Shown: positions 1-64,000 of the stretch, one piece after another
Position numbering within the stretch: position 1 is the first letter of the stretch
Layout: every line of letters begins with the position of its first letter
Source: Pseudomonas leptonychotis
Lineage (GTDB): Bacteria > Pseudomonadota > Gammaproteobacteria > Pseudomonadales > Pseudomonadaceae
DNA length: 64,000 bases
Direction of reading: 5' to 3'
Assembly (NCBI RefSeq): GCF_004920405.1
Contig: NZ_RFLV01000005.1
Coordinates: 62,001 to 126,000 of the forward strand
Program-made: the position numbers and the translations under genes
Notes under the pieces: generated by a model
The model's database searches: none
Told to the model about the DNA's origin: nothing
What the model saw: only the letters and a program-made list of their open reading frames with translations

Positions 1-789
1 ACCGACAGCCCCGCGCCGCAAACCGACACCGACGCTGCCCCGCAGGAAGTCGCCGAACAGGCCCATCCCTGGGCCGAGCTTACCCCCGAACACTTCAGCC
101 TGCTGCGCCTGGCGGCCCTGCCCACCGATCGCCACACTGGTGCTCGGCCGCTGCGCTTTCTCCAGCTGGGCCGAGTCGAGCGTCTGGGCACGCAGTACAG
201 TCTGCTGCGCCTGACCTTGCAGCTCCCCGGCCAGCGCGTGCGCAAAGAACAGAACATCTTCGAAGTTTGGGCCAACCATGAGCAGCGCACCGTGCGCTTC
301 GGCCCCGACACTGGTCTGCTGGTACAGCCGGAAAACCGTGGCCTGGGACGCTTTATCCTGGCCCAGGGCATTGCCTGGGCGCGCCAGCACTTCGCCCACT
401 ATCAAGTGGAAAACACCACACTGGCGAGCAAAGACGCCTTCAGCGATGAAGCACGCGCCCGCCGTGACCACTGCCTACAAGCCCAGGGCTTTGTAGTCGA
501 ATACCTCGACCCGCTCAAAATCAAGGCGCAATGCAGCGCACCACGGGTCAGCTCGCTGCACGCTGACTGGCATACGGAAAAGGTGCAGATCATCGAACTG
601 CTGGACGCCGCCAGCATGCTGCAACAAGCCGATCACACCCTGCGCGAGCATGAAGTGAAGGCACGCAAGCTGGAGGAACGCATCGAGGTTTTCAAACGCG
701 AAGACGGCGGCTTGCGCTTCACCATTACCTGCCTAGTGGCCTTCTGCGTGTTCCAAGCGGGCCTGTTGATTTGGATTGCCACGCACTAG
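1..789 (+). CDS. Hypothetical membrane-anchored protein with GNAT-like segment (5' partial)
   Basis: The reading frame is open from base 1, so the start lies outside the window; 262 residues are visible. The middle part (encoded around 300-510) has a stretch like the acetyl-CoA-binding core of GNAT proteins (GLLVQPENRGLGRFILAQGI), but I would not assign a substrate. The C-terminal third is charged and helical, probably a short coiled coil, and ends in one hydrophobic segment (about the last 20 residues), which suggests a tail-anchored inner-membrane protein. It converges with the AraC regulator gene, 5 bases away. I do not recognise the family. Confidence 0.6.
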   Translation, partial: TDSPAPQTDTDAAPQEVAEQAHPWAELTPEHFSLLRLAALPTDRHTGARPLRFLQLGRVERLGTQYSLLRLTLQLPGQRVRKEQNIFEVWANHEQRTVRFGPDTGLLVQPENRGLGRFILAQGIAWARQHFAHYQVENTTLASKDAFSDEARARRDHCLQAQGFVVEYLDPLKIKAQCSAPRVSSLHADWHTEKVQIIELLDAASMLQQADHTLREHEVKARKLEERIEVFKREDGGLRFTITCLVAFCVFQAGLLIWIATH

Positions 790-794
790 CCGCC

Positions 795-1628
795 TTAACT
801 GGCGATACTCGCCTGGCGGTATTGCCCCGGCGCTACGCCATAGGCTTGTTTGAACTGGCGCGTCAGGTGGCTCTGATCGGCAAAGCCCAGCTGCATCGCC
901 ACGGTCAGCGGCGCACAACCATTCCTTAATAGCGCCCGCGCCTGCTCCAGGCGGCGCTGCATCAGCCAGCTGTGCGGCGGCAAACCGGTGGCTCGACGAA
1001 ACACCCGCGCGAAATGAAACGGCGACAAACCCACCGCCTGCGCCAGTTGCTCCAGTGACGGCGGCGCCGCCAACTGACTGGCCAGTAACTCTTTGGCCCG
1101 GCTGACGGCACGCGGCTCATCACCCGGCACCAGACCTTCAGGCAAGCGCGCATGGCGCTGAAACAACAACAGAATCGCCTCACGCCAGGCGGTTTGCAGC
1201 TGCAACGCTGACGCCTGGCTGTCCAGCAACTGATGCAGATTGCCGAATTGACGATGCAGCTGCGGATCATGCAGCACGCTAACGGCAAATGACGGCATGC
1301 CCTGCTGACATAACTCCAGCTCCGCCAGCACGCCGCTCACCTGCGCGTTGTCCGGATAAAAACCGCGGTAGTGCCAGCCCTGCTCATGCGCCTTGGAGCC
1401 GGTGTGTAGCTCGTCCGGATTGATCAGCACCATACTGCCGGCCGGCGCCAGATGCTCGCTACCACGATGACGGAAGCGCTGGGCACCCTGCTCGATTACG
1501 GTGAAGACAAAGCCTTCATGCACATGAGGCGAAAAGCGCTGCTCGAGGTAATGCGCGTGCAACAACTCGATACCGCCCAATTCGCGAGCCTGCCAAAAGC
1601 GTGTTTGTTCGGTAGCCGCTTGCGCCAT
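795..1628 (-). CDS. AraC-family transcriptional regulator
   Basis: 277 residues. The N-terminal half (about 1-150) is an AraC-type cupin sensing domain (HVHEGFVFTVIEQG, then PDELHTG). The C-terminal 100 residues carry the two helix-turn-helix motifs of the AraC/XylS family (LAQAVGLSPFHFARVFRRATG and MQLGFADQSHLTRQFKQAYG). The ATG at 1628 lies three bases after the stop of the acetyltransferase gene, so the two are probably cotranscribed. Members with this layout often control small exporters or amino-acid genes, but no ligand or target can be read here. Confidence 0.9.
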   Translation of the reverse strand: MAQAATEQTRFWQARELGGIELLHAHYLEQRFSPHVHEGFVFTVIEQGAQRFRHRGSEHLAPAGSMVLINPDELHTGSKAHEQGWHYRGFYPDNAQVSGVLAELELCQQGMPSFAVSVLHDPQLHRQFGNLHQLLDSQASALQLQTAWREAILLLFQRHARLPEGLVPGDEPRAVSRAKELLASQLAAPPSLEQLAQAVGLSPFHFARVFRRATGLPPHSWLMQRRLEQARALLRNGCAPLTVAMQLGFADQSHLTRQFKQAYGVAPGQYRQASIAS

Positions 1629-1631
1629 ACA

Positions 1632-2201
1632 TCAACCGCTGAAACGCGCCTCCAGCTGTTGCTTGACCACGGGCCAGTCATGGTCGGTGATGCTGTACAG
1701 CACGGTGTCATCTAAACGCCCATCCGCCAGCCGGCGATGGTTACGCAGCACGCCTTCTCGCTGCGCCCCGAGTTTTTCGATGGCGCGCTGCGAACGCAGG
1801 TTGCTTGCCGCGGTTTTCAGCTGCACACGGACCATGCGCCAGTTCTCAAAGGCATGCTTGAGCATCAGGTATTTGATGGTGTTATTAAGGCCCGTGCCGT
1901 GCTGGCTGCGGTCGAGCCAGGTCCAGCCGATTTCTGCGGCTGGCAGGCTGCTGACGAAATCGGCAAAGCGTGTAGTGCCGACCAGTTGTTCACCCAGGCG
2001 GATGACAAAAGGCAAGGCGCGCCCTTCGCGCTGTTCGAGCAAGCCTTCGCGGTACCAGTCCAGACGCTGGGTGCCATTGATGTGCACCAGCTCCGCGCGG
2101 TTGGCCTCAGCCAGGCTGACCAACGCCGGGATGTCAGCATCAACCATGGGCTCGATACGCAACCCACCACGCTGCAGAGTAATCAATTGCGGCTTGAACA
2201 T
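1632..2201 (-). CDS. GNAT acetyltransferase, RimJ/RimL type
   Basis: 189 residues with the RimJ/RimL-like GNAT pattern: an N-terminal beta strand with MVDADIPALVSLAEANR, then AEIGWTWLDRSQHGTGLNNTIKYLMLKHAFE and the late motif SQRAIEKLGAQREGVLRNHRRLADG. Such enzymes N-acetylate ribosomal proteins, antibiotics or small amines; the substrate here is unknown. An in-frame start exists at 2309, but the ATG at 2201 is preceded by GGAGGG at good spacing and begins at the usual family N-terminus, so I chose it. It is probably the first gene of a two-gene operon with the AraC regulator. Confidence 0.88.
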   Translation of the reverse strand: MFKPQLITLQRGGLRIEPMVDADIPALVSLAEANRAELVHINGTQRLDWYREGLLEQREGRALPFVIRLGEQLVGTTRFADFVSSLPAAEIGWTWLDRSQHGTGLNNTIKYLMLKHAFENWRMVRVQLKTAASNLRSQRAIEKLGAQREGVLRNHRRLADGRLDDTVLYSITDHDWPVVKQQLEARFSG

Positions 2202-2443
2202 AGGGTCCCTCCTCGGACAGAGTCGCAGGCGCGACACGCTAACAGCGCTTGCCAGTGTGCACAATCCACAACAGTAATAAGTTATGCGCTCCTGCGACCT
2301 TGGTCGCACCTGACGCCCAGCGACTTTGCTGCGAGACTGAAGCCACTCATCGCCTCTGGGCTCTGATGCAGTAGGCTCTGGGCAGCCATCGTGCTGCCCG
2401 TTATGACCACCACGGCCACCTATAGTTTGTTTTTGGAGTACGC

Positions 2444-5400
2444 ATGACCCTGTCTAGCGGGCTGATTGCCGCGGTTGCGCTGATTTACATGGCCCTTCTG
2501 TTCGCCATCGCCTTTTATGGCGATCGGCGCGCCACACCCATGCCACCACGGGTACGCGCCTGGGTGTACAGCCTGTCATTGGCGGTTTACTGCACCAGCT
2601 GGACCTTCTTCGGTGCGGTCGGCCAGGCCGCCGAGCAGCTCTGGTCGTTTCTGCCGATTTATCTGGGCCCCATCATCATCCTGGTCTTCGCACCCTGGGT
2701 GCTGCAAAAGATGGTGATGATCAGCAAACAGGAAAACATCACCTCAATTGCCGACTTTATCGCCGCGCGCTATGGCAAGTCGCAGACCCTGGCGGTGGTG
2801 GTAGCGCTGGTCTGCCTAGTCGGCGTATTGCCTTATATCGCCTTACAGCTCAAGGGTATCGTGCTCGGCGTCAACCTGCTCAGCGGTGCTGGTGCGGGGG
2901 CCAATGGCACCGGCGCTCAGGACACTGCGCTGGTCGTGTCGCTGGTACTGGCGCTGTTCACAATATTGTTCGGCACGCGCAACCTGGATGTCACCGAGCA
3001 CCACCGTGGCATGGTCTTGGCGGTGGCTTTCGAATCGCTGGTCAAGCTGCTGGCCTTTCTCGCTGTCGGAGCATTTGTCACTTACGGTCTGTATAACGGC
3101 TTTGGCGACCTCCTTAACCAGGCAGAGGCCAGCCCCGAGCTGGAAAATTTCTGGGCGCAGACCGTGAATTGGCCCGCGATGATGATGCAGACGGGCCTCG
3201 CGATGATCGCCATCATCTGCCTGCCGCGGCAGTTTCATGTGGCGGTGGTGGAGAATATTGAACCCCGCGACCTGCGCCTGGCGCGCTGGGTGTTCCCTGG
3301 CTATCTGGTGCTTGCCGCACTGTTCGTGGTGCCCATCGCCCTGGCCGGGCAGATGCTGCTACCCGCCGGCGTCACCCCTGACTCCTTCGTGATCAGCCTG
3401 CCGCTCGCCGAAGCCCATCCCGCCCTGGCGCTGCTGGCGTTTATCGGCGGTGCGTCAGCGGCCACTGGCATGGTGATTGTGGCCTCGGTGGCGCTATCAA
3501 CCATGATTTCCAACGACATGCTGCTGCCCTGGCTGTTGCGTCGACAGAACACCGAACGGCCCTTTGAGGCTTTCCGCCACTGGATGTTGACGGCACGCCG
3601 GGTCAGCATCGTAGTGATTCTGCTGCTGGCCTATGTGTGCTACCGCTTGCTCGGCTCTAACGCCAGCCTGGCCACCATTGGCCAAGTGTCGTTTGCCGCT
3701 ATCGGCCAGCTGGCGCCGGCTATGTTTGGCGCACTGGTATGGAAACAGGCGAATCGCCAAGGTGTGTTTGCCGGCCTGCTCTTCGGCGCGCTGATTTGGT
3801 TCTACACCCTGATCATGCCGCTGATGGTCGGCGGCCTAGGCTGGCCGCTGGAAGCCTTGCCCGGTTTACAAACCTTGCTGTATGGCCCGATTGGCGTTCA
3901 GGTCGACCCTTTAACCCGCGGTGTAATGCTGTCACTGACCGGTAATTTCTTACTGTTTGCTTGGGTTTCCTATTACTCACGCACCCGAGTGGCGGAGCAT
4001 TGGCAAGCCGGTCGCTTTATTGGCCACGACCTCGGTACTAAACCGAGTAACCGCAGCATGCTGGCAGTGCAAGTGGGTGATTTGTTGCTGCTGGCCAGCC
4101 GCTTTGTCGGTGAAGACCGCGCCCGCCAAAGCTTTATGCGCTTTGCCTACCGCCAGGGCAAAGGCTTCGACCCCCAACAAAACGCCAACAACGAATGGAT
4201 TGCCCACACCGAACGCTTGCTTGCCGGCGTACTCGGCGCCTCCAGCACACGGGCCGTGGTGAAGGCCGCCATCGAAGGCCGCGAAATGCAGGTCGAGGAC
4301 GTGGTGCGCATCGTCGACGAAGCCTCGGAAGTACTGCAGTTCAACCGCGCACTGCTGCAAGGGGCGATTGAGAACATTACCCAAGGCATCAGTGTGGTTG
4401 ACCAATCACTGCGGCTGGTGGCTTGGAACCACCGCTATATCGAGCTGTTCAATTACCCGGAAGGTCAGGTGTATGTCGGTCGGCCGGTTGCCGAATTGAT
4501 CCGCTTTAATGCCGAGCGCGGCCTGCTCGGCGATGGAGACATCGAGGAGCACGTCAGCAAGCGCTTGTACTGGATGCGCCAAGGCACCGCGCACACCTCC
4601 GAGCGCCTGTTCCCCAACGGCCGAGTCATCGAGCTGATCGGCAACCCGATGCCAGGCGGCGGTTTCGTCATGAGTTTCACCGACATCACCGAGTTCCGCG
4701 AAGCCGAGCGCGCCCTCAAAGATGCCAACGAGGGCCTGGAGCAACGCGTCAGCGAACGCACCCATGAGCTGTCGCAACTGAACCACGCACTGAGCGACGC
4801 CAAGGGTGTGGCTGAAGCGGCCAATCAGTCGAAAACCCGCTTTCTGGCTGCGGTCAGCCATGACCTGATGCAGCCTTTGAACGCGGCCAGGTTGTTCTCT
4901 GCCGCCCTTTCCCACCAAGAGGATGCCCTGCCCAACGATGCCCGTGACCTGGTGCGTCACTTAGACAGCTCGCTGCGCTCGGCCGAAGACCTGATCAGCG
5001 ACCTGCTGGATATCTCTCGCCTGGAAAACGGCCGCATTACGCCAGACCGTCACGCCTTTGTGCTCAACAGCCTGTTTGACACCTTAGGCGCCGAATTCAA
5101 AGTCATGGCCGCCGAGCATCACGTGGATTTCCGTTTGCGCGGCAGCCATCTGCGCGTGGACAGCGACATCAAGTTGCTGCGGCGAATCCTGCAAAACTTC
5201 CTGACCAATGCCTTCCGTTATGCCAAGGGACGCGTGGTACTTGGCGTGCGTCGTCAAGGCCAGAGTCTGCGCTTGGAAGTCTGGGATCGCGGCCCCGGTA
5301 TACCGGATGACAAACGCCAGGTAATATTCGAAGAATTCAAGCGCCTGGACAGCCACCAAACCCGCGCCGAAAAAGGCCTAGGCCTGGGCTTGGCGATTGC

Positions 5401-5920
5401 CGACGGTCTCTGCCGCGTACTCGAACATAAGTTGCAAGTGCGCTCTTGGCCGGGCAAGGGCAGTGTGTTCAGCGTTACCGTGCCCCTGGCATTGCAGGTC
5501 GAAGCCAGCATGCCAGCCCTCCAGATAGCACCGCAGGGCCAAGCACTGGCAGGCATTCACGTGCTGTGCGTAGACAACGAAGACAGCATTCTGGTCGGCA
5601 TGCACAGCCTGCTGTCACGCTGGGGCTGCCAGGTGTGGACGGCGCGCAATCGACTGGAGTGCGAACACCTGCTCAGCGAGGACGTGCGGCCGCAGTTGGC
5701 ATTGGTGGACTTTCATCTGGATGACGGCGAAACCGGCACCGAACTGATGGCCTGGTTACGAACCCGCTTAGGCGCGCCGCTACCGGGCGTGGTCATCAGC
5801 GCCGACGGCCGCCCCGAGCTGATTGCTCAGGTACATGCCGCAGGCCTCGACTACCTGCCAAAACCGGTTAAACCCGCCGCCTTACGCGCCTTGCTGAGCC
5901 GTCACTTGAGCCTGCGCTGA
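2444..5920 (+). CDS. mxtR: Hybrid sensor kinase with N-terminal Na+/solute symporter domain (MxtR/CrbS type)
   Basis: 1158 residues. About residues 1-500 form a many-helix sodium:solute symporter (SSS/PutP) domain. A PAS-like segment follows (about 630-760), then a coiled-coil linker and a HisKA domain with phosphoacceptor His806 in SHDLMQPLN. The ATPase domain has DRGPGIP and GLGLGLAIADGL, and the C-terminal receiver has Asp1089 in ALVDFHLDDG and the Lys in LPKPVKP. This matches the CrbS/MxtR family, which with the response regulator CrbR/ErdR controls acetate and ethanol metabolism. The partner regulator is not adjacent, which is normal for this family. The length is close to that of the P. 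aeruginosa protein as I recall it. Confidence 0.85.
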   Translation: MTLSSGLIAAVALIYMALLFAIAFYGDRRATPMPPRVRAWVYSLSLAVYCTSWTFFGAVGQAAEQLWSFLPIYLGPIIILVFAPWVLQKMVMISKQENITSIADFIAARYGKSQTLAVVVALVCLVGVLPYIALQLKGIVLGVNLLSGAGAGANGTGAQDTALVVSLVLALFTILFGTRNLDVTEHHRGMVLAVAFESLVKLLAFLAVGAFVTYGLYNGFGDLLNQAEASPELENFWAQTVNWPAMMMQTGLAMIAIICLPRQFHVAVVENIEPRDLRLARWVFPGYLVLAALFVVPIALAGQMLLPAGVTPDSFVISLPLAEAHPALALLAFIGGASAATGMVIVASVALSTMISNDMLLPWLLRRQNTERPFEAFRHWMLTARRVSIVVILLLAYVCYRLLGSNASLATIGQVSFAAIGQLAPAMFGALVWKQANRQGVFAGLLFGALIWFYTLIMPLMVGGLGWPLEALPGLQTLLYGPIGVQVDPLTRGVMLSLTGNFLLFAWVSYYSRTRVAEHWQAGRFIGHDLGTKPSNRSMLAVQVGDLLLLASRFVGEDRARQSFMRFAYRQGKGFDPQQNANNEWIAHTERLLAGVLGASSTRAVVKAAIEGREMQVEDVVRIVDEASEVLQFNRALLQGAIENITQGISVVDQSLRLVAWNHRYIELFNYPEGQVYVGRPVAELIRFNAERGLLGDGDIEEHVSKRLYWMRQGTAHTSERLFPNGRVIELIGNPMPGGGFVMSFTDITEFREAERALKDANEGLEQRVSERTHELSQLNHALSDAKGVAEAANQSKTRFLAAVSHDLMQPLNAARLFSAALSHQEDALPNDARDLVRHLDSSLRSAEDLISDLLDISRLENGRITPDRHAFVLNSLFDTLGAEFKVMAAEHHVDFRLRGSHLRVDSDIKLLRRILQNFLTNAFRYAKGRVVLGVRRQGQSLRLEVWDRGPGIPDDKRQVIFEEFKRLDSHQTRAEKGLGLGLAIADGLCRVLEHKLQVRSWPGKGSVFSVTVPLALQVEASMPALQIAPQGQALAGIHVLCVDNEDSILVGMHSLLSRWGCQVWTARNRLECEHLLSEDVRPQLALVDFHLDDGETGTELMAWLRTRLGAPLPGVVISADGRPELIAQVHAAGLDYLPKPVKPAALRALLSRHLSLR

Positions 5921-6853
5921 TCAGCCCAAGACACGCTGGCGGAACAGCGTCTGATGTTCGCGGCACTGCGCAGCCGCCAGCAGGAATACGCCGTGACCGC
6001 CGCGTTCGAACTCCAGCCAGGTGAAGTCGACTTCCGGGTACAAGGCTTCAACATGTACTTGGCTGTTGCCGACTTCGACAATCAACACGCCTTTTTCCGT
6101 CAGGTGATCAGCCGCTTCGGCCAACATGCGTCGCACCAGGTCCAAGCCATCCTCGCCACAAGCCAGACCCAGCTCAGGCTCGTGCTGATACTCGGCCGGC
6201 ATGTCGGCGAAATCCTCGGCGTCCACATAAGGCGGATTGGACACGATCAGGTCAAAGCGCTGCCCCGGTAACTCGGCAAAGCCATCACCCTGCACGGTGT
6301 ACACGCGCTCATCGAGCTCATGGCGCTCGATATTCTGATTGGCCACTTCCAGCGCCTCAAACGACAGATCCCCCAACACCACTTCGGCTTCGGGGAACTC
6401 ATAGGCACAGGCAATACCGATACAGCCCGAACCGGTGCACAGGTCAAGAATCCGCGCAGGCTCACCTGGCAGCCAGGGCGCAAAATGTTGCTCAATCAAC
6501 TCACTAATCGGTGAGCGCGGCACCAGCACGCGCTCATCGACAATAAACGGCATACCGCAGAACCAGGCCTCGCCTAACAGGTAGGCCGTTGGCACACGCT
6601 CCTCGATACGCCGCTGCAGCAGCGCATGCAGATGCGCATGCTCGTCGTCCTCCAGGCGGCAATCGAGGTAGCTGTCGGCAATTTCATAGGGCAGATGCAA
6701 CGCACCGAGTACCAGTTGGCGAGCTTCATCCCAGGCATTGTCGGTGCCGTGGCCAAAAAACAGCGCCTCACCGTGAAACCGACTGACCGCCCAGCGAATG
6801 TAGTCACGCACAGTGCGCAGGCGGGTTGGGTAGGTGTTTGTAGCGTCGGTCAC
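5921..6853 (-). CDS. prmB: Ribosomal protein L3 N5-glutamine methyltransferase
   Basis: 310 residues. It methylates the side-chain amide of a glutamine in ribosomal protein L3 using S-adenosylmethionine. Visible features are the SAM-binding motif [19 protein letters not shown] and the catalytic NPPY loop ([13 protein letters not shown]) typical of the HemK/Prm family. The N-terminal domain [25 protein letters not shown] is PrmB-specific. The open frame extends to 6922, but the GTG at 6853 has a GGAG ribosome site seven bases upstream and fits the family's N-terminus. It converges with the symporter-kinase gene, the two meeting without a gap. Confidence 0.93.
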
Positions 6854-6953
6854 AGCAGCTCTCCACAAGAAAAAGTTCGCCATTCTAGCAGCCTGCAGCG
6901 CCGGCTTATCTGCACGACGCATTGCTGACTGTAAAGGCCGCCACAGTCACAAA

Positions 6954-6990
6954 GTAACCCTGCCCAAGGGTTACGACCGACAGGTATAAT
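6954..6990 (+). promoter_or_regulatory. Inverted repeat and -10 box upstream of nhaD
   Basis: GTAACCC (6954-6960) and GGGTTAC (6968-6974) are perfect 7-base arms with a 7-base spacer. A perfect TATAAT follows at 6985-6990. No good -35 hexamer is seen at the expected distance; the palindrome overlaps that place. This is consistent with control of the antiporter gene by a DNA-binding protein, but the factor is unknown. Confidence 0.4.
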
Positions 6991-7041
6991 TTTGTTACTA
7001 ATTTCTAACCCCTTCCCTCCCTTTCTCAAGAATCCCTAAAA

Positions 7042-8331
7042 ATGGTCATAGATCCCTTCTCGCTCACGGGCTTGCTCGTGCTGGCGATATTCCTGATTGG
7101 CATGACGCTGATTGTTTTTGAAGCCCAACTGGAGATGGATAAGTTCAAGCCGGCGATGTTTATGATGTCCGGCCTGATCGTTATCGGCGCTCATTACGCG
7201 TTCTACGATCCCAACGGTTTTCAGTATTTCCTGCATGCGCAGAATGAAATCAAGGAAGAACTGTTCGGCCTAATCGCCTTTATGGCGTTTATGTGGATGG
7301 TGGTGGAGCTGCTCAACGAGCGAAACGTGTTCACTGCCCTCAATGGCTACCTGATGCGCAAGGGCCTCGGCGCGCGCGGTATGTTCTGGGCCACAGGCGC
7401 GCTGTCGGCCTTGCTCTCACCGTTTCTTAACAACATCACCACGGCGATGATCTTCGGCAAAACGGTGAAGAGCATCTCGACCAACCAGCGTTACACCCAC
7501 ATATCGCTGTGCAATATCGTGGTCGCATCAAATTCCGGGGTGTGGTTTCTCGGCACCTCGACCAGCCTGATGGTCGTGCTCGCCGGTAAAATCAGCATCG
7601 CCGGCCTGTTGTTGCTGATCCCGTCGGCCTTGATTGGCTGGCTGTTGTTCGCCGCCACCCTGCACTTCTTTTACCTGCGCAAGCTCGATGGCCAAGCGCT
7701 GATCCACCTCGCTGATCAGTCAGAAACCGCCCTCAAGCCGGGTGGCGCGGGCCTGGCAATCGTGGGGTTCTGTGCGGTATTTGGCGCCGTGCTGTGCAAT
7801 GTGCTGCTGAAAGTCAGTATCGAGTTTGCCATTGGTATCGGCCTGGGTATCGTCGCGCTCTACGCCTGGTTGCTGATGCGCCGCGGTATCGAACTACCCT
7901 GGCAAGATCAACTGCAAAAGGTCGAGTGGAATGCCCTGCTGTTCTTTATCGGCATCATCACCTCGGTGGCCTGCCTCAACCATGTCGGCTGGCTGTCGTA
8001 CATCTCAAGGCTGTTTGAAGTGATGCACCCTACCGCCGTTAACGTGGTGCTCGGTGTGGCGTCTGGGGTGATGGACAACGTCCCCGTGGAAGCGGCAGCG
8101 TTGATGTCAAACCCGCAGCTGGGCCTCAATCAATGGGCGCTGAATGCGCTGATGGTGGGGATTGGTGGCTCGCTGACGGTGGTGGGTTCAGCTGCCGGGA
8201 TCATGGCGATGTCGCTGGACAAGACTTACAGCTTTGCCGTGCACTTAAAGTTTTTGCCCGCCATTTTGGTCAACTTCTTCGGCTCGCTGGGTATCTGGTA
8301 CCTGCAGTTCGAACTGTTTGGCCTGTACTGA
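7042..8331 (+). CDS. nhaD: Sodium:proton antiporter, NhaD family
   Basis: 429 residues with about 12 hydrophobic segments. The family-typical motif SPFLNNITTAMIFGK (around residues 131-145) and the second half repeat GVMDNVPVEAAALM (near 340) are the two ion-transporter-superfamily re-entrant motifs carrying the acidic and Asn residues used for cation exchange. NhaD proteins export Na+ or Li+ against H+ in the inner membrane and are common in halotolerant bacteria. The ATG at 7042 has only a weak ribosome site. Other IT-superfamily transporters (ArsB-like) are an alternative, but the NNITT and DNVPVE motifs favour NhaD. Confidence 0.85.
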   Translation: MVIDPFSLTGLLVLAIFLIGMTLIVFEAQLEMDKFKPAMFMMSGLIVIGAHYAFYDPNGFQYFLHAQNEIKEELFGLIAFMAFMWMVVELLNERNVFTALNGYLMRKGLGARGMFWATGALSALLSPFLNNITTAMIFGKTVKSISTNQRYTHISLCNIVVASNSGVWFLGTSTSLMVVLAGKISIAGLLLLIPSALIGWLLFAATLHFFYLRKLDGQALIHLADQSETALKPGGAGLAIVGFCAVFGAVLCNVLLKVSIEFAIGIGLGIVALYAWLLMRRGIELPWQDQLQKVEWNALLFFIGIITSVACLNHVGWLSYISRLFEVMHPTAVNVVLGVASGVMDNVPVEAAALMSNPQLGLNQWALNALMVGIGGSLTVVGSAAGIMAMSLDKTYSFAVHLKFLPAILVNFFGSLGIWYLQFELFGLY

Positions 8332-8382
8332 CCCTTTGCACTGACCGCCACGAGGTGGCAGAGCGTGACCCAGCGGATTGGG

Positions 8383-8490
8383 TCACCGCCCCTCGTCACG
8401 TGTCAGGTGCAGTTCACGCAGCACGGCGATGGAAATCGCCAGGGCGAACAACAACCAGAAGTGTTCGGAAAGCAACGTAATCAGGCTCAT
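8383..8490 (-). CDS. Possible 35-residue single-span membrane protein
   Basis: A short frame coding 35 residues: a start-proximal hydrophobic helix (LITLLSEHFWLLFALAISIA) followed by a charged tail LRELHLTRDEGR. The ATG at 8490 is preceded by GGAG at 8 bases, a proper ribosome site, which is the main reason to list it. It is convergent with nhaD and divergent from the hydrolase gene. I do not recognise it; it could be a chance frame. Confidence 0.45.
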   Translation of the reverse strand: MSLITLLSEHFWLLFALAISIAVLRELHLTRDEGR

Positions 8491-8647
8491 GGTGCAGCTC
8501 CTTTGCTGAAAATCGCCGTTCCTCGGCAGCCTCTCGATTTTGCTTGCTGCCAGCAGCACACGCAAGATCGTCGACCACAACGGTTCACAGCAGCGCGGCA
8601 CAAGTGGACAATGGGTGGACTGTCCATGCCAGCCTGGAGTTCCTGCC

Positions 8648-9244
8648 ATGTCCACCCCACAAACGCTGTTCGCACTCACCGGCCGCGGCCATGCCCCCGC
8701 CAGCCTGAGCAATGCGACCTTGCTGATCATTGATGCGCAAGAGGAGTACCGCAGCGGCGTTTTACAATTACCGGGGCTGGATGCCGCGCTAGAGGAAATC
8801 GCCACACTGCTCGCCGCCGCACGTGCACTCGGCAGCGCTATCGTCCACGTCAAACACCTGGGCATCCCCGATGGCCTGCTTGATCCACGCGGCCCACGCG
8901 GCCTGCACCTGCCGGAAGCCGCGCCGCTGCCGGGGGAAATCATCGTCGAAAAACGCATGCCCAACGCCTTCAATGGCACCGACCTGCATGAGCGCTTACA
9001 AGCCTTAGGACACCTGGACCTGATCGTGTGCGGGTTTATGACCCACTCCAGCATCAGCACCACCGTACGCGCCACCAAAGACTATGGTTACCGCTGCACC
9101 GTGGTCGATGCAGCCTGCGCCACCCGTGACCTACCGACCCTCGACGGGCAGATAATCAGCGCTGCCGACATGCACCGCGCGGAGATGATTGCCCTCGCCG
9201 ATAACTTTGCCGCAGTGGTGCCGCGCGCCAGCGCTCTACTCTGA
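8648..9244 (+). CDS. Isochorismatase-like (cysteine hydrolase superfamily) protein with Ser at the Cys position
   Basis: 198 residues. The superfamily landmarks are present: the Asp in LLIIDAQEEY, the Lys in VEKRMPNAFNGTDL, and the nucleophile-loop region VCGFMTHSSISTTVRATKDYGY. Relatives usually read GxMTHxCVSTTVRA; here residue 135 is Ser (codon at 9050-9052) instead of the catalytic Cys. EntB-type isochorismatases also lack that Cys, so a hydrolysis independent of Cys is possible. The ATG at 8648 has GGAG eight bases upstream. Substrate unknown. It is not part of the siderophore operon, which has its own isochorismatase. Confidence 0.8.
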   Translation: MSTPQTLFALTGRGHAPASLSNATLLIIDAQEEYRSGVLQLPGLDAALEEIATLLAAARALGSAIVHVKHLGIPDGLLDPRGPRGLHLPEAAPLPGEIIVEKRMPNAFNGTDLHERLQALGHLDLIVCGFMTHSSISTTVRATKDYGYRCTVVDAACATRDLPTLDGQIISAADMHRAEMIALADNFAAVVPRASALL

Positions 9245-9343
9245 TTAAGGCGACAAACGCGTGCGCGCTCACAGCCTGAGCAGCGCAGACCACCGATGGT
9301 TGAACCACACCGGCAGCAGCCGGTCATACCGCCGATAGCCACA

Positions 9344-9371
9344 GAGGAAATCGGCATGAGGAAATCGGCAT
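9344..9371 (+). repeat. Tandem 14-bp duplication covering the ribosome site and start
   Basis: GAGGAAATCGGCAT occurs twice in direct tandem (9344-9357 and 9358-9371). Each copy carries GAGGA and is followed by G, so two ATG codons with equal ribosome sites result (9356 and 9370). The upstream ATG reads only five codons and ends in TGA overlapping the second ATG. Confidence 0.8.
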
Positions 9372-9690
9372 GAAGCTATCAGATGGTTTTGACGCCCGCC
9401 GCCTGCGTCCACGCAATGCCAGCAATTGGCGCCTGCGCGTGGGAGCGGCATTGGCGGCGCTGCTTGCCACATTAGGCGTACTGCTGAGCATGGCCGGCGT
9501 GGCTGCCCTGCTCGGCCAACACTCAGTACTGGGCCCACTGAACGATTCCGCAATCGCCGCCAGCCTATGCGGAGTCACTGGCTTAGTCCTGCTGTACCTG
9601 GGCGTCTCGCTCTGGCGCCGCTGCAGACGCCGTTCGCGTCACTCCAGCAACTTAAATATGGCCCCGCACCTGATGAAAAAACGCGACTGA
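9370..9690 (+). CDS. Small hypothetical membrane protein
   Basis: 106 residues with two hydrophobic segments (about 25-50 and 62-80) and Arg-rich flanks (RRCRRRSRHSS), so probably an inner-membrane hairpin with cytoplasmic ends. The ATG at 9370 has GAGGA eight bases upstream, inside a tandem duplication. No conserved motif is recognised. It precedes the Smr gene by 68 bases on the same strand. Confidence 0.6.
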   Translation: MKLSDGFDARRLRPRNASNWRLRVGAALAALLATLGVLLSMAGVAALLGQHSVLGPLNDSAIAASLCGVTGLVLLYLGVSLWRRCRRRSRHSSNLNMAPHLMKKRD

Positions 9691-9758
9691 GCCGAACAGA
9701 TCCACACAGCATGAAGAGCGGCAGGTTGGTTACACTAGCGGCCTTCGCGGAGGCCCAG

Positions 9759-10322
9759 ATGCAAGACCAAGACGACGATTTTTCTTTATTTAAAGCCCAG
9801 TTGCACGGTGTTAAACCGATCAAGCATGACCGTGCTGATACCGGTAAACCGAAACCCAACCGTGCCCAACTGGCCACCCTGCGCCAAGCTGCAACCGCGC
9901 GCGTAGACTCGATCAAGGTTGATGGCCTATCTGACCAATTCGTCATTGATGTCGGGCCTGAAGACCCGCTGTACTGGGCCGCCAATGGTGTGCAAGAAGG
10001 CCAGATGCGCAAACTCAAGCTTGGCCAGGTTAGCTTCGAAGGCAGCCTCGACCTGCATGGCATGAGCGTGGAAAAAGCCCGCGACACCCTGTGGGAATTC
10101 ATCGCCGAGGCCAACAAGCTAGAAGTGCGCTGCGCACGCATCACCCACGGCAAAGCCGTGCGCATGGACGGCCGCAAGCCCATGATTAAAAGCCACGTCA
10201 ACACCTGGCTACGCCAGCATCCGCAGGTGTTGGGCTTCACCTCCTGCCTGGCCAAACACGGCGGCACCGGCGCGGTTTACGTATTGCTCAAACGCACCAT
10301 GATGGATGGCCGCGACGAATAA
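9759..10322 (+). CDS. Smr-domain protein (SmrA/YdaL-like)
   Basis: 187 residues. The C-terminal 100 residues form an Smr domain: [19 protein letters not shown], then the conserved ITHGKA and [15 protein letters not shown]. Smr domains bind or nick nucleic acid; stand-alone forms in proteobacteria are implicated in RNA cleavage or recombination, with little known in Pseudomonas. The N-terminal 80 residues are charged. The open frame extends far upstream, but the ATG at 9759 has GGAGG five bases before it and starts the usual [13 protein letters not shown]-terminus. Confidence 0.87.
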
Positions 10323-10408
10323 GCTCATCGCGCTGGCGGCTGGCGCACTTGCCACACCTGCACTTGCGCCCTAACCTGCGCCCTTCAGAAAGACCAACGA
10401 GATTGTCC

Positions 10409-10957
10409 ATGTCCCTGGAACAGCAATACACCGAGATTCTCGGCCAACTTGGCGAAGACGTGTCCCGCGAAGGCCTGCTCGACACCCCTAAGCGCGCCGC
10501 CAAAGCCATGCAGTACCTGTGCAAGGGCTACCAGCAAACCCTCGAAGAAGTCACCAATGGCGCGCTGTTCAGCTCCGATAACAGTGAAATGGTGCTGGTG
10601 AAGAACATCGAGCTGTATTCGCTGTGCGAGCATCACCTGTTGCCGTTTATCGGCAAGGCGCATGTCGCCTACATCCCCGACGGCAAGGTGCTCGGCCTGT
10701 CGAAGGTTGCACGTATTGTCGATATGTACGCGCGGCGCCTGCAGATCCAGGAAAATCTCAGCCGACAGATCGCCGAAGCCATCCAGCAGGTCACCGGCGC
10801 TCTCGGCGTTGCCGTGGTCATCGAAGCGCAGCACATGTGCATGATGATGCGCGGCGTGGAGAAGCAGAACTCCTCCATGGTCACCTCGGTGATGCTCGGC
10901 GAGTTCCGCGAGAACGCCGCGACGCGCAGTGAGTTCCTCAGCTTGGTGAATAACTGA
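10409..10957 (+). CDS. folE: GTP cyclohydrolase I (zinc-dependent)
   Basis: 182 residues. It converts GTP to 7,8-dihydroneopterin triphosphate, the first step of tetrahydrofolate synthesis, as a homodecamer in the cytoplasm. The zinc and active-site residues are visible in [20 protein letters not shown] and in [11 protein letters not shown], followed by [21 protein letters not shown]. The start at 10409 ([17 protein letters not shown]) matches the family; the longer open frame from 10349 does not. A strong terminator follows. Confidence 0.96.
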
Positions 10958-10971
10958 GCGACACCTGCACA

Positions 10972-11004
10972 ATAAAAAACCGGCCTAGCGCCGGTTTTTT
11001 ATTG
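10972..11004. terminator. Bidirectional rho-independent terminator
   Basis: AATAAAAAACCGGC and GCCGGTTTTTTATT form a stem with a short loop, with A-run and T-run on opposite sides. It lies between the convergent folE and DUF3820 genes and can serve both. Confidence 0.9.
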
Positions 11005-11016
11005 CCTGAAAACAAC

Positions 11017-11253
11017 CTAGTTACCTTTGTATGGCACACGCGGCTTGGTTCGCAGTGGGTCAAGCAGTCCCGATAAACCGTTGTGATCGATTTCCTGCAT
11101 CAACGCCAGCAGCCGACCCGTTTCACCTTTAGGGAAACCTTCGCGGGCGAACCAGTTGAGGTAGTTGCCTGGCAGATCAGCCAGCAAACGACCTTTGTGT
11201 TTGCCGAACGGCATTTCGCGGGTGACCAGCAACAACAGATCTTCAGGTTTCAT
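11017..11253 (-). CDS. DUF3820 family protein
   Basis: 78 residues from the ATG at 11253 (a GTG at 11283 would add ten). The pattern MPFGKHKGRLLADLPGNYLNWFAREGFP is the DUF3820 signature, a small domain sometimes described as a putative quorum-sensing-regulated virulence factor, though the biochemical role is unclear. It is transcribed toward folE and shares its terminator. Confidence 0.8.
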   Translation of the reverse strand: MKPEDLLLLVTREMPFGKHKGRLLADLPGNYLNWFAREGFPKGETGRLLALMQEIDHNGLSGLLDPLRTKPRVPYKGN

Positions 11254-11407
11254 CGGGACTCGACTTGGCAAATCAGCTAGCACCGTAGCGGGCGCAACAT
11301 GTTTTGAATTATGCCGTTGGGCGCGCTTACAGGCCAGCGCCTACGCCCGCGCACTAAACTCGGGTAAGCTGCGCGCCCCTGTTTATCGACCCAAGGTTTG
11401 CCTCAGC

Positions 11408-11779
11408 ATGATTATCAAGGCACTGCGCATCGGCCTCGGCCAGTTGATCATCTTCTTCGACTGGATCAGCCGCCCGGCCAAAATCAAACGCACGCCAGAG
11501 GCCCAGGCCGCTGTCGAGCAAAGCGCCTCCGGCCTCGCTTTGTATCAGTTCCACGCCTGCCCGTTCTGCGTAAAAACCCGTCGCACGCTGCACAAACTCA
11601 ATGTGCCAGTCACCCTGCGTGACGCGAAGAACGACGCCCAGGCGCGCAGTGATCTGGAGCAGCAAGGCGGCAAAATCAAGGTGCCGTGCCTGCGCATCGA
11701 AGAAAACGGCCAAAGCACCTGGCTGTATGAGTCCAAGGCCATCATCGCCTACCTCAACGAGCGCTTCGCCACGGCCTGA
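11408..11779 (+). CDS. Glutaredoxin/GST-N-like thioredoxin-fold protein
   Basis: 123 residues. An N-terminal hydrophobic stretch (IGLGQLIIFFDWI) is followed by a glutaredoxin fold with the CPFC active site (YQFHACPFCVKTRRTL), the cis-Pro segment KIKVPCLRI and a C-terminal YESKAIIAYLNERF that is typical of GST N-domains. It is probably a membrane-associated glutathione-dependent redox protein; substrate unknown. The ATG at 11408 begins the compact domain; longer in-frame extension upstream looks non-coding. A GC-rich hairpin without a strong T-run follows (11787-11804). Confidence 0.8.
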   Translation: MIIKALRIGLGQLIIFFDWISRPAKIKRTPEAQAAVEQSASGLALYQFHACPFCVKTRRTLHKLNVPVTLRDAKNDAQARSDLEQQGGKIKVPCLRIEENGQSTWLYESKAIIAYLNERFATA

Positions 11780-11936
11780 CCAGAGCAAGGGCCGCTAGGC
11801 CCTTCCTTACCGCCAACTCGACGGCACACACTGGCAAAGTAACTCCGCATGCTCACTAAGCCCGTTTAGCAGAGACAGCGTTTATCGCTTAGCGGGCATG
11901 GGCAAACGCCTCATTAGATGGCTATGATCGGTGCCC

Positions 11937-12338
11937 ATGACCAGCACCCCAGCCTTACGCCAACCCTGCCCACCCGGTGCCTGCGACTGCGGGCGTGAAC
12001 AGTTGCTGGATAACCCCAACAGCGACGCACGTATTCTGTTGCTCACTCGCGCGGAAGAGACGCGCCTGCTCGAACGTCTGGAAAATCTTGAAAGCCTGGC
12101 CGATCTGGAAAAGATGCAGCAGCGCATCTATGCACAGCTCGGCGTGCGCATCGCCGTCGCCCCCGGCTTCAATGAAGTGCGCAGCATGCGCGGGATCGGT
12201 ATTCAGCTCGACGCTCTACCGGGGTTGTGCCGCAAAACCCGCCAGGCCATCCCAACGGCCATCCGCCGCGCCCTGGAAAAACGCCCGGAAATCGCTTATG
12301 GCCTGCTCAACGCCAACGACTTGCTACGCGATACCTAA
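11937..12338 (+). CDS. Hypothetical protein with N-terminal Cys cluster
   Basis: 133 residues from ATG 11937 (GTG 11931 is also possible). The N-terminus has PCPPGACDCGREQLL, with three Cys in nine residues, which could bind a metal or a cofactor. The middle is a long Leu/Glu-rich helix (RAEETRLLERLENLESLADLEKMQQRI). The C-terminus is basic. I recall similar small proteins in pseudomonads, but no function is known to me. It ends 34 bases before the convergent FhuF-like gene. Confidence 0.65.
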   Translation: MTSTPALRQPCPPGACDCGREQLLDNPNSDARILLLTRAEETRLLERLENLESLADLEKMQQRIYAQLGVRIAVAPGFNEVRSMRGIGIQLDALPGLCRKTRQAIPTAIRRALEKRPEIAYGLLNANDLLRDT

Positions 12339-12372
12339 GAGGCCGCCTACTTGAGCCAGCCCCTGCGCAGCA

Positions 12373-13230
12373 TTATTGCGAATCGCTTGCAGCATAAGGC
12401 TGCTTCAACCGTGGGCAGTTGGGGCACAGTTTTACTTCAGGCAATAAATCGCGGATGCAACACAAACGACGCTGCCGCCATGGCCGCACCTGACCGTCGG
12501 CATGCTCGATCTCAACGTAGCGGATTGGCGCATACAACGAATTACGCGAACCATCCGGACGCCGTGGGCTGGCCAGCAAGCGCTCGCCATCGACAAGCAG
12601 CTGTGGCTTTTGAGTACGGCTTTTCAGCTGCCCGAGCCAGGCCTCGAAGTAGTTGCCGGCATTGCTCCAGAGCACCTTCGCGGAAACTCCGGTATGCGCG
12701 CAGAGTGCCTGAATCAAGGGCTGCAGGTTGTCATCCAGCAGATGAGCAAAGCGCTCGAAGGGCGTTTCCGGCGACGCCAGCGGCTCACAACCACCCGGCA
12801 GTTTGAACGCCAGCGGCAAGCCTTGATCATCGACGACGACGGCCAGCTGTTCGAGCCGCAGCGGCATGCGTTGATTCAATAGAAGCGCCGCACTGATGAC
12901 CGGCGGAAACAGCCGATTAAAGTACTGATTGACCCAGATCGAAGCCAAACCGCGCTGATCCGCCGCCGCGAACTGCGGACGAAAACGCGCCATCAGCGTA
13001 CTCAATGTGCCCGGCTGTAAAAATTCAGGGCCGCTGATGGCCTCACGCGGGTCATCCGCCCGCACGAAAACATTGCGGTAACGCGCCAGATCCTCACTGA
13101 ACAAGCTGTGAAGCCCAGGCAGCATTTCACCCGCTGCAGGGCTATCCATCGAGGGCGCTGGGCCGGCGATTACAGGCACATTCGGCGACTCAATCGCAGT
13201 GCCCTTTTCGAAAAAATCCTTGCCGCGCAA
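12373..13230 (-). CDS. Siderophore-iron reductase, FhuF family
   Basis: Up to 285 residues. The C-terminal motif RRLCCIRDLLPEVKLCPNCP gives the C-C-x10-C-x2-C pattern that binds the [2Fe-2S] cluster of FhuF. These cytoplasmic reductases take iron from imported ferric siderophores. It is divergent from the exporter candidate across a Fur-like palindrome, which ties it to the siderophore island. The start is uncertain: the longest frame begins at a TTG (13230) with no good ribosome site, and ATGs at 13149 and 13125 are alternatives that keep the conserved domain. Confidence 0.85.
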   Translation of the reverse strand: MRGKDFFEKGTAIESPNVPVIAGPAPSMDSPAAGEMLPGLHSLFSEDLARYRNVFVRADDPREAISGPEFLQPGTLSTLMARFRPQFAAADQRGLASIWVNQYFNRLFPPVISAALLLNQRMPLRLEQLAVVVDDQGLPLAFKLPGGCEPLASPETPFERFAHLLDDNLQPLIQALCAHTGVSAKVLWSNAGNYFEAWLGQLKSRTQKPQLLVDGERLLASPRRPDGSRNSLYAPIRYVEIEHADGQVRPWRQRRLCCIRDLLPEVKLCPNCPRLKQPYAASDSQ

Positions 13231-13263
13231 TGCTTTTACCCGTCACAAAACATCAATACTAAC

Positions 13264-13282
13264 GCTAACGATTAGCATTTGC
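13264..13282. promoter_or_regulatory. Candidate Fur box between the fhuF-like and MFS genes
   Basis: The 19-mer starting GCTAACGATTAGCATT matches the Fur consensus at 13 of 19 positions by my alignment, and contains the perfect palindrome GCTAA-CGA-TTAGC. It shares ATTAGCATTT with the site upstream of amoC. Its place between two divergent iron genes supports the call. Confidence 0.65.
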
Positions 13283-13334
13283 GAAACAATCATTCATTCC
13301 TTAAGATGCACCCCGCGCCCAATCTAGAGCGGTT

Positions 13335-14564
13335 ATGTACATGGATGATGTCGGACACTCAAAAGCAGCTGTGCACCTGGCAATGCTGGTGAACCTGCTT
13401 TCCATCGGCAGCTTGATGATGGTGATGCCCCTGGGTCCTGATCTGGTGCGCCATCTCGGGATGCAAGCCAGCCATGTGGGTTACATCAGCGGCGGCGCCA
13501 CCCTCGCCTCTGCCGCAAGCATGGCCCTTGCTGCTCCCTGGCTGGATCGCCTGAAGCGTAAACAGGCATTGGTGGTACTCCTGACCCTGCGCTTCGTCCT
13601 GCTGATGGCATGCGCCCTGGCCAGCAGCGCCGAACAGTTGATTCTGTTGTTTGTGCTTTCCGGTCTGGTTGCCGGTCCCATGGGGGCCCTACTGATGGCG
13701 AGCATGCTCGACATCATCCCGCCGGCCGAGCGCGGGCGAAAGCTCGCCTATATCGGCATGGGGTTCTCCCTGGCGGCCATCGTGGTGGTGCCACTGGCGC
13801 TGGAGCTGGCCCTGCGCTGGAGCTGGCAAAGTCCCTTTATTGTCTTCGGCGGCCTGGGCCTTGCCCTGGCAGTGCTGTGTCACTTCCTGCTGCGCGTACC
13901 CGTGACCACAACGCGTCCCGCAGGCTCGGTGTTGCCGCTGCTGACTTCGCCGTTATGCCTGGCTGCACTGGCGATTACAGCCGTGCAGATCTTCGGACAT
14001 TTCCTGCTGGTGCCGCACTTTTCCAACTACTTCCAGTTCAACCTGCACTTCCCGCGCGAACAAATCGGCCTGCTGTTTCTCTGTGGCGGCCTGGCCAGCC
14101 TGCTGGCCATGCGCCTGGGCGGCAGCTTGCTCGACCGCGGCCAGGCGCTGAGCGTGATTGTGCTCAGCAGCGGCTGCCTGGCGCTAACCACGCTACTGGG
14201 CTTCGCCACGCCAATTGGTTTGTCGATCTACCTGGTTTTCGTGGTGTTTATGGCCGCCAGCGCCGTGCGCACCAACAGCAGCATGACCATCGCTTCAGCG
14301 ATTCCGCCACCGCATCAGCGCGCCGCCTTTATGGCGTTCCAAGGCACCGTCAGCAATGTCGCGGCCGGCCTTGGCAGCCTGTTCTCGGCGGTCTACCTGA
14401 GCACCGGGGCAGACAACCAACTGCGCGGTTTCGAACAACTGAGCGGCTTTTATGTCGTGGCCGGTTTACTCACGGGGGTGGGTATGTGGCTGCTGCTGCG
14501 CGGCATCCAGCGGCGCGATGCGGTCAGTCACCGCGCAGACATAACAACAACACAAGCGGGCTAG
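13335..14564 (+). CDS. MFS transporter, probable siderophore exporter
   Basis: 409 residues with about 12 transmembrane segments and MFS signatures (the loop APWLDRLKRKQALVV after helix 2; GGSLLDRGQAL after helix 8). It is the first gene of the plus-strand iron block and follows a Fur-like site, so export of the catecholate product, as EntS does for enterobactin, is the likely job by context. The sequence alone does not give the substrate. ATG 13335 and ATG 13341 are both possible starts. Confidence 0.8.
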   Translation: MYMDDVGHSKAAVHLAMLVNLLSIGSLMMVMPLGPDLVRHLGMQASHVGYISGGATLASAASMALAAPWLDRLKRKQALVVLLTLRFVLLMACALASSAEQLILLFVLSGLVAGPMGALLMASMLDIIPPAERGRKLAYIGMGFSLAAIVVVPLALELALRWSWQSPFIVFGGLGLALAVLCHFLLRVPVTTTRPAGSVLPLLTSPLCLAALAITAVQIFGHFLLVPHFSNYFQFNLHFPREQIGLLFLCGGLASLLAMRLGGSLLDRGQALSVIVLSSGCLALTTLLGFATPIGLSIYLVFVVFMAASAVRTNSSMTIASAIPPPHQRAAFMAFQGTVSNVAAGLGSLFSAVYLSTGADNQLRGFEQLSGFYVVAGLLTGVGMWLLLRGIQRRDAVSHRADITTTQAG

Positions 14565-14626
14565 AACCGCCGAGCACCAGTGATCAGCTGTTAACGAGCC
14601 AACACTTACTAAAAATGGAACCTGTC

Positions 14627-16588
14627 ATGTCTTTTGTAAGAAACATCAATCGCCGTCACGCCATCTCTATCGGTGTCCTGGGCGGTCTGTTGCCGTTTGC
14701 GGCACTCGCTGACAACAGCGTGACGCTGCAAGACAGCATCGTCACCGCCACACAAACTGCGCACAGCGAGCTGAGTGTTCCCGCCAGCGCCTCGGTGATC
14801 ACCCGCGCAGAACTGGACAAGATGCCGGTCTACGACCTAGCCGACGCGATTAAGCGTTTACCCGGTGTGCACATCAACACCTCCTCGGCCTATGGCCGCA
14901 AGGAGATCAAAATTCGCGGCATGGATTCGGACTACACCCTGCTGCTGGTTAACGGCCGCCGCATCAACTCGCGTGACGCCCTGACCTCCAACTACGCCAA
15001 CGACTTCGATCTGTCGTCGATCCCGATGGCAGCGGTTGAGCGCATCGAAGTGATCCGCGGGCCAATGTCCTCGCTGTACGGCGCCGATGCCCTGGGCGGC
15101 GTGGTTAACATCATCCTGCGCCAGCCAACCAACGCCACCGAAGCAGGCGTGGCCTACAGCTACGAACACCCAACCGAGGGTGACAACGGTGACGTGCACC
15201 AGACCAGCGGTTACCTCAGCGGCGCACTGGTTGAGAACAAACTGCTCGGCAACCTGATCGTGCAATCCACTGATCAATCCGCTTGGCAAACCGACCAGCT
15301 CAGCCTCACGGGTACCGATGCCGTCGAGCAGCGTCAGGGTGACAACGTGCTGGGCTCGTTGAGCTGGTTGCTCGACGAGCAACAGAGCATCGACCTCGAC
15401 GTTAGCCACCGCGAGGACGATCGCAAGGCCCGCTGGAACAACTTCGGCGCACTGGTCACCAACGTGCAAAACATGGATCGCACCACCTTCGGTGTAACCC
15501 ACAACGGCAACTGGGACAGTTTCAACTCGCGCGTACGCTACTACTACGAAGACGTCGAGCTGAGCGACGATTCTGAAATCATGACCAAGCTGCGCGGCCG
15601 TGTCGGCAAAGTGGAACAAAACAATCACACCGTTGACGGCCAGGTTTCCACCACTCTCGGCAGCCACCTGCTGACCGCCGGCAGTGAACTACGCCGCACC
15701 ACCCTGACCCACAACCAGAACCTTGGCAGCGAAACCGAAGTCGACCAGCAGGCCGTCTACCTGCAGGACGAGTTTTCCCTCGGCGCACTCGACGTCACCC
15801 TAGGCGGGCGTTGGGATGATCATGAGGTCTATGGTGGCAAGTTCAGCCCGCGCCTTTACGGCATCTACAACCTGACCGACAACTGGGTACTCAAGGGCGG
15901 CGCCGGTAAGGCGTTCAAGGCCCCGGATATCACCCAATCCGATGACACCTACAGCGTGTTGGCCTGCCGTGGCATGTGTCAGATCGTCGGCAACCCCGAT
16001 CTCAAGCCGGAAACTTCGGTCAGCTACGAGCTGGGCACCCTGTATCAGAATGAGCGCCTCCAGGCCGGCATCATGTTCTTCAACAACGACATCGAAGACA
16101 TGATTGTCAGCGACAGCTGGCGTGCCGGTTATCGCCCGAAAGTGATGACCTACACCAACGTCAGCGAAGCCCGTATTCAAGGCTATGAGCTGCAAGGCCG
16201 CTACGCCTTCACCGACACCCTTGCGGTACATGCCAACTACACCTACTCCGACGCCGAAGACCGTGACACTGGCGAGCAGCTGAACTACAGCCCACAGCAC
16301 GTGGCCAATGCCGGTATCGACTGGCAGGCACTGCCAGCGCTCGGCTTTAACCTGGATTACCAGTACACCGGCAGCCAAATGCTGGTAGTTCCGGCCAAAT
16401 CCGCCAGCTTCGAGTCCGGGGCGTATGACACCGTCAGCGTCAGCACCAAATACCAAGCCACCAAGGAACTGGCCCTCAAGGCCGGTCTGAACAACCTGAC
16501 CAATACCAAGCGTGACGACGTTGCTCAGTCCATCGACCACATCCTGATGGGCCGCACCGTATTCGTTGGTTTCAGCTACGACCTGTAA
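14627..16588 (+). CDS. TonB-dependent outer-membrane siderophore receptor
   Basis: 653 residues. A signal peptide (about 1-29, GVLGGLLPFAALA-D) is followed by a plug domain (about 35-165; SVITRAELDKMPVYDLADAI, IRGMDSDYTLLLVNGRR, RIEVIRGPMSSLYGADALGGVVNII) and a beta-barrel ending in Phe-Ser-Tyr-Asp-Leu. The plug resembles catecholate receptors of the FepA/IrgA/CirA group. A CRGMCQ pair of Cys lies in an external loop near residues 447-451. ATG 14627 has a weak GGA site; ATG 14615 is in frame too. The context says it imports the ferric form of the amo product. It could accept other catecholates. Confidence 0.93.
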   Translation: MSFVRNINRRHAISIGVLGGLLPFAALADNSVTLQDSIVTATQTAHSELSVPASASVITRAELDKMPVYDLADAIKRLPGVHINTSSAYGRKEIKIRGMDSDYTLLLVNGRRINSRDALTSNYANDFDLSSIPMAAVERIEVIRGPMSSLYGADALGGVVNIILRQPTNATEAGVAYSYEHPTEGDNGDVHQTSGYLSGALVENKLLGNLIVQSTDQSAWQTDQLSLTGTDAVEQRQGDNVLGSLSWLLDEQQSIDLDVSHREDDRKARWNNFGALVTNVQNMDRTTFGVTHNGNWDSFNSRVRYYYEDVELSDDSEIMTKLRGRVGKVEQNNHTVDGQVSTTLGSHLLTAGSELRRTTLTHNQNLGSETEVDQQAVYLQDEFSLGALDVTLGGRWDDHEVYGGKFSPRLYGIYNLTDNWVLKGGAGKAFKAPDITQSDDTYSVLACRGMCQIVGNPDLKPETSVSYELGTLYQNERLQAGIMFFNNDIEDMIVSDSWRAGYRPKVMTYTNVSEARIQGYELQGRYAFTDTLAVHANYTYSDAEDRDTGEQLNYSPQHVANAGIDWQALPALGFNLDYQYTGSQMLVVPAKSASFESGAYDTVSVSTKYQATKELALKAGLNNLTNTKRDDVAQSIDHILMGRTVFVGFSYDL

Positions 16589-16646
16589 CACCCCTAACCC
16601 CGGCGGCCATCGCCGTCGGGGTTAGCCAAATTCTCTGATAGGCCCC

Positions 16647-17684
16647 ATGACTCAGATCAGCCACCCCTTAACCCGGCGCCAATACCACGCCCTACTCGGC
16701 GGCGGCCTATTGCTGTGCATCCTGCTGGTATGTTCCCTGGCAACCGGAGCGGGCCAGTACGGCGCGACCGATGTGTTCGGCTTTCTACTGGGCGAGCCGG
16801 CGCGCTTGGCCGATGACAAGCTGGCCATGGTGGTTAATACCTTGCGCCTGCCACGCACGTTAGCGGCCCTATTAGTGGGCAGCAGTCTGGCGCTGGCCGC
16901 CACCTTGTTACAGAGCGCCACGCGCAACCCGCTGGCCGAACCCGGCCTGCTCGGGGTTAACGCCGGCGCGGTGTTTGGCCTGGTGATTGGCTTGATCTAC
17001 TTTGGCGTCGAATCGACCCATGGCTATCTGCTTTGGGCTGGTGCCGGCGCGCTGCTGGGCAACCTGCTGGTGCTCGGTATCGGCGTGATGCTTGGCCAGG
17101 CCAGCCCGCTCAAACTGATCCTCGCCGGTATGGCGCTGGCTGCGGTGTTTGGCGGCATGGCCAACTTTCTGCTGCTCTCCACCCGCGTCGCCCTGGAACA
17201 GTTTCGCTACTGGAACCTCGGTTCACTGTCGGCTTCCGAGTTATCCGCCGTAATCACGGTCAGCCCCATGGCCCTGCTCGGTTTGGTACTCGCGATTCTG
17301 CTGTGCCGGCAACTGACGCTGATGCAGATGGGCGACAGCCAGGCCCGCGCCTTGGGTATTTCGACCACCTGGGTGCGCATCGGCGTACTGCTCGCGGCCA
17401 CACTGCTGACCGCTTGCGCCATTGCGCTGGCCGGGCCCATCGGCTTCGTCGGCTTCCTCGCGGCCTACTGCGCACGGCTGCTGGAACCAGTGGCGCTACT
17501 GCGCCAGCTGCTGTTCTCCAGCCTGTTCGGCATGCTCTTTCTACTCGCCGCCGACATCCTCGCGCGCTGGCTGGTACAGCCCTATGAGCTGCCGGTCGGC
17601 ACCCTGCTGGCCGCACTGGGCGCGCCGGCCTTGATCGCCATCGTTCTACGCGGCGGCTTCCGTTCCTTGCTGGCGGTGAAATAG
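16647..17684 (+). CDS. Ferric siderophore ABC permease, FecCD family (FepD-like)
   Basis: 345 residues with about nine or ten hydrophobic segments. Family marks are RLPRTLAALLVGSSLALAATLLQSATRNPLAEPGLLGVNAGA (about 71-110) and the coupling-helix glycine region GPIGFVGFLAAYCARLL (about 262-278). It would form the inner-membrane channel with the next gene, two bases downstream. First gene after the receptor, probably cotranscribed with it. Confidence 0.93.
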   Translation: MTQISHPLTRRQYHALLGGGLLLCILLVCSLATGAGQYGATDVFGFLLGEPARLADDKLAMVVNTLRLPRTLAALLVGSSLALAATLLQSATRNPLAEPGLLGVNAGAVFGLVIGLIYFGVESTHGYLLWAGAGALLGNLLVLGIGVMLGQASPLKLILAGMALAAVFGGMANFLLLSTRVALEQFRYWNLGSLSASELSAVITVSPMALLGLVLAILLCRQLTLMQMGDSQARALGISTTWVRIGVLLAATLLTACAIALAGPIGFVGFLAAYCARLLEPVALLRQLLFSSLFGMLFLLAADILARWLVQPYELPVGTLLAALGAPALIAIVLRGGFRSLLAVK

Positions 17685-17686
17685 AC

Positions 17687-18730
17687 ATGCCATCCAAGCA
17701 TCCTTCCGGACTCTGGCACCTGCGCTTGGGCGCACTGAGCCTGCTGCTGCACCGCCGCACCTGGCTGCTTAGCCTGTTGGTACTGGGCGTGCTGCTGACA
17801 TTGGTGGTCGTGGCCATCAGCCTTGGCTCTGGACGCATGGGCGTGACCGATGTACTGGCCACCCTAGGCGGCCAGGGCAGCAAGCTCAACGACATCATGG
17901 TGCTCAAGATCCGCATGCCGCGGGTTGCTGCCGTGGTGGTCGCAGGGCTCGCCATGGGCATGGCCGGCTGCCTGATCCAAACCCTGGTGCGTAACCGCCT
18001 GGCCACCCCGGACATGATCGGGGTCAACGAAGGCGCCTCATTAGCGGTGATCGGTTTCGCCCTCTACTTAACCGTCGGCAGCTGGCCCTGGTGGGCTTCC
18101 CCCTTGGGCGCGGCACTGGCTGCGGTGGCACTGTTCGTGCTGTTCCGTCGCCCCGGTGAGCAGGGCTATTTGTTTATCGTGATTGGTATCGCCCTGTCGG
18201 AGCTGCTCGGCGCGGTCGGTGACTTCATGATGGCCACTCAGCCGCTGGTGCACTTGGGCAGCATCTACCTGTGGACCATGGGCCACTTCGCCGGGGCCAG
18301 CTACAGCACGGTCGCGCCAATTGCACTGATTCTGCTGGCGCTATGCCCGCTACTGGCTTGGCTCAACCGACCGCTGGCGCTGCTGCGCTTCGGTGAAGCG
18401 ACCGCGCAGAACCTCGGTATCAAGGTCGCGGCGCTGCAACTGGCGGTGCTCGGCGTGGCGATTCTGGTGGCCGCGCTGGGCACGGCCATCGGCGGCCCGG
18501 TGGTGTTTATCGCCATGGCCGCACCGATCATCGCCTCTTGGCTGGCCCGCGATCACCTCGCGCCGATCTGGCTGGCCGCCCTGTGCGGCGCGGTGTTGCT
18601 GGTAGGCAGCGACACCCTTTCGCGCCTGCTGGCGCAACCCGAGGAAATTCCCACAGGCATCATGACCCGCCTGCTGGGCGGCTTATTGCTACTGATTTTG
18701 TTGCTCAAAGACCGCAAGGGTTCCGATTGA
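17687..18730 (+). CDS. Ferric siderophore ABC permease, FecCD family (FepG-like)
   Basis: 347 residues, paralogous to the preceding permease. Visible marks are KIRMPRVAAVVVAGLAMGMAGCLIQTLVRNRLATPDMIGVNEGA and the later GGPVVFIAMAAPIIASWLARDHL. The heterodimer of two FecCD subunits is the usual layout for Fep-type importers. It overlaps the ATPase start by one base (TGATG). Confidence 0.93.
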   Translation: MPSKHPSGLWHLRLGALSLLLHRRTWLLSLLVLGVLLTLVVVAISLGSGRMGVTDVLATLGGQGSKLNDIMVLKIRMPRVAAVVVAGLAMGMAGCLIQTLVRNRLATPDMIGVNEGASLAVIGFALYLTVGSWPWWASPLGAALAAVALFVLFRRPGEQGYLFIVIGIALSELLGAVGDFMMATQPLVHLGSIYLWTMGHFAGASYSTVAPIALILLALCPLLAWLNRPLALLRFGEATAQNLGIKVAALQLAVLGVAILVAALGTAIGGPVVFIAMAAPIIASWLARDHLAPIWLAALCGAVLLVGSDTLSRLLAQPEEIPTGIMTRLLGGLLLLILLLKDRKGSD

Positions 18731-19563
18731 TGACGCCGTTAACCCCGCCTTTACCTGCGCAGTTGCGCGTACACAACCTGAGCTTTGCCTACCCAGGAAA
18801 AAGCGTGTTGCAGGACATCTCGTTCGAGCTGCCCAAAGGCAAGCTGATCGGTATTGTCGGCCCCAACGGCAGCGGCAAATCCACCTTGCTCAAGCTGCTG
18901 GCGCGGCAACTGCCGTTGCAGGGCGGCGAGGTCGAACTTAACGGCACGCCGCTGCAACGCTACGGGATGAAAGCCCTGGCCCGCGAACTGGCCTTTCTAC
19001 CGCAGCGCCCAGTGATGGCCGAAGGCATTCGCGTAGAGCAGCTGGTGCAATACGGCCGGCATCCGCACCAGGGCTGGTTCAACCAGTGGAGTGAGGAAGA
19101 CGCCCTGCAGGTCAGCCGTGCCCGCGACGCCATGCAATTGCAGGACATCTGGCAGCAGGTCGCCTCCTCGCTGTCCGGCGGCCAAGCCCAGCGCGCCTGG
19201 CTGGGCATGATCCTGGCGCAGAACACCGACCTGGTGCTGCTCGACGAACCCACCAGCGCGCTGGATATCGGCCACCAGGCCGAGGTCATGGAAGCGGTGC
19301 TGAATATCGTCGCCGAGGGCCGCACTGTGCTGATCGTGATTCACGACCTCGGCGTGGCCGCGCGCTATTGCGATGAAATCATCGCCCTCGATAACGGCCA
19401 CATCGCCGCCATGGGTCCGGCCCGCGAGGTGATCAACAAGGCCCTGGTCGACCAGCTCTATCAAACCGACGTGGACATTCTCGCGGCGCCCGATGACGGC
19501 GCGCCGGTGGTGGTGCCACGCCGGCGCAAGCCCGCAAACTCTGAACAAGGACTCACCCGATGA
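18730..19563 (+). CDS. Ferric siderophore ABC transporter ATPase (FepC-like)
   Basis: 277 residues. Walker A GPNGSGKST (about 46-54), signature LSGGQAQR, Walker B LVLLDEPTSALD and the H-loop VIHDLGVAARYCDEII are all intact. It powers import through the two permeases. The ATG at 18730 overlaps the FepG-like stop, and the stop overlaps the next ATG (ATGA), so translation is coupled through this operon. The open frame extends upstream to 18538, but that part is a shadow of the permease. Confidence 0.95.
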   Translation: MTPLTPPLPAQLRVHNLSFAYPGKSVLQDISFELPKGKLIGIVGPNGSGKSTLLKLLARQLPLQGGEVELNGTPLQRYGMKALARELAFLPQRPVMAEGIRVEQLVQYGRHPHQGWFNQWSEEDALQVSRARDAMQLQDIWQQVASSLSGGQAQRAWLGMILAQNTDLVLLDEPTSALDIGHQAEVMEAVLNIVAEGRTVLIVIHDLGVAARYCDEIIALDNGHIAAMGPAREVINKALVDQLYQTDVDILAAPDDGAPVVVPRRRKPANSEQGLTR

Positions 19564-20501
19564 CGACTCTCATGCGCTGGAGCCTGCCTCTGCTGCTTGC
19601 CAGCCAGCTTTTAAGCACCGCCGCCGTAGCCGACACTCGGCAGATCGAAGACGCCTTCGGTAACCCGGTAACCGTACCCAGCGCACCGCAGCGGGTGATC
19701 ACCCTCAGCGAATTGGATCTGGATGCTGCGCTGGCTTTGGGCATCACCCCGGTGGGTACCATCAACGGTCGTGGCCAGGCCGCACCGCCGCGCTACCTAG
19801 ACCGCAGCGTGCTGGACACTATTAAGGTGGTTGGCGATATCGACAACCCGAATCTGGAAACCCTGCTGGAACTGGAGCCGGACCTGATCCTCACCGGCCC
19901 GGTAAAACCGGAGCAGCTGGCAATCCTCAATGAAATCGCCCCCACGGTGATCACCTTCGCCTGGGCCAAGCCTTGGCAGGAAAGTTTGCAACGCACCGCC
20001 AATGCACTCAACCAAAGCGCTGCCGCCGACGCCCTGCTTGAGCGTTACAACGCCCGCGCAACTGAGGCCCGCGAACGCCTGAAGGCGCATCAAGGTGAGA
20101 CGTTCAGCATCGTACGCTGGAATCCCAAAGGCCCGTCCTACATGTTCAAAGATGCCTTCGCCAGCAGCGTAATCAACGATGTCGGCCTAGTACGTCCGAG
20201 CTACCAACAAGACCCCGGGCATACCCACTCCATGGCCCTGAGTCTGGAATCGCTGCAATTGCTGGATGCCGACTGGCTGGTGATCGGCACCCTGAGTACC
20301 AGCGGCGAAGCCGTCGAAGCCCTGCAGCAAGCCGAACAGACCCCGGCCTTTAAGCAGTTGTCAGCAATCCAGGGCAAACGCTTTGGCGCAGTCGACGGCT
20401 CACTGTGGACCTCACTCGGCGGCCCGCAAGCTGCCCTGCAAGTGATTGCCGATATCGAACACCTGCTCGGCAAAATGGACGCGCAGCCGATCCAACACTA
20501 A
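19560..20501 (+). CDS. Ferric siderophore periplasmic binding protein (FepB-like)
   Basis: 313 residues. A signal peptide (about 1-24, LPLLLASQLLSTAAVA-D) leads into a type III helical-backbone binding fold: TLSELDLDAALALGITPVG, then LLELEPDLILTGPVKPEQLAIL and a C-terminal GGPQAALQVIADIEHLL. It captures the ferric siderophore in the periplasm and delivers it to the permease pair. Last gene of the plus-strand block, followed by two strong inverted repeats. Confidence 0.92.
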   Translation: MTTLMRWSLPLLLASQLLSTAAVADTRQIEDAFGNPVTVPSAPQRVITLSELDLDAALALGITPVGTINGRGQAAPPRYLDRSVLDTIKVVGDIDNPNLETLLELEPDLILTGPVKPEQLAILNEIAPTVITFAWAKPWQESLQRTANALNQSAAADALLERYNARATEARERLKAHQGETFSIVRWNPKGPSYMFKDAFASSVINDVGLVRPSYQQDPGHTHSMALSLESLQLLDADWLVIGTLSTSGEAVEALQQAEQTPAFKQLSAIQGKRFGAVDGSLWTSLGGPQAALQVIADIEHLLGKMDAQPIQH

Positions 20502-20532
20502 CGACATAACCGACCGTTACCGGCAGCGATTT

Positions 20533-20607
20533 GTAGGATGGGTTGAGCGCAGCGATACCCATCACCGGCTTGGTCATTATGGGTATCGCAGGCTCAACCC
20601 ATCCTAC
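20533..20607. repeat. Dispersed palindromic repeat (REP-like)
   Basis: Perfect 16-base arms GTAGGATGGGTTGAGC (20533-20548) and its complement (20592-20607) enclose a second perfect pair GCGATACCCAT (20552-20562) and ATGGGTATCGC (20579-20589). Related single copies appear near 41036 and 42917. It lies between two convergent gene ends and could also stop transcription. Confidence 0.8.
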
Positions 20608-20630
20608 GGCCTGCATAACCGGTGGGAGGA

Positions 20631-20674
20631 GCTTTAGCCGCGAGCTATTTGAGCAGAAAGCTCGCGGCTAAAGC
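20631..20674. repeat. Second palindromic repeat, possible terminator of amoH and the uptake operon
   Basis: Perfect 16-base arms GCTTTAGCCGCGAGCT and complement with a 12-base loop. The outer right flank CGGCTAAAGCCCCTCC recurs near 41145-41159. No T-run follows, so it is more a dispersed repeat than a classic terminator. Confidence 0.7.
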
Positions 20675-20701
20675 CCCTCCTACAGAGACCGCTTGCTGCC
20701 G

Positions 20702-22192
20702 CTACGGCTGTAGCGATTCAGGCGCCGGTAGGCGCTTTCTATCCAGCTTGCCGCTGGTTGTTTTCGGCAGGCTGTCGAGCACGATAATGCGCGTGGGGAT
20801 CATGTAGTGCGGCAAACGCTGTTGCAGCGCCCTGCGGATCGCCATACGACCTAAACCACCGCCCTCGCGCAGCTCCACATACGCCACTAGGCTGGCTTCA
20901 TCGCCGCTGCCGTGCAGCCGCACTGCGGCGTCTTGCACGCCGTCGATACGGCGCAGACTGACTTCAATTTCGCCCAGTTCGATGCGAAAGCCGCGCAGTT
21001 TGATCTGCTCATCGCGCCGCCCCAGGTAACGATAAGCATCTTCTCCGACCCGCTGCACGCGGTCGCCGGTGCGATACAGCTGGCGGCCTTGCCAGCTAAT
21101 AAAGCTCTGCGCAGTCAGGTCGGCGCGCGCCCAGTAGCCGCTGGCCAGCGATGGCCCCTCGATACACAGTTCGCCTTCGCCACCCATCGCCAGCGCTTCA
21201 CCCGCCTCATCCAGCACCCAGTGGCGATAGCCGTCGAGGGACTGGCGTAGCAGCACGCCCTGCTCGCCCAACGGCAACTGCACCTGCGCCATCAGCGACC
21301 AAACGGTGGCCTCGGTGGGGCCGTAGCAATTCCACAGCTGGCCCACCAGCGGCGCCAGACGTTCGGCCAAGGGCGCATCCAACGCCTCACCGCCGCACAG
21401 CGCGGTCAAGCCGGATCGCCCTGACCAGCCGGCCTTAAGCAGCATGCGCCAAAACGCTGGGGTGGCTTGTAGGGTGTTGATTTCGGGACGCGCCGCCAAG
21501 AGCGCGAGCAGCGCGTCCGGGTCTTTGTACGCCGGGTTGCCGACCACCTCCAGCGCACCACCCGCCCACAGCGGGCCGAGCATTTCCAGCAAGGAGATAT
21601 CGAAAGCCGGGGTGGTGATAAACAGCCAACGGGTGGCGCTACCCAGCTGCAAGCGCCGGCTGGCGGCGCCAAGAAAATTAGCCAGGGCGCGGCGACTGAT
21701 CACCACGCCTTTGGGGCGCCCGGTGGAGCCCGAGGTAAACATCATATAAGCCGGCAGTTGTTCGTCCCGCGCCGGCCAGCTCAACTCGCCGGCCTCTCCC
21801 GCCTGCAAATGCAGGCTCGGCACCGCGAAGCGGGCCTGGCTGTCAGCATCTTGCAGCACCAGCGTCAGTTCGGCGTCTTCGGCTATGCCTTGCAAGCGTT
21901 CGAGGGGGAACTCCGGGTCCAGCGGCACAAAGCACAGGCCGTTATGCAGACACGCCAGCGTCGCCGCCAACAGATCAGCTGAGCGTTGCAAATACAGGCC
22001 AACCCGCGCCCCCACCGGCACGCCCTGGGCGGTCAGTTGCGCGGAAATCGCCGCCGTGCGCGCCGCCAGCCGTGCGTAGCTGTAGCGCTCACCAGCCCAG
22101 CCTAACGCTGGCGCATGCGCCTGCTCGGCAAATACCTGGGCCAAGTGCGGGCTTAGCCGCGGCACGTCGAGATTCTGCTGCATGGCGGTCAT
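20702..22192 (-). CDS. amoH: Stand-alone NRPS adenylation domain, glycine code (AmoH-like)
   Basis: 496 residues, a single adenylation domain without a carrier domain. Core motifs are YMMFTSGSTGRPKGV (A3), NCYGPTEATVWS (A5), YRTGDR (A7), GRRDEQIKLRGFRIELGEIE (A8) and the catalytic Lys in TTSGKLDRKRLP (A10). Read against GrsA positions, the specificity residues are D-I-L-Q-L-G-C-V-W-K; the known glycine code is D-I-L-Q-L-G-L-I-W-K. In Aeromonas, AmoH supplies the optional glycine of amonabactin and loss of it gives the shorter forms. It must load a carrier in trans. It overlaps amoG by four bases (ATGA) and is the last gene of the operon. Confidence 0.88.
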   Translation of the reverse strand: MTAMQQNLDVPRLSPHLAQVFAEQAHAPALGWAGERYSYARLAARTAAISAQLTAQGVPVGARVGLYLQRSADLLAATLACLHNGLCFVPLDPEFPLERLQGIAEDAELTLVLQDADSQARFAVPSLHLQAGEAGELSWPARDEQLPAYMMFTSGSTGRPKGVVISRRALANFLGAASRRLQLGSATRWLFITTPAFDISLLEMLGPLWAGGALEVVGNPAYKDPDALLALLAARPEINTLQATPAFWRMLLKAGWSGRSGLTALCGGEALDAPLAERLAPLVGQLWNCYGPTEATVWSLMAQVQLPLGEQGVLLRQSLDGYRHWVLDEAGEALAMGGEGELCIEGPSLASGYWARADLTAQSFISWQGRQLYRTGDRVQRVGEDAYRYLGRRDEQIKLRGFRIELGEIEVSLRRIDGVQDAAVRLHGSGDEASLVAYVELREGGGLGRMAIRRALQQRLPHYMIPTRIIVLDSLPKTTSGKLDRKRLPAPESLQP

Positions 22193-25100
22193 GCCGGCAC
22201 CGCCACAGCCAGTTGGGCCAGCTCAGTCAGATGCTGACGCAGACGTTGCAGCAACTGCTCACTGAGGTCGCCGCGCAAGCAACCAATCTGGCGCAGAGTC
22301 AGGCGGCCATCGAAGATCCCACCGTGCAGGCTGATCAGCTCTGCCGAGCGATTGTCCGCCGCACTCGGCCGACCCGGCGCGATGGGCAACGGCTGCCAGT
22401 CACCCTGACCGCTACGCGCGCTGCCCAGGTAGTTCAACGCCACCGGTGGCAACGGCAAGGGGTTAGGTTCCTGCAGGCTAGCGCGCAGTGGCATATAGCC
22501 GACGCCTTTGTCCGGCACCTCACGCAAGCGCTCATCACACTGGCCAATCAATTGCGCCCAATCGGCCTGATTATCCAGCACCAACGGGTACATGCTGGTG
22601 AACCAACCGAGGGTGCGGCTGACGTCCAGGCTTGGGTCGATCGACTCACGGCCATGGCCTTCCAGCAGAATCCATTGACGTTGGCCCAGGCCCATCTCGC
22701 TCAAAGCGCGGGTCAACGCAGCCAACAGCAGGCTGCGCATCTCGCAGGCAAAGACCTGGGTGGCGTCCTGGCTGAGTTGCCGAGTCAGCTCTGGCTCCAG
22801 CTCAAGCAAATGCAGCTGGGTCGGCTCGGCACTGATCCAGTCCGGCGCAACCCGGTAGTCCATGCCAGCCATGCGCTCGCGCCAGAAGCGCAGCTGTTCG
22901 CCGGCTTGCAGCACATAAGCGAGCAAGCCCTGGCCCCATTGCCGGTAGCTGCTGGTCTTGGCCGGCAGCGCTTCACCACGGTGTAGGCGCGCCAGATCAT
23001 CGGCGAGGATGCGCCAGGACACCGCATCGACCACCAAGTGGTGGCAGGCGATAAACAGTCCACGGCCCTGCGGTAGGTTCTCCACCAGGCCCCAGCAGAG
23101 CGTGCGCCCCAGCATCGGTTCGAAATGGCTTTGCAGCTTGGTTAAGGCCAACTGCAAGCCTGTTTCGCCCAGCTCGCGGTAGTCCAGCAGCGCCGGTGAA
23201 CCCAGCGGCAAGTTCTCCAGATAGCGCTGACTGCTCGGCGTCACGGCCAAGCGTAAGGCATCGTGATGTTGCAACAGCTGCTGCAAATAACTGCGCAGTT
23301 GCGGCACCTCCACGTCCTCGGGCAAGCGCAACAACACGCCCTGATTCCAATGCTGCGGAGTGGCCAACGGTTGCTCGTAGAACCAGCGCTGAATCGGCTG
23401 CAAGGGCAACTCGCCGGTCAGTACGCCTTGCTCGGCCTGTACCGCAACCGCCTCGCGGGCGCTGCTCAGGACCCGGCACAGGCGGCGCACGGTCTTGGCT
23501 TCAAACACTTCTTTGACCGAGCAGGGATAGCCAGCATCGCGCAGGCGTGTGGTCAGCTGGATACTCAGGATCGAGTCACCGCCGAGCTGGAAGAAGTCGC
23601 TTTGCACCCCCAGCGGTTGGCTCAGCACGTCCTGCCAGATGGCCAGTACCTCGGCCTCCAGTAGCGTGGCCGGCGGCGCGTGCTCGCCGTTGACGGCCAG
23701 GTCGATCTTCGGCAGCTGGCGCAGGTCGAGTTTGCCGTTTGGCGTCAGCGGCATCTGCTCAAGCAGCATCAGGTTGCTGGGCACCATGTATTCCGGCAGG
23801 CGCTGCGCCACGTCATGCAGAACCGCATCCACCAACGGTTGCTCTGCATCCGGCTTGAGCACTGCGTAGGCGACCAGCGCCTGACGCTGACCATCACGCA
23901 GCACCAGCACCTTGACCTGATGCAACGCCGGGCAACTGAGGCTCAGCTGGGCTTCGATCTCCCCTGGCTCGATGCGATAGCCGCGCAGTTTGATCTGCTC
24001 ATCGAGGCGGCCGAGGTATTCATAGTCGCCATTGCCCAACAGCCGTGCGCGGTCGCCGCTGTGGTACAGGCGTAGGCTCACACCCGCCACACTGTGTTCG
24101 CGGAACACCGCCGCCGTGCGCTCGGGCTGGTTCAGATAACCGCGCGCCAGCCCCAGACCTGCCAGGCACAATTCGCCTGGCACACCGACCGGGCAGAGGT
24201 TGCCCAACTCATCGAGAATCAGCGCCTGCATGCCGTCGATGGGCGTACCGATGCTCAGGCTGCTGCCCGGCTGCAGGTGCTTGCACAGCGCGGTCACCGT
24301 GGCCTCGGTCGGCCCGTACATATTGATCAGCCGCAGCCGCCCGGCCCAGCGCTCGACCAAGCCGGCCGGGCAAGCCTCTCCGCCGAAGCCAATCGCCTGC
24401 ACGGTCGGCAGTGCAGAGTCCGGCAAGGTGGCGAACAAGGCAGTGGGGAAAATCATATGGCTGCTGGCACTGCGCTGAATCTGCGCCACCAGCCCCTCGT
24501 CAGGCTCCCCCCATACCAGGCTTGCGCCCTGGGTCAGCGGCAGCAGCGCGCACATGTTGCCCGCATCAAAAGACAGCGACATGCAATTGAACATGCGTGC
24601 CTCGGGGCCCAGTTGCAGGCGCGCGGCATGGTCTTGCAGCAGGTTGACCAAGCTGCCCTGCTCGACCATTACGCCCTTGGGCAAACCACTGGAGCCTGAG
24701 GTGTAGATCACCTGAGCGAGCTGCTGCGGATCGTGACCAAGCGCCGGCGAGGTCGGCGGCATGCCATCCAGTTGCGCCTGTACGCTGACATCCAGCAGAT
24801 CAACCCAGCGCACGCCGGCACCCAGAACGAACGGCGGCTCGCCTTGAGCGACGATCAGTTCGATACCGGCATCGTTCAGAATGTGTTGCAAGCGCTCACG
24901 CGGATACGCCGGGTCCAGCGGCACGTAGGCGGCATTGATTTTCCAGATGGCCATAACTGCCACCGCGAAGGCAGTTTCCCGCCGCGCCAGCACGCCCAAC
25001 AGCGCACCCGGCCCGTAACCCTGGCTGAGCAGCCAATGCGCCAGACGGTTGGCCCGCGCATCCAGCTCGGCATAGCTCATCGCCTGCTCGTCAAAACCCA

Positions 25101-26751
25101 GCGCCGGCCGCTGCGGATGCAACCGCGCCATGTCCTCGAACAAGCCCAGCGCCGTAAGCCGGTTAGGGTACTCGCGGGGCAACGCAGCTAGGCACGCGGC
25201 AGTTGCTTCTAGCTGTGGCTGATCGAGCAGCGGCAGTGCCCAGATATCCATCTGCGGCTGTTCAACCACCGCTTCCAGCAGCAGCAACAGGCGTTCGGCA
25301 TAACGCTCAAGCGTGGCGTGTTCGAACAGCGCCGTGGCGTAGAGCCAATCGACCCGCACTGAGTCCATCAATTCGGTGACTTTGACCGATATATCAGTCT
25401 TGGCCGGCAACACTGGCGAAGTTTCTTCGACCGCTTGGCAGCCGGGGATCAAGTCGTTGAAATCGACCCGCGCCTGGTACACCAACATGATCTGGAAGAT
25501 CGGGTTAATCGCCGTGTGGCGGTCCATGCCGAGCGCCTCGCTGAGCGCCTCGAAGCGGTACAGCTGGTGGTCGAAGGCTTCCAGGTCATCCTTGCGGCAG
25601 GCTTGCAGGTACTCGGTAAAAGGCTGCTGCTCGGGCAGCTGGGTGCGCAGCACCAGGGTGTTGACGAAAAAGCCCACCAGCCCTTCGATATCCGCGCGTT
25701 CGCGGTACGCCAGCGGCGTACCGATAACGATGTCGCGCTCGCCGCTATGACGCGCCAGCAGCAATGCGAACAGCGCATGCAGACCGATAAAGGGCGAGGT
25801 GTTGTGCTGCTGGCACAGCTGTTTGAAGCGCGCCCACAGCGCGTTGTCGATGGTCGAAAACACCAGCTCGCCGCCGCTGGCCTGATGGGCCGGGCGCGGT
25901 TTGTCCAATGGCAGGCTGTGCACATCGGCGATGCCGCGCAAGCGCTCGACCCAGAAGGGTTTGAACTGCTCGTGGTAATCACGAAACAGCGGCGAATTAA
26001 ACCAGCTGGCGTAGTCGATGTAGTTCAGCGCCGGTGCCTGCCAGTTCAATGGCTGGCGATTCTGGAAGGCCAGAAACGCGGCCTTAATATCGGCAAACAT
26101 ATTCTTCACCGACCAACCGTCAGAGATGATGTGGTGCTGGGTAATCAGCAGCACATGCTCACGCGCGCTGAGACGCAGCAGGTGCACGCGGGTCAGCTCG
26201 CCCGTGGTGAGATCGAAGGGCCGACTGATTTCCTCACGCACCCGTTGCGCCACCCGCGCCTCGCGGGCCTGCGGTGCGAGTGCGGATAAATCCTCTACCG
26301 CCAGCGGCCACGACTGGTGCGGCAGAATCTGCTGCTCGCCACGGCCCTGCTCATTGCGCACAAAGCGCGTACGCAGGCTGGCGTGACGCTGAGCCAGCGC
26401 ATCGAAAGCAAACTCCAGCGCCGCCACATCCAGCTCGCCGCTCAGGCGGAAGTACACCGGCATGTTGTACAGGTGCGAGCTTTCTTCGTACTGCTCGATA
26501 AACCACAAACCACTCTGCGACGACGACAACGGCCCGCTTTCGGCATGCTGCGCCTGGATCGGTGCGGCAAAGGCGCTGGCGGCGGCCAGGCAGGTAACGA
26601 TGGCGTCACGGTTCGCGCGGATCAGTTGACCCAGCTCTGGGGTGATGGCGTCTTTGCTCGATTGGGAAACCAACTGGCCCTGGGCATTCAAACTCAGCTG
26701 CACGCCATTGCGGGCCAGCTGGTTCAACAAGCCGATGATATTAGTGCTCAT
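22189..26751 (-). CDS. amoG: NRPS with docking-C-A-T-E domains (AmoG-like)
   Basis: 1520 residues. In order: TubC-type docking domain (about 1-58), condensation domain with HHIISDG (206-212), adenylation domain (about 540-1010, IYTSGSSGLPKGVM, NMYGPTEATVTA, KLRGYRIEPGEIE), carrier domain with Ser1060 in LGGDSILSIQ, and a C-terminal epimerization domain with HHLVVDAVSW (from 1237), EGHGRE, GWFTSMYP and NYLG motifs. The A-domain code reads D-A-M-M-G-G-M-V-T-K, not a code I know. The E domain fits the D-Phe or D-Trp of amonabactin. No thioesterase domain. GAGG lies seven bases before the ATG. A 70-base gap separates it from amoA. Confidence 0.88.
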   Translation of the reverse strand: MSTNIIGLLNQLARNGVQLSLNAQGQLVSQSSKDAITPELGQLIRANRDAIVTCLAAASAFAAPIQAQHAESGPLSSSQSGLWFIEQYEESSHLYNMPVYFRLSGELDVAALEFAFDALAQRHASLRTRFVRNEQGRGEQQILPHQSWPLAVEDLSALAPQAREARVAQRVREEISRPFDLTTGELTRVHLLRLSAREHVLLITQHHIISDGWSVKNMFADIKAAFLAFQNRQPLNWQAPALNYIDYASWFNSPLFRDYHEQFKPFWVERLRGIADVHSLPLDKPRPAHQASGGELVFSTIDNALWARFKQLCQQHNTSPFIGLHALFALLLARHSGERDIVIGTPLAYRERADIEGLVGFFVNTLVLRTQLPEQQPFTEYLQACRKDDLEAFDHQLYRFEALSEALGMDRHTAINPIFQIMLVYQARVDFNDLIPGCQAVEETSPVLPAKTDISVKVTELMDSVRVDWLYATALFEHATLERYAERLLLLLEAVVEQPQMDIWALPLLDQPQLEATAACLAALPREYPNRLTALGLFEDMARLHPQRPALGFDEQAMSYAELDARANRLAHWLLSQGYGPGALLGVLARRETAFAVAVMAIWKINAAYVPLDPAYPRERLQHILNDAGIELIVAQGEPPFVLGAGVRWVDLLDVSVQAQLDGMPPTSPALGHDPQQLAQVIYTSGSSGLPKGVMVEQGSLVNLLQDHAARLQLGPEARMFNCMSLSFDAGNMCALLPLTQGASLVWGEPDEGLVAQIQRSASSHMIFPTALFATLPDSALPTVQAIGFGGEACPAGLVERWAGRLRLINMYGPTEATVTALCKHLQPGSSLSIGTPIDGMQALILDELGNLCPVGVPGELCLAGLGLARGYLNQPERTAAVFREHSVAGVSLRLYHSGDRARLLGNGDYEYLGRLDEQIKLRGYRIEPGEIEAQLSLSCPALHQVKVLVLRDGQRQALVAYAVLKPDAEQPLVDAVLHDVAQRLPEYMVPSNLMLLEQMPLTPNGKLDLRQLPKIDLAVNGEHAPPATLLEAEVLAIWQDVLSQPLGVQSDFFQLGGDSILSIQLTTRLRDAGYPCSVKEVFEAKTVRRLCRVLSSAREAVAVQAEQGVLTGELPLQPIQRWFYEQPLATPQHWNQGVLLRLPEDVEVPQLRSYLQQLLQHHDALRLAVTPSSQRYLENLPLGSPALLDYRELGETGLQLALTKLQSHFEPMLGRTLCWGLVENLPQGRGLFIACHHLVVDAVSWRILADDLARLHRGEALPAKTSSYRQWGQGLLAYVLQAGEQLRFWRERMAGMDYRVAPDWISAEPTQLHLLELEPELTRQLSQDATQVFACEMRSLLLAALTRALSEMGLGQRQWILLEGHGRESIDPSLDVSRTLGWFTSMYPLVLDNQADWAQLIGQCDERLREVPDKGVGYMPLRASLQEPNPLPLPPVALNYLGSARSGQGDWQPLPIAPGRPSAADNRSAELISLHGGIFDGRLTLRQIGCLRGDLSEQLLQRLRQHLTELAQLAVAVPA

Positions 26752-26821
26752 AAACTGCCTCTCAGAACCTGTTCAAGGTCTGCTGCGCGTCGGGCCTGCT
26801 GGGTTAAAAACAGGCACTTAG

Positions 26822-27580
26822 TTAGTCGGTCAGGCTTGCGCCGCCGTCGACCACGATGTCTTGCAGGGTGATATGGCTGGCCAGGTTCGACGCCAGGAAC
26901 AGCACGACGTTGGCGACTTCATCTGGGGTGGCGATCTTCTGCAACGGGATGCCCAGTTTGAACTGCTCAGGGAAACCGGCGATGGTGCGCGCCGGAGCAT
27001 CGCTGCTGTGCCACATGCCGCGCTGCATCGGCGTATCGGTGGAACCCGGCGAGACCAAATTACAGCGCACGCCATGGCTCGCCAGCTCCAGACCAGCGGT
27101 ACGAATCAAGCTGCTCAAGGCCGATTTAGATGCGCTGTAAGCGGCCATCTGCATGCGCGGCACATGCGCCGCGTTACTGCTTACTGCCACCACCGTGCCG
27201 CGCCGCCACGCTTTGAAGCGCGGCATCAGCTGACGCAGCAGGTAGAACGGCCCGGAGACATTCACCCGTAGGCAAACGTCCCAGTCTTCCAGTGCCAGCT
27301 CCTCAATCGGCGCCAGACGCAGCACGCCGGCCACGCTGGCCAGTACATCGATCACCCCATGGGCACCGAGGAGTTCATGACAGGCCTGTTGCACCGCTTG
27401 GGCATCACCGATATCCAGCACATAGCGGGTAAAGCTGTAATCCTGCTCGGGAAAGTTCAGGTCGAAGCCAATCACCTGCCCGCCCAACTGGGCAAAGCCC
27501 TCGGCCACGCTGCGACCAATGCCCTGGCCGGCCCCGGTGACCCAGATGGTCTGGCCGCTGAAATCCATTTGCCTGTTCAT
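26822..27580 (-). CDS. amoA: 2,3-dihydro-2,3-dihydroxybenzoate dehydrogenase
   Basis: 252 residues, an SDR of the EntA type. It oxidises 2,3-dihydro-DHB to DHB with NAD+. Visible are the nucleotide-binding GAGQGIGRSVAEGF, the catalytic Ser-Tyr-Lys with YSASKSAL, and NLVSPGSTDTPMQRGMW as in EntA. The frame opens at a TTG (27598) and ATGs at 27586 and 27580 follow; the last has GGGAG at seven bases and was chosen. It starts 12 bases after the amoF stop. Confidence 0.9.
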   Translation of the reverse strand: MNRQMDFSGQTIWVTGAGQGIGRSVAEGFAQLGGQVIGFDLNFPEQDYSFTRYVLDIGDAQAVQQACHELLGAHGVIDVLASVAGVLRLAPIEELALEDWDVCLRVNVSGPFYLLRQLMPRFKAWRRGTVVAVSSNAAHVPRMQMAAYSASKSALSSLIRTAGLELASHGVRCNLVSPGSTDTPMQRGMWHSSDAPARTIAGFPEQFKLGIPLQKIATPDEVANVVLFLASNLASHITLQDIVVDGGASLTD

Positions 27581-27591
27581 CTGCATGCTCC

Positions 27592-30500
27592 CTACCAAAC
27601 CTGTTCCACCTGCGCATCGCTCTGCAGCACGCGGCTGTCGAGGAAGTGGCAGAAGTCCGCCAGACGCGGGTTGTCGAATACATCGGAAACCTTCACCGCC
27701 GTGCCGAATTCACTGGCCAAGCGGTTGACGATCTGGATGGTTTGCAGCGACTGCCCACCCAGCTCGAAGAAGTTGTCGCCCGCCTGAATCGCGCTGACGC
27801 CAAGAATCTGCTGCCAGATAGCGCGCACCCGTTGCTGAGTCTCATCGTCCAGCGCCTGATCACTTGAGCCTTGCAGGTACTGCGCCTGCAGGCGCTTGCG
27901 GTCGAGCTTGTTGGTGGCGGTACGCGGCAGCGCTGGGTAATGGCGGTAATCGGTCGGCACCATGGCCGCCGGCAGCAGCCTGGTCAGTTCCTGACGAATG
28001 CCGCGCAGGTCATCACGCGGACCACTGATAAAGGCCACTAGCCGGCGCAAGCCGCCGCCCAGCTCCAGGCCCTGCACACAGGCTTCGTCGACACCATTCA
28101 AGGCCAACAGACGCGATTCGACCTCACCGGGCTGAATGCGGTAACCGCTGATTTTGAATTCGTTATCCAGCCGGCCGAGGTAAACCAACTGGCCGTCCAC
28201 CACCCGCACTCGATCACCGGTGCGGTAGACCGGGGTTGCTTGCGTACCGATCAGTACGCTGGCAAAGGCTTGCGAGTCGCTGCCAAGGTAGCCATTGGCC
28301 AATTGCGCGCCACACAGCACCAGCTCGCCCTCTTCGGCCGGGCGCTCACCACGGCCCAGCACCAGCGCCGTGACGGCGGCCAGTGGCTGGCCAATCGGCA
28401 AGCTCGCGCTGTCAGGCGCAACGCCTTGCAGGTCGCAGGTGCTCGCCACCACCGTGGTTTCGGTCGGGCCGTAGGTATTGATCAAACGAACATGCGCCGG
28501 CGCCGCAGCCTGCCAAGCCACCAGTTGCTCGGGATAAACCGCCTCACCGCCGATGATCACGCTCTTCAGCCCGCTCGGCACCCGCACCAGGCCAGCCCGC
28601 AAGGCCACTACCCACTCGTTCCAGAACGCGGTCGGCAGGTCGAGCACAGTGATTGCAAGCTGCTCCAGCCCTTCGACAAAGGCGCTGATCGACTCCAGCA
28701 AGGCATCGGTACGCAGCACCAAAGTTGCGCCGGCGCTGAGGCTGACAAACACCTCTTCGATGCTGGCGTCGAAATTAAACGGGGCGAATTGAAGCATGCG
28801 ATCCGTGCCGTCCACGCCATAGCGCAAACGTGCGGCCTGGATAAAGTGGTCCAGCGCGCGGTGGCTGATCTCCACACCTTTCGGCGTGCCGGTAGAGCCG
28901 GAAGTAAACATCAGGTAGGCCGCAGTCTCGTTTTGACGCGGCGCACAGAGGCGATTGGCGCTGTGCAGCACGCCGGCCAGTTCAATCGGGCCGCTGTAGC
29001 TGTCGGCCAGGCGATAGCGGAACGCCGCCTCGGTGACCACCAGCACCAGCTGCGCCGTGGCGCAGATCAAGCGCTGGCGCTCGCCGGGTTGCTCCGGGTC
29101 GAGCGGCACATACACCGCACCGGCCAGCAGCACGCCGAGTTGCACGACAATCGCCTCGGGACTACGGCTGAGCATCACCCCAACCCGCTCACCTGGCTGT
29201 ACGCCACGTTCACTCAAGGCAGCGGCGATGGTTTCCGCTTGCGCCTGCAACTCGCCGTAGGTGATTTGGCGCTCGCCTTGGCACAGCGCCAAGTGCTGCG
29301 GCTGGCGTTCGGCCTGGGCGCGAATGGCCAGCAGCACGCTGCTCACCTCAGCCATGGCCGCCTGCTCGCTGGCCGGCGCACTGAGTAAATGCTGCGTGCG
29401 GTACTGCGCACTCCAAGCGCTGAGCAGTTGATCGCGCGGCTGTTGCGGGGCTTGCAACCAGGCGGCCAGCAGGCTGAATAATTCCTCCTGTAACGCCTGT
29501 ACTTGCGCGGCGCTGTAGCACGCCGGGTTGGCGTCGTAATCCAGCAGCGGCACACCACCTGCGCCCAGGTGCACTTCCAGGGTCAGGTCTTCCACCGGGC
29601 CGGCGCTCAAGCTCAAGGTGCGCGCCGGGCAGTCGCCAAACATCTGCGGGCGATCAAACGGCATGATGTTGATCAACGGGCCGAACAGACGCTGCTCCCC
29701 GCCGACCCGCCCGAGGTCGCGGCGCAGCGATTCGTAGCGGTAATGCTGATGCTTGCGGCTGCTGCGGCGTAGCTTGCCGATGCTCTGCGCGGCTTCGATC
29801 AGATTCGCCTGATCGCTCAGATCGAGGCACAGCGGCGCGATGTTCATTTGCATGCACGGCACGTTGAACGAGGCCGAACCCATGCGATTCATCACCATCA
29901 GACCGAGCACTTGAGCCGCACTGCCACTGACCTGACGCAGCTGCGCTGACAGCGCGGCCAGCAGCAGATCCGGCCAGCCGATTTTATTGGCCTCGGCCAG
30001 TTGATTCAGCGCTTGCCATAAGACCGACGGCAACGCTGCCGAATGGCGGAGGAAGGTTGCCGAAATTGGCGCAACCCGCTCGCTAAAGCTGACCGCCTCG
30101 GGCAGCGCGCCAAGTTGTTCGCGCCAGTAATCCTGCGCCGTGGCCGTACGGCCCTGACTTTCGCGCTCGGCATCTTCAACCAGCACGGCGGTGTAATCGC
30201 CAAATTCACAAGGCGCAGCCGGCTCACCGCGCAGCGCCGCGCCGTACAAATCAGCGACGCGCTGATACAGCAGGTTGCTGCCATAGCCATCGAGAGCGAT
30301 GTGGTGAATGCAGCCGTAGAGAAAATCCACCTGCTCGCCCTGCAACAGGGTGAAGCGGCACGGCCGCTCGCGCTCCAGGTCGAACGCCTGGCGAATATCC
30401 GTCATGCCCCATTGCTGCACCCAAGCCTGGGCGTCCACCCCAGTTGGAATGTGCAACTGCGCCACGCTTAGCGGCAACTCGACAGGGTTGAACAACACTT

Positions 30501-30693
30501 GTTCGCCATCCACCACAAAGTGCCCGGACAACGCCTCGCACTCGCTCACTGCTTGGCGCAGCGCGGCGATCAGCTGCGCGGGCTGGATCTTGCCGGCGAA
30601 GGCGATGCATTCGGCGGTATTGAACATGGCGCGGTCTTCATTCAGCACATAGCCGTGCCACAGGCCCAGCTGGGCGACACCCAACGCCCTCAT
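27592..30693 (-). CDS. amoF: NRPS with C-A-T domains, Lys-like code (AmoF-like)
   Basis: 1033 residues. Condensation domain with HHIALDG at 130-136, adenylation domain (about 480-950; LMFTSGSTGTPKGVE, NTYGPTETTVVAS, YRTGDR, FKISGYRIQPGEVE, TATNKLDRKRL) and a C-terminal carrier domain with Ser982 in LGGQSLQT. The specificity residues read D-A-E-L-I-G-T-V-V-K, sharing six positions with the lysine code D-A-E-S-I-G-S-V-C-K, which suits the two lysines of amonabactin if the module acts twice. The open frame reaches 30792, but the ATG at 30693 overlaps the amoB stop (ATGA) and is the real start. No thioesterase. Confidence 0.88.
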   Translation of the reverse strand: MRALGVAQLGLWHGYVLNEDRAMFNTAECIAFAGKIQPAQLIAALRQAVSECEALSGHFVVDGEQVLFNPVELPLSVAQLHIPTGVDAQAWVQQWGMTDIRQAFDLERERPCRFTLLQGEQVDFLYGCIHHIALDGYGSNLLYQRVADLYGAALRGEPAAPCEFGDYTAVLVEDAERESQGRTATAQDYWREQLGALPEAVSFSERVAPISATFLRHSAALPSVLWQALNQLAEANKIGWPDLLLAALSAQLRQVSGSAAQVLGLMVMNRMGSASFNVPCMQMNIAPLCLDLSDQANLIEAAQSIGKLRRSSRKHQHYRYESLRRDLGRVGGEQRLFGPLINIMPFDRPQMFGDCPARTLSLSAGPVEDLTLEVHLGAGGVPLLDYDANPACYSAAQVQALQEELFSLLAAWLQAPQQPRDQLLSAWSAQYRTQHLLSAPASEQAAMAEVSSVLLAIRAQAERQPQHLALCQGERQITYGELQAQAETIAAALSERGVQPGERVGVMLSRSPEAIVVQLGVLLAGAVYVPLDPEQPGERQRLICATAQLVLVVTEAAFRYRLADSYSGPIELAGVLHSANRLCAPRQNETAAYLMFTSGSTGTPKGVEISHRALDHFIQAARLRYGVDGTDRMLQFAPFNFDASIEEVFVSLSAGATLVLRTDALLESISAFVEGLEQLAITVLDLPTAFWNEWVVALRAGLVRVPSGLKSVIIGGEAVYPEQLVAWQAAAPAHVRLINTYGPTETTVVASTCDLQGVAPDSASLPIGQPLAAVTALVLGRGERPAEEGELVLCGAQLANGYLGSDSQAFASVLIGTQATPVYRTGDRVRVVDGQLVYLGRLDNEFKISGYRIQPGEVESRLLALNGVDEACVQGLELGGGLRRLVAFISGPRDDLRGIRQELTRLLPAAMVPTDYRHYPALPRTATNKLDRKRLQAQYLQGSSDQALDDETQQRVRAIWQQILGVSAIQAGDNFFELGGQSLQTIQIVNRLASEFGTAVKVSDVFDNPRLADFCHFLDSRVLQSDAQVEQVW

Positions 30694-31562
30694 GCGGCAC
30701 CGCCATGTTGTTCGATCAGGCTCCACCAGCCGTTCAGGGTCGGTGTTTTGGCCAGATCGGTGAAGCTCAGCTCCAGACCTTGCGCGCGCCACTCGCTGAG
30801 CAGCGCCATTACCTGAATCGAATCCAGGCCGTAGTCCAACAGGTTCTCGTCGGGGTCGAAGGGCTCATCCAGCTCATCCAGCAAACTCAGCAAACGCGCC
30901 TGCAAGGCCGCGCGGGTCAATGCGGGTGCGGCAGTTCGACCTAAGTTCAGTACCTCGACGCAGCGCACCACCTGACCGCAGCGGGTTGCCACGTAATTCA
31001 GCGCCATCTGATGGTCGGCTTGATTGAAGTCGGCCACGCCATCGGCCAACAGAAACGGCTGAATATCGCGCATAAAGGCGTCGCAGGCGGTCATCAGGCA
31101 GCCGATGTGGGCGTAGATGCCGCCGATGATCAGTTGATCGCGGCCCAGCTCAGCCATCATGTGCTCCAACGGTGAGCGCTGAAAGGCGCTGTAGCGCCAC
31201 TTCACCAGCACCGTGTCGTCCGGTTCCGGGGCCAGGCCGGCGATGATCGCCTGGCGCTCAGGATGTTGGGTGATGCCCGGCCCCCACATATCGTTGAGCA
31301 GCGCCCGCTCGGCGTCGCTTTGCACACCCGGCTGAGCGGTATACACCACCGGAATGCCCAGCGCTTTGCACTGCGCGCGTACGGCTGCGAGGCGTTCAAC
31401 CAGGGCGCTGACAAAGGCGCTGTCGGCCTCCCAGAAGTCAGCGAAATACGCCTGCATATCGTGAATCAACAGCACCGCACGGGCTGGATCAAGCGTCCAC
31501 TTGACCTTGTTCGGCGCCCATTCGCTGGGGGTTTGGTAGGGCTGCAGAGCCGGAATAGCCAT
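30690..31562 (-). CDS. amoB: Isochorismatase with aryl carrier domain (EntB type)
   Basis: 290 residues. The N-terminal isochorismatase (about 1-205; LLIHDMQAYFADFW, VLVKWRYSAFQRSPL, GGIYAHIGCLMTACDAFM) hydrolyses isochorismate to 2,3-dihydro-DHB and pyruvate. The C-terminal 75 residues are an aryl carrier protein whose phosphopantetheine Ser is in LLDYGLDSIQVMAL; it carries DHB to the condensation domains. The start MAIPALQPYQTPS (31562, AAGGA upstream) aligns with EntB; an earlier ATG at 31583 overlaps amoE. Confidence 0.94.
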   Translation of the reverse strand: MAIPALQPYQTPSEWAPNKVKWTLDPARAVLLIHDMQAYFADFWEADSAFVSALVERLAAVRAQCKALGIPVVYTAQPGVQSDAERALLNDMWGPGITQHPERQAIIAGLAPEPDDTVLVKWRYSAFQRSPLEHMMAELGRDQLIIGGIYAHIGCLMTACDAFMRDIQPFLLADGVADFNQADHQMALNYVATRCGQVVRCVEVLNLGRTAAPALTRAALQARLLSLLDELDEPFDPDENLLDYGLDSIQVMALLSEWRAQGLELSFTDLAKTPTLNGWWSLIEQHGGAA

Positions 31563-31575
31563 GAAAATAAAATCC

Positions 31576-33201
31576 TTATGCAATAGAGATCAGGTGCGCG
31601 GCGATACGCTGGCGCAAACGGGTCTTGTCGACCTTGCCGACGGCGGTCATGGGCAGCTGGTCGAGTTGTTCGAAACGGTCGGGCAGCTTGTAATCAGCCA
31701 CGCCCAGGCCGCGCAGAAATTTGCGTAGGGCAATGCTTTTAAGTGCAGGATCACGGCTGACCACGAAGGCGCAGCTCTTCTCGCCCAGGGCCGTGTCAGG
31801 CATGGCCACCAGCGCCGCGTGGGTGATCGACGGATGGGCCATCAGCAGGTTCTCGACCTCTTCGGCGGCGATCTTTTCGCCGCCGCGGTTGATCTGATCC
31901 TTAATCCGCCCGACCACCTCCAGGTAGCCATCGGCGCGCAGTCGCACCAGATCGCCAGAGCGATAAAAGCCCTCGGCATCGAAGGCCTGGGCGTTGTGCG
32001 CCGGGCTCTGGAAGTAACCGCGAATGGTGTAGGGACCACGGGTCAGCAGCGCACCGACCTCGCCAACCGCCACCGGTTTGTCGTCACGGTCGAGCACGCG
32101 CACTTCATCCGCCGGGCTCATCGGGCAACCCTGGGTGCCGAAAACATGCGCCTCGTCATCATCGAGACGGGTGTAATTGACCAAGCCTTCGGCCATACCG
32201 AACACCTGCTGCAAGCGGCAGCCAAGTTCGCTGCCGATGCGCCGTGCCTGCGCTTCGGGCAAACGCGCGCCACCGACCTGCAACAACTGCAGGCTGGCCA
32301 GTTCGCTCGCTTGCCCGGCAGCGGCCTGCAGCCACAGCGACAAGGCCGGCGGCACCAAAGCGGCAACACTTACCCGATGGCGGGCGATCAATGGGAAGCA
32401 GGTTGCGGCCCCCGGATCAGCTGCCAGCACCACGCAGCCACCGGCCTGGAATACCCCCAGTGCACCGGGCGAGCTCAGGGCAAAGTTGTGCGCCGCCGGT
32501 AACGCGCAGAGATAACGCGTGTCGCGGTTGAACGCGCAGATTTCAACACTGCGCCGCACGCTGTAGGCGTAGTCGTCATGGGTGCGCGGAATTAGTTTCG
32601 GCGTACCAGTGCTACCACCAGAGAGCTGAAAGAACGCCACCTGATCGGCCGGCGTCGGCGCATAGGCACGCTGCGCGGCTACCGGTTGTAGCCAGGCACT
32701 CAGTGAGCGTGCAGGGTCGGTATCGCCATCGAGCAGCAATGTGTCGAGTTCTGGAATGGCGACCTGCAATTGACCGAGGAAAGCGTCATCGGCAAACAAC
32801 GGATGCTGGCGACTGCCGATAAACAGCCGTGGCCGCACCTGCCCAGCGTAGGCCAGCAGCTCCAGACGGCTATGGCTGAACAACGCGTTAACCGGAGCGA
32901 TACCAACCTTGAGCAAAGCAAAGAACACGACATAGAACTCAGCCTTATTGGCCAACTGCACCAAGGCTCGATCACCAGGAGCGAAACCATGATTGGCTAA
33001 ACGCTGGGCCAGGTAAGTGGCTTGTACATCCAGCTGGGCATAGCTCAGCTGGCGCTCGCCACAGATCAGCGCAATCGCCTCTGGCTGCGCCTGCACCTGA
33101 GTTTCAAGCAACTGCGTCAGCGGCTCACCGCGCCAGTAGCCGGCCTGACGATAACGTTCGGCAAACGCGTCCGGCCAAGGCGTAAATGGCACCAAGCTCA
33201 T
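31576..33201 (-). CDS. amoE: 2,3-dihydroxybenzoate-AMP ligase (EntE type)
   Basis: 541 residues. It activates DHB as the adenylate and loads it on the AmoB aryl carrier domain. Motifs are FFQLSGGSTGTPKLIPRTH, YRSGDLVRLRADGYLEVVGRIKDQINRGGEKI and the catalytic Lys near TAVGKVDKTRLRQR. An Asn (AAHNFALSSPG) replaces the Asp of amino-acid A domains, which is the mark of aryl-acid activation. GGAGG lies four bases before the ATG, which overlaps the amoC stop. Confidence 0.95.
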   Translation of the reverse strand: MSLVPFTPWPDAFAERYRQAGYWRGEPLTQLLETQVQAQPEAIALICGERQLSYAQLDVQATYLAQRLANHGFAPGDRALVQLANKAEFYVVFFALLKVGIAPVNALFSHSRLELLAYAGQVRPRLFIGSRQHPLFADDAFLGQLQVAIPELDTLLLDGDTDPARSLSAWLQPVAAQRAYAPTPADQVAFFQLSGGSTGTPKLIPRTHDDYAYSVRRSVEICAFNRDTRYLCALPAAHNFALSSPGALGVFQAGGCVVLAADPGAATCFPLIARHRVSVAALVPPALSLWLQAAAGQASELASLQLLQVGGARLPEAQARRIGSELGCRLQQVFGMAEGLVNYTRLDDDEAHVFGTQGCPMSPADEVRVLDRDDKPVAVGEVGALLTRGPYTIRGYFQSPAHNAQAFDAEGFYRSGDLVRLRADGYLEVVGRIKDQINRGGEKIAAEEVENLLMAHPSITHAALVAMPDTALGEKSCAFVVSRDPALKSIALRKFLRGLGVADYKLPDRFEQLDQLPMTAVGKVDKTRLRQRIAAHLISIA

Positions 33202-34361
33202 AACGCCTCCCGTTCCAGGCCGAAGGCCGAGAGCATGGTGCCGAGCTTATTGCCGGTCTCCAGCCACTCCGACTCCGGACAGGACGCCGTCACCAGCCCC
33301 GCACCGGCAAACAGGCTGACTCGGGTGTGCTCGACGATGCCGCAGCGGATCACCACTGCCCATTCGCCGTTGCCATCGGCATCACTCCAACCGACTATGC
33401 CGCCAAACACGCCACGGTCGAACGGCTCCAGCTCGGCGATCAAACGTTTGGCCGCTGCGGTCGGAAAGCCACACAACGCAGGCGTCGGATGCAGGCGGCA
33501 GGCCAGGCTCAATGCCGTGGCCGGTGTGGCCAGCTCGCCGGCGATCTGCGTCGACAGGTGCCAGAGCCGTGCGGTCTTCAGCAACGAAGGCTCTTGGGCA
33601 ACGTTCAGGCTGCGACACAACGGGCGCAGCTGGCGCTCCAGTTCCTCGATCACCAGACGGTGCTCGTGCAGATCCTTGCTCGATCGCAGCAGCGCCTGCG
33701 CCACCAGATCATCGGCCGCTGGATCAAGCAGGCGCTTGGCTGAGCCGGCCAATGGGTTGGAGGTGAAATGACGGCCCTGCTGACGCAACAACAGCTCGGG
33801 GCTGGCGCCAATCAGCACACCGCCAGCCGGCAGATCCATGGAGAAGTGATAGGCCTCGGGGTTCTGCTGTCGCAGCCCTTGGAACACCGTAGCGGCGCAG
33901 GGCGCAATGTCGAACTCCAGCTGCAACAGCCGCGACAACACCACCTTGCTCACCTGCCCGCCGCGCAGCACCTCAACCGCCCGGCCAACAGCCTGCTTGA
34001 AACCGGCCTGGTTTGGCTGTTCGGTGCAGTGGCGGGCCTTGCCACAGGGGAAGCCGTACACCGTAGTCGGCGGCGCGCCCGGCAGCAGGCGCGAAGCATG
34101 GCGCGGCACAAACAAACTGGAGGGTTGCTGCTTGTCGAAAGGAATCACCCCAACCACTATCGGCTGCTGCAAACCAGCCGCTTTGGCCTCGGCAAATGCA
34201 GCCTCAACGCCCCTTTCAACCCCTTGCCCATCCTCACCTGCCGGCGTATCGATGGCCTTGAAACAACCGCTGGCCTCAACCCCACCTTCGGGGGAATAGA
34301 ACCGATAAGTGGGTGCATAGATATCGCTCCTCTGGGAGCCCCCACGAGCGATACGCGTCAA
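33198..34361 (-). CDS. amoC: Isochorismate synthase (EntC type)
   Basis: About 387 residues. It converts chorismate to isochorismate, the first committed step to DHB. The chorismate-binding region is visible in VSKVVLSRLLQLEF, LIGASPELLLRQQGRHFTSNPLAGSAKR, HPTPALCGFPTAAAKRLI and the C-terminal VSLFAGAGLVTASCPESEWLETGNK. The frame opens at a TTG at 34403, but that lies inside the Fur-like palindrome, so a downstream start is expected: GGAGGTGAGG (34380-34371) precedes a GTG at 34370 with no spacing and a TTG at 34361 at a workable distance, so I chose TTG 34361. First gene of the seven-gene operon. Confidence 0.9.
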   Translation of the reverse strand: MTRIARGGSQRSDIYAPTYRFYSPEGGVEASGCFKAIDTPAGEDGQGVERGVEAAFAEAKAAGLQQPIVVGVIPFDKQQPSSLFVPRHASRLLPGAPPTTVYGFPCGKARHCTEQPNQAGFKQAVGRAVEVLRGGQVSKVVLSRLLQLEFDIAPCAATVFQGLRQQNPEAYHFSMDLPAGGVLIGASPELLLRQQGRHFTSNPLAGSAKRLLDPAADDLVAQALLRSSKDLHEHRLVIEELERQLRPLCRSLNVAQEPSLLKTARLWHLSTQIAGELATPATALSLACRLHPTPALCGFPTAAAKRLIAELEPFDRGVFGGIVGWSDADGNGEWAVVIRCGIVEHTRVSLFAGAGLVTASCPESEWLETGNKLGTMLSAFGLEREAL

Positions 34362-34389
34362 TGCATTCACCCTCACCTCCACATATAAC

Positions 34390-34408
34390 GCTAATACGAA
34401 CAATTAGC
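34390..34408. promoter_or_regulatory. Candidate Fur box upstream of amoC
   Basis: GCTAAT (34390-34395) and ATTAGC (34403-34408) are perfect arms of a 19-base palindrome, followed by ATTT. It shares ATTAGCATTT with the site at 13264-13282. The place, just ahead of the seven-gene synthesis operon, is where a Fur box is expected. Confidence 0.7.
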
Positions 34409-34645
34409 ATTTACTGAAAGGAGGCGAAACTAACCACTCGACGAAGTTGCGTCAATTTATTTCTAGGGCTCTAGCCTGGGCCTTGCTGACTCTAAATCGC
34501 GGAATATGCGGCCATCCGCAGCGAACGGGTCGACCACACACGGCTTTGGACGATAAGTGCAGCGATCTGATCAGCGCGAATAACTGCGCACGCATTGACC
34601 AATTTGATAACAGCATCGCAGCGCAAACTTCACGCGGCGCTGCTG

Positions 34646-36586
34646 CTATTTACCGCGTGCCGCCAGAACACGTGTCGCCCCCTGGGTTTTCTGGCAATAC
34701 CAGAACACCCGGCTAACGCCACGGGTGACGGCTACATAAGCCAGGCGCAGGCTTTCATCCTGCATGGCTTGGTCATAGCTGCTTTTAAAGAAACCCGAGT
34801 AGGCATACAGCGCATTGCGCAGCGGGTGCGGCTCGGCCGGCATGCAGTCGTCGAGGATGATTGCCACTTCCGCCTGCAAGCCTTTGGCACGGTGGATGGT
34901 GTAGGCCTTGACCGGCAGTTTTTTATCCAGCTGCGCGGTAATGGCCTGCAGCGGCTCGTTGCGCCGACTGAGCAACAGCACCGCGTTACGCTCGCCACTG
35001 TTGCGCGCAGCGGCGTGGGCACATTGCTCTTGGATCTGCTTGAGCAGCTCTGGCAAACGGCTCTTGGCGTCGAAGCGCTGGATCAAGCGCACGCCGTGAT
35101 CACCGGGCTGCGTAACCTTGATCGCCTGGCTGGTTTTCGCCTGTTTATGCTGCACACCGCCGAGCAGCGCTTCAGCGTCGCGAATAACCGGCTCAATCGA
35201 GCGGTAGTTGTTGGCCAGGGTCAATACGGCGCTGCACTTGGCGCGACCTTTACTCGGGAAGTGCCGATCAAAATCGATAAACAACTCTGGCGAGCTGCCG
35301 CGCCAACCGTAGATCGACTGCCAGTCATCACCAATCGCCATCAAACTGACGACGCTGCTTTGCTGCGTTTGAGCGCGCTGTACAGCTTGCAGCCACTGCA
35401 CAATTTGCGGCGAGATGTCTTGAAACTCGTCGATCAGCAAATGGCTGAACGGCGCCAGAACCTGGGCTGCGATGCCCTGCTCGCCTGCATTCAGCCGCCT
35501 CGTCAGTTGTTGAAATGCGCCGTTGAAGGTCATCAAGCCCTGCTCGTGCAGGCAACGTTCGAAGTACGGCCAGAACAACACCAGCGCCTCACTAAAGCTG
35601 CGCGCCTGCGCCGGACAGCTCAATGCCTGCGGCTGCAAGGTCGCGATGTCGATACCAATACTCTCGATAAAGCCAGCCTGGGCGTAAAACGCCTCATACA
35701 GCGGCGCAACACTGAACTCACCTTGCAGCTTGAAGGCATCCAGCGGCGCTTTGGGCTGGCGTTTGTCATCACTCTGCGGCAGCGGCAGTTGCAAGAGGTT
35801 GTGCACCTGCTGACGGAACAGCGGCTGCTCGGCATAGCACTGCTGGTAGGCCTGCTTTAGCAACCGTTGCTGCGCCGGGCGTAAGCGGCTGGCCATCAGC
35901 GGGTTATCCAGCTCACGTCCTGCCGCCTGCTTGTCATCCAACTGCTCAAACCAGCGTGGGTTATCGAGCATGCTCTTGGCCATAGCGCCCATGGCCGAAT
36001 GGAAGGTGCGCACGCATTGGCGCGCCTGAGACTCATCAAATGGGTAGTCGAAGAAGCCCAGCACTTTGAGCAACTGCTGGCGTAACTCAGCGCAGGAGGC
36101 ATTGGTGAAGGAAATCACCGTCAACTGCTCAGGCTTGATGCCCAGGTGGCAAAGCATAAAGACCACCCGCAGCACCAGCGAGGTGGACTTACCTGAACCG
36201 GCGCCAGCGAAGATCCGCGTCAGTGGATCCGGGCTAAGAATCATCGCCCACTGCTCATCCGAAGGAGCGCTGAGCAAGCCTGCCGTTACGGCGCGCGCTA
36301 CCTGCTCGCGCATCGACTGGCTCTGCGCCGCATCGACCGGCAGCATGGCCGGCCCGTAAATACCTGAGGTACTGGTTTTGCTGGCCGCGCGACGAGGTTT
36401 AGTCGGCGGGTTTGTGGTGCTCGACTTGGCTGCTTTACCTGCGGCCGCCTGCTTGGCTCGCCCAGCAGATTTCTTTAACGGAGCCGTCGCTTCATGCTCG
36501 GCCCGCAAATACGCGGTGGTATGAGGGAAATAGCGCGCCAGAGCAGCCGCAATGCGCCGCTTGTAGCGCTGAACAGCAGAAGGCAT
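34646..36586 (-). CDS. UvrD/Rep-like superfamily 1 DNA helicase
   Basis: 646 residues. A basic Lys/Ala-rich N-terminal tail (about 35-80) precedes the helicase core: Walker A FAGAGSGKST, motif Ia ISFTNASCAELRQQL, motif II LLIDEFQDISPQ, motif III AIGDDWQSIYGWRGS, motif V YTIHRAKGLQAEVAIILDD and motif VI RLAYVAVTRGVSRVF. This is a 3'-5' ATP-dependent helicase of the UvrD family, shorter than UvrD and with a different tail. The role is probably in repair. ATG 36586 is the start. It lies outside the siderophore operon, transcribed in the same direction, with 275 bases between. Confidence 0.88.
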   Translation of the reverse strand: MPSAVQRYKRRIAAALARYFPHTTAYLRAEHEATAPLKKSAGRAKQAAAGKAAKSSTTNPPTKPRRAASKTSTSGIYGPAMLPVDAAQSQSMREQVARAVTAGLLSAPSDEQWAMILSPDPLTRIFAGAGSGKSTSLVLRVVFMLCHLGIKPEQLTVISFTNASCAELRQQLLKVLGFFDYPFDESQARQCVRTFHSAMGAMAKSMLDNPRWFEQLDDKQAAGRELDNPLMASRLRPAQQRLLKQAYQQCYAEQPLFRQQVHNLLQLPLPQSDDKRQPKAPLDAFKLQGEFSVAPLYEAFYAQAGFIESIGIDIATLQPQALSCPAQARSFSEALVLFWPYFERCLHEQGLMTFNGAFQQLTRRLNAGEQGIAAQVLAPFSHLLIDEFQDISPQIVQWLQAVQRAQTQQSSVVSLMAIGDDWQSIYGWRGSSPELFIDFDRHFPSKGRAKCSAVLTLANNYRSIEPVIRDAEALLGGVQHKQAKTSQAIKVTQPGDHGVRLIQRFDAKSRLPELLKQIQEQCAHAAARNSGERNAVLLLSRRNEPLQAITAQLDKKLPVKAYTIHRAKGLQAEVAIILDDCMPAEPHPLRNALYAYSGFFKSSYDQAMQDESLRLAYVAVTRGVSRVFWYCQKTQGATRVLAARGK

Positions 36587-36674
36587 TCAGCGACCCAGTC
36601 ATGTAGATAGATCATTGAATGATAAGTGCTTTTTACCCGGAGCTGGCGACTGACAGATGAGATGCTTTGAGCAT

Positions 36675-36708
36675 GCTCAGCCCATGACACGCAGGTCATG
36701 GGCTGAGC
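36675..36708. terminator. Perfect 14-bp hairpin downstream of the GST gene
   Basis: GCTCAGCCCATGAC (36675-36688) and its exact complement (36695-36708) flank a 6-base loop, just after the GST stop at 36715. No clear T-run follows, so termination strength is uncertain. Confidence 0.55.
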
Positions 36709-36714
36709 GCTTGA

Positions 36715-37317
36715 TCAGTCGAGCATACCGACATAACGCGGATGGCTGGCAACCCGCGCCAGCCAGTCACGAATGGCCGGATAAGGGCTCAGATCGAAAC
36801 CACCTTCATCGGCCACATGGGTGTAGGCATACAAGGCGATATCCGCTATCGAGAAATCCTCTCCCACCAAGTAAGAGGTGCGCTGCAGCTGCTTCTCCAT
36901 CACCTTGAGCGCTTTGTGGCCACGCACATGACACTCTTGGTATTCAGCCTGCCGCGCCTCGGGCAGCCCTTGGTAAAGCTGGATAAAGCGCGCCACCGCG
37001 ACATAGGGCTCATGGCTGTATTGTTCGAAGAACTGCCACTGCAACACCTGGGTGCGCAGACGCGGCTCAGTCGGCAAAAAACTGCTGCCGTCAGCCAAGA
37101 AGTTGAGGATGGCGTTGGACTCCCACAGGCAGGTGCCGTCTTCCAGCTCCAGCACCGGGATCTTGCCGTTGGGGTTCTTGGCCAGGAAGGCTTCGCTCTG
37201 GGTTTCACCCTTGAGGATGTCGACCGCTATCCACTCATAGGGCAAGTCCAGCAGGTGCAGCATCAGCTTGATCTTGTAGCAGTTGCCCGAACGATAATCG
37301 CCATACACCTTGAGCAT
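36715..37317 (-). CDS. Glutathione S-transferase
   Basis: 200 residues. The N-terminal thioredoxin fold has YRSGNCYKIKLMLHLL and the cis-Pro and glutathione-binding parts GKIPVLELEDGTCLWESNAIL; the C-terminal all-helical domain ends in FSIADIALYAYTHVADEGGFDLSPYPAIRDWL, typical of the family. Substrate unknown. ATG 37317 follows a GGAGGAGGG-like stretch. The upstream aminotransferase gene ends 30 bases before, so the two may be one operon. Confidence 0.92.
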   Translation of the reverse strand: MLKVYGDYRSGNCYKIKLMLHLLDLPYEWIAVDILKGETQSEAFLAKNPNGKIPVLELEDGTCLWESNAILNFLADGSSFLPTEPRLRTQVLQWQFFEQYSHEPYVAVARFIQLYQGLPEARQAEYQECHVRGHKALKVMEKQLQRTSYLVGEDFSIADIALYAYTHVADEGGFDLSPYPAIRDWLARVASHPRYVGMLD

Positions 37318-37347
37318 ATGCCCTCCTCCTAAATTGGTTTAACCCTG

Positions 37348-38508
37348 TTAAATCGCTGACTGCGCCTGACGGATGACCTCAGCCAAGCGCTTCAGGCCCT
37401 CAGCTAAACGCTCCGGCGCGACGTGGCTGAAGTTAAGGCGCAGATGGCCGGGATGCGCATCCGGGTCAATAAAGAACGGTTCGCCCGGCATAAACGCCAC
37501 GTTCTGCGCCAGGGCTGGCGCCAGCAGCGTGCGGGTGTCCAGCGGTTGTTTCAGGGTCAGCCAAAAGAACAGCCCTCCCTGGGGAATCTGCCAATCGGCC
37601 AGATCGCTAAAGTGCTCTTCCAGCACCGCCTGCATGGCATCACGGCGGATGCGGTAAAAGTCGCGCAGCTCGGCCAGGTGACCACGGTATTTCTCGCTGC
37701 CTAACCATTGCAGCGCTTGCCACTGGCCGATGCGATTGGTGTGCAAATCCGCCGACTGCTTGAGGCGCAGCAGATAGGGGTAAAGATCAGGGGTGGCGAT
37801 CAGGTAGCCGACGCGCAGCCCCGGCAGCAAGGTTTTCGACACGGTGCCGGTGTAGATCCAACTGGCCTTGTGCAAACGGCTGACAATCGGCGTAGCGCTG
37901 CCTTGATCAAACACCAGCTCGCGATAAGGCTCATCTTCAATCAGAGTCACGCCGAACTCATCGAGCAAAGCGGCTACCGCATCGCGCTTGGCTTCGCTGT
38001 AGCGCACGGCAGAAGGATTCTGAAAGGTAGGGATCAGGTAGGCAAACGCCGGCTTGTGGTTCTGCAGACGCTCACGCAACGCATCGATCTGCGGGCCATC
38101 GGCTTCTTGCGGTACGGCGATGCACTCAGCGCCGAACAGCTGAAAGGCTTGCAGCGCGGCCAGGTAGGTCGGTGCTTCGAGCAGCACTTCGGTACCCGGG
38201 TCGATAAACAGCTTGCTGGCCAAGTCCAACGTCTGCTGCGAGCCGCTGACGATCAACACCTGGCTGGCGTCGCAAGGCACGCCCAGGGCGCGCGCCTCAG
38301 TGGCAATCGCCTCGCGCAGCGCCGGTTCACCTTCACTCATGCCGTACTGACCCATGCTGGCCGGCATATCCGCCCACTCGACCTTCGGCAGCATCGGCTC
38401 AGCGGGCAAGCCACCGGCAAAAGACATGACTTCCGGACGCTGCGCCGCGGCAAGAATTTCACGGATCAAAGAGCTTTTCAGGCGGGCAACACGTTCGGAG
38501 AAGGCCAT
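37348..38508 (-). CDS. PLP-dependent aminotransferase, class I/II (2-aminoadipate or MocR-like catalytic type)
   Basis: 386 residues. The PLP Lys is in YTGTVSKTLLPGLRVGYLI; also seen are the Asn/Tyr region FQNPSAVRYSEAKR and LIEDEPYRELVF, and the C-terminal Arg in HLRLNFSHVAPERLAEG. The group includes 2-aminoadipate and aromatic/branched-chain aminotransferases (LysN-like). It is divergent from a MarR-type regulator across a perfect palindrome, which suggests regulation by that protein. The exact substrate cannot be read. Confidence 0.88.
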   Translation of the reverse strand: MAFSERVARLKSSLIREILAAAQRPEVMSFAGGLPAEPMLPKVEWADMPASMGQYGMSEGEPALREAIATEARALGVPCDASQVLIVSGSQQTLDLASKLFIDPGTEVLLEAPTYLAALQAFQLFGAECIAVPQEADGPQIDALRERLQNHKPAFAYLIPTFQNPSAVRYSEAKRDAVAALLDEFGVTLIEDEPYRELVFDQGSATPIVSRLHKASWIYTGTVSKTLLPGLRVGYLIATPDLYPYLLRLKQSADLHTNRIGQWQALQWLGSEKYRGHLAELRDFYRIRRDAMQAVLEEHFSDLADWQIPQGGLFFWLTLKQPLDTRTLLAPALAQNVAFMPGEPFFIDPDAHPGHLRLNFSHVAPERLAEGLKRLAEVIRQAQSAI

Positions 38509-38540
38509 GGATACACCGGTAGCAAAGGCAAATAAAAATA

Positions 38541-38574
38541 GGTCAAACTGTTTGACCGAAATACAGTTGAACTG
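38541..38574. promoter_or_regulatory. Operator-like palindromes between the aminotransferase and marR genes
   Basis: GGTCAAACTGTTTGACC (38541-38557) has perfect 8-base arms around one base. A second, weaker palindrome CAGTTGAACTG lies at 38564-38574. A MarR-family protein encoded 9 bases downstream would typically bind such a site and control both divergent genes. Confidence 0.65.
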
Positions 38575-38582
38575 AAATTACG

Positions 38583-39074
38583 ATGCCCACCCCAGATACG
38601 TCAATAGGCTTGACCTTAATGATTGATCTCAACAACCTCGCCACCCAGCAAACCGCGATGGAAGCCTTCTTCTTCGGCTACCAGGCGTTCACCGCCAAGG
38701 CCGATGAAATGCTCGCGCGCCGGGGGCTGTCACGGGTGCACCACCGCATCTTGTTCTTTATTGCCAAGTACCCAGGCTTGAGCATGAAGGAACTGCTTGG
38801 TTACCTGGGCGTGAGCAAACAGGCGTTGAACACGCCGCTGCGTCAGTTGCTGGAAATGGACTTGGTGCAAAGCCTGACCGCCGAGGACGACAAGCGCAAA
38901 CGTTTGCTCGGTTTTACTCGCGAGGGGGCAAAACTGGAAAAAGCCCTGCGCCGCGAACAAGCCAAGTTGTTGCAGCGCGCCTTCGATGAAGCCGGAGAAA
39001 CCGCGGTCAGTGGCTGGCTACAGGTTAACCAGGCGCTGGATAACAGCCGGCAAAACCTCAGCAGTGACGATTGA
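38583..39074 (+). CDS. MarR-family transcriptional regulator
   Basis: 163 residues from ATG 38583 (ATG 38619 is an alternative). The winged helix is clear: LSRVHHRILFFIAKYPGLSMKELLGYLGVSKQALNTPLRQLLEMDLV followed by the wing TAEDDKRKRLLGFTREGAKLEKAL. A long C-terminal dimer helix follows. It is divergent from the aminotransferase and upstream of a LysE-type exporter, so an amino-acid-like effector is plausible. Confidence 0.9.
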   Translation: MPTPDTSIGLTLMIDLNNLATQQTAMEAFFFGYQAFTAKADEMLARRGLSRVHHRILFFIAKYPGLSMKELLGYLGVSKQALNTPLRQLLEMDLVQSLTAEDDKRKRLLGFTREGAKLEKALRREQAKLLQRAFDEAGETAVSGWLQVNQALDNSRQNLSSDD

Positions 39075-39104
39075 AAGGCTACCTGCAATTCAGCGACAGC
39101 GAAA

Positions 39105-39166
39105 CTGTACCGCCCTCACCTCCAAACAATTTAAAACTGTACTCCTGATTACCTGCATCGCTGTAC
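39105..39166 (+). promoter_or_regulatory. Three direct CTGTAC repeats upstream of the LysE-type gene
   Basis: CTGTAC occurs at 39105, 39137 and 39161, mostly within the wider form AACTGTACC/T. The spacings are 32 and 24 bases, near three and a bit over two helix turns. The 150-base gap holds nothing else, so binding of a regulator here is possible. Confidence 0.35.
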
Positions 39167-39224
39167 CGCGACGCCCTACTCATCTGTCCCTAGGCTGATC
39201 AGCACTGCCTCTGAGTGCTGCGCC

Positions 39225-39836
39225 ATGACCCTCGAATTGCTGATCGCCTTTGTCGCCTTTGCCTTTGTCACCTCGGTGACGCCTGGGCCAAACAACACCA
39301 TGCTGCTGGCCTCCGGGGCGAATTTCGGCCTGCGTCGCACCCTGCCGCACATGCTGGGCATTAGCTTGGGGTTGATGCTGTTGGTGTTATCGGTCGGCCT
39401 AGGTCTGGGCCAGTTATTCGAACAGGTACCGCTGCTGTATAGCGTGCTGCGCTATGTCGGCGCGGCCTATCTGCTCTACTTGGCCTGGAAGATCGCCAAT
39501 GCCGGCGCACCAAACAGCCAAGCCTCGGCCAGCGGTAAGCCGTTTAGCTTTCTGCAAGCGGCGGCCTTCCAGTGGGTCAACCCCAAGGCCTGGATCATGG
39601 CTATTGGCGCTATCACCACCTACACGCCCCAGGAAAATTTCGTGGTTAATGTGCTGTTAATCTCGGGGCTATTTGCCTTGGTCAATTGCCCGACCATGAG
39701 CGTCTGGACCGTGCTTGGCAGCCTATTGCGCAACTGGCTGCAGGATGCGCGGCGCTTACGCATCTTTAATATCGGCATGGCGCTGTTGCTGGTGGCGTCG
39801 CTGTATCCCATCGTCGCGGACACGGGATTGTTCTGA
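39225..39836 (+). CDS. LysE/RhtB-family amino-acid exporter
   Basis: 203 residues with six hydrophobic segments and the family's N-terminal pattern FVTSVTPGPNNTMLLASGANFGLRRTLPHMLGISLG, then AFQWVNPKAWIMAIGA. Such inner-membrane proteins export amino acids or homoserine lactone-like compounds. The stop overlaps the start of the next gene by one base (TGATG). Confidence 0.93.
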   Translation: MTLELLIAFVAFAFVTSVTPGPNNTMLLASGANFGLRRTLPHMLGISLGLMLLVLSVGLGLGQLFEQVPLLYSVLRYVGAAYLLYLAWKIANAGAPNSQASASGKPFSFLQAAAFQWVNPKAWIMAIGAITTYTPQENFVVNVLLISGLFALVNCPTMSVWTVLGSLLRNWLQDARRLRIFNIGMALLLVASLYPIVADTGLF

Positions 39837-41032
39837 TGCACGACTCGACGCAACCGCGCCTGCGCCCGCTGGCCGACACCTCGACCTCGGCAGTCGTTGC
39901 CGGTTTTATCGCCATGCTCACCGGCTACACCAGCTCACTGGTGCTGATGTTCCAGGCCGGCCAAGCCGCTGGCCTGAGCAATGGACAGATTTCTTCGTGG
40001 ATCTGGTCGCTGTCGATTGGCATGGCCATCTGCTGCATCGGCCTGTCGCTGCGCTACCGCGCGCCGATCATGATTGCCTGGTCCACCCCTGGCGCCGCAC
40101 TGCTGATCACCAGTCTGCCCGGCGTGCCGTATGGCGAGGCGATTGGCGCCTATATCGTCGCTTCAGGCTTGATTGTATTGATCGGCCTGACCGGCAGTTT
40201 CGACCGCATAATGCGCCGCATCCCCGGTTCCTTGGCGGCCGCCCTATTGGCCGGCGTGTTGTTCAAGATCGGTCTTGAGATTTGTGTAGCTGCCGAGCAA
40301 CAACCGCTGCTGGTCAGCGCCATGCTGCTGGCCTATCTGCTGGGTAAGCGCTTGCAACCACGTTATGCGGTGCTCGCCGCGCTGATCGTGGGCAGCGTGC
40401 TGGCCGGGCTGTTCGGCTTACTGAATTTCGAGCAGTTCGAACTGCAACTGGCGGTGCCAGAGTGGACCTCGCCAAGCTTCTCCCTCGCCGCCGTCATCAG
40501 CATCGGCATTCCGCTGTTTATCGTCGCCATGGCCTCGCAGAACCTGCCGGGCATGGCTGTGCTGCGTGCCAATGGCTATGACGTGCCGGCCAGCCCACTG
40601 CTCACCACAACCGGCCTGACCTCGATCCTGCTCGCCCCACTCGGCAGCCACGGCATCCATATGGCAGCGATCAGTGCCGCCATATGCGCCGGCCCGGAAG
40701 CCCACGAAGACCCGCGCAAACGCTACACCGCTGCAATCTGGTGCGGCATTTTCTACGGCATCGCCGGAATCTTTGGCGCCACCTTGGCCGCGCTGTTTAC
40801 CGCCCTGCCGAAGGCGCTAATTCTCTCCATCGCCGCGCTCGCCCTGTTCGCCTCAATCATCGGCGGCTTGACCCAAGCCATGAGCGAGCCGAAAGAACGC
40901 GAAGCCGCGTTGATCACCTTTCTGGTGACCGCATCGGGCATGACGTTGTTTTCAGTGGGTTCGCCGTTCTGGGGGATTGTTACGGGGTTGCTGACCCTGG
41001 CGATTCTCAACTGGGGTAAGCGGGATGCTTGA
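39836..41032 (+). CDS. BenE-family benzoate/H+ symporter-like transporter
   Basis: 398 residues with about 12 hydrophobic segments. The family marks are FIAMLTGYTSSLVLMFQAGQAAGLSNGQISSWIWSLSIGMA, the substrate-region IAWSTPGAALL, and FIVAMASQNLPGMAVLRANGY, close to YdcO/BenE. BenE imports benzoate; many homologs have unknown substrates, and no benzoate genes are near. It is translationally coupled to the exporter gene. A second, truncated copy of its 3' end lies 1.8 kb downstream. Confidence 0.9.
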   Translation: MHDSTQPRLRPLADTSTSAVVAGFIAMLTGYTSSLVLMFQAGQAAGLSNGQISSWIWSLSIGMAICCIGLSLRYRAPIMIAWSTPGAALLITSLPGVPYGEAIGAYIVASGLIVLIGLTGSFDRIMRRIPGSLAAALLAGVLFKIGLEICVAAEQQPLLVSAMLLAYLLGKRLQPRYAVLAALIVGSVLAGLFGLLNFEQFELQLAVPEWTSPSFSLAAVISIGIPLFIVAMASQNLPGMAVLRANGYDVPASPLLTTTGLTSILLAPLGSHGIHMAAISAAICAGPEAHEDPRKRYTAAIWCGIFYGIAGIFGATLAALFTALPKALILSIAALALFASIIGGLTQAMSEPKEREAALITFLVTASGMTLFSVGSPFWGIVTGLLTLAILNWGKRDA

Positions 41033-41035
41033 TTG

Positions 41036-41162
41036 ATGGCTGTCGCTGCGCTCGACCCATCCTACCGGGTTACCGGACGCAGACTTTAGGACAGCGCTAA
41101 TGTGGGGGGCGGTTTAGCGGCGGGCCTTTAATGATTCATATCGCGGCTAAAGCCCCTCCCAC
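41036..41162. repeat. Degenerate copies of the dispersed repeats seen at 20533-20683
   Basis: GTCGCTGCGCTCGACCCATC with CTACC follows the benE-like stop, and the 21 bases at 41142-41162 (CGCGGCTAAAGCCCC, then TCCCAC) match 20663-20683 except for one base. They fill most of the gap to the next gene. Confidence 0.6.
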
Positions 41163-41190
41163 GCAGCTCTGCTTCGGGTCTCGACACCCA

Positions 41191-42351
41191 TCATAAGGAT
41201 GGAGGTTTGCGCTTTACGGGTGTGGTTTTTACCGAGCGAGTCTGAGCGCGCCTTCGTGTAAGTTCCCTACTCAAGGTAATAGCTAATACGATCAGCGCGA
41301 TCAGACCTGCGATCACCACCAGCACGATTACAGTACCTGCCAAGAAAACCATCTCAACGACATTCACTGCCGAGCCCAAGCCAGAGCTGCCAAATGACTG
41401 GACAACTTGCGAGGTATCTCTAGATAGCTGGTAAAGCTGACCCAACAAAGCGGCGCCAAAAAAAACAAATCCAACAACTTTCAAAAACGGCGAAGTGTTT
41501 TTGAACACCATTGACCAGCCAACGCGGTACACGAAAACTAGCGCCAGGAGCAGGATCAAAGCCGTCCAAATAAGCAGCACATCCGAAAACTGGGTAAATA
41601 ACCAAAAGGGTGAAAAAAGCGCGCCAAACCAAGGCCTTTGATAGGGTTCGAGTCGATCAGTCCAGAATCCGCAAAAGCCGCCCAAGGGGTTGGAGGCCAT
41701 CAACGACTGATTAGAGCAGCCAAACGTATGTAACAGACTCTGCGCGCTAAGGCCGCCGACAAGGGGCGTCCCCAGCGCCAGGCAAAATACAGCTAGCCCT
41801 GCAAGCATGAAAATGAAAACTATCGAGAGCGAGCCCCACAGCGTGCCCTCCGCCAGCAATCGCCGATATAACGACAGCTGCTCCGTCTCCCGCTCCTGGG
41901 CTTGCTCTGCCTGCTTATGACTAATCCATTCTGCCTGCTGCGCTGCATAGGAGATATTTCCAGTCGAAGCGATAGCACTCTGTTCGCTAACCACTGATGC
42001 CTCGTGTTGCGTCTCGACTGGTAGCTTCGGGCGTCGATCAGAACGCACACTGAACACAATTAGCCCCACCCACCCAGCAATCAAAAACCACATCTGCTGC
42101 AATAGCAAAAACGTCGTCTCCAAGGGAGGAGTAACGGACAACCAAGGAGCAAGTGCCTGAGCCGGCAGCATCGCGAGCCCCTGGCAACCAGTTTCACTAG
42201 AGCCTGGACGCCCAGGACAACCCAAAGCCTCCAATCCAAGCTCAGCAATGGAAGGCCCGAACAAGACCATTAAGGCAATGTAGCCAAGCAGCGCATAGGC
42301 CAGTATGCGTGTGCGGGTACTCACTCGATTTTCAGCGGCAATAGCAGGCAT
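41191..42351 (-). CDS. Hypothetical multi-span membrane protein of unusual composition
   Basis: 386 residues from ATG 42351 (the frame extends to 42453). About six or seven hydrophobic segments are seen: two near the N-terminus, then a charged linker rich in Gln and Glu (HKQAEQAQERETEQL, about residues 140-165), then four or five more and a basic tail RRRAQTRSVKTTPVKRKPPSL. A pair of extracytoplasmic Cys-rich loops (GCPGRPGSSETGC and GCSNQSLMASNPLGGFCGF) is notable. I do not recognise the family. The base composition is visibly AT-richer and codon use differs from its neighbours, and it sits between two copies of a benE 3' end, which suggests acquisition. Confidence 0.65.
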   Translation of the reverse strand: MPAIAAENRVSTRTRILAYALLGYIALMVLFGPSIAELGLEALGCPGRPGSSETGCQGLAMLPAQALAPWLSVTPPLETTFLLLQQMWFLIAGWVGLIVFSVRSDRRPKLPVETQHEASVVSEQSAIASTGNISYAAQQAEWISHKQAEQAQERETEQLSLYRRLLAEGTLWGSLSIVFIFMLAGLAVFCLALGTPLVGGLSAQSLLHTFGCSNQSLMASNPLGGFCGFWTDRLEPYQRPWFGALFSPFWLFTQFSDVLLIWTALILLLALVFVYRVGWSMVFKNTSPFLKVVGFVFFGAALLGQLYQLSRDTSQVVQSFGSSGLGSAVNVVEMVFLAGTVIVLVVIAGLIALIVLAITLSRELTRRRAQTRSVKTTPVKRKPPSL

Positions 42352-42661
42352 GACGCAGGATCTTCCATGACTATTTTTTGCATCATGTCCTAAGGCACCC
42401 CATGCGTCCATCGCCCTAACAAGCATTGAAATCGTGCGCTTCCAACAAACCAACTACTAAACGGAAGAAGTTTGGCAGCAAGGTTTGTTCAGCAGTAGCA
42501 AGGATGCTTGGGGGCAGCCACTTTAGATCATGGCTGCGACTCGTTTACTCACCTACAGGTCTTCCGAACTAAGACAGAAGAGCGGTTCAGAGCAGCTTTA
42601 ACCGGGGCGAACGAAGTACAAGCTAGCCGTTAAAACATTCTCCTTAGGGGAGCGCGGCCAT

Positions 42662-42697
42662 AAAAAACGGGTTATGCATCACGCATAAGCCCGTTTT
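42662..42697 (-). terminator. Second copy of the DAHP synthase terminator
   Basis: AAAAAACGGG and CCCGTTTTT with an inner TTATGC/GCATAA pair form a hairpin almost identical to that at 54167-54203; one base is missing from the left arm. It is orphaned here next to a gene remnant. Confidence 0.75.
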
Positions 42698-42713
42698 TGT
42701 TAACGCCGCTAAA

Positions 42714-42776
42714 TCAGCCGCGCTGACGCTTGGGCAGCACATCCTTGAGCTTGGCGCGCATGCCACGCAGGGTTTT
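42714..42776 (-). pseudogene. 3' remnant of a DAHP synthase gene
   Basis: Reads as the last 20 or so codons (KTLRGMRAKLKDVLPKRQRG, stop) of the class I DAHP synthase encoded intact at 54219. Over about 120 bases including the terminator I count three differences. Everything 5' of this is missing; the sequence switches to benE-like DNA at about 42777. Confidence 0.85.
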
Positions 42777-42913
42777 ACCCAAGCCAGGCGCTAATCACCT
42801 TTCTGGTGACCGCCTCAGGCATGACGTTGTTTTCAGTGGGTTCGGCGTTCTGGGGGATTATTGCGGGGCTGCTCACGCTAGCCATTCTCAACTGGGGTAA
42901 GCGGGATGCTTGA
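42777..42913 (+). pseudogene. 3' remnant of a BenE-family gene
   Basis: Matches the end of the intact benE-like gene (40871-41032), with an internal deletion of about 26 bases near its left edge and roughly 91 percent identity afterwards. Most differences are at third codon positions (for example LLTLAI is kept), so this copy diverged as a working gene before it was truncated. It retains the stop and the following repeat. Confidence 0.85.
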
Positions 42914-43108
42914 TTGATGGGTATCGCTGCGCTCGCCACTGATTAGCACCCAGGTGACCAGTAGAAATCGGCCAGAAGCAGCTATTCTGGCGTACCTAGC
43001 AAAATCAGGGGCGATTCATTGCGATCTTAAATGGCACGTGCTTCCAAGCCGCCATAGTTGTCGCCCCTCTTCTTCACGCTGTTCGTCAGTGAGTGATTTA
43101 GCCTGAGC

Positions 43109-44035
43109 TTAATGTTGTATTTGACTCATCAATGCATGCTCGTTGTCACCGGCACGTGTTGACTCTTCGACTAGCCAAGACCAAAACGTTTCGCCATGCG
43201 GTGACAACTGCATATGGCTCGGACAGCTTAAGTGGAACGCTTCCGAGGCTGGGACGCGTTGTGAAAACGGTGCGATCAGGCGCCCATCAGCTAACATTTC
43301 TGCCACCAATGAGGTACGCCCCAAGGCCATGCCGTGGCCGCGAACCGCCATCTCAAGGGCGGTTATCAAGGTATCAAACTGCATTCCCTGCGAGGCGTCG
43401 ACGTGCTGGAAACCGGTTTTGTTCAGCCAGTAGCCCCACCCTTCTTCGTAGCCAATCACATGCAGCATGCTGTCGGCACTCAGCTCGCCCGGACTGGCGG
43501 GCGGCAACTCACCGCTCAGCAGCCGGGGGCTGCAAACGGGGAATAATTCATCATGGGTCAGTTGTACTGAACGCAGTCCGGCCCAATTGCCCTTACCGTA
43601 GCGAATTTCCATGCTGGCTTCTTTGCTGCGCTCATCCAGCCAGATATTACTGGTGAAATGCAGGCCAACCTCCGGGTGCGCGGCGCGAAAGCGCCCAAGC
43701 CGGGGCGCCAACCAGGTGGTGAAGAACACCAGGTTAGCGCGCACGGTGATGGGTCGCCTGCGACCTTGGCCGAACAGTTCGTCGGTGGCAGCGGCTAAGC
43801 GTTCGATCGAATCATGGATGACCGGCATGTAGGCCTGGCCGGCCTCGGTCAATTCAAGCCCGCGCGGCAGGCGTTTGAACAGGTTGGTTCCGAGTTGTGA
43901 TTCCAACCCTTTGACCTGCTGGCTAATAGCCGCCTGGGTAAGACTCAGCTCGGCCGCCGCCTGGGTAAAGTTGAGGTGCCGGGCCGAGGCCTCGAATGCG
44001 CGTAACCAATTCAACGGCGGGAGTCTTTTCTTCAT
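43109..44035 (-). CDS. LysR-family regulator (GcvA-like), possible ddd regulator
   Basis: 308 residues. The N-terminal HTH is LPPLNWLRAFEASARHLNFTQAAAELSLTQAAISQQVKGLESQLG, the GcvA/AmpR/TrpI style. The rest is a periplasmic-binding-like effector domain. It is eight bases downstream of the IclR gene in the same direction. In Marinomonas and Halomonas the ddd regulator DddR is LysR-type, so this protein is a candidate, but glycine-cleavage or beta-lactam-type regulators share the same N-terminus. Confidence 0.88.
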   Translation of the reverse strand: MKKRLPPLNWLRAFEASARHLNFTQAAAELSLTQAAISQQVKGLESQLGTNLFKRLPRGLELTEAGQAYMPVIHDSIERLAAATDELFGQGRRRPITVRANLVFFTTWLAPRLGRFRAAHPEVGLHFTSNIWLDERSKEASMEIRYGKGNWAGLRSVQLTHDELFPVCSPRLLSGELPPASPGELSADSMLHVIGYEEGWGYWLNKTGFQHVDASQGMQFDTLITALEMAVRGHGMALGRTSLVAEMLADGRLIAPFSQRVPASEAFHLSCPSHMQLSPHGETFWSWLVEESTRAGDNEHALMSQIQH

Positions 44036-44043
44036 AACAGTGG

Positions 44044-44820
44044 CTAAACCTTGATTGTTTCATCGTCGGCATGATCGATCAGCTGACCGAGTTCGGCCGC
44101 CGCTTCTCGTAACAATGGAGCGTAGCTGAGCAGCTCGTCCAAACTCTTGCGGATCAGTGGTGCGTGCACGAACAGGCAGGCGAAGAGCCTGTCGTGGCGA
44201 TCCTTGACCGGTACGGCGCAGGCTACCAGACCGTCGACGAATTCTTCATTGTCGGTGCCAATATCATCCTCTTTGATTTTCAGCAGCGCGGCTTCCAGTT
44301 CAGCCGCGTCGATCAGGGTGTTGCGTGCATATTGATTCAGCGGCAGGTTGTTGATGATGCGCAGGCGTCGTTCGCGCGGCAGCGAGCTGAGGTAGAGCTT
44401 ACCGCTGGATGTGCACCAGATCGGCGTATGACTGCCCACCGGCAGGTAGACCTGTAACGGCCGCTCAGTCTGCACGCGGTCGTAGTAGATCATCTCGGTG
44501 CCGTTAGGAATGGCGATGCCACAGGTTTCTCCGATGATCGAAGTCAGGCGCTTCAGAATGGCCTGACGCGGCGCTTTGAAACGGCCGCTGTAAAGCACAC
44601 CCAAGGCAACCTCATGCAGACGGTCACCGGGTACCAGCAGCCCACGCATATTACTTTGCAAATATCCGTCGTCTTCGAGCTGGACCAACAGCCGGTGCAT
44701 GCTCGGTTTGGGAATGCTCAGCTGCTCGGCCAGATCGACCGGCGATATCGGCCGCTGCGCCCGCGCAACCGCTTCGATGATCTCCAGTACTCGGGTGATT
44801 GAGGATCCTTTTTCAGTCAT
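44044..44820 (-). CDS. IclR-family transcriptional regulator
   Basis: 258 residues. N-terminal winged helix SSITRVLEIIEAVARAQRPISPVDLAEQLSIPKPSMHRLLVQLEDDGYL, then the IclR effector domain with YYDRVQTERPLQVYLPVGSHTPIWCTSSGKLYLSSL and DNEEFVDGLVACAVPVKD. IclR proteins sense small organic acids and commonly sit beside catabolic operons. ATG 44820 has GGAG nine bases upstream; an ATG at 44847 is in frame. It lies 128 bases after dddC, beyond a terminator, so it may be transcribed separately with the LysR gene. Confidence 0.9.
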   Translation of the reverse strand: MTEKGSSITRVLEIIEAVARAQRPISPVDLAEQLSIPKPSMHRLLVQLEDDGYLQSNMRGLLVPGDRLHEVALGVLYSGRFKAPRQAILKRLTSIIGETCGIAIPNGTEMIYYDRVQTERPLQVYLPVGSHTPIWCTSSGKLYLSSLPRERRLRIINNLPLNQYARNTLIDAAELEAALLKIKEDDIGTDNEEFVDGLVACAVPVKDRHDRLFACLFVHAPLIRKSLDELLSYAPLLREAAAELGQLIDHADDETIKV

Positions 44821-44875
44821 CGAACTGACTCCTGCAGGGCGTCTCATGTCCGCTCGCTAGAGCGAACTGAAACGC

Positions 44876-44908
44876 AAAAAGGCCACGTCCCGTTTTGGGA
44901 CGTGGCCT
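44876..44908 (-). terminator. Rho-independent terminator of the dddTBC operon
   Basis: AGGCCACGTCCC (44880-44891) and its exact complement (44897-44908) flank a 5-base loop; on the minus strand the stem is followed by five T. It lies 41 bases after the dddC stop. Confidence 0.88.
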
Positions 44909-44948
44909 GCGATTGCCGGCGGTTTTTCCGTCAGCACGGCATGCCCCG

Positions 44949-46445
44949 TTACTTCATGGTCGGCATGGAGAACTCGACGCTTTCACGGATACTTGCCGAC
45001 GGCCAGCGCTGAGTGATGGTCTTGCGCCGGGTGTAGAAGCGCACGGCATCCGGGCCGTAGGCGTGCAAGTCGCCGAACAGCGAGCGTTTCCAACCGCCGA
45101 AGCTGTGGTACGCCACTGGCACCGGCAGCGGTACGTTGATACCGACCATGCCAACTTTGATGTTGTCGGAGAAGTAGCGTGCGGCCTCACCGTCACGGGT
45201 AAAGATGCAGGTGCCGTTGCCATACTCATGGGCGTCGATCAGGTTCATGGCTTCCTGCATGCTGTTAACCCGTACCACTTGCAGCACAGGGCCAAAGATT
45301 TCTTCTTGGTAGCTGAGCATCTCTGGCAGCACGTTATCGATCAGTGTGCCGCCGACGAAGAAGCCATTCTCATGCCCTACGACCTGTGGGTTGCGGCCAT
45401 CGACGACGATCTTGGCGCCCTGCTCTTCGGCGCTATTGATGTAGCCCACCACCTTCTGCTGATGCGCCTTGGTGATCACCGGGCCAAAGTCGTTGCTCTT
45501 CTCGGAATAGGCGCCGACCTTCAATGTCTGCATGGCGGCCTGCATCTTCTCGATCAGCGCATCGGCTGCCGCATCGCCTACTGCTACGGCCACCGATAGC
45601 GCCATGCAGCGCTCACCGGAGGAGCCGAATGCAGCGCCGAGCAGCTGGTTGACCGCGTTGTCCATGTCCGCATCGGGCATGACGATGGCGTGGTTCTTCG
45701 CCCCGCCCAAGGCTTGGCAGCGCTTGCCGTTGGCACTGGCGGTCTTGTAGATGTACTCGGCGATCGGGGTCGAGCCGACGAAGCTCACCGCTTGAATGCG
45801 CTCGTCACTGAGCAGCGTGTCGACCGCTTCCTTGTCGCCGTTGACCACGTTCATTACGCCGTCTGGCAAACCGGCTTCCTGCAACAGCTGGGCGATAAAC
45901 AGGGTGGAGCTAGGGTCGCGCTCGGATGGTTTGAGGATGAAGCAGTTGCCGCAGACGATGGCCATGGGAAACATCCACAGCGGTACCATCGCCGGGAAGT
46001 TGAACGGGGTGATACCGGCGACTACGCCCAGCGGCTGGAACTCGCTCCAGGAGTCGATGTTCGGGCCGACGTTCTTGCTGTGCTCGCCCTTGAGCAACTC
46101 AGGGGCGCCGCAGGCGTATTCGACGTTTTCGATGCCGCGCTGCAGCTCGCCGAGGGCGTCGTGGGAAATCTTGCCATGTTCCTCGCCGATCATCTGGGCA
46201 ATACGGTCAGCGTTCTGCTCAAGCAATTCCTTGAAGCGGAACATCACCCGCGCACGCTTCAGCGGCGGGGTGTTGCGCCACGCGGGGAAGGCTGCCTCGG
46301 CGGCGCTGATGGCTTGCTCGACAGTGCTCTTGGACGCCAGCGCCACTTGCTTGCTGACCTCACCCGTGGAGGGGTTGTACACGTCCTGCAGACGGGCGGC
46401 GTCGTTGACGATTTGGCCGTTGATCAAATGTCCTACTGTGTTCAT
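44949..46445 (-). CDS. dddC: CoA-acylating (methyl)malonate-semialdehyde dehydrogenase, DddC-like
   Basis: 498 residues. It converts malonate semialdehyde, NAD+ and CoA to acetyl-CoA and CO2. Visible are the family marks GVVAGITPFNFPAMVPLWMFP, the NAD site SFVGSTPIAEYIY, and the catalytic Cys in SSGERCMALSVAV. MmsA of valine and inositol catabolism has the same architecture, so the ddd role comes from the neighbours: Fe-alcohol dehydrogenase, BCCT transporter and DddD. ATG 46445 has GAGGAA upstream and was chosen over 46460. Confidence 0.88.
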   Translation of the reverse strand: MNTVGHLINGQIVNDAARLQDVYNPSTGEVSKQVALASKSTVEQAISAAEAAFPAWRNTPPLKRARVMFRFKELLEQNADRIAQMIGEEHGKISHDALGELQRGIENVEYACGAPELLKGEHSKNVGPNIDSWSEFQPLGVVAGITPFNFPAMVPLWMFPMAIVCGNCFILKPSERDPSSTLFIAQLLQEAGLPDGVMNVVNGDKEAVDTLLSDERIQAVSFVGSTPIAEYIYKTASANGKRCQALGGAKNHAIVMPDADMDNAVNQLLGAAFGSSGERCMALSVAVAVGDAAADALIEKMQAAMQTLKVGAYSEKSNDFGPVITKAHQQKVVGYINSAEEQGAKIVVDGRNPQVVGHENGFFVGGTLIDNVLPEMLSYQEEIFGPVLQVVRVNSMQEAMNLIDAHEYGNGTCIFTRDGEAARYFSDNIKVGMVGINVPLPVPVAYHSFGGWKRSLFGDLHAYGPDAVRFYTRRKTITQRWPSASIRESVEFSMPTMK

Positions 46446-46505
46446 CGCGGTGTTCCTCAATAAAGGTGGCTGGCGGTGGCCCGCCGGGCAGGGATAGAAA
46501 ACGGC

Positions 46506-47663
46506 TTACCAAAGCTGCTTATAGATCTCGATGATCTCGTCAGCGCTTGGCACACGGGGGTTGTTGTTCGGCGAACCTGAGGCCAGCGCCTGCTCGGCCA
46601 TGACAGGCAGTTGGGCGAAAAACTGTTCACGGTCGATACCAAACTGCGCAGGGCTAGGCACTTGCAGCTCATCATTGAGCGCGCAGAGTTCGGCGAGCAG
46701 CTTGGCGTTGGCCACCTCATTGCTGTCGGTGGCAGTGGCTACGCCCATCGCGCGTGCGCAGTCAGCGTAGCGCTCGGCGGCGGCCGGAATGGAGAAGGCG
46801 GTGACGCTGGGCAGCAACATGGCATTGGACAACCCGTGGGGCACATGAAAATGCGCCCCAATCGGCCGGCTCATGCCGTGTACCAGGGCCACCGACGCGT
46901 TGGAAAACGCCACACCAGCCAGGGTCGAACCCAGCATCATCGCCTCGCGGGCGGCCTTGTTTGAGCCGTCATGGTAGGCACGACGCAGGTTCGGGCCGAT
47001 CAAACGCATGGCTTCAAGGGCCTGGCTGTCGCTGTACAAGCTGGCCTTCTTGCTGACGTAAGCTTCCATCGCGTGGGTCAATGCGTCGATGCCAGTGTCG
47101 GCGGTGGTGCGCGCCGGCAAACTGAGGGTCAGGCTGAAATCGATCAGCGCCGCCACCGGCATAAAGCCGATGCCGATACAGAGCATTTTCTCGTCAGTTT
47201 TCTCGTCGGCGATGATGGTCACCCGAGTGACTTCCGAACCGGTGCCGGCGGTGGTTGGTACCGCGATAATCGGCAGGCCGGACTCGACGACGATGCGTGG
47301 GAACTTGTAGTCGCGCATCTCACCGCCATGCTTGGCGAGGATGGCGATAGCCTTGGCGCTGTCGATCGGGCTGCCGCCGCCGAGGGCGATAATGCAGTCG
47401 TAATCGCCACTACGAGCTTTGGCTACCCCGGCCTGGATTGAGGCCACGGTTGGCTCTGGCACCGTCTCGTCAAACACGTCGGCGCGGATGCCTTCTTGCA
47501 CTAGGCGCTGTTGGATGCGCTCGACATAACCGAGTTTGACCATCATCGGATCGGTGATGATCAACGGTCGGCTGCAGCCCAGGTTAGCCATCACGATGTG
47601 AATGTCTTGGCTGGCGTCCTCGCCAATTTGCATGATGCGAGGAAGGATTACTTGAGTAGACAT
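46506..47663 (-). CDS. dddB: Iron-containing alcohol dehydrogenase, DddB-like
   Basis: 385 residues. Group III Fe-dependent dehydrogenase with the nucleotide site ALGGGSPIDSAKAIAIL, TTAGTGSEVTRVTII, and metal ligands in the region DALTHAMEAYVSKKA and HGMSRPIGAHFHVPHGLSNAMLLP. In ddd clusters DddB is proposed to oxidise 3-hydroxypropionate (or a related C3 intermediate) to malonate semialdehyde for DddC. The start MSTQVILPRIMQIG at 47663 has GGAG five bases upstream. It lies 60 bases upstream of dddC. Confidence 0.87.
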   Translation of the reverse strand: MSTQVILPRIMQIGEDASQDIHIVMANLGCSRPLIITDPMMVKLGYVERIQQRLVQEGIRADVFDETVPEPTVASIQAGVAKARSGDYDCIIALGGGSPIDSAKAIAILAKHGGEMRDYKFPRIVVESGLPIIAVPTTAGTGSEVTRVTIIADEKTDEKMLCIGIGFMPVAALIDFSLTLSLPARTTADTGIDALTHAMEAYVSKKASLYSDSQALEAMRLIGPNLRRAYHDGSNKAAREAMMLGSTLAGVAFSNASVALVHGMSRPIGAHFHVPHGLSNAMLLPSVTAFSIPAAAERYADCARAMGVATATDSNEVANAKLLAELCALNDELQVPSPAQFGIDREQFFAQLPVMAEQALASGSPNNNPRVPSADEIIEIYKQLW

Positions 47664-47774
47664 GGCAACTCCGTTAATTCCGAGATGACGGGCATCAGGA
47701 AGCGCAGTCATGGCGCTCCCATGCAGTGTTTGTGGTGTAGAGAACTGCGGGCGCAGGCCCGCAGGTGTTGTGAC

Positions 47775-49403
47775 TCAGAGCGTGGCCGCAGCTGTGATGG
47801 CCGGTTTGTGGCTCGCCGGTGTCTGTTGGCTATCGCTAAGCTCACGGCGGGCTGCTGCATCACACTGTGCAACATCTTGGCGCAGCGCTTTGAAGAATCC
47901 GTAGGTGGCCAGGATGGCAACGAAGGAGAACGGTAGCGCCGCGACGATCGAGGCTGTTTGCAAGGCTTTCAGCCCTCCAGCAAGCAGCAGTACCGCCGCT
48001 ACCGCACCAATCGCCAGGCCCCAGAAAATCCGATAGCGCGCAGGTGGATGCTCGTCGCCCATACAGATCAGGGTGCAGATCACCAGGGTCGCCGAGTCAG
48101 CCGAGGTGACAAAGTAGGTCACCAGCATCAGGGTGCAGATCACTGACATCAGGATGGTCAGCCACTGGCCCAGGTTCATCAGCTCGATGGTTTTGAACAG
48201 TGCCATGGTGACGTCGTCATTGACCGCAGCCACCACGCCGCCGCCGCCGAACAATTCAATGAAGATCGCCGTGTTACCGAAGATGGTGATCCAGAAAGTG
48301 GCCAGCACGGTCGGTGCGATCAGCACACCCAGAACAAACTCACGCAGGGTGCGGCCCTTGGAAATACGCGCGATAAACATGCCCACAAAGGGTGCCCATG
48401 CGATCCACCAGCCCCAGTAGAAAATCGTCCACCAGCCCTGCCATTGGCCTTTTGGATCCGGGTCGATCCACAGCCCCAGCTGCACGGCATGCGCCAGATA
48501 ATCACCGGTGTTGGTGACAAAAGCACCGAGCAGATAGGCCGTCGGGCCGAAGATTACGAACAGCGCCAGGATCAGGATAGTCAGGTGCATGTTCAGCTCG
48601 CTGAGCATGCGAATACCTTTGTTCACGCCACTGAGCACCGAAGCGGTGGCGATCACCGAAATCACCGCGATCAGTAGAATCTGGTGACGAATCGAGACTT
48701 CAAAACCCAGCAGGTAATTCAGCCCGGCGTTCATCTGTTGTGCGCCCAGGCCCAGCGAGGTGGCGATACCAAACACCGTGCCGAACACGGCGAGCAGGTC
48801 GGCAGCATGACCCCAGGGCCCGTAGATGCGCTCGCCCAGTATTGGGTAGAGGCTGGAGCGAATCGACAGTGGTAAGCCTTTGCGATAGGCGAAGTAGGCC
48901 AGTATCAACCCAAATACCGCGAACAGGCCCCAGCCATGCAGGCCCCAGTGGAAGATCGAGATGCGCATGGCCACTTGTGCGGCCTCGGCGGTCATCTTCT
49001 GCGCCTCGCCGATTAGCGGCGTGCCCTGGAAGTGATAGATAGGTTCGGCGATGCTCCAGAACAGGATGCCAATGCCGATACCGGCACCGAACAACATCGA
49101 AAACCAGGAGAAGTTACTGAACTCTGGCCGGTCGCTGTCCTTGCCCAGGCGAATATTTCCATAACGGCTGAAGCTAAGCCAAATAGCCAGAAACAGATAT
49201 AAACTCATCAAGCCGATGTAATACCAGGCCAAGTTTGTTGAAATAAAACTCTTGGCTGCACCGTACACACCATCGGCATATTCCGGATCAATGACGGTAA
49301 AGAGCACGAAGGCAATTACCAATAAGGCTGCACCAATTGACATGACCGGGTGTGCCCCGGTAAAGAGCCCGGACGCGGGCAATTTATTTGCTTGGCTTGT
49401 CAT
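47775..49403 (-). CDS. dddT: BCCT-family transporter, DddT-like DMSP importer
   Basis: 542 residues with 12 hydrophobic segments. The betaine/carnitine/choline transporter marks are GIGIGILFWSIAEPIYHFQGTP and, in the substrate helix, WQGWWTIFYWGWWIAWAPFVGMFIARISKGRTLREF. BCCT proteins use Na+ or H+ to import quaternary or sulfonium compounds. Adjacent to and divergent from dddD, so DMSP is the likely substrate; glycine betaine is the alternative. GAGGA lies eight bases before the ATG. A 111-base gap separates it from dddB. Confidence 0.87.
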   Translation of the reverse strand: MTSQANKLPASGLFTGAHPVMSIGAALLVIAFVLFTVIDPEYADGVYGAAKSFISTNLAWYYIGLMSLYLFLAIWLSFSRYGNIRLGKDSDRPEFSNFSWFSMLFGAGIGIGILFWSIAEPIYHFQGTPLIGEAQKMTAEAAQVAMRISIFHWGLHGWGLFAVFGLILAYFAYRKGLPLSIRSSLYPILGERIYGPWGHAADLLAVFGTVFGIATSLGLGAQQMNAGLNYLLGFEVSIRHQILLIAVISVIATASVLSGVNKGIRMLSELNMHLTILILALFVIFGPTAYLLGAFVTNTGDYLAHAVQLGLWIDPDPKGQWQGWWTIFYWGWWIAWAPFVGMFIARISKGRTLREFVLGVLIAPTVLATFWITIFGNTAIFIELFGGGGVVAAVNDDVTMALFKTIELMNLGQWLTILMSVICTLMLVTYFVTSADSATLVICTLICMGDEHPPARYRIFWGLAIGAVAAVLLLAGGLKALQTASIVAALPFSFVAILATYGFFKALRQDVAQCDAAARRELSDSQQTPASHKPAITAAATL

Positions 49404-50101
49404 TGTCCGGTCCTCTGCATGTGCGTCTTTCTTATATTTATTTTCATTGTCTACCTCTTAGCTGTTGGTTAACTCTCGAACCCGCGTCGATCACGCGGCC
49501 CATGTGAGAACCTGCTCGCTCCTGCCTGTCATGCTCCTGCGTACACCTGCACTAGCCGTCAGACCCTGTGTCGCCTAGCTGCGCTGCGCCTCTCGTACCG
49601 TGCAAACCGTAAAAGGGTCTGATACCGAGACGAAACCTATTGTTATGAAGTTAAAAAACGATGAGAAGCAAAAAATTAGCGACCTTTGCCCCGTTATTTT
49701 TTATGGCTCCTCATTTTTACTGCCCGTTACCCCTCTCCCCTAGCCTCATCCAGCTCTTTTTAGGTCATGCGCAACAACGCGAATGCACGCCGTCGTTAAG
49801 CCATAAGTAAAACCCGGTCTAAGGGTTATTTTTTATTGCTGGCCCCTAATTTTATTCATTCCTAGTATCAGCACTACCGAAACAAGACCACAACTAACAC
49901 GAGCGACGACGAACACAAACTTGACCCTGGGTTAAATGAATAACCCATTTATAAGTTTGCTGCTATGTGTCTATCAGTGCGCGGTTGTTATTCGGCAGTT
50001 ATAACTCGGCACCGTGATAACGGCGCGCTGAACACTCAACACTATGTCCAGCCGGACTATTGATTGCCACTGGCTGGCGCGCTTTAAGAGGGATCAGTGA
50101 A
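49404..50101. promoter_or_regulatory. 698-base divergent control region of dddT and dddD
   Basis: No gene is seen. It is AT-richer than its surroundings. Two palindromes with the same core are present: AACCC (49811-49815) with GGGTT (49823-49827), and GGGTTA (49929-49934) with TAACCC (49941-49946). The second, with 6-base arms and 6-base spacer, lies about 155 bases before the dddD start. They are candidate sites for the LysR or IclR protein encoded beyond dddC. Confidence 0.5.
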
Positions 50102-52615
50102 ATGAACAACAACAATCAATTGCCTTTGACCGGCGTTCGCGTTGTCGACTTCGGCCAGCAAATCGCCGCCCCCGCCGTGGCCATGACCCTCGCCGACTTA
50201 GGCGCCAGTGTGGTGCATATCGATCCACCGCAAGGCCCGCAGTGGGAGCACCCGGCCAATGCCGTGCTTAACCGCAACAAGAGCTGCCTGCGCTTAGACC
50301 TCAAGTCAGCCGATGGCCTGGCTCAGGCGCTGGCGCTGATTGAACAAGCGGATATCGTGATTGAAAGCTTCCGCCCCGGCGTCATGCAGAAGCTCGGCAT
50401 CGACTTCAACGCGCTGCGTGAAGTCCGCCCGGAACTGATCACCCTGTCGGTGCCAGGCTTTGCCAGCAACGACGAACTGCGCCGCGACTGGAAAGCCACC
50501 GAAGCGGTGGTAGCGGCCACCGCTGGTGCCTTCACCGACATGGGCTTCAACCGTGTGCTATTGGGCCTCAACCCAAGCTTCTCGCCGCTGCCGCTGGGTT
50601 CGGCGTACGCCACTACTCTAGCCGCCGCCTCCGTCGCCCTGGCCCTGCAAGCTCGCGAGCGTACTGGCCGTGGCGATGCCATCGAAGTGCCGGTGATTTC
50701 CGCGCTGATGGAAGGTCTGTCGTACAACTCCTACGTGATCGAAGGCCTGCCTGAGCGCTACAAGACCATGCGCGAGCTGGAAATTGAGCACCGCAAGGCC
50801 AACAACATTGTCATGGACCTGACCTACGAGGACCTGCAGGAATACCTCGACCCCTTCTACCGCACCTACAAGTGTGCCGACGGGCGCATGTTCTATTGCG
50901 TCTGCCCATCGCACCGTAACCACGCCAAGCGTGCGCTGCAGGTATTGGGTGTGTATGACGAGCTGGTCGCTGACGGCCTGCCGGAAGTGAATGACCTGCA
51001 CGCGCCGCTCAGCGAATGGGACGGCGAAACCTCGATCGGCGTCTACCCGCTGCCGAAGAAGTGGGCCGACCATATCTCGGCGAAAATGAAGCAAGCCTTC
51101 CTAACCAAGACATCTGAAGAGTGGGGCACCATCTTCGGCGAAGGGCAGATTCCTGGCGCACCGCACCGCACCACCCAGGAGTGGGTCAACCACGTACACA
51201 CCAATACGGCCGGTTTGATCGTCGAAGTTAACGACCCCGAGTACGGCCTGATGAAACAGCCCGGCCCGTTCGCCTGGCTGGAAGAGTGCGCCGAGCAGAT
51301 GGTCACGCCGCGCCCACGCAAAAACGTCAGCTTCGCCCAAGCACTGACCGAGTTGCGTGAAGTGGCTGCCGCGTATCCGACCAGCTACCCAGTGGGTGAT
51401 GCTGTGCAGCCAGCCAATGATGCCGGTTGGCTCGACGGCTTCCGTATCCTCGATCTGACTAACGTCATCGCCGGCCCCCACTCCACGGCGTTCCTCGCCC
51501 GTTTCGGCGCCGAGGTGATCAAGCTCGACACCGTTAAACCGATGTACGACCCACTGATCGGCACCCTGTTTACCTTCCAGACCGGCATGGGTAAACGCAG
51601 CGCGCTGGTCGATATCATGAGCGAGGAAGGCCGCGAGGTATTCAATCGCCTGGTGCGCTCGGTCGACATGGTGGTGATCAACGCCCCAGAGCGTCAGCTC
51701 AAATCCTTGGGGCTGGACAACGACAGCCTGCAAGCGGTCAACCCGGGCGTGCTGTTCTGCCGCCTGGACTGCCTAGGTGGCCCGTTGCCAGGCCCGAAGA
51801 GCAACTACATCGGCTACGACGATATCATCCAAGCGCACAGCGGCATCATGAGCCGTTTCGGTGGCCCGGAGACGCCAGAGGAGCACGCGCACCTCGGCAC
51901 CCTGGACGTCAACTGTGGCTTCGCCGCCGGTCTGGGCATGGCGGTGTCGATCTACCACAAGCTGAAGACTGGCCAGCCAACCCGTTCGCGCACCTCGCTG
52001 TCGGCGGTCACCAACCTGGCGCAGTTGTCGTTCGCCTTCGATTACGCCGGCCGCGCGCCGTTCAACGAGCCGTCGGGCCGCGAAGTGCTGGGCCACAATG
52101 CCCTCTCGCACTTCTACAAAACCGCCGAAGGCTGGCTCTACCTGGATTCCAAGACGGCCGAGTTGCCGCAGCTGGAGCGGGTCGAAGGCCTGGCTGGGAT
52201 CAGCGCCGCCGCAGATGTTGGCGCGTTCCTCAAAGCCGCGCTGCAAGCCGCACCGGCGGCTTACTGGGCTGAACAGCTGCAGGCCGCCGATATCGCCGCC
52301 GCGGAACCGCTGTCGATCGAAACCCTGCGCGAGCTGTACAGCCGTGAAGGCGATGGCACCGTTGGTATCGACCTTGGCAGCTTTGCTTTCTCGGTTCACC
52401 CCGAGCACCCGAGTGGCCATTGCCTGACCCAGATCGATCACCTGGCGATCCGTCCGAGCGAGGCCAGCATCAAGGCGGTCAGCTTGCCAGAGCGCTGGGG
52501 CCATTCCACCCGCGAAGTGTTGGCCGAGATGGGTTACAGCGCAGCCGAGGTCGAGTCGATGATCGAACGCAATATCGCCAGCCTGGGTTGGGCCAAGGAG
52601 TTCTTGCCGAGCTGA
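50102..52615 (+). CDS. dddD: DMSP acyl-CoA transferase/lyase DddD
   Basis: 837 residues, two fused family III CoA-transferase (CaiB-like) domains: about 1-400 (LTGVRVVDFGQQIAAPAVAMTLADLGASVVHIDPP) and about 440-837 (GFRILDLTNVIAGPHSTAFLARFGAEVIKLD). In the second domain the catalytic Asp in LGTLDVNCGFAAGLGMAVS is residue 602, the same number reported for the acyl-aspartyl residue of characterised DddD. The enzyme moves CoA to DMSP and releases DMS. The size matches the family. GAGGGA precedes the ATG at 50102. Upstream in-frame start 50060 has no ribosome site. Confidence 0.93.
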   Translation: MNNNNQLPLTGVRVVDFGQQIAAPAVAMTLADLGASVVHIDPPQGPQWEHPANAVLNRNKSCLRLDLKSADGLAQALALIEQADIVIESFRPGVMQKLGIDFNALREVRPELITLSVPGFASNDELRRDWKATEAVVAATAGAFTDMGFNRVLLGLNPSFSPLPLGSAYATTLAAASVALALQARERTGRGDAIEVPVISALMEGLSYNSYVIEGLPERYKTMRELEIEHRKANNIVMDLTYEDLQEYLDPFYRTYKCADGRMFYCVCPSHRNHAKRALQVLGVYDELVADGLPEVNDLHAPLSEWDGETSIGVYPLPKKWADHISAKMKQAFLTKTSEEWGTIFGEGQIPGAPHRTTQEWVNHVHTNTAGLIVEVNDPEYGLMKQPGPFAWLEECAEQMVTPRPRKNVSFAQALTELREVAAAYPTSYPVGDAVQPANDAGWLDGFRILDLTNVIAGPHSTAFLARFGAEVIKLDTVKPMYDPLIGTLFTFQTGMGKRSALVDIMSEEGREVFNRLVRSVDMVVINAPERQLKSLGLDNDSLQAVNPGVLFCRLDCLGGPLPGPKSNYIGYDDIIQAHSGIMSRFGGPETPEEHAHLGTLDVNCGFAAGLGMAVSIYHKLKTGQPTRSRTSLSAVTNLAQLSFAFDYAGRAPFNEPSGREVLGHNALSHFYKTAEGWLYLDSKTAELPQLERVEGLAGISAAADVGAFLKAALQAAPAAYWAEQLQAADIAAAEPLSIETLRELYSREGDGTVGIDLGSFAFSVHPEHPSGHCLTQIDHLAIRPSEASIKAVSLPERWGHSTREVLAEMGYSAAEVESMIERNIASLGWAKEFLPS

Positions 52616-52764
52616 GGACAGCGCAACAGCGGACGGGCCAATGCCCGTCCGCTTCACCTGATCGACCCGAACGGCTGCAGCGGTTTTTCCGCGCAGCCGT
52701 TCGCTCATTTCTAATTCCGCGCCTGGCGGCACCGCTCAGACGCTTAATGCTTCAGGGGGTGTGC

Positions 52765-54012
52765 ATGCTCCGGCAAACTGTTCGTACCGTGTGGCCATTG
52801 TTCTTCGGTCTCGGCGTCATCGGCTTGTGCATCGGTGCGCAAGGTACGTTGTTGGGGGTGCGGGCTGAACTGGAGGGCTTTGATACCCGCGCCACCGGCC
52901 TGCTGATGTCCGCCTATTACCTGGGTTTTTTGTTCGGTTCCTTGCGTGCGCCCTCGATCATTCAACGGGTCGGTCATGTGCGCGCCTTTGCGGCGTTAAC
53001 CGCGCTGGCCTCGATGACCATCTTGGTCCACTCGGTGCTGGTCGACCCCTGGGTCTGGGGCTTTATGCGCCTGCTTACCGGGTTTTCCGTGTCGGCCATT
53101 TACGTGGTCGCCGAGAGTTGGTTGAACCAGGCGGCGGATAACCGTAATCGTGGTCAGCTGCTGTCGCTGTACATGATCACCATGCTCGCCGGCCTTGCCG
53201 CCGGGCAGTTTCTGCTCAACCTGTCCGACCCGGCCGGTTTCGAGCTGTTTACCTTGATCTCGATTCTGATCAGCCTGGCGGCCATCCCGATCTTGCTCAG
53301 CGCCACGCCGATGCCGGCCTTCGAGAGTGCCCGCCCGGTGAGCATCGCCAGTCTGTATCGCCTGGCGCCAACGGGGCTGGTTGGCTCGTTTCTGATCAAT
53401 ACCTGTTACGCCATGGTGCTCGGCATGGGCGCGGTGTATGCCAGCCGACTGGGCATGCAGGTCAGTGAGGTGTCGTTGTTTATGGCGATGCTGGTGCTCG
53501 GCGGCATGTTGCTGCAATGGCCACTGGGCAAGCTCTCGGACAGCATCGACCGGCGCACGGTCATTGCCGCTTCCGCTGGCGCGGCGCTGGTGTTCGCCCT
53601 GGGCAGTGCGCTGTTGGGTTTTACCAGCAATAGCAGTCATCTACTGCTGGCGTTGTTGTTCGGCGGATGCTGTTTCCCGTTGCTGGCACTGTACCTGGCG
53701 CTCAGCAACGACCAGCTGGAGGCCGATCAAGCCACGGGAGCCAGTAGCACCTTGCTGCTGGTGGGTGGTATGGGCGCCAGCATTGGCCCGTTTCTGGTGT
53801 CATTGACCATGGAGCGCTGGGGGCCGGCGAGCTTCTTTTACAGCTTGATGGGCATGGCCGGGTTGATGGCCGCGCATGCGCTGTACAAGCGCATCACTGA
53901 TCCCTACCCCGCTACTGGCGAAAGCCCTAATTTCCAGATGCAGGCGCCACTCACGGTAGGCTCCGTACTGATGGAATCTATGCCTCACAATGGCACATCA
54001 GATACCGTATGA
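52765..54012 (+). CDS. MFS transporter, YcaD/YfkF-like
   Basis: 415 residues, 12 predicted spans. Family features are VWPLFFGLGVIGLCIGAQGTLLGVRAELEGFDTRATGLLMSAYYLGFLFGS, the mid-protein VAESWLNQAADNRNRGQLLSLYM, and LLQWPLGKLSDSIDRRTVI. The group is common in Pseudomonas, often without a known substrate. It follows dddD by 149 bases on the same strand, so it might export or import a DMSP-related acid, but this is only proximity. GGGGG lies before the ATG at 52765; the long upstream frame is a shadow of dddD. Confidence 0.85.
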   Translation: MLRQTVRTVWPLFFGLGVIGLCIGAQGTLLGVRAELEGFDTRATGLLMSAYYLGFLFGSLRAPSIIQRVGHVRAFAALTALASMTILVHSVLVDPWVWGFMRLLTGFSVSAIYVVAESWLNQAADNRNRGQLLSLYMITMLAGLAAGQFLLNLSDPAGFELFTLISILISLAAIPILLSATPMPAFESARPVSIASLYRLAPTGLVGSFLINTCYAMVLGMGAVYASRLGMQVSEVSLFMAMLVLGGMLLQWPLGKLSDSIDRRTVIAASAGAALVFALGSALLGFTSNSSHLLLALLFGGCCFPLLALYLALSNDQLEADQATGASSTLLLVGGMGASIGPFLVSLTMERWGPASFFYSLMGMAGLMAAHALYKRITDPYPATGESPNFQMQAPLTVGSVLMESMPHNGTSDTV

Positions 54013-54166
54013 AGCGCAAGATCGAATGCAATCACGAGCCATTACAAACGCAAATGACTCGCCCGAAGCGGTGCGGGCTATCAAGAGCGATGCGCATATA
54101 AGCGCGTCTCTCACGCGCCTTCCTGATTAGCGCTGCCCTATTCACTGCACCGTTGCCTCAGCCATA

Positions 54167-54203
54167 AAAAACGGGCTTATGCATCACGCATAAGCCCGTT
54201 TTT
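54167..54203 (-). terminator. Rho-independent terminator of the DAHP synthase gene
   Basis: AAAAACGGGCTTATGC (54167-54182) and its exact complement (54188-54203) flank a 5-base loop; on the minus strand the stem runs into T residues. It lies 16 bases after the stop. A near copy is at 42662-42697. Confidence 0.9.
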
Positions 54204-54218
54204 GTTAACGCAGCTAAA

Positions 54219-55295
54219 TCAGCCGCGCTGACGCTTGGGCAGCACATCCTTGAGCTTGGCGTGCATGCCACGCAGGGTTTTTTCGGTGCTTTCCCAATCG
54301 ATGCAGGCATCGGTGATGGATACGCCGTACTTGAGCTGGCTCAAGTCTTTGGGAATCGACTGAGCGCCCCAGCCCAGGTGGCTTTCCACCATCAGGCCGA
54401 CGATCGACTGATTGCCTTCCAAAATCTGGTTAGCCACGTTGTCCATTACCAGCGGCTGCAGCGCCGGGTCTTTGTTGGAGTTGGCGTGGCTGCAATCGAC
54501 CATGATGTTCGGGCGTATGCCGGCTTTGGTCAGTTCCTGCTCACAAACGGCAACACTCACCGAGTCGTAGTTCGGTTTACCGTTGCCGCCGCGCAGCACT
54601 ACGTGACCGTAAGCATTGCCCTTGGTAGTGACGATGGACACGCCACCTTCCTGGTTGATACCGAGGAAGCGATGCGGGCTGGAGACCGACTGCAGGGCAT
54701 TGATAGCCACCGTCAGGCCGCCATCGGTACCGTTCTTGAAGCCCACAGCCGAGGACAGGCCCGAGGCCATTTCGCGGTGGGTTTGCGATTCGGTGGTGCG
54801 CGCGCCGATGGCCGACCAGCTGATCAAGTCCTGCAGATACTGCGGGGAGATTGGGTCAAGGGCTTCGGTGGCGGTCGGCAGGCCCATTTCGGCAAGATCA
54901 CGCAGCAAGGTGCGGCCGATGTGCAGACCGTCCTGGATTTTGAACGAGTCGTCCATAAACGGATCGTTGATCAAACCCTTCCAGCCCACGGTGGTACGCG
55001 GCTTCTCGAAATACACACGCATAACCAGATAGAGGCTGTCTGACACCTCGGCAGCCAGCGCTTTCAGGCGCTCGGCATACTCGTGAGCGGCCTTGATATC
55101 GTGGATCGAGCACGGCCCCACCACCACAAACAAGCGGTGGTCTTTGCCATCGAGAATATTGCGGATCACCTCACGACCACTCGCGACGGTGCGCAGTGCA
55201 GCTTCGGTCAGCGGAATTTCACGCTTGAGCTCGGCGGGGGTAATCAGGGTGTCGTTGGAGGCAACGTTCAGGTCATCAATCGGTAAATCAGCCAT
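54219..55295 (-). CDS. Phospho-2-dehydro-3-deoxyheptonate aldolase (class I DAHP synthase)
   Basis: 358 residues. It joins phosphoenolpyruvate and erythrose-4-phosphate in the first shikimate step, which feeds chorismate to the aromatic amino acids and to the DHB siderophore. Visible are VVVGPCSIHDIKAAHEYA, VMRVYFEKPRTTVGWKGLINDP, ISWSAIGARTTESQTHREMASGLSSAVGFKNGTDG and MVDCSHANSNKDP. AroF/AroG/AroH isozymes cannot be told apart by eye. The start MADLPIDDLNVASNDTL at 55295 fits the family; ATGs at 55310 and 55307 are in frame. No Fur-like site is seen upstream. Confidence 0.93.
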   Translation of the reverse strand: MADLPIDDLNVASNDTLITPAELKREIPLTEAALRTVASGREVIRNILDGKDHRLFVVVGPCSIHDIKAAHEYAERLKALAAEVSDSLYLVMRVYFEKPRTTVGWKGLINDPFMDDSFKIQDGLHIGRTLLRDLAEMGLPTATEALDPISPQYLQDLISWSAIGARTTESQTHREMASGLSSAVGFKNGTDGGLTVAINALQSVSSPHRFLGINQEGGVSIVTTKGNAYGHVVLRGGNGKPNYDSVSVAVCEQELTKAGIRPNIMVDCSHANSNKDPALQPLVMDNVANQILEGNQSIVGLMVESHLGWGAQSIPKDLSQLKYGVSITDACIDWESTEKTLRGMHAKLKDVLPKRQRG

Positions 55296-55310
55296 CGTGC
55301 TATTCATCAC

Positions 55311-55666
55311 TTAGAGTCATCAGGTCACGGGTGCCGGCCGCCAGCGCTCCCCGTGTGGCGGAGCACAGCAATATGAGCACAGCGGGGAAGCCGAACCTTA
55401 GCGCGTTAAGGCCTGGCTCGACAATGGGCTTGGCAGGTCGTCGAAAACTACTTGGGTTGGCAATCCTGCGTTAAAAACGGCCTCGGCAAGCCGATTTAGG
55501 CTAACGCGCTTCAGCGCGGCCCCTAGGGCGAGCGAAGCGAGTAATGCTCATGTACAACTCGTACACTCCGCTTCCTCGGCGCTTTGACCAGCCAAAGGCT
55601 GTTACTACGTAGCGCCTTGTCTTGCCTGCCTCGCCTACGCTTTTCAACGGCCTACGGGCAGGGCAA
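55311..55666. other. Intergenic stretch with a diverged Pseudomonas-style repeat
   Basis: 356 bases without a gene. The middle has short imperfect repeats (for example GGCGAGCGAAGCGAG and the palindrome-like ATGTACAACTCGTACA near 55550-55565). I see no tRNA or ORF with a ribosome site. It may carry the promoter of the DAHP synthase gene at its left edge. Confidence 0.4.
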
Positions 55667-56089
55667 TCACTGATTTAGGCTGGCTTGGGAAAACTCGGCG
55701 GCATGCTGAGCGATCCACTCCTGTGCAACTGTTTCGACAGACAGGCTGCAACCCAGCTCTTTCTCGCGCTGGTGGCGATAATGCTCAATTTGGCAAACCT
55801 GCTCGACCATACGGGCGCGAAACAGCGTGTCCTCGTCGACAAAGGCAATACCGACCAAATACTGCCCTTTCTGCTTGCGGCACCAGGCGACTAAACCGGG
55901 GTAGCGCGCATGCTCACCAAATAATGGGATACGCAGCTCGATTGCAGTGCCACTTCGAAAAGCGCGGCTTGAGTTGCAAGCCACACCACCGAGACTGATA
56001 TTGTTGAGCCGCTGCCTGGGAACATAAGCCTGCTTGCGCAGAACCAACTCAACCGGCATATCGCTGGGATGACGCAGAAAGTGACGCAT
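55667..56089 (-). CDS. PilZ-domain protein with degenerate RxxxR motif
   Basis: 140 residues. The PilZ fold is recognisable from NNISLGGVACNSSRAFRSGTAIELRIPL, which keeps the N-x-S-x-x-G half of the c-di-GMP site. The N-terminal half, normally RxxxR, reads LRHPSDMPVEL: the second Arg is replaced by Asp or missing. Binding of c-di-GMP is therefore doubtful. The C-terminal 50 residues are helical and charged. ATG 56089 is the start. Divergent from the thioredoxin-like gene. Confidence 0.75.
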   Translation of the reverse strand: MRHFLRHPSDMPVELVLRKQAYVPRQRLNNISLGGVACNSSRAFRSGTAIELRIPLFGEHARYPGLVAWCRKQKGQYLVGIAFVDEDTLFRARMVEQVCQIEHYRHQREKELGCSLSVETVAQEWIAQHAAEFSQASLNQ

Positions 56090-56138
56090 CTATGACTACC
56101 TCGGATGCCATCAATTTGATACCACATTGGGCAGTATA

Positions 56139-56474
56139 GTGACTGAGCTGGAACTGACAGACTTAGATGCAGACCGTACTCTGCTGGACCTACCCGGCAC
56201 TTCACTGTTGCTATTTACCAGCATAGGTTGTGCCAGTTGTCGCTGGGCACGCTGTGAACTGCCTAATTTACCCCTGCCGATTCAACATCTGGCCTGGATT
56301 GATGCCGCTAACAATGGCGGTTTAGTGACGCGTTACGAGGTATTCCATCTGCCCGCCTTGTTTGTGGTGCGTGATGGCCAATTTTATGGCGCCCTGCAGA
56401 CGCGTTTGCACACCGCCGAACTTACCCAAGCGCTGAACACTGCCCTGTCGCGCCCCGCAGAGGAGCTTCCCTGA
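56139..56474 (+). CDS. Thioredoxin-fold protein with CASC motif
   Basis: 111 residues from GTG 56139 (a TTG at 56127 is also possible; neither ribosome site is strong). SLLLFTSIGCASCRWARCELPNLPL gives a thioredoxin-like strand and a CxxC site, with cis-Pro in VFHLPALFVVRDGQFYGAL. There is no signal peptide, so it would be cytoplasmic. Substrate unknown. Its stop overlaps the start of the next gene. Confidence 0.78.
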   Translation: MTELELTDLDADRTLLDLPGTSLLLFTSIGCASCRWARCELPNLPLPIQHLAWIDAANNGGLVTRYEVFHLPALFVVRDGQFYGALQTRLHTAELTQALNTALSRPAEELP

Positions 56475-57421
56475 TGAATGCAAAACCCCGTATCGGCATT
56501 ATTGGCAGCGGTGCCATTGGCGGCTTTTATGGCCTGATGCTGGCGCGCGCCGGTTTCGATGTGCATTTTCTGCTGCGCAGTGAATTTGCTGACGTGGCCG
56601 CCCACGGCTTGCAGGTCAATAGCGCACAGCATGGCAACCTGCACCTAAAGCCGGTGCAGGCTTACCAGTCAGTGGCGGATATGCCGCCCTGCGACTGGTT
56701 GTTGGTCGGCGCCAAAACCACCAGCAACGCTGAGATGGCCCCACTGATCATCCAGGCCGCCGCGCCAGGCGCCAAGGTCGTACTGATGCAGAACGGTCTT
56801 GCCGTTGAGGAAGAACTGCGACCACTGTTACCGGACTCGCTGCATCTACTCGGTGGCCTCTGCTACATCTGCGCCCATCGCAGCGCGCCAGGCGTGGTCG
56901 AGCATCAGGCACTGGGCAACATCAACCTGGGTTATCACTCGGGGCCCGCTAATGATGCCGAGAGTCGTCAGCTGATTCTTGAGCAAGGCAGCGCCTTGTT
57001 CCAAGCAGCAGGCTTGGATTCCACCGCCATGGCTGAACTCGATCAGGCGCGCTGGCAGAAGCTGGTGTGGAATGTGCCCTACAACGGCCTGGCCGTGCTG
57101 TTAAACAGCCACACCACAGCCCTGATGAGCAATGCCGAAAGCCGTGCGTTGGTTGCCGCAATCATGCAGGAAGTCGTCGATGCGGCCGCGGCCTGCGGCC
57201 ATCAACTGCCTGCCGGGTTTGCCGGCAAACTGTTAGCCGCCACCGATCGCATGCCGGATTACCTGCCCAGCATGTACCACGACTTCATCCTGCAACGTCC
57301 GTTGGAGCTACATGCCATTTATGCTGCACCCCTGGCAGCGGCGGCCGCAGCCGGTTGCGCCATGCCGCGTACCGAGATGCTCTATCAAGCCCTGCGCTTT
57401 CTTCAACAACGCCAACAGTAG
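56474..57421 (+). CDS. Putative 2-dehydropantoate 2-reductase (PanE/ApbA family)
   Basis: 315 residues. NADPH-binding GIIGSGAIGGFYGLMLARAGFDVHFLLRS at the N-terminus, VLMQNGLAVEEELRPLLP in the middle and a helical C-terminal domain with the conserved LVWNVPYNGLAVLLNSHT. The family includes pantothenate synthesis reductases, and many paralogs of unknown substrate; this one is not next to other pan genes. It is coupled to the thioredoxin-like gene (TGATG) and followed 12 bases later by the nucleotidase. Confidence 0.87.
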   Translation: MNAKPRIGIIGSGAIGGFYGLMLARAGFDVHFLLRSEFADVAAHGLQVNSAQHGNLHLKPVQAYQSVADMPPCDWLLVGAKTTSNAEMAPLIIQAAAPGAKVVLMQNGLAVEEELRPLLPDSLHLLGGLCYICAHRSAPGVVEHQALGNINLGYHSGPANDAESRQLILEQGSALFQAAGLDSTAMAELDQARWQKLVWNVPYNGLAVLLNSHTTALMSNAESRALVAAIMQEVVDAAAACGHQLPAGFAGKLLAATDRMPDYLPSMYHDFILQRPLELHAIYAAPLAAAAAAGCAMPRTEMLYQALRFLQQRQQ

Positions 57422-57433
57422 ATCGGAGCGGCC

Positions 57434-58339
57434 ATGAGCAAGGCATTAGGCGACAAACTGGTACTGGCGATTTCTTCACGCGCGCTGTTCGACCTGCGCG
57501 AGAGCCATCAGGTTTATGAAAGCCAAGGCGTCGCGGCTTATCGCCAATATCAGATTGAACATGAAGAGGAGATTCTCGCCCCTGGCGATGCCTTCCCCTT
57601 GGTGGAAAAACTGCTGGCGATAAACACGACACTCAAGCAGCAGCGGGTCGAAGTCATCCTGGTTTCACGCAACAGTGCCGATACCGGGCTGCGCGCCTTC
57701 AATTCGATCCAGCACTATGGCTTGGGCATCTCCCGCGCTGCTTTTGTCGGCGGGCGCAGCCCAGACCCGTATCTGGCGGCATTCGGTTGTCACCTGTTTC
57801 TCTCCACCCATGCTGAGGATGTGCGCAGCGCTTTACGCTCAGGCTTTGGTGCGGCCACCATTCTTTCTGGTGGCGCGCGACGAGCGGCCAGCAATGAGCT
57901 GCGCATTGCCTTCGACGGTGACGCTGTATTGTTTTCCGATGAGTCCGAACGGGTCTATCAACAGGGCGGGCTGGAAGCCTTCCAGAGCCACGAACGCCAG
58001 TCGGCCCGCGAGTTACTCGGCGGCGGCCCGTTCAAGCCGTTCCTTGCGGCGCTGCACCGCTTGCAGCAGGAGTTTCCCGAGGAAAGCTGCCCGATTCGCA
58101 CCGCATTGGTCACTGCCCGTTCGGCGCCGGCGCATGAGCGGGTGATTCGTACCCTGCGCGAGTGGAATATTCGCTTGGATGAATCCTATTTTCTCGGTGG
58201 CCTGGAGAAAGCAGCCATCTTGGAAACCTTCGGCGCCGACGTGTTCTTCGACGACCAGGCCGGGCACTGCGAAAAAGCCCGTGAGGTGGTGGCGACCGGC
58301 CATGTCCCCCACGGCATCAGCAACGAGCTACCGCTGTAA
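57434..58339 (+). CDS. 5'-nucleotidase, NT5C1-like
   Basis: 301 residues. LVLAISSRALFDLRESHQVYESQGVAAYRQYQ, EVILVSRNSADTGLRAFNSIQHYGL and ELRIAFDGDAVLFSDESE fit the cytosolic 5'-nucleotidase family, HAD fold with the acidic pair in FDGDAVLF. It would remove phosphate from nucleoside monophosphates. GAGCGGCC precedes the ATG. Third gene of a likely operon starting at 56139. Confidence 0.85.
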   Translation: MSKALGDKLVLAISSRALFDLRESHQVYESQGVAAYRQYQIEHEEEILAPGDAFPLVEKLLAINTTLKQQRVEVILVSRNSADTGLRAFNSIQHYGLGISRAAFVGGRSPDPYLAAFGCHLFLSTHAEDVRSALRSGFGAATILSGGARRAASNELRIAFDGDAVLFSDESERVYQQGGLEAFQSHERQSARELLGGGPFKPFLAALHRLQQEFPEESCPIRTALVTARSAPAHERVIRTLREWNIRLDESYFLGGLEKAAILETFGADVFFDDQAGHCEKAREVVATGHVPHGISNELPL

Positions 58340-58508
58340 GGACATGCTTTGGATCTGCTGCGTGCCAGCCTCACTGCGCTAAAACAAACGCGTACGACCT
58401 TCCCTGCGTATATAACCATTCGTCCTCAAAACTTCGGCTTCCTTTGACTTGTCGATGGCGCTGCTAAGCTCAGATTGGGCCCGCCAGTTAGGCAGTCAAG
58501 GAGGCCGC

Positions 58509-59009
58509 ATGATTCGTTCGATTCTCTATGCCACTGATCTCGGTCTATATGCGCCCTACATCCTGCAGCATGCGTTGGCGCTGACCCGCTCCTTTAATGC
58601 CAGCCTCTATGTCGTGCACGCCGTAGAACCTATGGGCCTGTTTGCCGAGTCGGTTTTACAAACCTATCTAGATGAAGAACGACTCAAAGAACTGCGCACC
58701 AAGGGCCTGAGTACGGTGATGGCAAGTATCGAGCAACGGGTACTGGAAGGCTTTCGCGATGAGATCGGCGAAGCGCTGCATGACCTCGATTTGGTTAAAG
58801 CCGTGCGCGTGGTTCAGGGCGACCCACCCTTAGTCATACTCGACGAAGCGCAGCAACTCGGCGTTGATTTACTGGTCCTAGGCAGTCACAGCCACGGTAC
58901 CGACATGGACATTCCGCTGGGGCGTACCGCGTCTCGCTTGGTACAACTATCCGAAGTCCCGGTGTACCTGGTGCCCATGCTGCAGCATCGCAGCCGTGGC
59001 GAACTTTAA
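58509..59009 (+). CDS. Universal stress protein, UspA family
   Basis: 166 residues. N-terminal MIRSILYATDLGLYAPYILQHALALTRSFNASLYVVHAV and the C-terminal nucleotide motif DLLVLGSHSHGTDMDIPLGRTASRLVQLSEVPVYLVP are typical of Usp proteins that bind ATP. The strong AGGAGG site five bases before the ATG at 58509 decides the start over 58449. Confidence 0.93.
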   Translation: MIRSILYATDLGLYAPYILQHALALTRSFNASLYVVHAVEPMGLFAESVLQTYLDEERLKELRTKGLSTVMASIEQRVLEGFRDEIGEALHDLDLVKAVRVVQGDPPLVILDEAQQLGVDLLVLGSHSHGTDMDIPLGRTASRLVQLSEVPVYLVPMLQHRSRGEL

Positions 59010-59113
59010 TAACCACCCTGCACACTTAAAGATTTGGTCTAGATTTAATGCTTAAATCTTCATTATGGTTATATAAAACGCCGGTAACCTGAACGGCTGT
59101 CTTTTTGCTTTGA

Positions 59114-60097
<984 letters not shown>

Positions 60098-60106
60098 CGC
60101 TAATTT

Positions 60107-60152
60107 GCAGGCATAAAAACGCCCGGTATTTACCGGGCGTTTTTATGCCTGC
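60107..60152. terminator. Very strong bidirectional terminator between cysB and the BASS gene
   Basis: 22-base perfect arms (GCAGGCATAAAAACGCCCGG with TA, and complement) with a 2-base TT centre. It contains A-run and T-run so works both ways; it serves the convergent genes. Confidence 0.9.
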
Positions 60153-60165
60153 AACAACCGATCGA

Positions 60166-61050
60166 TCATTCTGCGCCCTGCAACTCCTTGCCATGGGCGA
60201 AGTTGATCCACCAGCCAAACGCGGCCGCCGTGAAGAACATGATGATGCTGTAGATCGCTGCCGGGATCGACATGGTCGCGTTGTTCAACAACATCGGGCT
60301 CAGTGCCAGAGCAATCGCAAGAGTGCCGTTGTGGATGCCGATTTCCATGCCGATGGCTATCGATTGGCGCAGGCTCAGCTTCATTAAACGCGGAACCCAG
60401 TAGCCCACCGCCAGGCTGATTACATTGAAGGCCAGCGCAGCGCCGCCCACCAGCGGTGCGTAATCGACAAAGGTCTGCCAATCCTTGACCACCGCCAGCA
60501 CAATGATGATCAGCAGAAACAGTGCCGAGATTATCTTCACTGGTTTTTCCATCCGCGCCGCGAACCCAGCAAAGCGACTGCGTATCCACAGACCGATGGC
60601 CACCGGCCCCAGTACGATAATGAACACCTGCACCACCTTGGTGAACTGCAACGGCAGGGCCTGATCGCCCTCCATAAAGTAGGCCAGCGATAGGTTGACG
60701 ATCAGCGGCATGGTCAGCACCGCAATCACCGAGTTAACCGCCGTCAGGGTGATATTCAGCGCCACATCACCATGCGCTAAATGGCTATAGAGGTTGGCCG
60801 TGGTGCCGCCGGGCGATGCCGCCAGCAACATCAGCCCCACCGCTAAAGCAGGGGCCAGACCAAAGGCTTTAGCCAGAAAGAAGCACACCAGCGGCAGCAA
60901 CAGCAGTTGGCAGCCCAAACCGATCAATACTGGTTTGGGGAACTTCACCACCCGAGCAAAATCTGCCAGGGTCAGCGACAAACCCAGGCCAAGCATGATG
61001 ATGCCCAGGGCAACGGGCAGGAACAGGGTCAATAACGGGTCAGCAGTCAC
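60166..61050 (-). CDS. Bile acid:sodium symporter (BASS) family transporter
   Basis: 294 residues, about nine or ten hydrophobic segments. LMLLAASPGGTTANLYSHLAHGDVALNITLTAVNSV and MEIGIHNGTLAIALALSP are the two crossover helices with Na+-binding residues of the ASBT/BASS fold. Bacterial members import pantoate, 2-keto acids or related organic anions. Substrate unknown. Transcribed toward cysB. Confidence 0.88.
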   Translation of the reverse strand: MTADPLLTLFLPVALGIIMLGLGLSLTLADFARVVKFPKPVLIGLGCQLLLLPLVCFFLAKAFGLAPALAVGLMLLAASPGGTTANLYSHLAHGDVALNITLTAVNSVIAVLTMPLIVNLSLAYFMEGDQALPLQFTKVVQVFIIVLGPVAIGLWIRSRFAGFAARMEKPVKIISALFLLIIIVLAVVKDWQTFVDYAPLVGGAALAFNVISLAVGYWVPRLMKLSLRQSIAIGMEIGIHNGTLAIALALSPMLLNNATMSIPAAIYSIIMFFTAAAFGWWINFAHGKELQGAE

Positions 61051-61152
61051 GGCTTTCTTACTCCTTGATCAAAGCGCTGAGGCGATCTTGAACAGCGGCG
61101 TAGAACACTGCAGTGACTTTAGTGGCCAATCGTGTGAAAGAAATGGCGAGGT

Positions 61153-61184
61153 ATAAAAAAAGCGCCCAATAGGACGCTTCTTTA
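61153..61184 (-). terminator. Probable terminator of the SDR gene
   Basis: AAAGCGCCC and GGACGCTTC form a hairpin with one mismatch, followed on the minus strand by a seven-T run (AAAAAAA in the plus strand at 61155-61161). Confidence 0.65.
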
Positions 61185-61197
61185 TTTCGCGATGGAA

Positions 61198-61959
61198 TCA
61201 GATCGCCGTAGCGCCACCGTCCACTGCCAGGGCATGACCCGTAGTGAACGCAGCGTTGTCGCAGCACAGGTAGAGCACTGCGGTGGCGATTTCCTCGACC
61301 TTGCCGATGCGCCCGACCGGGTGCATGGCGGCAGCGAACTCGCCCTTCTTCGGATCGGCCTCATAGGCACGGCGGAACATGTCGGTGTCGATCACAGCTG
61401 GGCATACGGCATTGACCCGTACTTTTTTCTTCGCGTATTCGACTGCCGCGGATTTGGTCAGACCGATAACGGCATGCTTGGATGCGCTGTAGATACTCAT
61501 CTTCGGCGCAGCACCGAGGCCAGCCACTGAAGCGGTGTTGACGATCGCCCCGCCGCCCTGCGCCAGCAGCAGTGGAATCTGGTGCTTCATGCACAGCCAC
61601 ACGCCTTTGACGTTGACACCCATGATGGCGTCGAACTCGCTCTCACTGCCCTCGGCCAGCTTGCCTTTCTCGATCTCGATGCCGGCATTGTTGAAGGCGT
61701 AGTCCAGGCGGCCATAGGCGCTCAGGGTTCGCTCCATCAGCACCTTGACCTCGGCGTCGCGGGTCACGTCGCAGCGCACGAACAGCGCGTCGCCGCCGGC
61801 TTCACGGATGAGCGCAACAGTCCCCTCACCACCCACCACATCGACGTCGGACACCACCACCTGCAGACCTTCGTTGGCGAACGCCAGTGCTGTGGCACGG
61901 CCAATACCAGCAGCACCACCAGTGACCAGGGCAACCCGGCCGGAAAAGCTCAAGCTCAT
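61198..61959 (-). CDS. Short-chain dehydrogenase/reductase
   Basis: 253 residues. Rossmann motif TGGAAGIGRATALAFA, NNAGIE, and the catalytic Ser-Tyr-Lys with NTASVAGLGAAPKMSIYSASKHAVIG. The C-terminus GHALAVDGGATAI is classical. Start ATG 61959 (MSLSFSGRVALVTGG) has GAGGA eight bases upstream and was chosen over 61986. Substrate unknown; such SDRs are frequent in pseudomonads. Confidence 0.92.
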   Translation of the reverse strand: MSLSFSGRVALVTGGAAGIGRATALAFANEGLQVVVSDVDVVGGEGTVALIREAGGDALFVRCDVTRDAEVKVLMERTLSAYGRLDYAFNNAGIEIEKGKLAEGSESEFDAIMGVNVKGVWLCMKHQIPLLLAQGGGAIVNTASVAGLGAAPKMSIYSASKHAVIGLTKSAAVEYAKKKVRVNAVCPAVIDTDMFRRAYEADPKKGEFAAAMHPVGRIGKVEEIATAVLYLCCDNAAFTTGHALAVDGGATAI

Positions 61960-62183
61960 CTGCGTGTCCTCGTAAGAAATATTCACTGCCCGCAGTCTAA
62001 TCAGCTGCCCTCAACCAAGGCAGCACTATCAAACTGGCGGTGATGACTCCATCCAAACGAGTGATTAACACCCCACACAACTTATCATTCGAATGGATTG
62101 GCCTACATTCGTCTCGCGGGCAAATCTTGCCCCTTGCGCCCCTAAGGGCTATCAACAGTGTTTCCGCTCAGTGAGTACCTGCC

Positions 62184-63191
62184 ATGACCGCTCCACTCAA
62201 CCGCCAATTTCTGCTCGCGCAACGCCCTGTCGGCCTGCCGAGCCGCGAGACCTTCAGTTATGTAGAAAACAGCGTCGGCGAACCCGGCGCGGGGCAGATT
62301 CTGGTGAAAAACGCCTACCTGTCGCTGGACCCGGCCATGCGCGGCTGGATGAACGATGCCAAATCCTATATTCCGCCGGTCGGTATTGGCGAAGTGATGC
62401 GCGCGCTCGGCGTGGGTGAAGTGATCGCCTCGCAGCACCCCGACTTTGCCGTGGGCGATCATGTAAACGGCGCCCTGGGCGTGCAGGATTATTTCCTCGG
62501 CGAGCCCAAGGGCTTCTACAAGGTCGACCCCAAACGCGCACCGCTGCCGCTGTACCTGTCGGCGCTGGGCATGACCGGCATGACCGCCTACTTCGCCCTG
62601 CTTGATGTTGGCGCGCCGAAAGCCGGTGAAACCGTGGTGATCTCCGGCGCAGCGGGTGCCGTAGGCAGCGTGGCCGGACAAATCGCCAAGCTCAAAGGTT
62701 GCCGTGTGGTGGGCATCGCCGGCGGCGCGGACAAGTGCAAGTTCTTGATCGATGAGCTGGGCTTTGATGGCGCCATCGACTACAAAAATGAAGAGGTCAT
62801 CGCTGGCCTCAAACGCGAGTGCCCGAAGGGCGTGGACGTGTATTTTGACAACGTCGGTGGCGACATTCTAGATGCGGTGCTGACTCGCTTGGCCTTCAAA
62901 GCGCGGGTGATCATTTGCGGCGCGATCAGCCAATACAACAACAAAGAGAACGTCAAAGGCCCAGCAAACTACCTCAACCTGCTGGTCAACAGTGCGCGCA
63001 TGGAAGGCATGGTGGTGATGACTTACGCCCCACGCTTTGCCGAGGCGGCTGCGGAGATGGGCGGCTGGTTGGCCAGCGGCAAGCTGAAGTCCAAGGAAGA
63101 TATTGTCAGCGGTTTGCAAACCTTCCCGGAAACCCTGCTCAAGCTGTTCAGCGGTGAAAATTTCGGCAAGTTAGTGCTTAAAGTCGACTAA
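62184..63191 (+). CDS. NADP-dependent medium-chain oxidoreductase, CurA/leukotriene B4 dehydrogenase-like
   Basis: 335 residues. Lacks zinc ligands and has the PTGR/CurA pattern LSLDPAMRGWMNDAKSYIPPVGIGEVMRALGVGEVI, MTGMTAYFALLDVGAPKAGETVVISGAAGAVGSVAGQIAKLKGCRVVGIAGGADKC and VDVYFDNVGGDILDAVL. It would reduce alpha,beta-unsaturated carbonyls. Divergent from the SDR gene with about 225 bases between, so possibly co-regulated. Confidence 0.92.
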   Translation: MTAPLNRQFLLAQRPVGLPSRETFSYVENSVGEPGAGQILVKNAYLSLDPAMRGWMNDAKSYIPPVGIGEVMRALGVGEVIASQHPDFAVGDHVNGALGVQDYFLGEPKGFYKVDPKRAPLPLYLSALGMTGMTAYFALLDVGAPKAGETVVISGAAGAVGSVAGQIAKLKGCRVVGIAGGADKCKFLIDELGFDGAIDYKNEEVIAGLKRECPKGVDVYFDNVGGDILDAVLTRLAFKARVIICGAISQYNNKENVKGPANYLNLLVNSARMEGMVVMTYAPRFAEAAAEMGGWLASGKLKSKEDIVSGLQTFPETLLKLFSGENFGKLVLKVD

Positions 63192-63198
63192 GCCCAAA

Positions 63199-63259
63199 CA
63201 GGGTCAGTCGCTTAGGTTGTGGGCCTACCAGGGTCATACTGCCTAAGCGTCTGACCCTG
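63199..63259. terminator. Large hairpin between the MDR gene and relA
   Basis: CAGGGTCAG (63199-63207) pairs with 63251-63259 and CGCTTAGG (63209-63216) with 63242-63249; one mismatch between. No T-run, but it lies between two convergent gene ends. Confidence 0.5.
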
Positions 63260-63279
63260 GCCCCCTCTGCATCGCGGCA

Positions 63280-64000
63280 TCAGGAAACCCGATGACGCCG
63301 GGCTTCGATGATATTCGGCAGCTGGCTGATACGCCCCAACAAACGGCCCAGCGCGTCCAGCCCGGGGATTTCGACGGTGATCGATATGGACGCGGTGTTG
63401 TCATCCTTGTTCGAGCGCGTATTCACCGCCAGCATGTTGAGCTTCTCGTTGAGCAGCATCTGAGTCACGTCACGCAGCAGCCCTGAACGGTCGTAAGCAC
63501 GGATGATGATGTCCACCGGATAAGTCTGCACCGGTACCGGCCCCCAGCTGACCTGAATAATCCTTTCAGGCTCACGTCCGGCCAACTGCAACACCGAGGC
63601 ACAATCTTGGCGGTGAATGCTGACGCCACGACCCTGGGTGATGTAACCCACAATCGGATCGCCCGGCAGCGGCTGACAGCAACCAGCCATCTGCGTGAGC
63701 AGGTTGCCCACGCCCTGAATCTGAATATCGCCACGCTTGCCCGGTTTGAAGCCCAGCGCCTTGCGTGGGATCAACTCAAGCTGCTCGTTAACGCGATCAG
63801 GCTCAACCAACTGCTGCGCCAGATTGACCAGCTGCGCCAGGCGCAAATCGCCCGCGCCCAACGAGGCAAACATGTCTTCGCTGGTTTTCATGTTGGCCTT
63901 CTCAGCCAACTTTTCAAAGTCCACATGCGGCAGCGCCAAACGCTGCAACTCACGCTCAAGCTGGGCTTTACCCGCAGCAACGTTTTGATCACGGTCCTGC
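63280..64000 (-). CDS. relA: RelA-type (p)ppGpp synthetase, C-terminal part (5' partial)
   Basis: The frame is open to the window edge, giving about 239 residues. Visible are the regulatory zinc-finger/CC segment MAGCCQPLPGDPIVGYITQGRGVSIHRQDC, then a C-terminal ACT domain YPVDIIIRAYDRSGLLRDVTQMLLNEKLNMLAVNTRSNKDDNTASISITVEIPGLDALGRLLGRISQLPNIIEARR. RelA and SpoT share these domains; the order and wording (ALPHVDFEKLAEKAN) look like RelA of Pseudomonas. The catalytic N-terminal part is outside the window. Confidence 0.9.
   Translation of the reverse strand, partial: QDRDQNVAAGKAQLERELQRLALPHVDFEKLAEKANMKTSEDMFASLGAGDLRLAQLVNLAQQLVEPDRVNEQLELIPRKALGFKPGKRGDIQIQGVGNLLTQMAGCCQPLPGDPIVGYITQGRGVSIHRQDCASVLQLAGREPERIIQVSWGPVPVQTYPVDIIIRAYDRSGLLRDVTQMLLNEKLNMLAVNTRSNKDDNTASISITVEIPGLDALGRLLGRISQLPNIIEARRHRVS

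Follow-up and report, generated by a model that had tools for sequence, protein, structure and literature searches.

The amonabactin gene cluster of Aeromonas reportedly has the gene order amoCEBFAGH, as is said to have been described by Balado in 2015 and Esmaeel in 2016. Pseudomonadaceae have already been linked with amonabactins as well. In the available part of PMC5345036 amonabactin production was shown for Pseudomonas stutzeri VS-10, the accessible text of PMC10165715 terms amonabactin clusters of Stutzerimonas "previously reported", and in the excerpt of PMC10609385 mass spectrometry features of Pseudomonas sp. SST3 (placed in Pseudomonas by NCBI) were assigned to amonabactins. These papers contradict the earlier note on this DNA, which had called a pseudomonad amonabactin copy probably little described. 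Among the mechanisms described for non-linear NRPS modes, amonabactin assembly was rated as probably the most complex, since its steps include iterative, alternative and optional ones, among them the iterative use of AmoE-AmoF and the optional addition of glycine (available portion of PMC8949500).

The window, i.e., the whole stretch of 64,000 nt of P. leptonychotis DNA that was analyzed, contains amoCEBFAGH together with genes for an exporter, a TonB receptor, an ABC uptake system and a FhuF-like protein at positions 12373-34403. The features are:

12373..13230, minus strand: FhuF-like ferric-siderophore reductase (Pfam PF06276, 3.3e-21, and PF11575; first in-frame ATG at 13149)
13261..13279, no strand: possible Fur-type operator in the gap between fhuF and the exporter gene (palindrome AATGCTAAT-N-ATTAGCATT-like, 2 mismatches)
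13335..14564, plus strand: MFS exporter, presumably for the siderophore (PF07690, 4.2e-38; MxcK-like score 164 bits, under the family cut-off of 525)
14627..16588, plus strand: TonB-dependent catecholate receptor, 653 aa (PF00593, PF07715)
16647..17684, plus strand: FecCD-type permease 1 (PF01032, 1.5e-82)
17687..18730, plus strand: FecCD-type permease 2 (PF01032, 2.8e-71)
18730..19563, plus strand: ABC ATPase (PF00005, 4.1e-31; in-frame ATG at 18730)
19560..20501, plus strand: periplasmic binding protein (PF01497, 1.5e-20)
20702..22192, minus strand: amoH, stand-alone adenylation domain, predicted for glycine, no carrier domain (PF00501 and PF13193 only)
22189..26751, minus strand: amoG, docking-C-A-T-E NRPS, 1520 aa (Pfam TubC_N, 2 Condensation stretches, 1 PP-binding; 4-bp overlap with amoH)
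26822..27598, minus strand: amoA, 2,3-dihydro-2,3-dihydroxybenzoate dehydrogenase (NCBIfam NF006074, 371 bits vs. cut-off 312)
27592..30792, minus strand: amoF, C-A-T NRPS, predicted for lysine (Pfam; pocket DAEDIGTVV; carrier motif GGQS)
30690..31583, minus strand: amoB, isochorismatase-ArCP (PF00857, PF00550; carrier motif GLDS)
31576..33201, minus strand: amoE, DHB-AMP ligase (NCBIfam NF008192, 884 bits vs. cut-off 783)
33198..34403, minus strand: amoC, isochorismate synthase (PF00425, 2e-73; TIGR00543, 299 bits vs. cut-off 224.75)
34393..34411, no strand: possible Fur-type operator before amoC (palindrome as at 13261, 3 mismatches)
12339..34672, no strand: entire insert, as delimited by the insert-free junction of a close relative (alignment with G467, locus L204)

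A 992-aa ORF at 13610 was rejected as the receptor gene, as it starts inside the exporter gene and the in-frame ATG at 14627 yields the protein of 653 aa.

Judged from its sequence, the locus is very probably of the amonabactin siderophore type, in the form found in Pseudomonas/Stutzerimonas. As had been claimed in the earlier note, the seven genes follow one another in the order C-E-B-F-A-G-H on the minus strand, collinear with Aeromonas, and the import genes lie opposite the NRPS operon: the genes for the MFS protein, the TonB receptor, the two FecCD permeases, the ATPase and the binding protein are on the plus strand. The FhuF-like gene is on the minus strand. Linked import genes had been regarded as special, but Aeromonas loci carry them in a similar layout. 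The NRPS genes did not match a different named cluster best; outside the Pseudomonadaceae, the matches were Aeromonas and the amo-like loci of Pectobacterium, Photobacterium and Motilimonas. A megablast search with amoG against E. coli genomes gave no match, and for 369 genomes of the class an AmoG identity above 38% was found, among the matches listed, only in the window's own genome.

The predicted substrates (lysine, an aromatic amino acid and glycine) also fit the claimed agreement; the pocket residues were located from sequence motifs and the customary code positions instead of a GrsA alignment. The AmoF pocket DAEDIGTVV, which we take to be a lysine code, was present in 51 of 51 rows. 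The window AmoH is predicted to be a stand-alone glycine-activating domain with the pocket DILQLGCVWK, presumably a glycine code; 48 of the 49 aligned AmoH rows had DILQLGC[VI]WK, and the 49th was cut off. The A pocket of AmoG varies, with DAMFGGMVTK in the window, DAMC in five related Pseudomonas rows and DAMLGGMVTK in Aeromonas.

This variation would be in line with a product that is another DHB-Lys-aromatic peptide and not an amonabactin, e.g., a single DHB-Lys-aromatic unit. The terminal C-T pair that is missing from AmoG (see below) might serve a second addition or the release, and no thioesterase domain was found in the scanned cluster proteins, which could be read in the same way. Nevertheless, the synteny, the uptake genes and the amonabactins reported from P. 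stutzeri VS-10 (available part of PMC5345036) make such a product very improbable, and two long AmoG proteins that were scanned had no thioesterase domain either. Four thioesterase-family matches outside the cluster were weak and did not account for product release.

The locus is a known kind of cluster, and the departure from Aeromonas is an AmoG without the C-terminal C-T pair. The claim of identical domain content fails at this point. The alignment of the window AmoG (motifs HHIISDG at residue 206, GGDS at 1057 and E-type HHLVVDAVSW at 1237) ends after the E domain, whereas AmoG has 2078-2201 aa at 27 loci of Aeromonas, Pectobacterium, Photobacterium and Motilimonas, and the long C-A-T-E-C-T form of Aeromonas has 2078-2119 aa (16 rows); for all copies outside Pseudomonas, Stutzerimonas and A. 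diversa the range is 2069-2201 aa. In AmoG of A. salmonicida and Photobacterium, Pfam recognized three Condensation and two PP-binding stretches, but only two and one, respectively, in the proteins of the window and of A. diversa. The C2 and T2 motifs, present in all five long forms aligned, were absent from the window AmoG. The missing section probably handles the optional glycine in Aeromonas.

All sampled Pseudomonas/Stutzerimonas copies have an AmoG of 1517-1525 aa, except one with an internal deletion (L171), and so does A. diversa. The short end was found in 20 of 21 AmoG-bearing genomes among 398 surveyed Pseudomonadaceae, and in group g15, to which S. nitrititolerans belongs, none of the 16 amo-bearing genomes sampled has C2-T2. 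A. diversa shows the short AmoG separately from the Pseudomonadaceae, and the long architecture characterizes the long lineages but is not common to every amo locus, as A. diversa also has no C-T. The AmoG tree left out L155 and L156 (contigs equal in length to the L012 and L014 records) and L171, and the rpoB tree comprised 29 of 30 genomes, G835 having no rpoB match. An assembly accident was rejected as the origin of the short form, since 24 of the 52 rows in the tree have it. It was also rejected that the missing C domain is encoded elsewhere, because the whole genome contains only three Condensation-family domains, all of them in the amo cluster.

AmoH was full length in 18 of 20 short-AmoG Pseudomonadaceae loci. 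Only its ends remain in G642, and in G758 (a Pseudomonas) it is frameshifted between residues 71 and 81, where a sequencing error is possible. For nine short-AmoG pairs the dN/dS values of AmoH were 0.075-0.165, vs. 0.070-0.191 for AmoG, AmoF and AmoE of the same pairs; the pair of the window and L153 includes a frameshifted stretch of the L153 AmoH, and the range is the same without it. AmoH is under purifying selection and its predicted glycine code is kept in two genera. General drift of AmoH was rejected on the dN/dS values, despite the breaks in 2 of 20 loci.

As the C-T of the glycine module is gone, only the glycine-free amonabactins P693 and T732 might be made, and AmoH might be a slowly decaying leftover or have another role, e.g., with another activated amino acid. 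We regard this as unlikely, although several observations agree with it: C2-T2 is absent without another C domain in the genome, and the amo locus persists without an intact AmoH in G642 and G758, which counts against glycine incorporation by AmoH. Deletion of amoH in Aeromonas reportedly left two of the four forms (Esmaeel, 2016), which points in the same direction. The purifying selection, the unchanged predicted code in two genera and the full length of AmoH at most loci argue against a set of solely glycine-free products, as do the masses of SST3. Its values of 750.3217 and 789.3335, neutral masses printed as [M+H]+ in the excerpt of PMC10609385, equal the calculated neutral masses of the glycine-bearing forms P750 and T789 within 0.001. 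A carrier encoded outside the cluster is an improbable partner of AmoH. Of the genome's seven PP-binding matches, four do lie outside the cluster, but no Condensation-family domain does, and one of the outside carriers is probably a fatty-acid ACP.

We hypothesize that AmoC, AmoB and AmoA would convert chorismate to 2,3-DHB, which AmoE would load onto the ArCP of AmoB, and that AmoF would join DHB and lysine. The C-A-T-E protein AmoG would then connect DHB-Lys units with Phe or Trp, which its E domain would convert to the D form. The product would leave through the MFS pump, the ferric form would return via the receptor and the ABC system, and FhuF would reduce the iron. The ancestor may have had a second-module C-T that was served in trans by AmoH. 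This pair would have been lost in Pseudomonas/Stutzerimonas and separately in A. diversa, with AmoH mostly kept. Glycine would now be charged by AmoH to one of the three carriers that remain, and the T domain of AmoG, encoded by the gene that overlaps amoH, is the likeliest of these; glycine-bearing forms would still be made without a dedicated module. As a whole, this explanation (an amonabactin-type locus, loss of C-T, AmoH charging a remaining carrier) is somewhat favored; the one position at which the AmoG pocket differs from Aeromonas counts against it, and so does the product release for which the weak thioesterase matches do not account. Glycine incorporation by AmoH into the present product is likewise slightly better than an even bet, with confidence reduced because of the second broken AmoH (G758). 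Only tentatively do we suggest that the condensation and carrier domains of an optional module were dropped at least two times while the trans-acting A domain was kept, which would now load glycine on a carrier already provided with an A domain, so that two A domains would serve one carrier and an optional residue would enter without its own module.

Convergent adaptation of the carriers in A. diversa and Pseudomonas was rejected, as A. diversa showed no excess of shared-only columns over other isolated rows. It had 2 in AmoB, 7 in AmoF, 9 in AmoG, 3 in AmoH and 2 in AmoE. The isolated row L172 was above it (4, 16, 22, 8 and 7, in the same order), L026 was near it (3, 8, 7, 3 and 4), and the median row had 0.

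The two palindromic candidate operators compare with a mean of 0.05 sites in 20 mononucleotide shuffles, a lenient control since the half-site was taken from the same window. Like sites accompany both in L009, L010, L012 and L013, in which a FhuF-like counterpart with 75-76% identity also adjoins amo. The E. coli Fur consensus had no match in the window with up to three mismatches. One close relative has no amo island at this junction: G467 aligns to window positions 11901-12336 and resumes at 34673, with about 35 bp between. A tRNA-linked island was ruled out, as the window contains neither a tRNA nor an Rfam hit.

Lineages with a short AmoG resemble natural module deletions in which the partner A domain was mostly kept, and G642 and G758 are natural AmoH breaks in addition. 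A comparison of strains makes the route of glycine insertion and the role of the terminal C-T testable. The window genome appears to contain no pyoverdine synthetases, since it has no other Condensation-domain NRPS, and for the same reason the strain may rely on the catechol island for iron.

In comparison with known systems, Aeromonas amo agrees with the window in its seven genes and in their order, and activation of DHB, Lys, an aromatic amino acid and Gly is predicted for the window as well. Where the contig reaches, the receptor, permeases, ATPase, binding protein and MFS genes of Aeromonas are also on the opposite strand, and the receptor is 51-54% identical. Identities on contigs holding the respective gene were 60-62% for AmoG, 66-69% for AmoE and 57-59% for AmoF. 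Aeromonas has about 1 kb extra between the binding protein and ATPase genes, which is not found in the window locus, and no FhuF match within the fetched stretch, in contrast to the window. Aeromonas AmoG carries the terminal C-T, whereas the window AmoG ends after E. AmoF resembles the C-A-T part of the myxochelin synthetase MxcG, but its 920 bits are far under the family cut-off of 2300, and the match covers profile positions 5-1043 of 1442. As far as their contigs extend, the amo-like loci of Pectobacterium, Photobacterium and Motilimonas share the seven genes, with a long AmoG of 53-60% identity and AmoH ORFs of 704 aa (L015) and 779 aa (L025). Stutzerimonas, another genus, has an AmoG that is 67-72% identical to that of the window; on the AmoG tree the sampled g15/Stutzerimonas copies form a sister clade, and AmoG is short in both.

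Annotation with Pfam and NCBIfam bore out the gene positions given in the earlier note. The minus-strand genes amoCEBFAGH encode an isochorismate synthase, a DHB-AMP ligase, an isochorismatase-ArCP protein, a C-A-T NRPS, a DHB dehydrogenase, a C-A-T-E NRPS (AmoG) and a stand-alone A domain with predicted specificity for glycine (AmoH). The plus strand encodes an exporter, a TonB receptor, two permeases, an ATPase and a binding protein, and an FhuF-like gene forms the left end of the locus. The ATG at 14627 was taken to be the start of the receptor gene. A long ORF starting at 13610 overlaps the exporter gene in a different frame, and the spacer at 20500-20700, where the binding-protein gene and amoH converge, appeared by eye to be rich in inverted repeats. 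Of two similar palindromes, putatively regulatory, one precedes amoC and the other separates fhuF from the exporter gene; with a half-site derived from the window itself, palindromes of this type were also found at four other amo loci (L009, L010, L012 and L013).

The 4.39-Mb genome contains three Condensation-family domains, all inside the amo cluster, and a search of it for IucA/IucC-type proteins gave no match. Therefore, this Pseudomonas seems to lack synthetases for pyoverdine and for NIS siderophores, as judged from its gene content. The phosphopantetheinyl-transferase family is represented by one match, outside the cluster. A DAHP synthase gene (54219-55310), located some 20 kb away from amoC, is possibly involved in chorismate supply, or it is merely a housekeeping copy.

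The sequence of a close relative (G467) follows that of the window as far as 12336 and resumes at 34673 after about 35 bp; thus the island occupies a junction with a small ORF on one side and a UvrD-like gene on the other. In G971 these two genes are about 1.3 kb apart, and no amo match was found between them. In four other relatives (G014, G835, G870 and G994) UvrD is present and amo is absent from the stretch examined, and no small ORF was detected at the corresponding end of the fetched stretches. The junction is therefore conserved in two of the six relatives fetched. At L009 and L013, amo adjoins the same UvrD-like gene as in the window, and no match to the small ORF was found in the stretch examined. 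The nearest AmoG relative (94%; L010, Pseudomonas sp. sp1636) carries amo at a different site, flanked by COG0523-type GTPase genes according to translations read by eye; an adjoining ORF (region L010:1939-2271 and flanks) resembles, by eye, an IS21-type transposase remnant. An rpoB tree built from 29 genomes groups the four Pseudomonas that carry amo with three amo-less genomes in a clade of seven. This scattered presence is consistent with transfer or with repeated loss.

When public genome contigs were scanned with AmoG, at least 79 loci were retained, at least 34 of which encode AmoG at 53-94% identity. Among the matches listed, these 34 comprise 5 Pseudomonas or Pseudomonas-like loci, Stutzerimonas nitrititolerans, 17 Aeromonas, 7 Pectobacterium, 3 Photobacterium and Motilimonas; the remaining 45, at 29-36% identity, were taken for unrelated NRPSs. 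AmoG of the 34 listed loci has two forms, a long one (27 loci) and a short one (7 loci: L009-L014 and Aeromonas diversa, L040). In the two long forms scanned, from A. salmonicida and Photobacterium, Pfam detected three Condensation stretches and two PP-binding ones; in AmoG of the window and of A. diversa it detected two and one, respectively. Nine rows of a twenty-row alignment were inspected: four short proteins stop directly after the E domain, and in five long ones a C domain follows (AHHGVLDGWSG in A. salmonicida), and then a carrier (GVDS). A limited search of the open-access literature found no description of an AmoG without this terminal C-T.

Of 398 Pseudomonadaceae genomes sampled, 21 have AmoG (threshold E <= 1e-290): four of the window's genus including the window's own genome, 16 of a second group (g15) and one of a third group. 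Its end is short in 20 and long in one (G486, 2069 aa). One of the twenty (G542, locus L171) has an internal deletion across amoB-F-A-G, which may be an assembly artefact, leaving a 1335-aa AmoG remnant and amoH. In a tree of 52 AmoG proteins, made by a quick method with SH-aLRT support only and with long branches for L026, L170 and L172, the short form requires two changes, in the Pseudomonas-Stutzerimonas clade and in A. diversa; L172 was placed between the Aeromonas and Pseudomonas clades without support. The tree itself gives no direction, but we infer that the short form arose by loss of C-T, because the outer groups and G486 are long and AmoH accompanies both kinds.

Of the 20 Pseudomonadaceae loci with a short AmoG, 18 encode a full-length AmoH. 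In G642 only its two ends are left behind the short AmoG (L164:12280-12700), and in G758 (L153) amoH lies in two frames with a break between residues 71 and 81, either a frameshift or a sequencing error. The motif DILQLGCVWK or DILQLGCIWK is present in 48 of 49 aligned AmoH proteins, the remaining row ending at a contig edge. Pairwise dN/dS of AmoH was 0.075-0.165 in nine short-clade pairs (AmoG, AmoF and AmoE, 0.070-0.191; AmoA, 0.037-0.298) and 0.066-0.248 in three long-AmoG pairs. These values and the conservation are unlike those of a long-unused gene, and hence AmoH would still charge a carrier in most short-AmoG strains. That it still places glycine in their product is somewhat favoured, with confidence slightly lowered by the G758 frameshift. 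More tentatively, and a shade more so in view of that frameshift, C-T may have been dropped at least twice while AmoH was kept, and glycine would be loaded onto a carrier with an A domain of its own, one carrier being served by two A domains. A search for convergent changes pointing to the carrier of AmoH found none. Alternatively, the short synthetase yields glycine-free amonabactins only, and AmoH is a decaying leftover or has another role; the G758 frameshift made this a little less improbable, but with AmoH evolving unlike an unused gene it is still unlikely. Deletion of amoH in Aeromonas, in work attributed to Esmaeel 2016, reportedly still gave two of four amonabactin forms. For glycine placement, the chemistry was taken from PMC8949500. 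As a side observation, AmoH of Pectobacterium (L015:16309-18423) and Photobacterium (L025:16539-18878) has, by eye, a long N-terminal extension, possibly a C-domain remnant, as if the A domain derived from a once complete C-A-T module.

Amonabactins have been ascribed to Pseudomonas before. Production by Pseudomonas stutzeri VS-10 is stated with Sandy 2011 and Sudek 2011 as sources (PMC5345036), and MS features of Pseudomonas sp. SST3 are ascribed to amonabactins (PMC10609385). According to calculated masses, three SST3 m/z values given there as [M+H]+ equal the neutral masses of P693 and the glycine-bearing P750 and T789. The unassigned ion 694.3082 corresponds to [M+H]+ of P693, and the ion 751.3670 does not fit that of P750 (751.3297).

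The amo genes found are collinear in the 34 listed loci as far as the contigs extend; in L022 (Pectobacterium sp. PL152) the amoE match is split into three separate pieces, frameshift-like. Among the 34, an FhuF match was found only at Pseudomonas loci. Within contig reach, the Aeromonas loci share with the window the opposite-strand genes for binding protein, ATPase, permeases, receptor and exporter, whereas the uptake genes of Pectobacterium, Photobacterium and Motilimonas are laid out otherwise. Taken together, the collinear amo genes and the shared opposite-strand uptake genes make the amonabactin cluster the closest named system.
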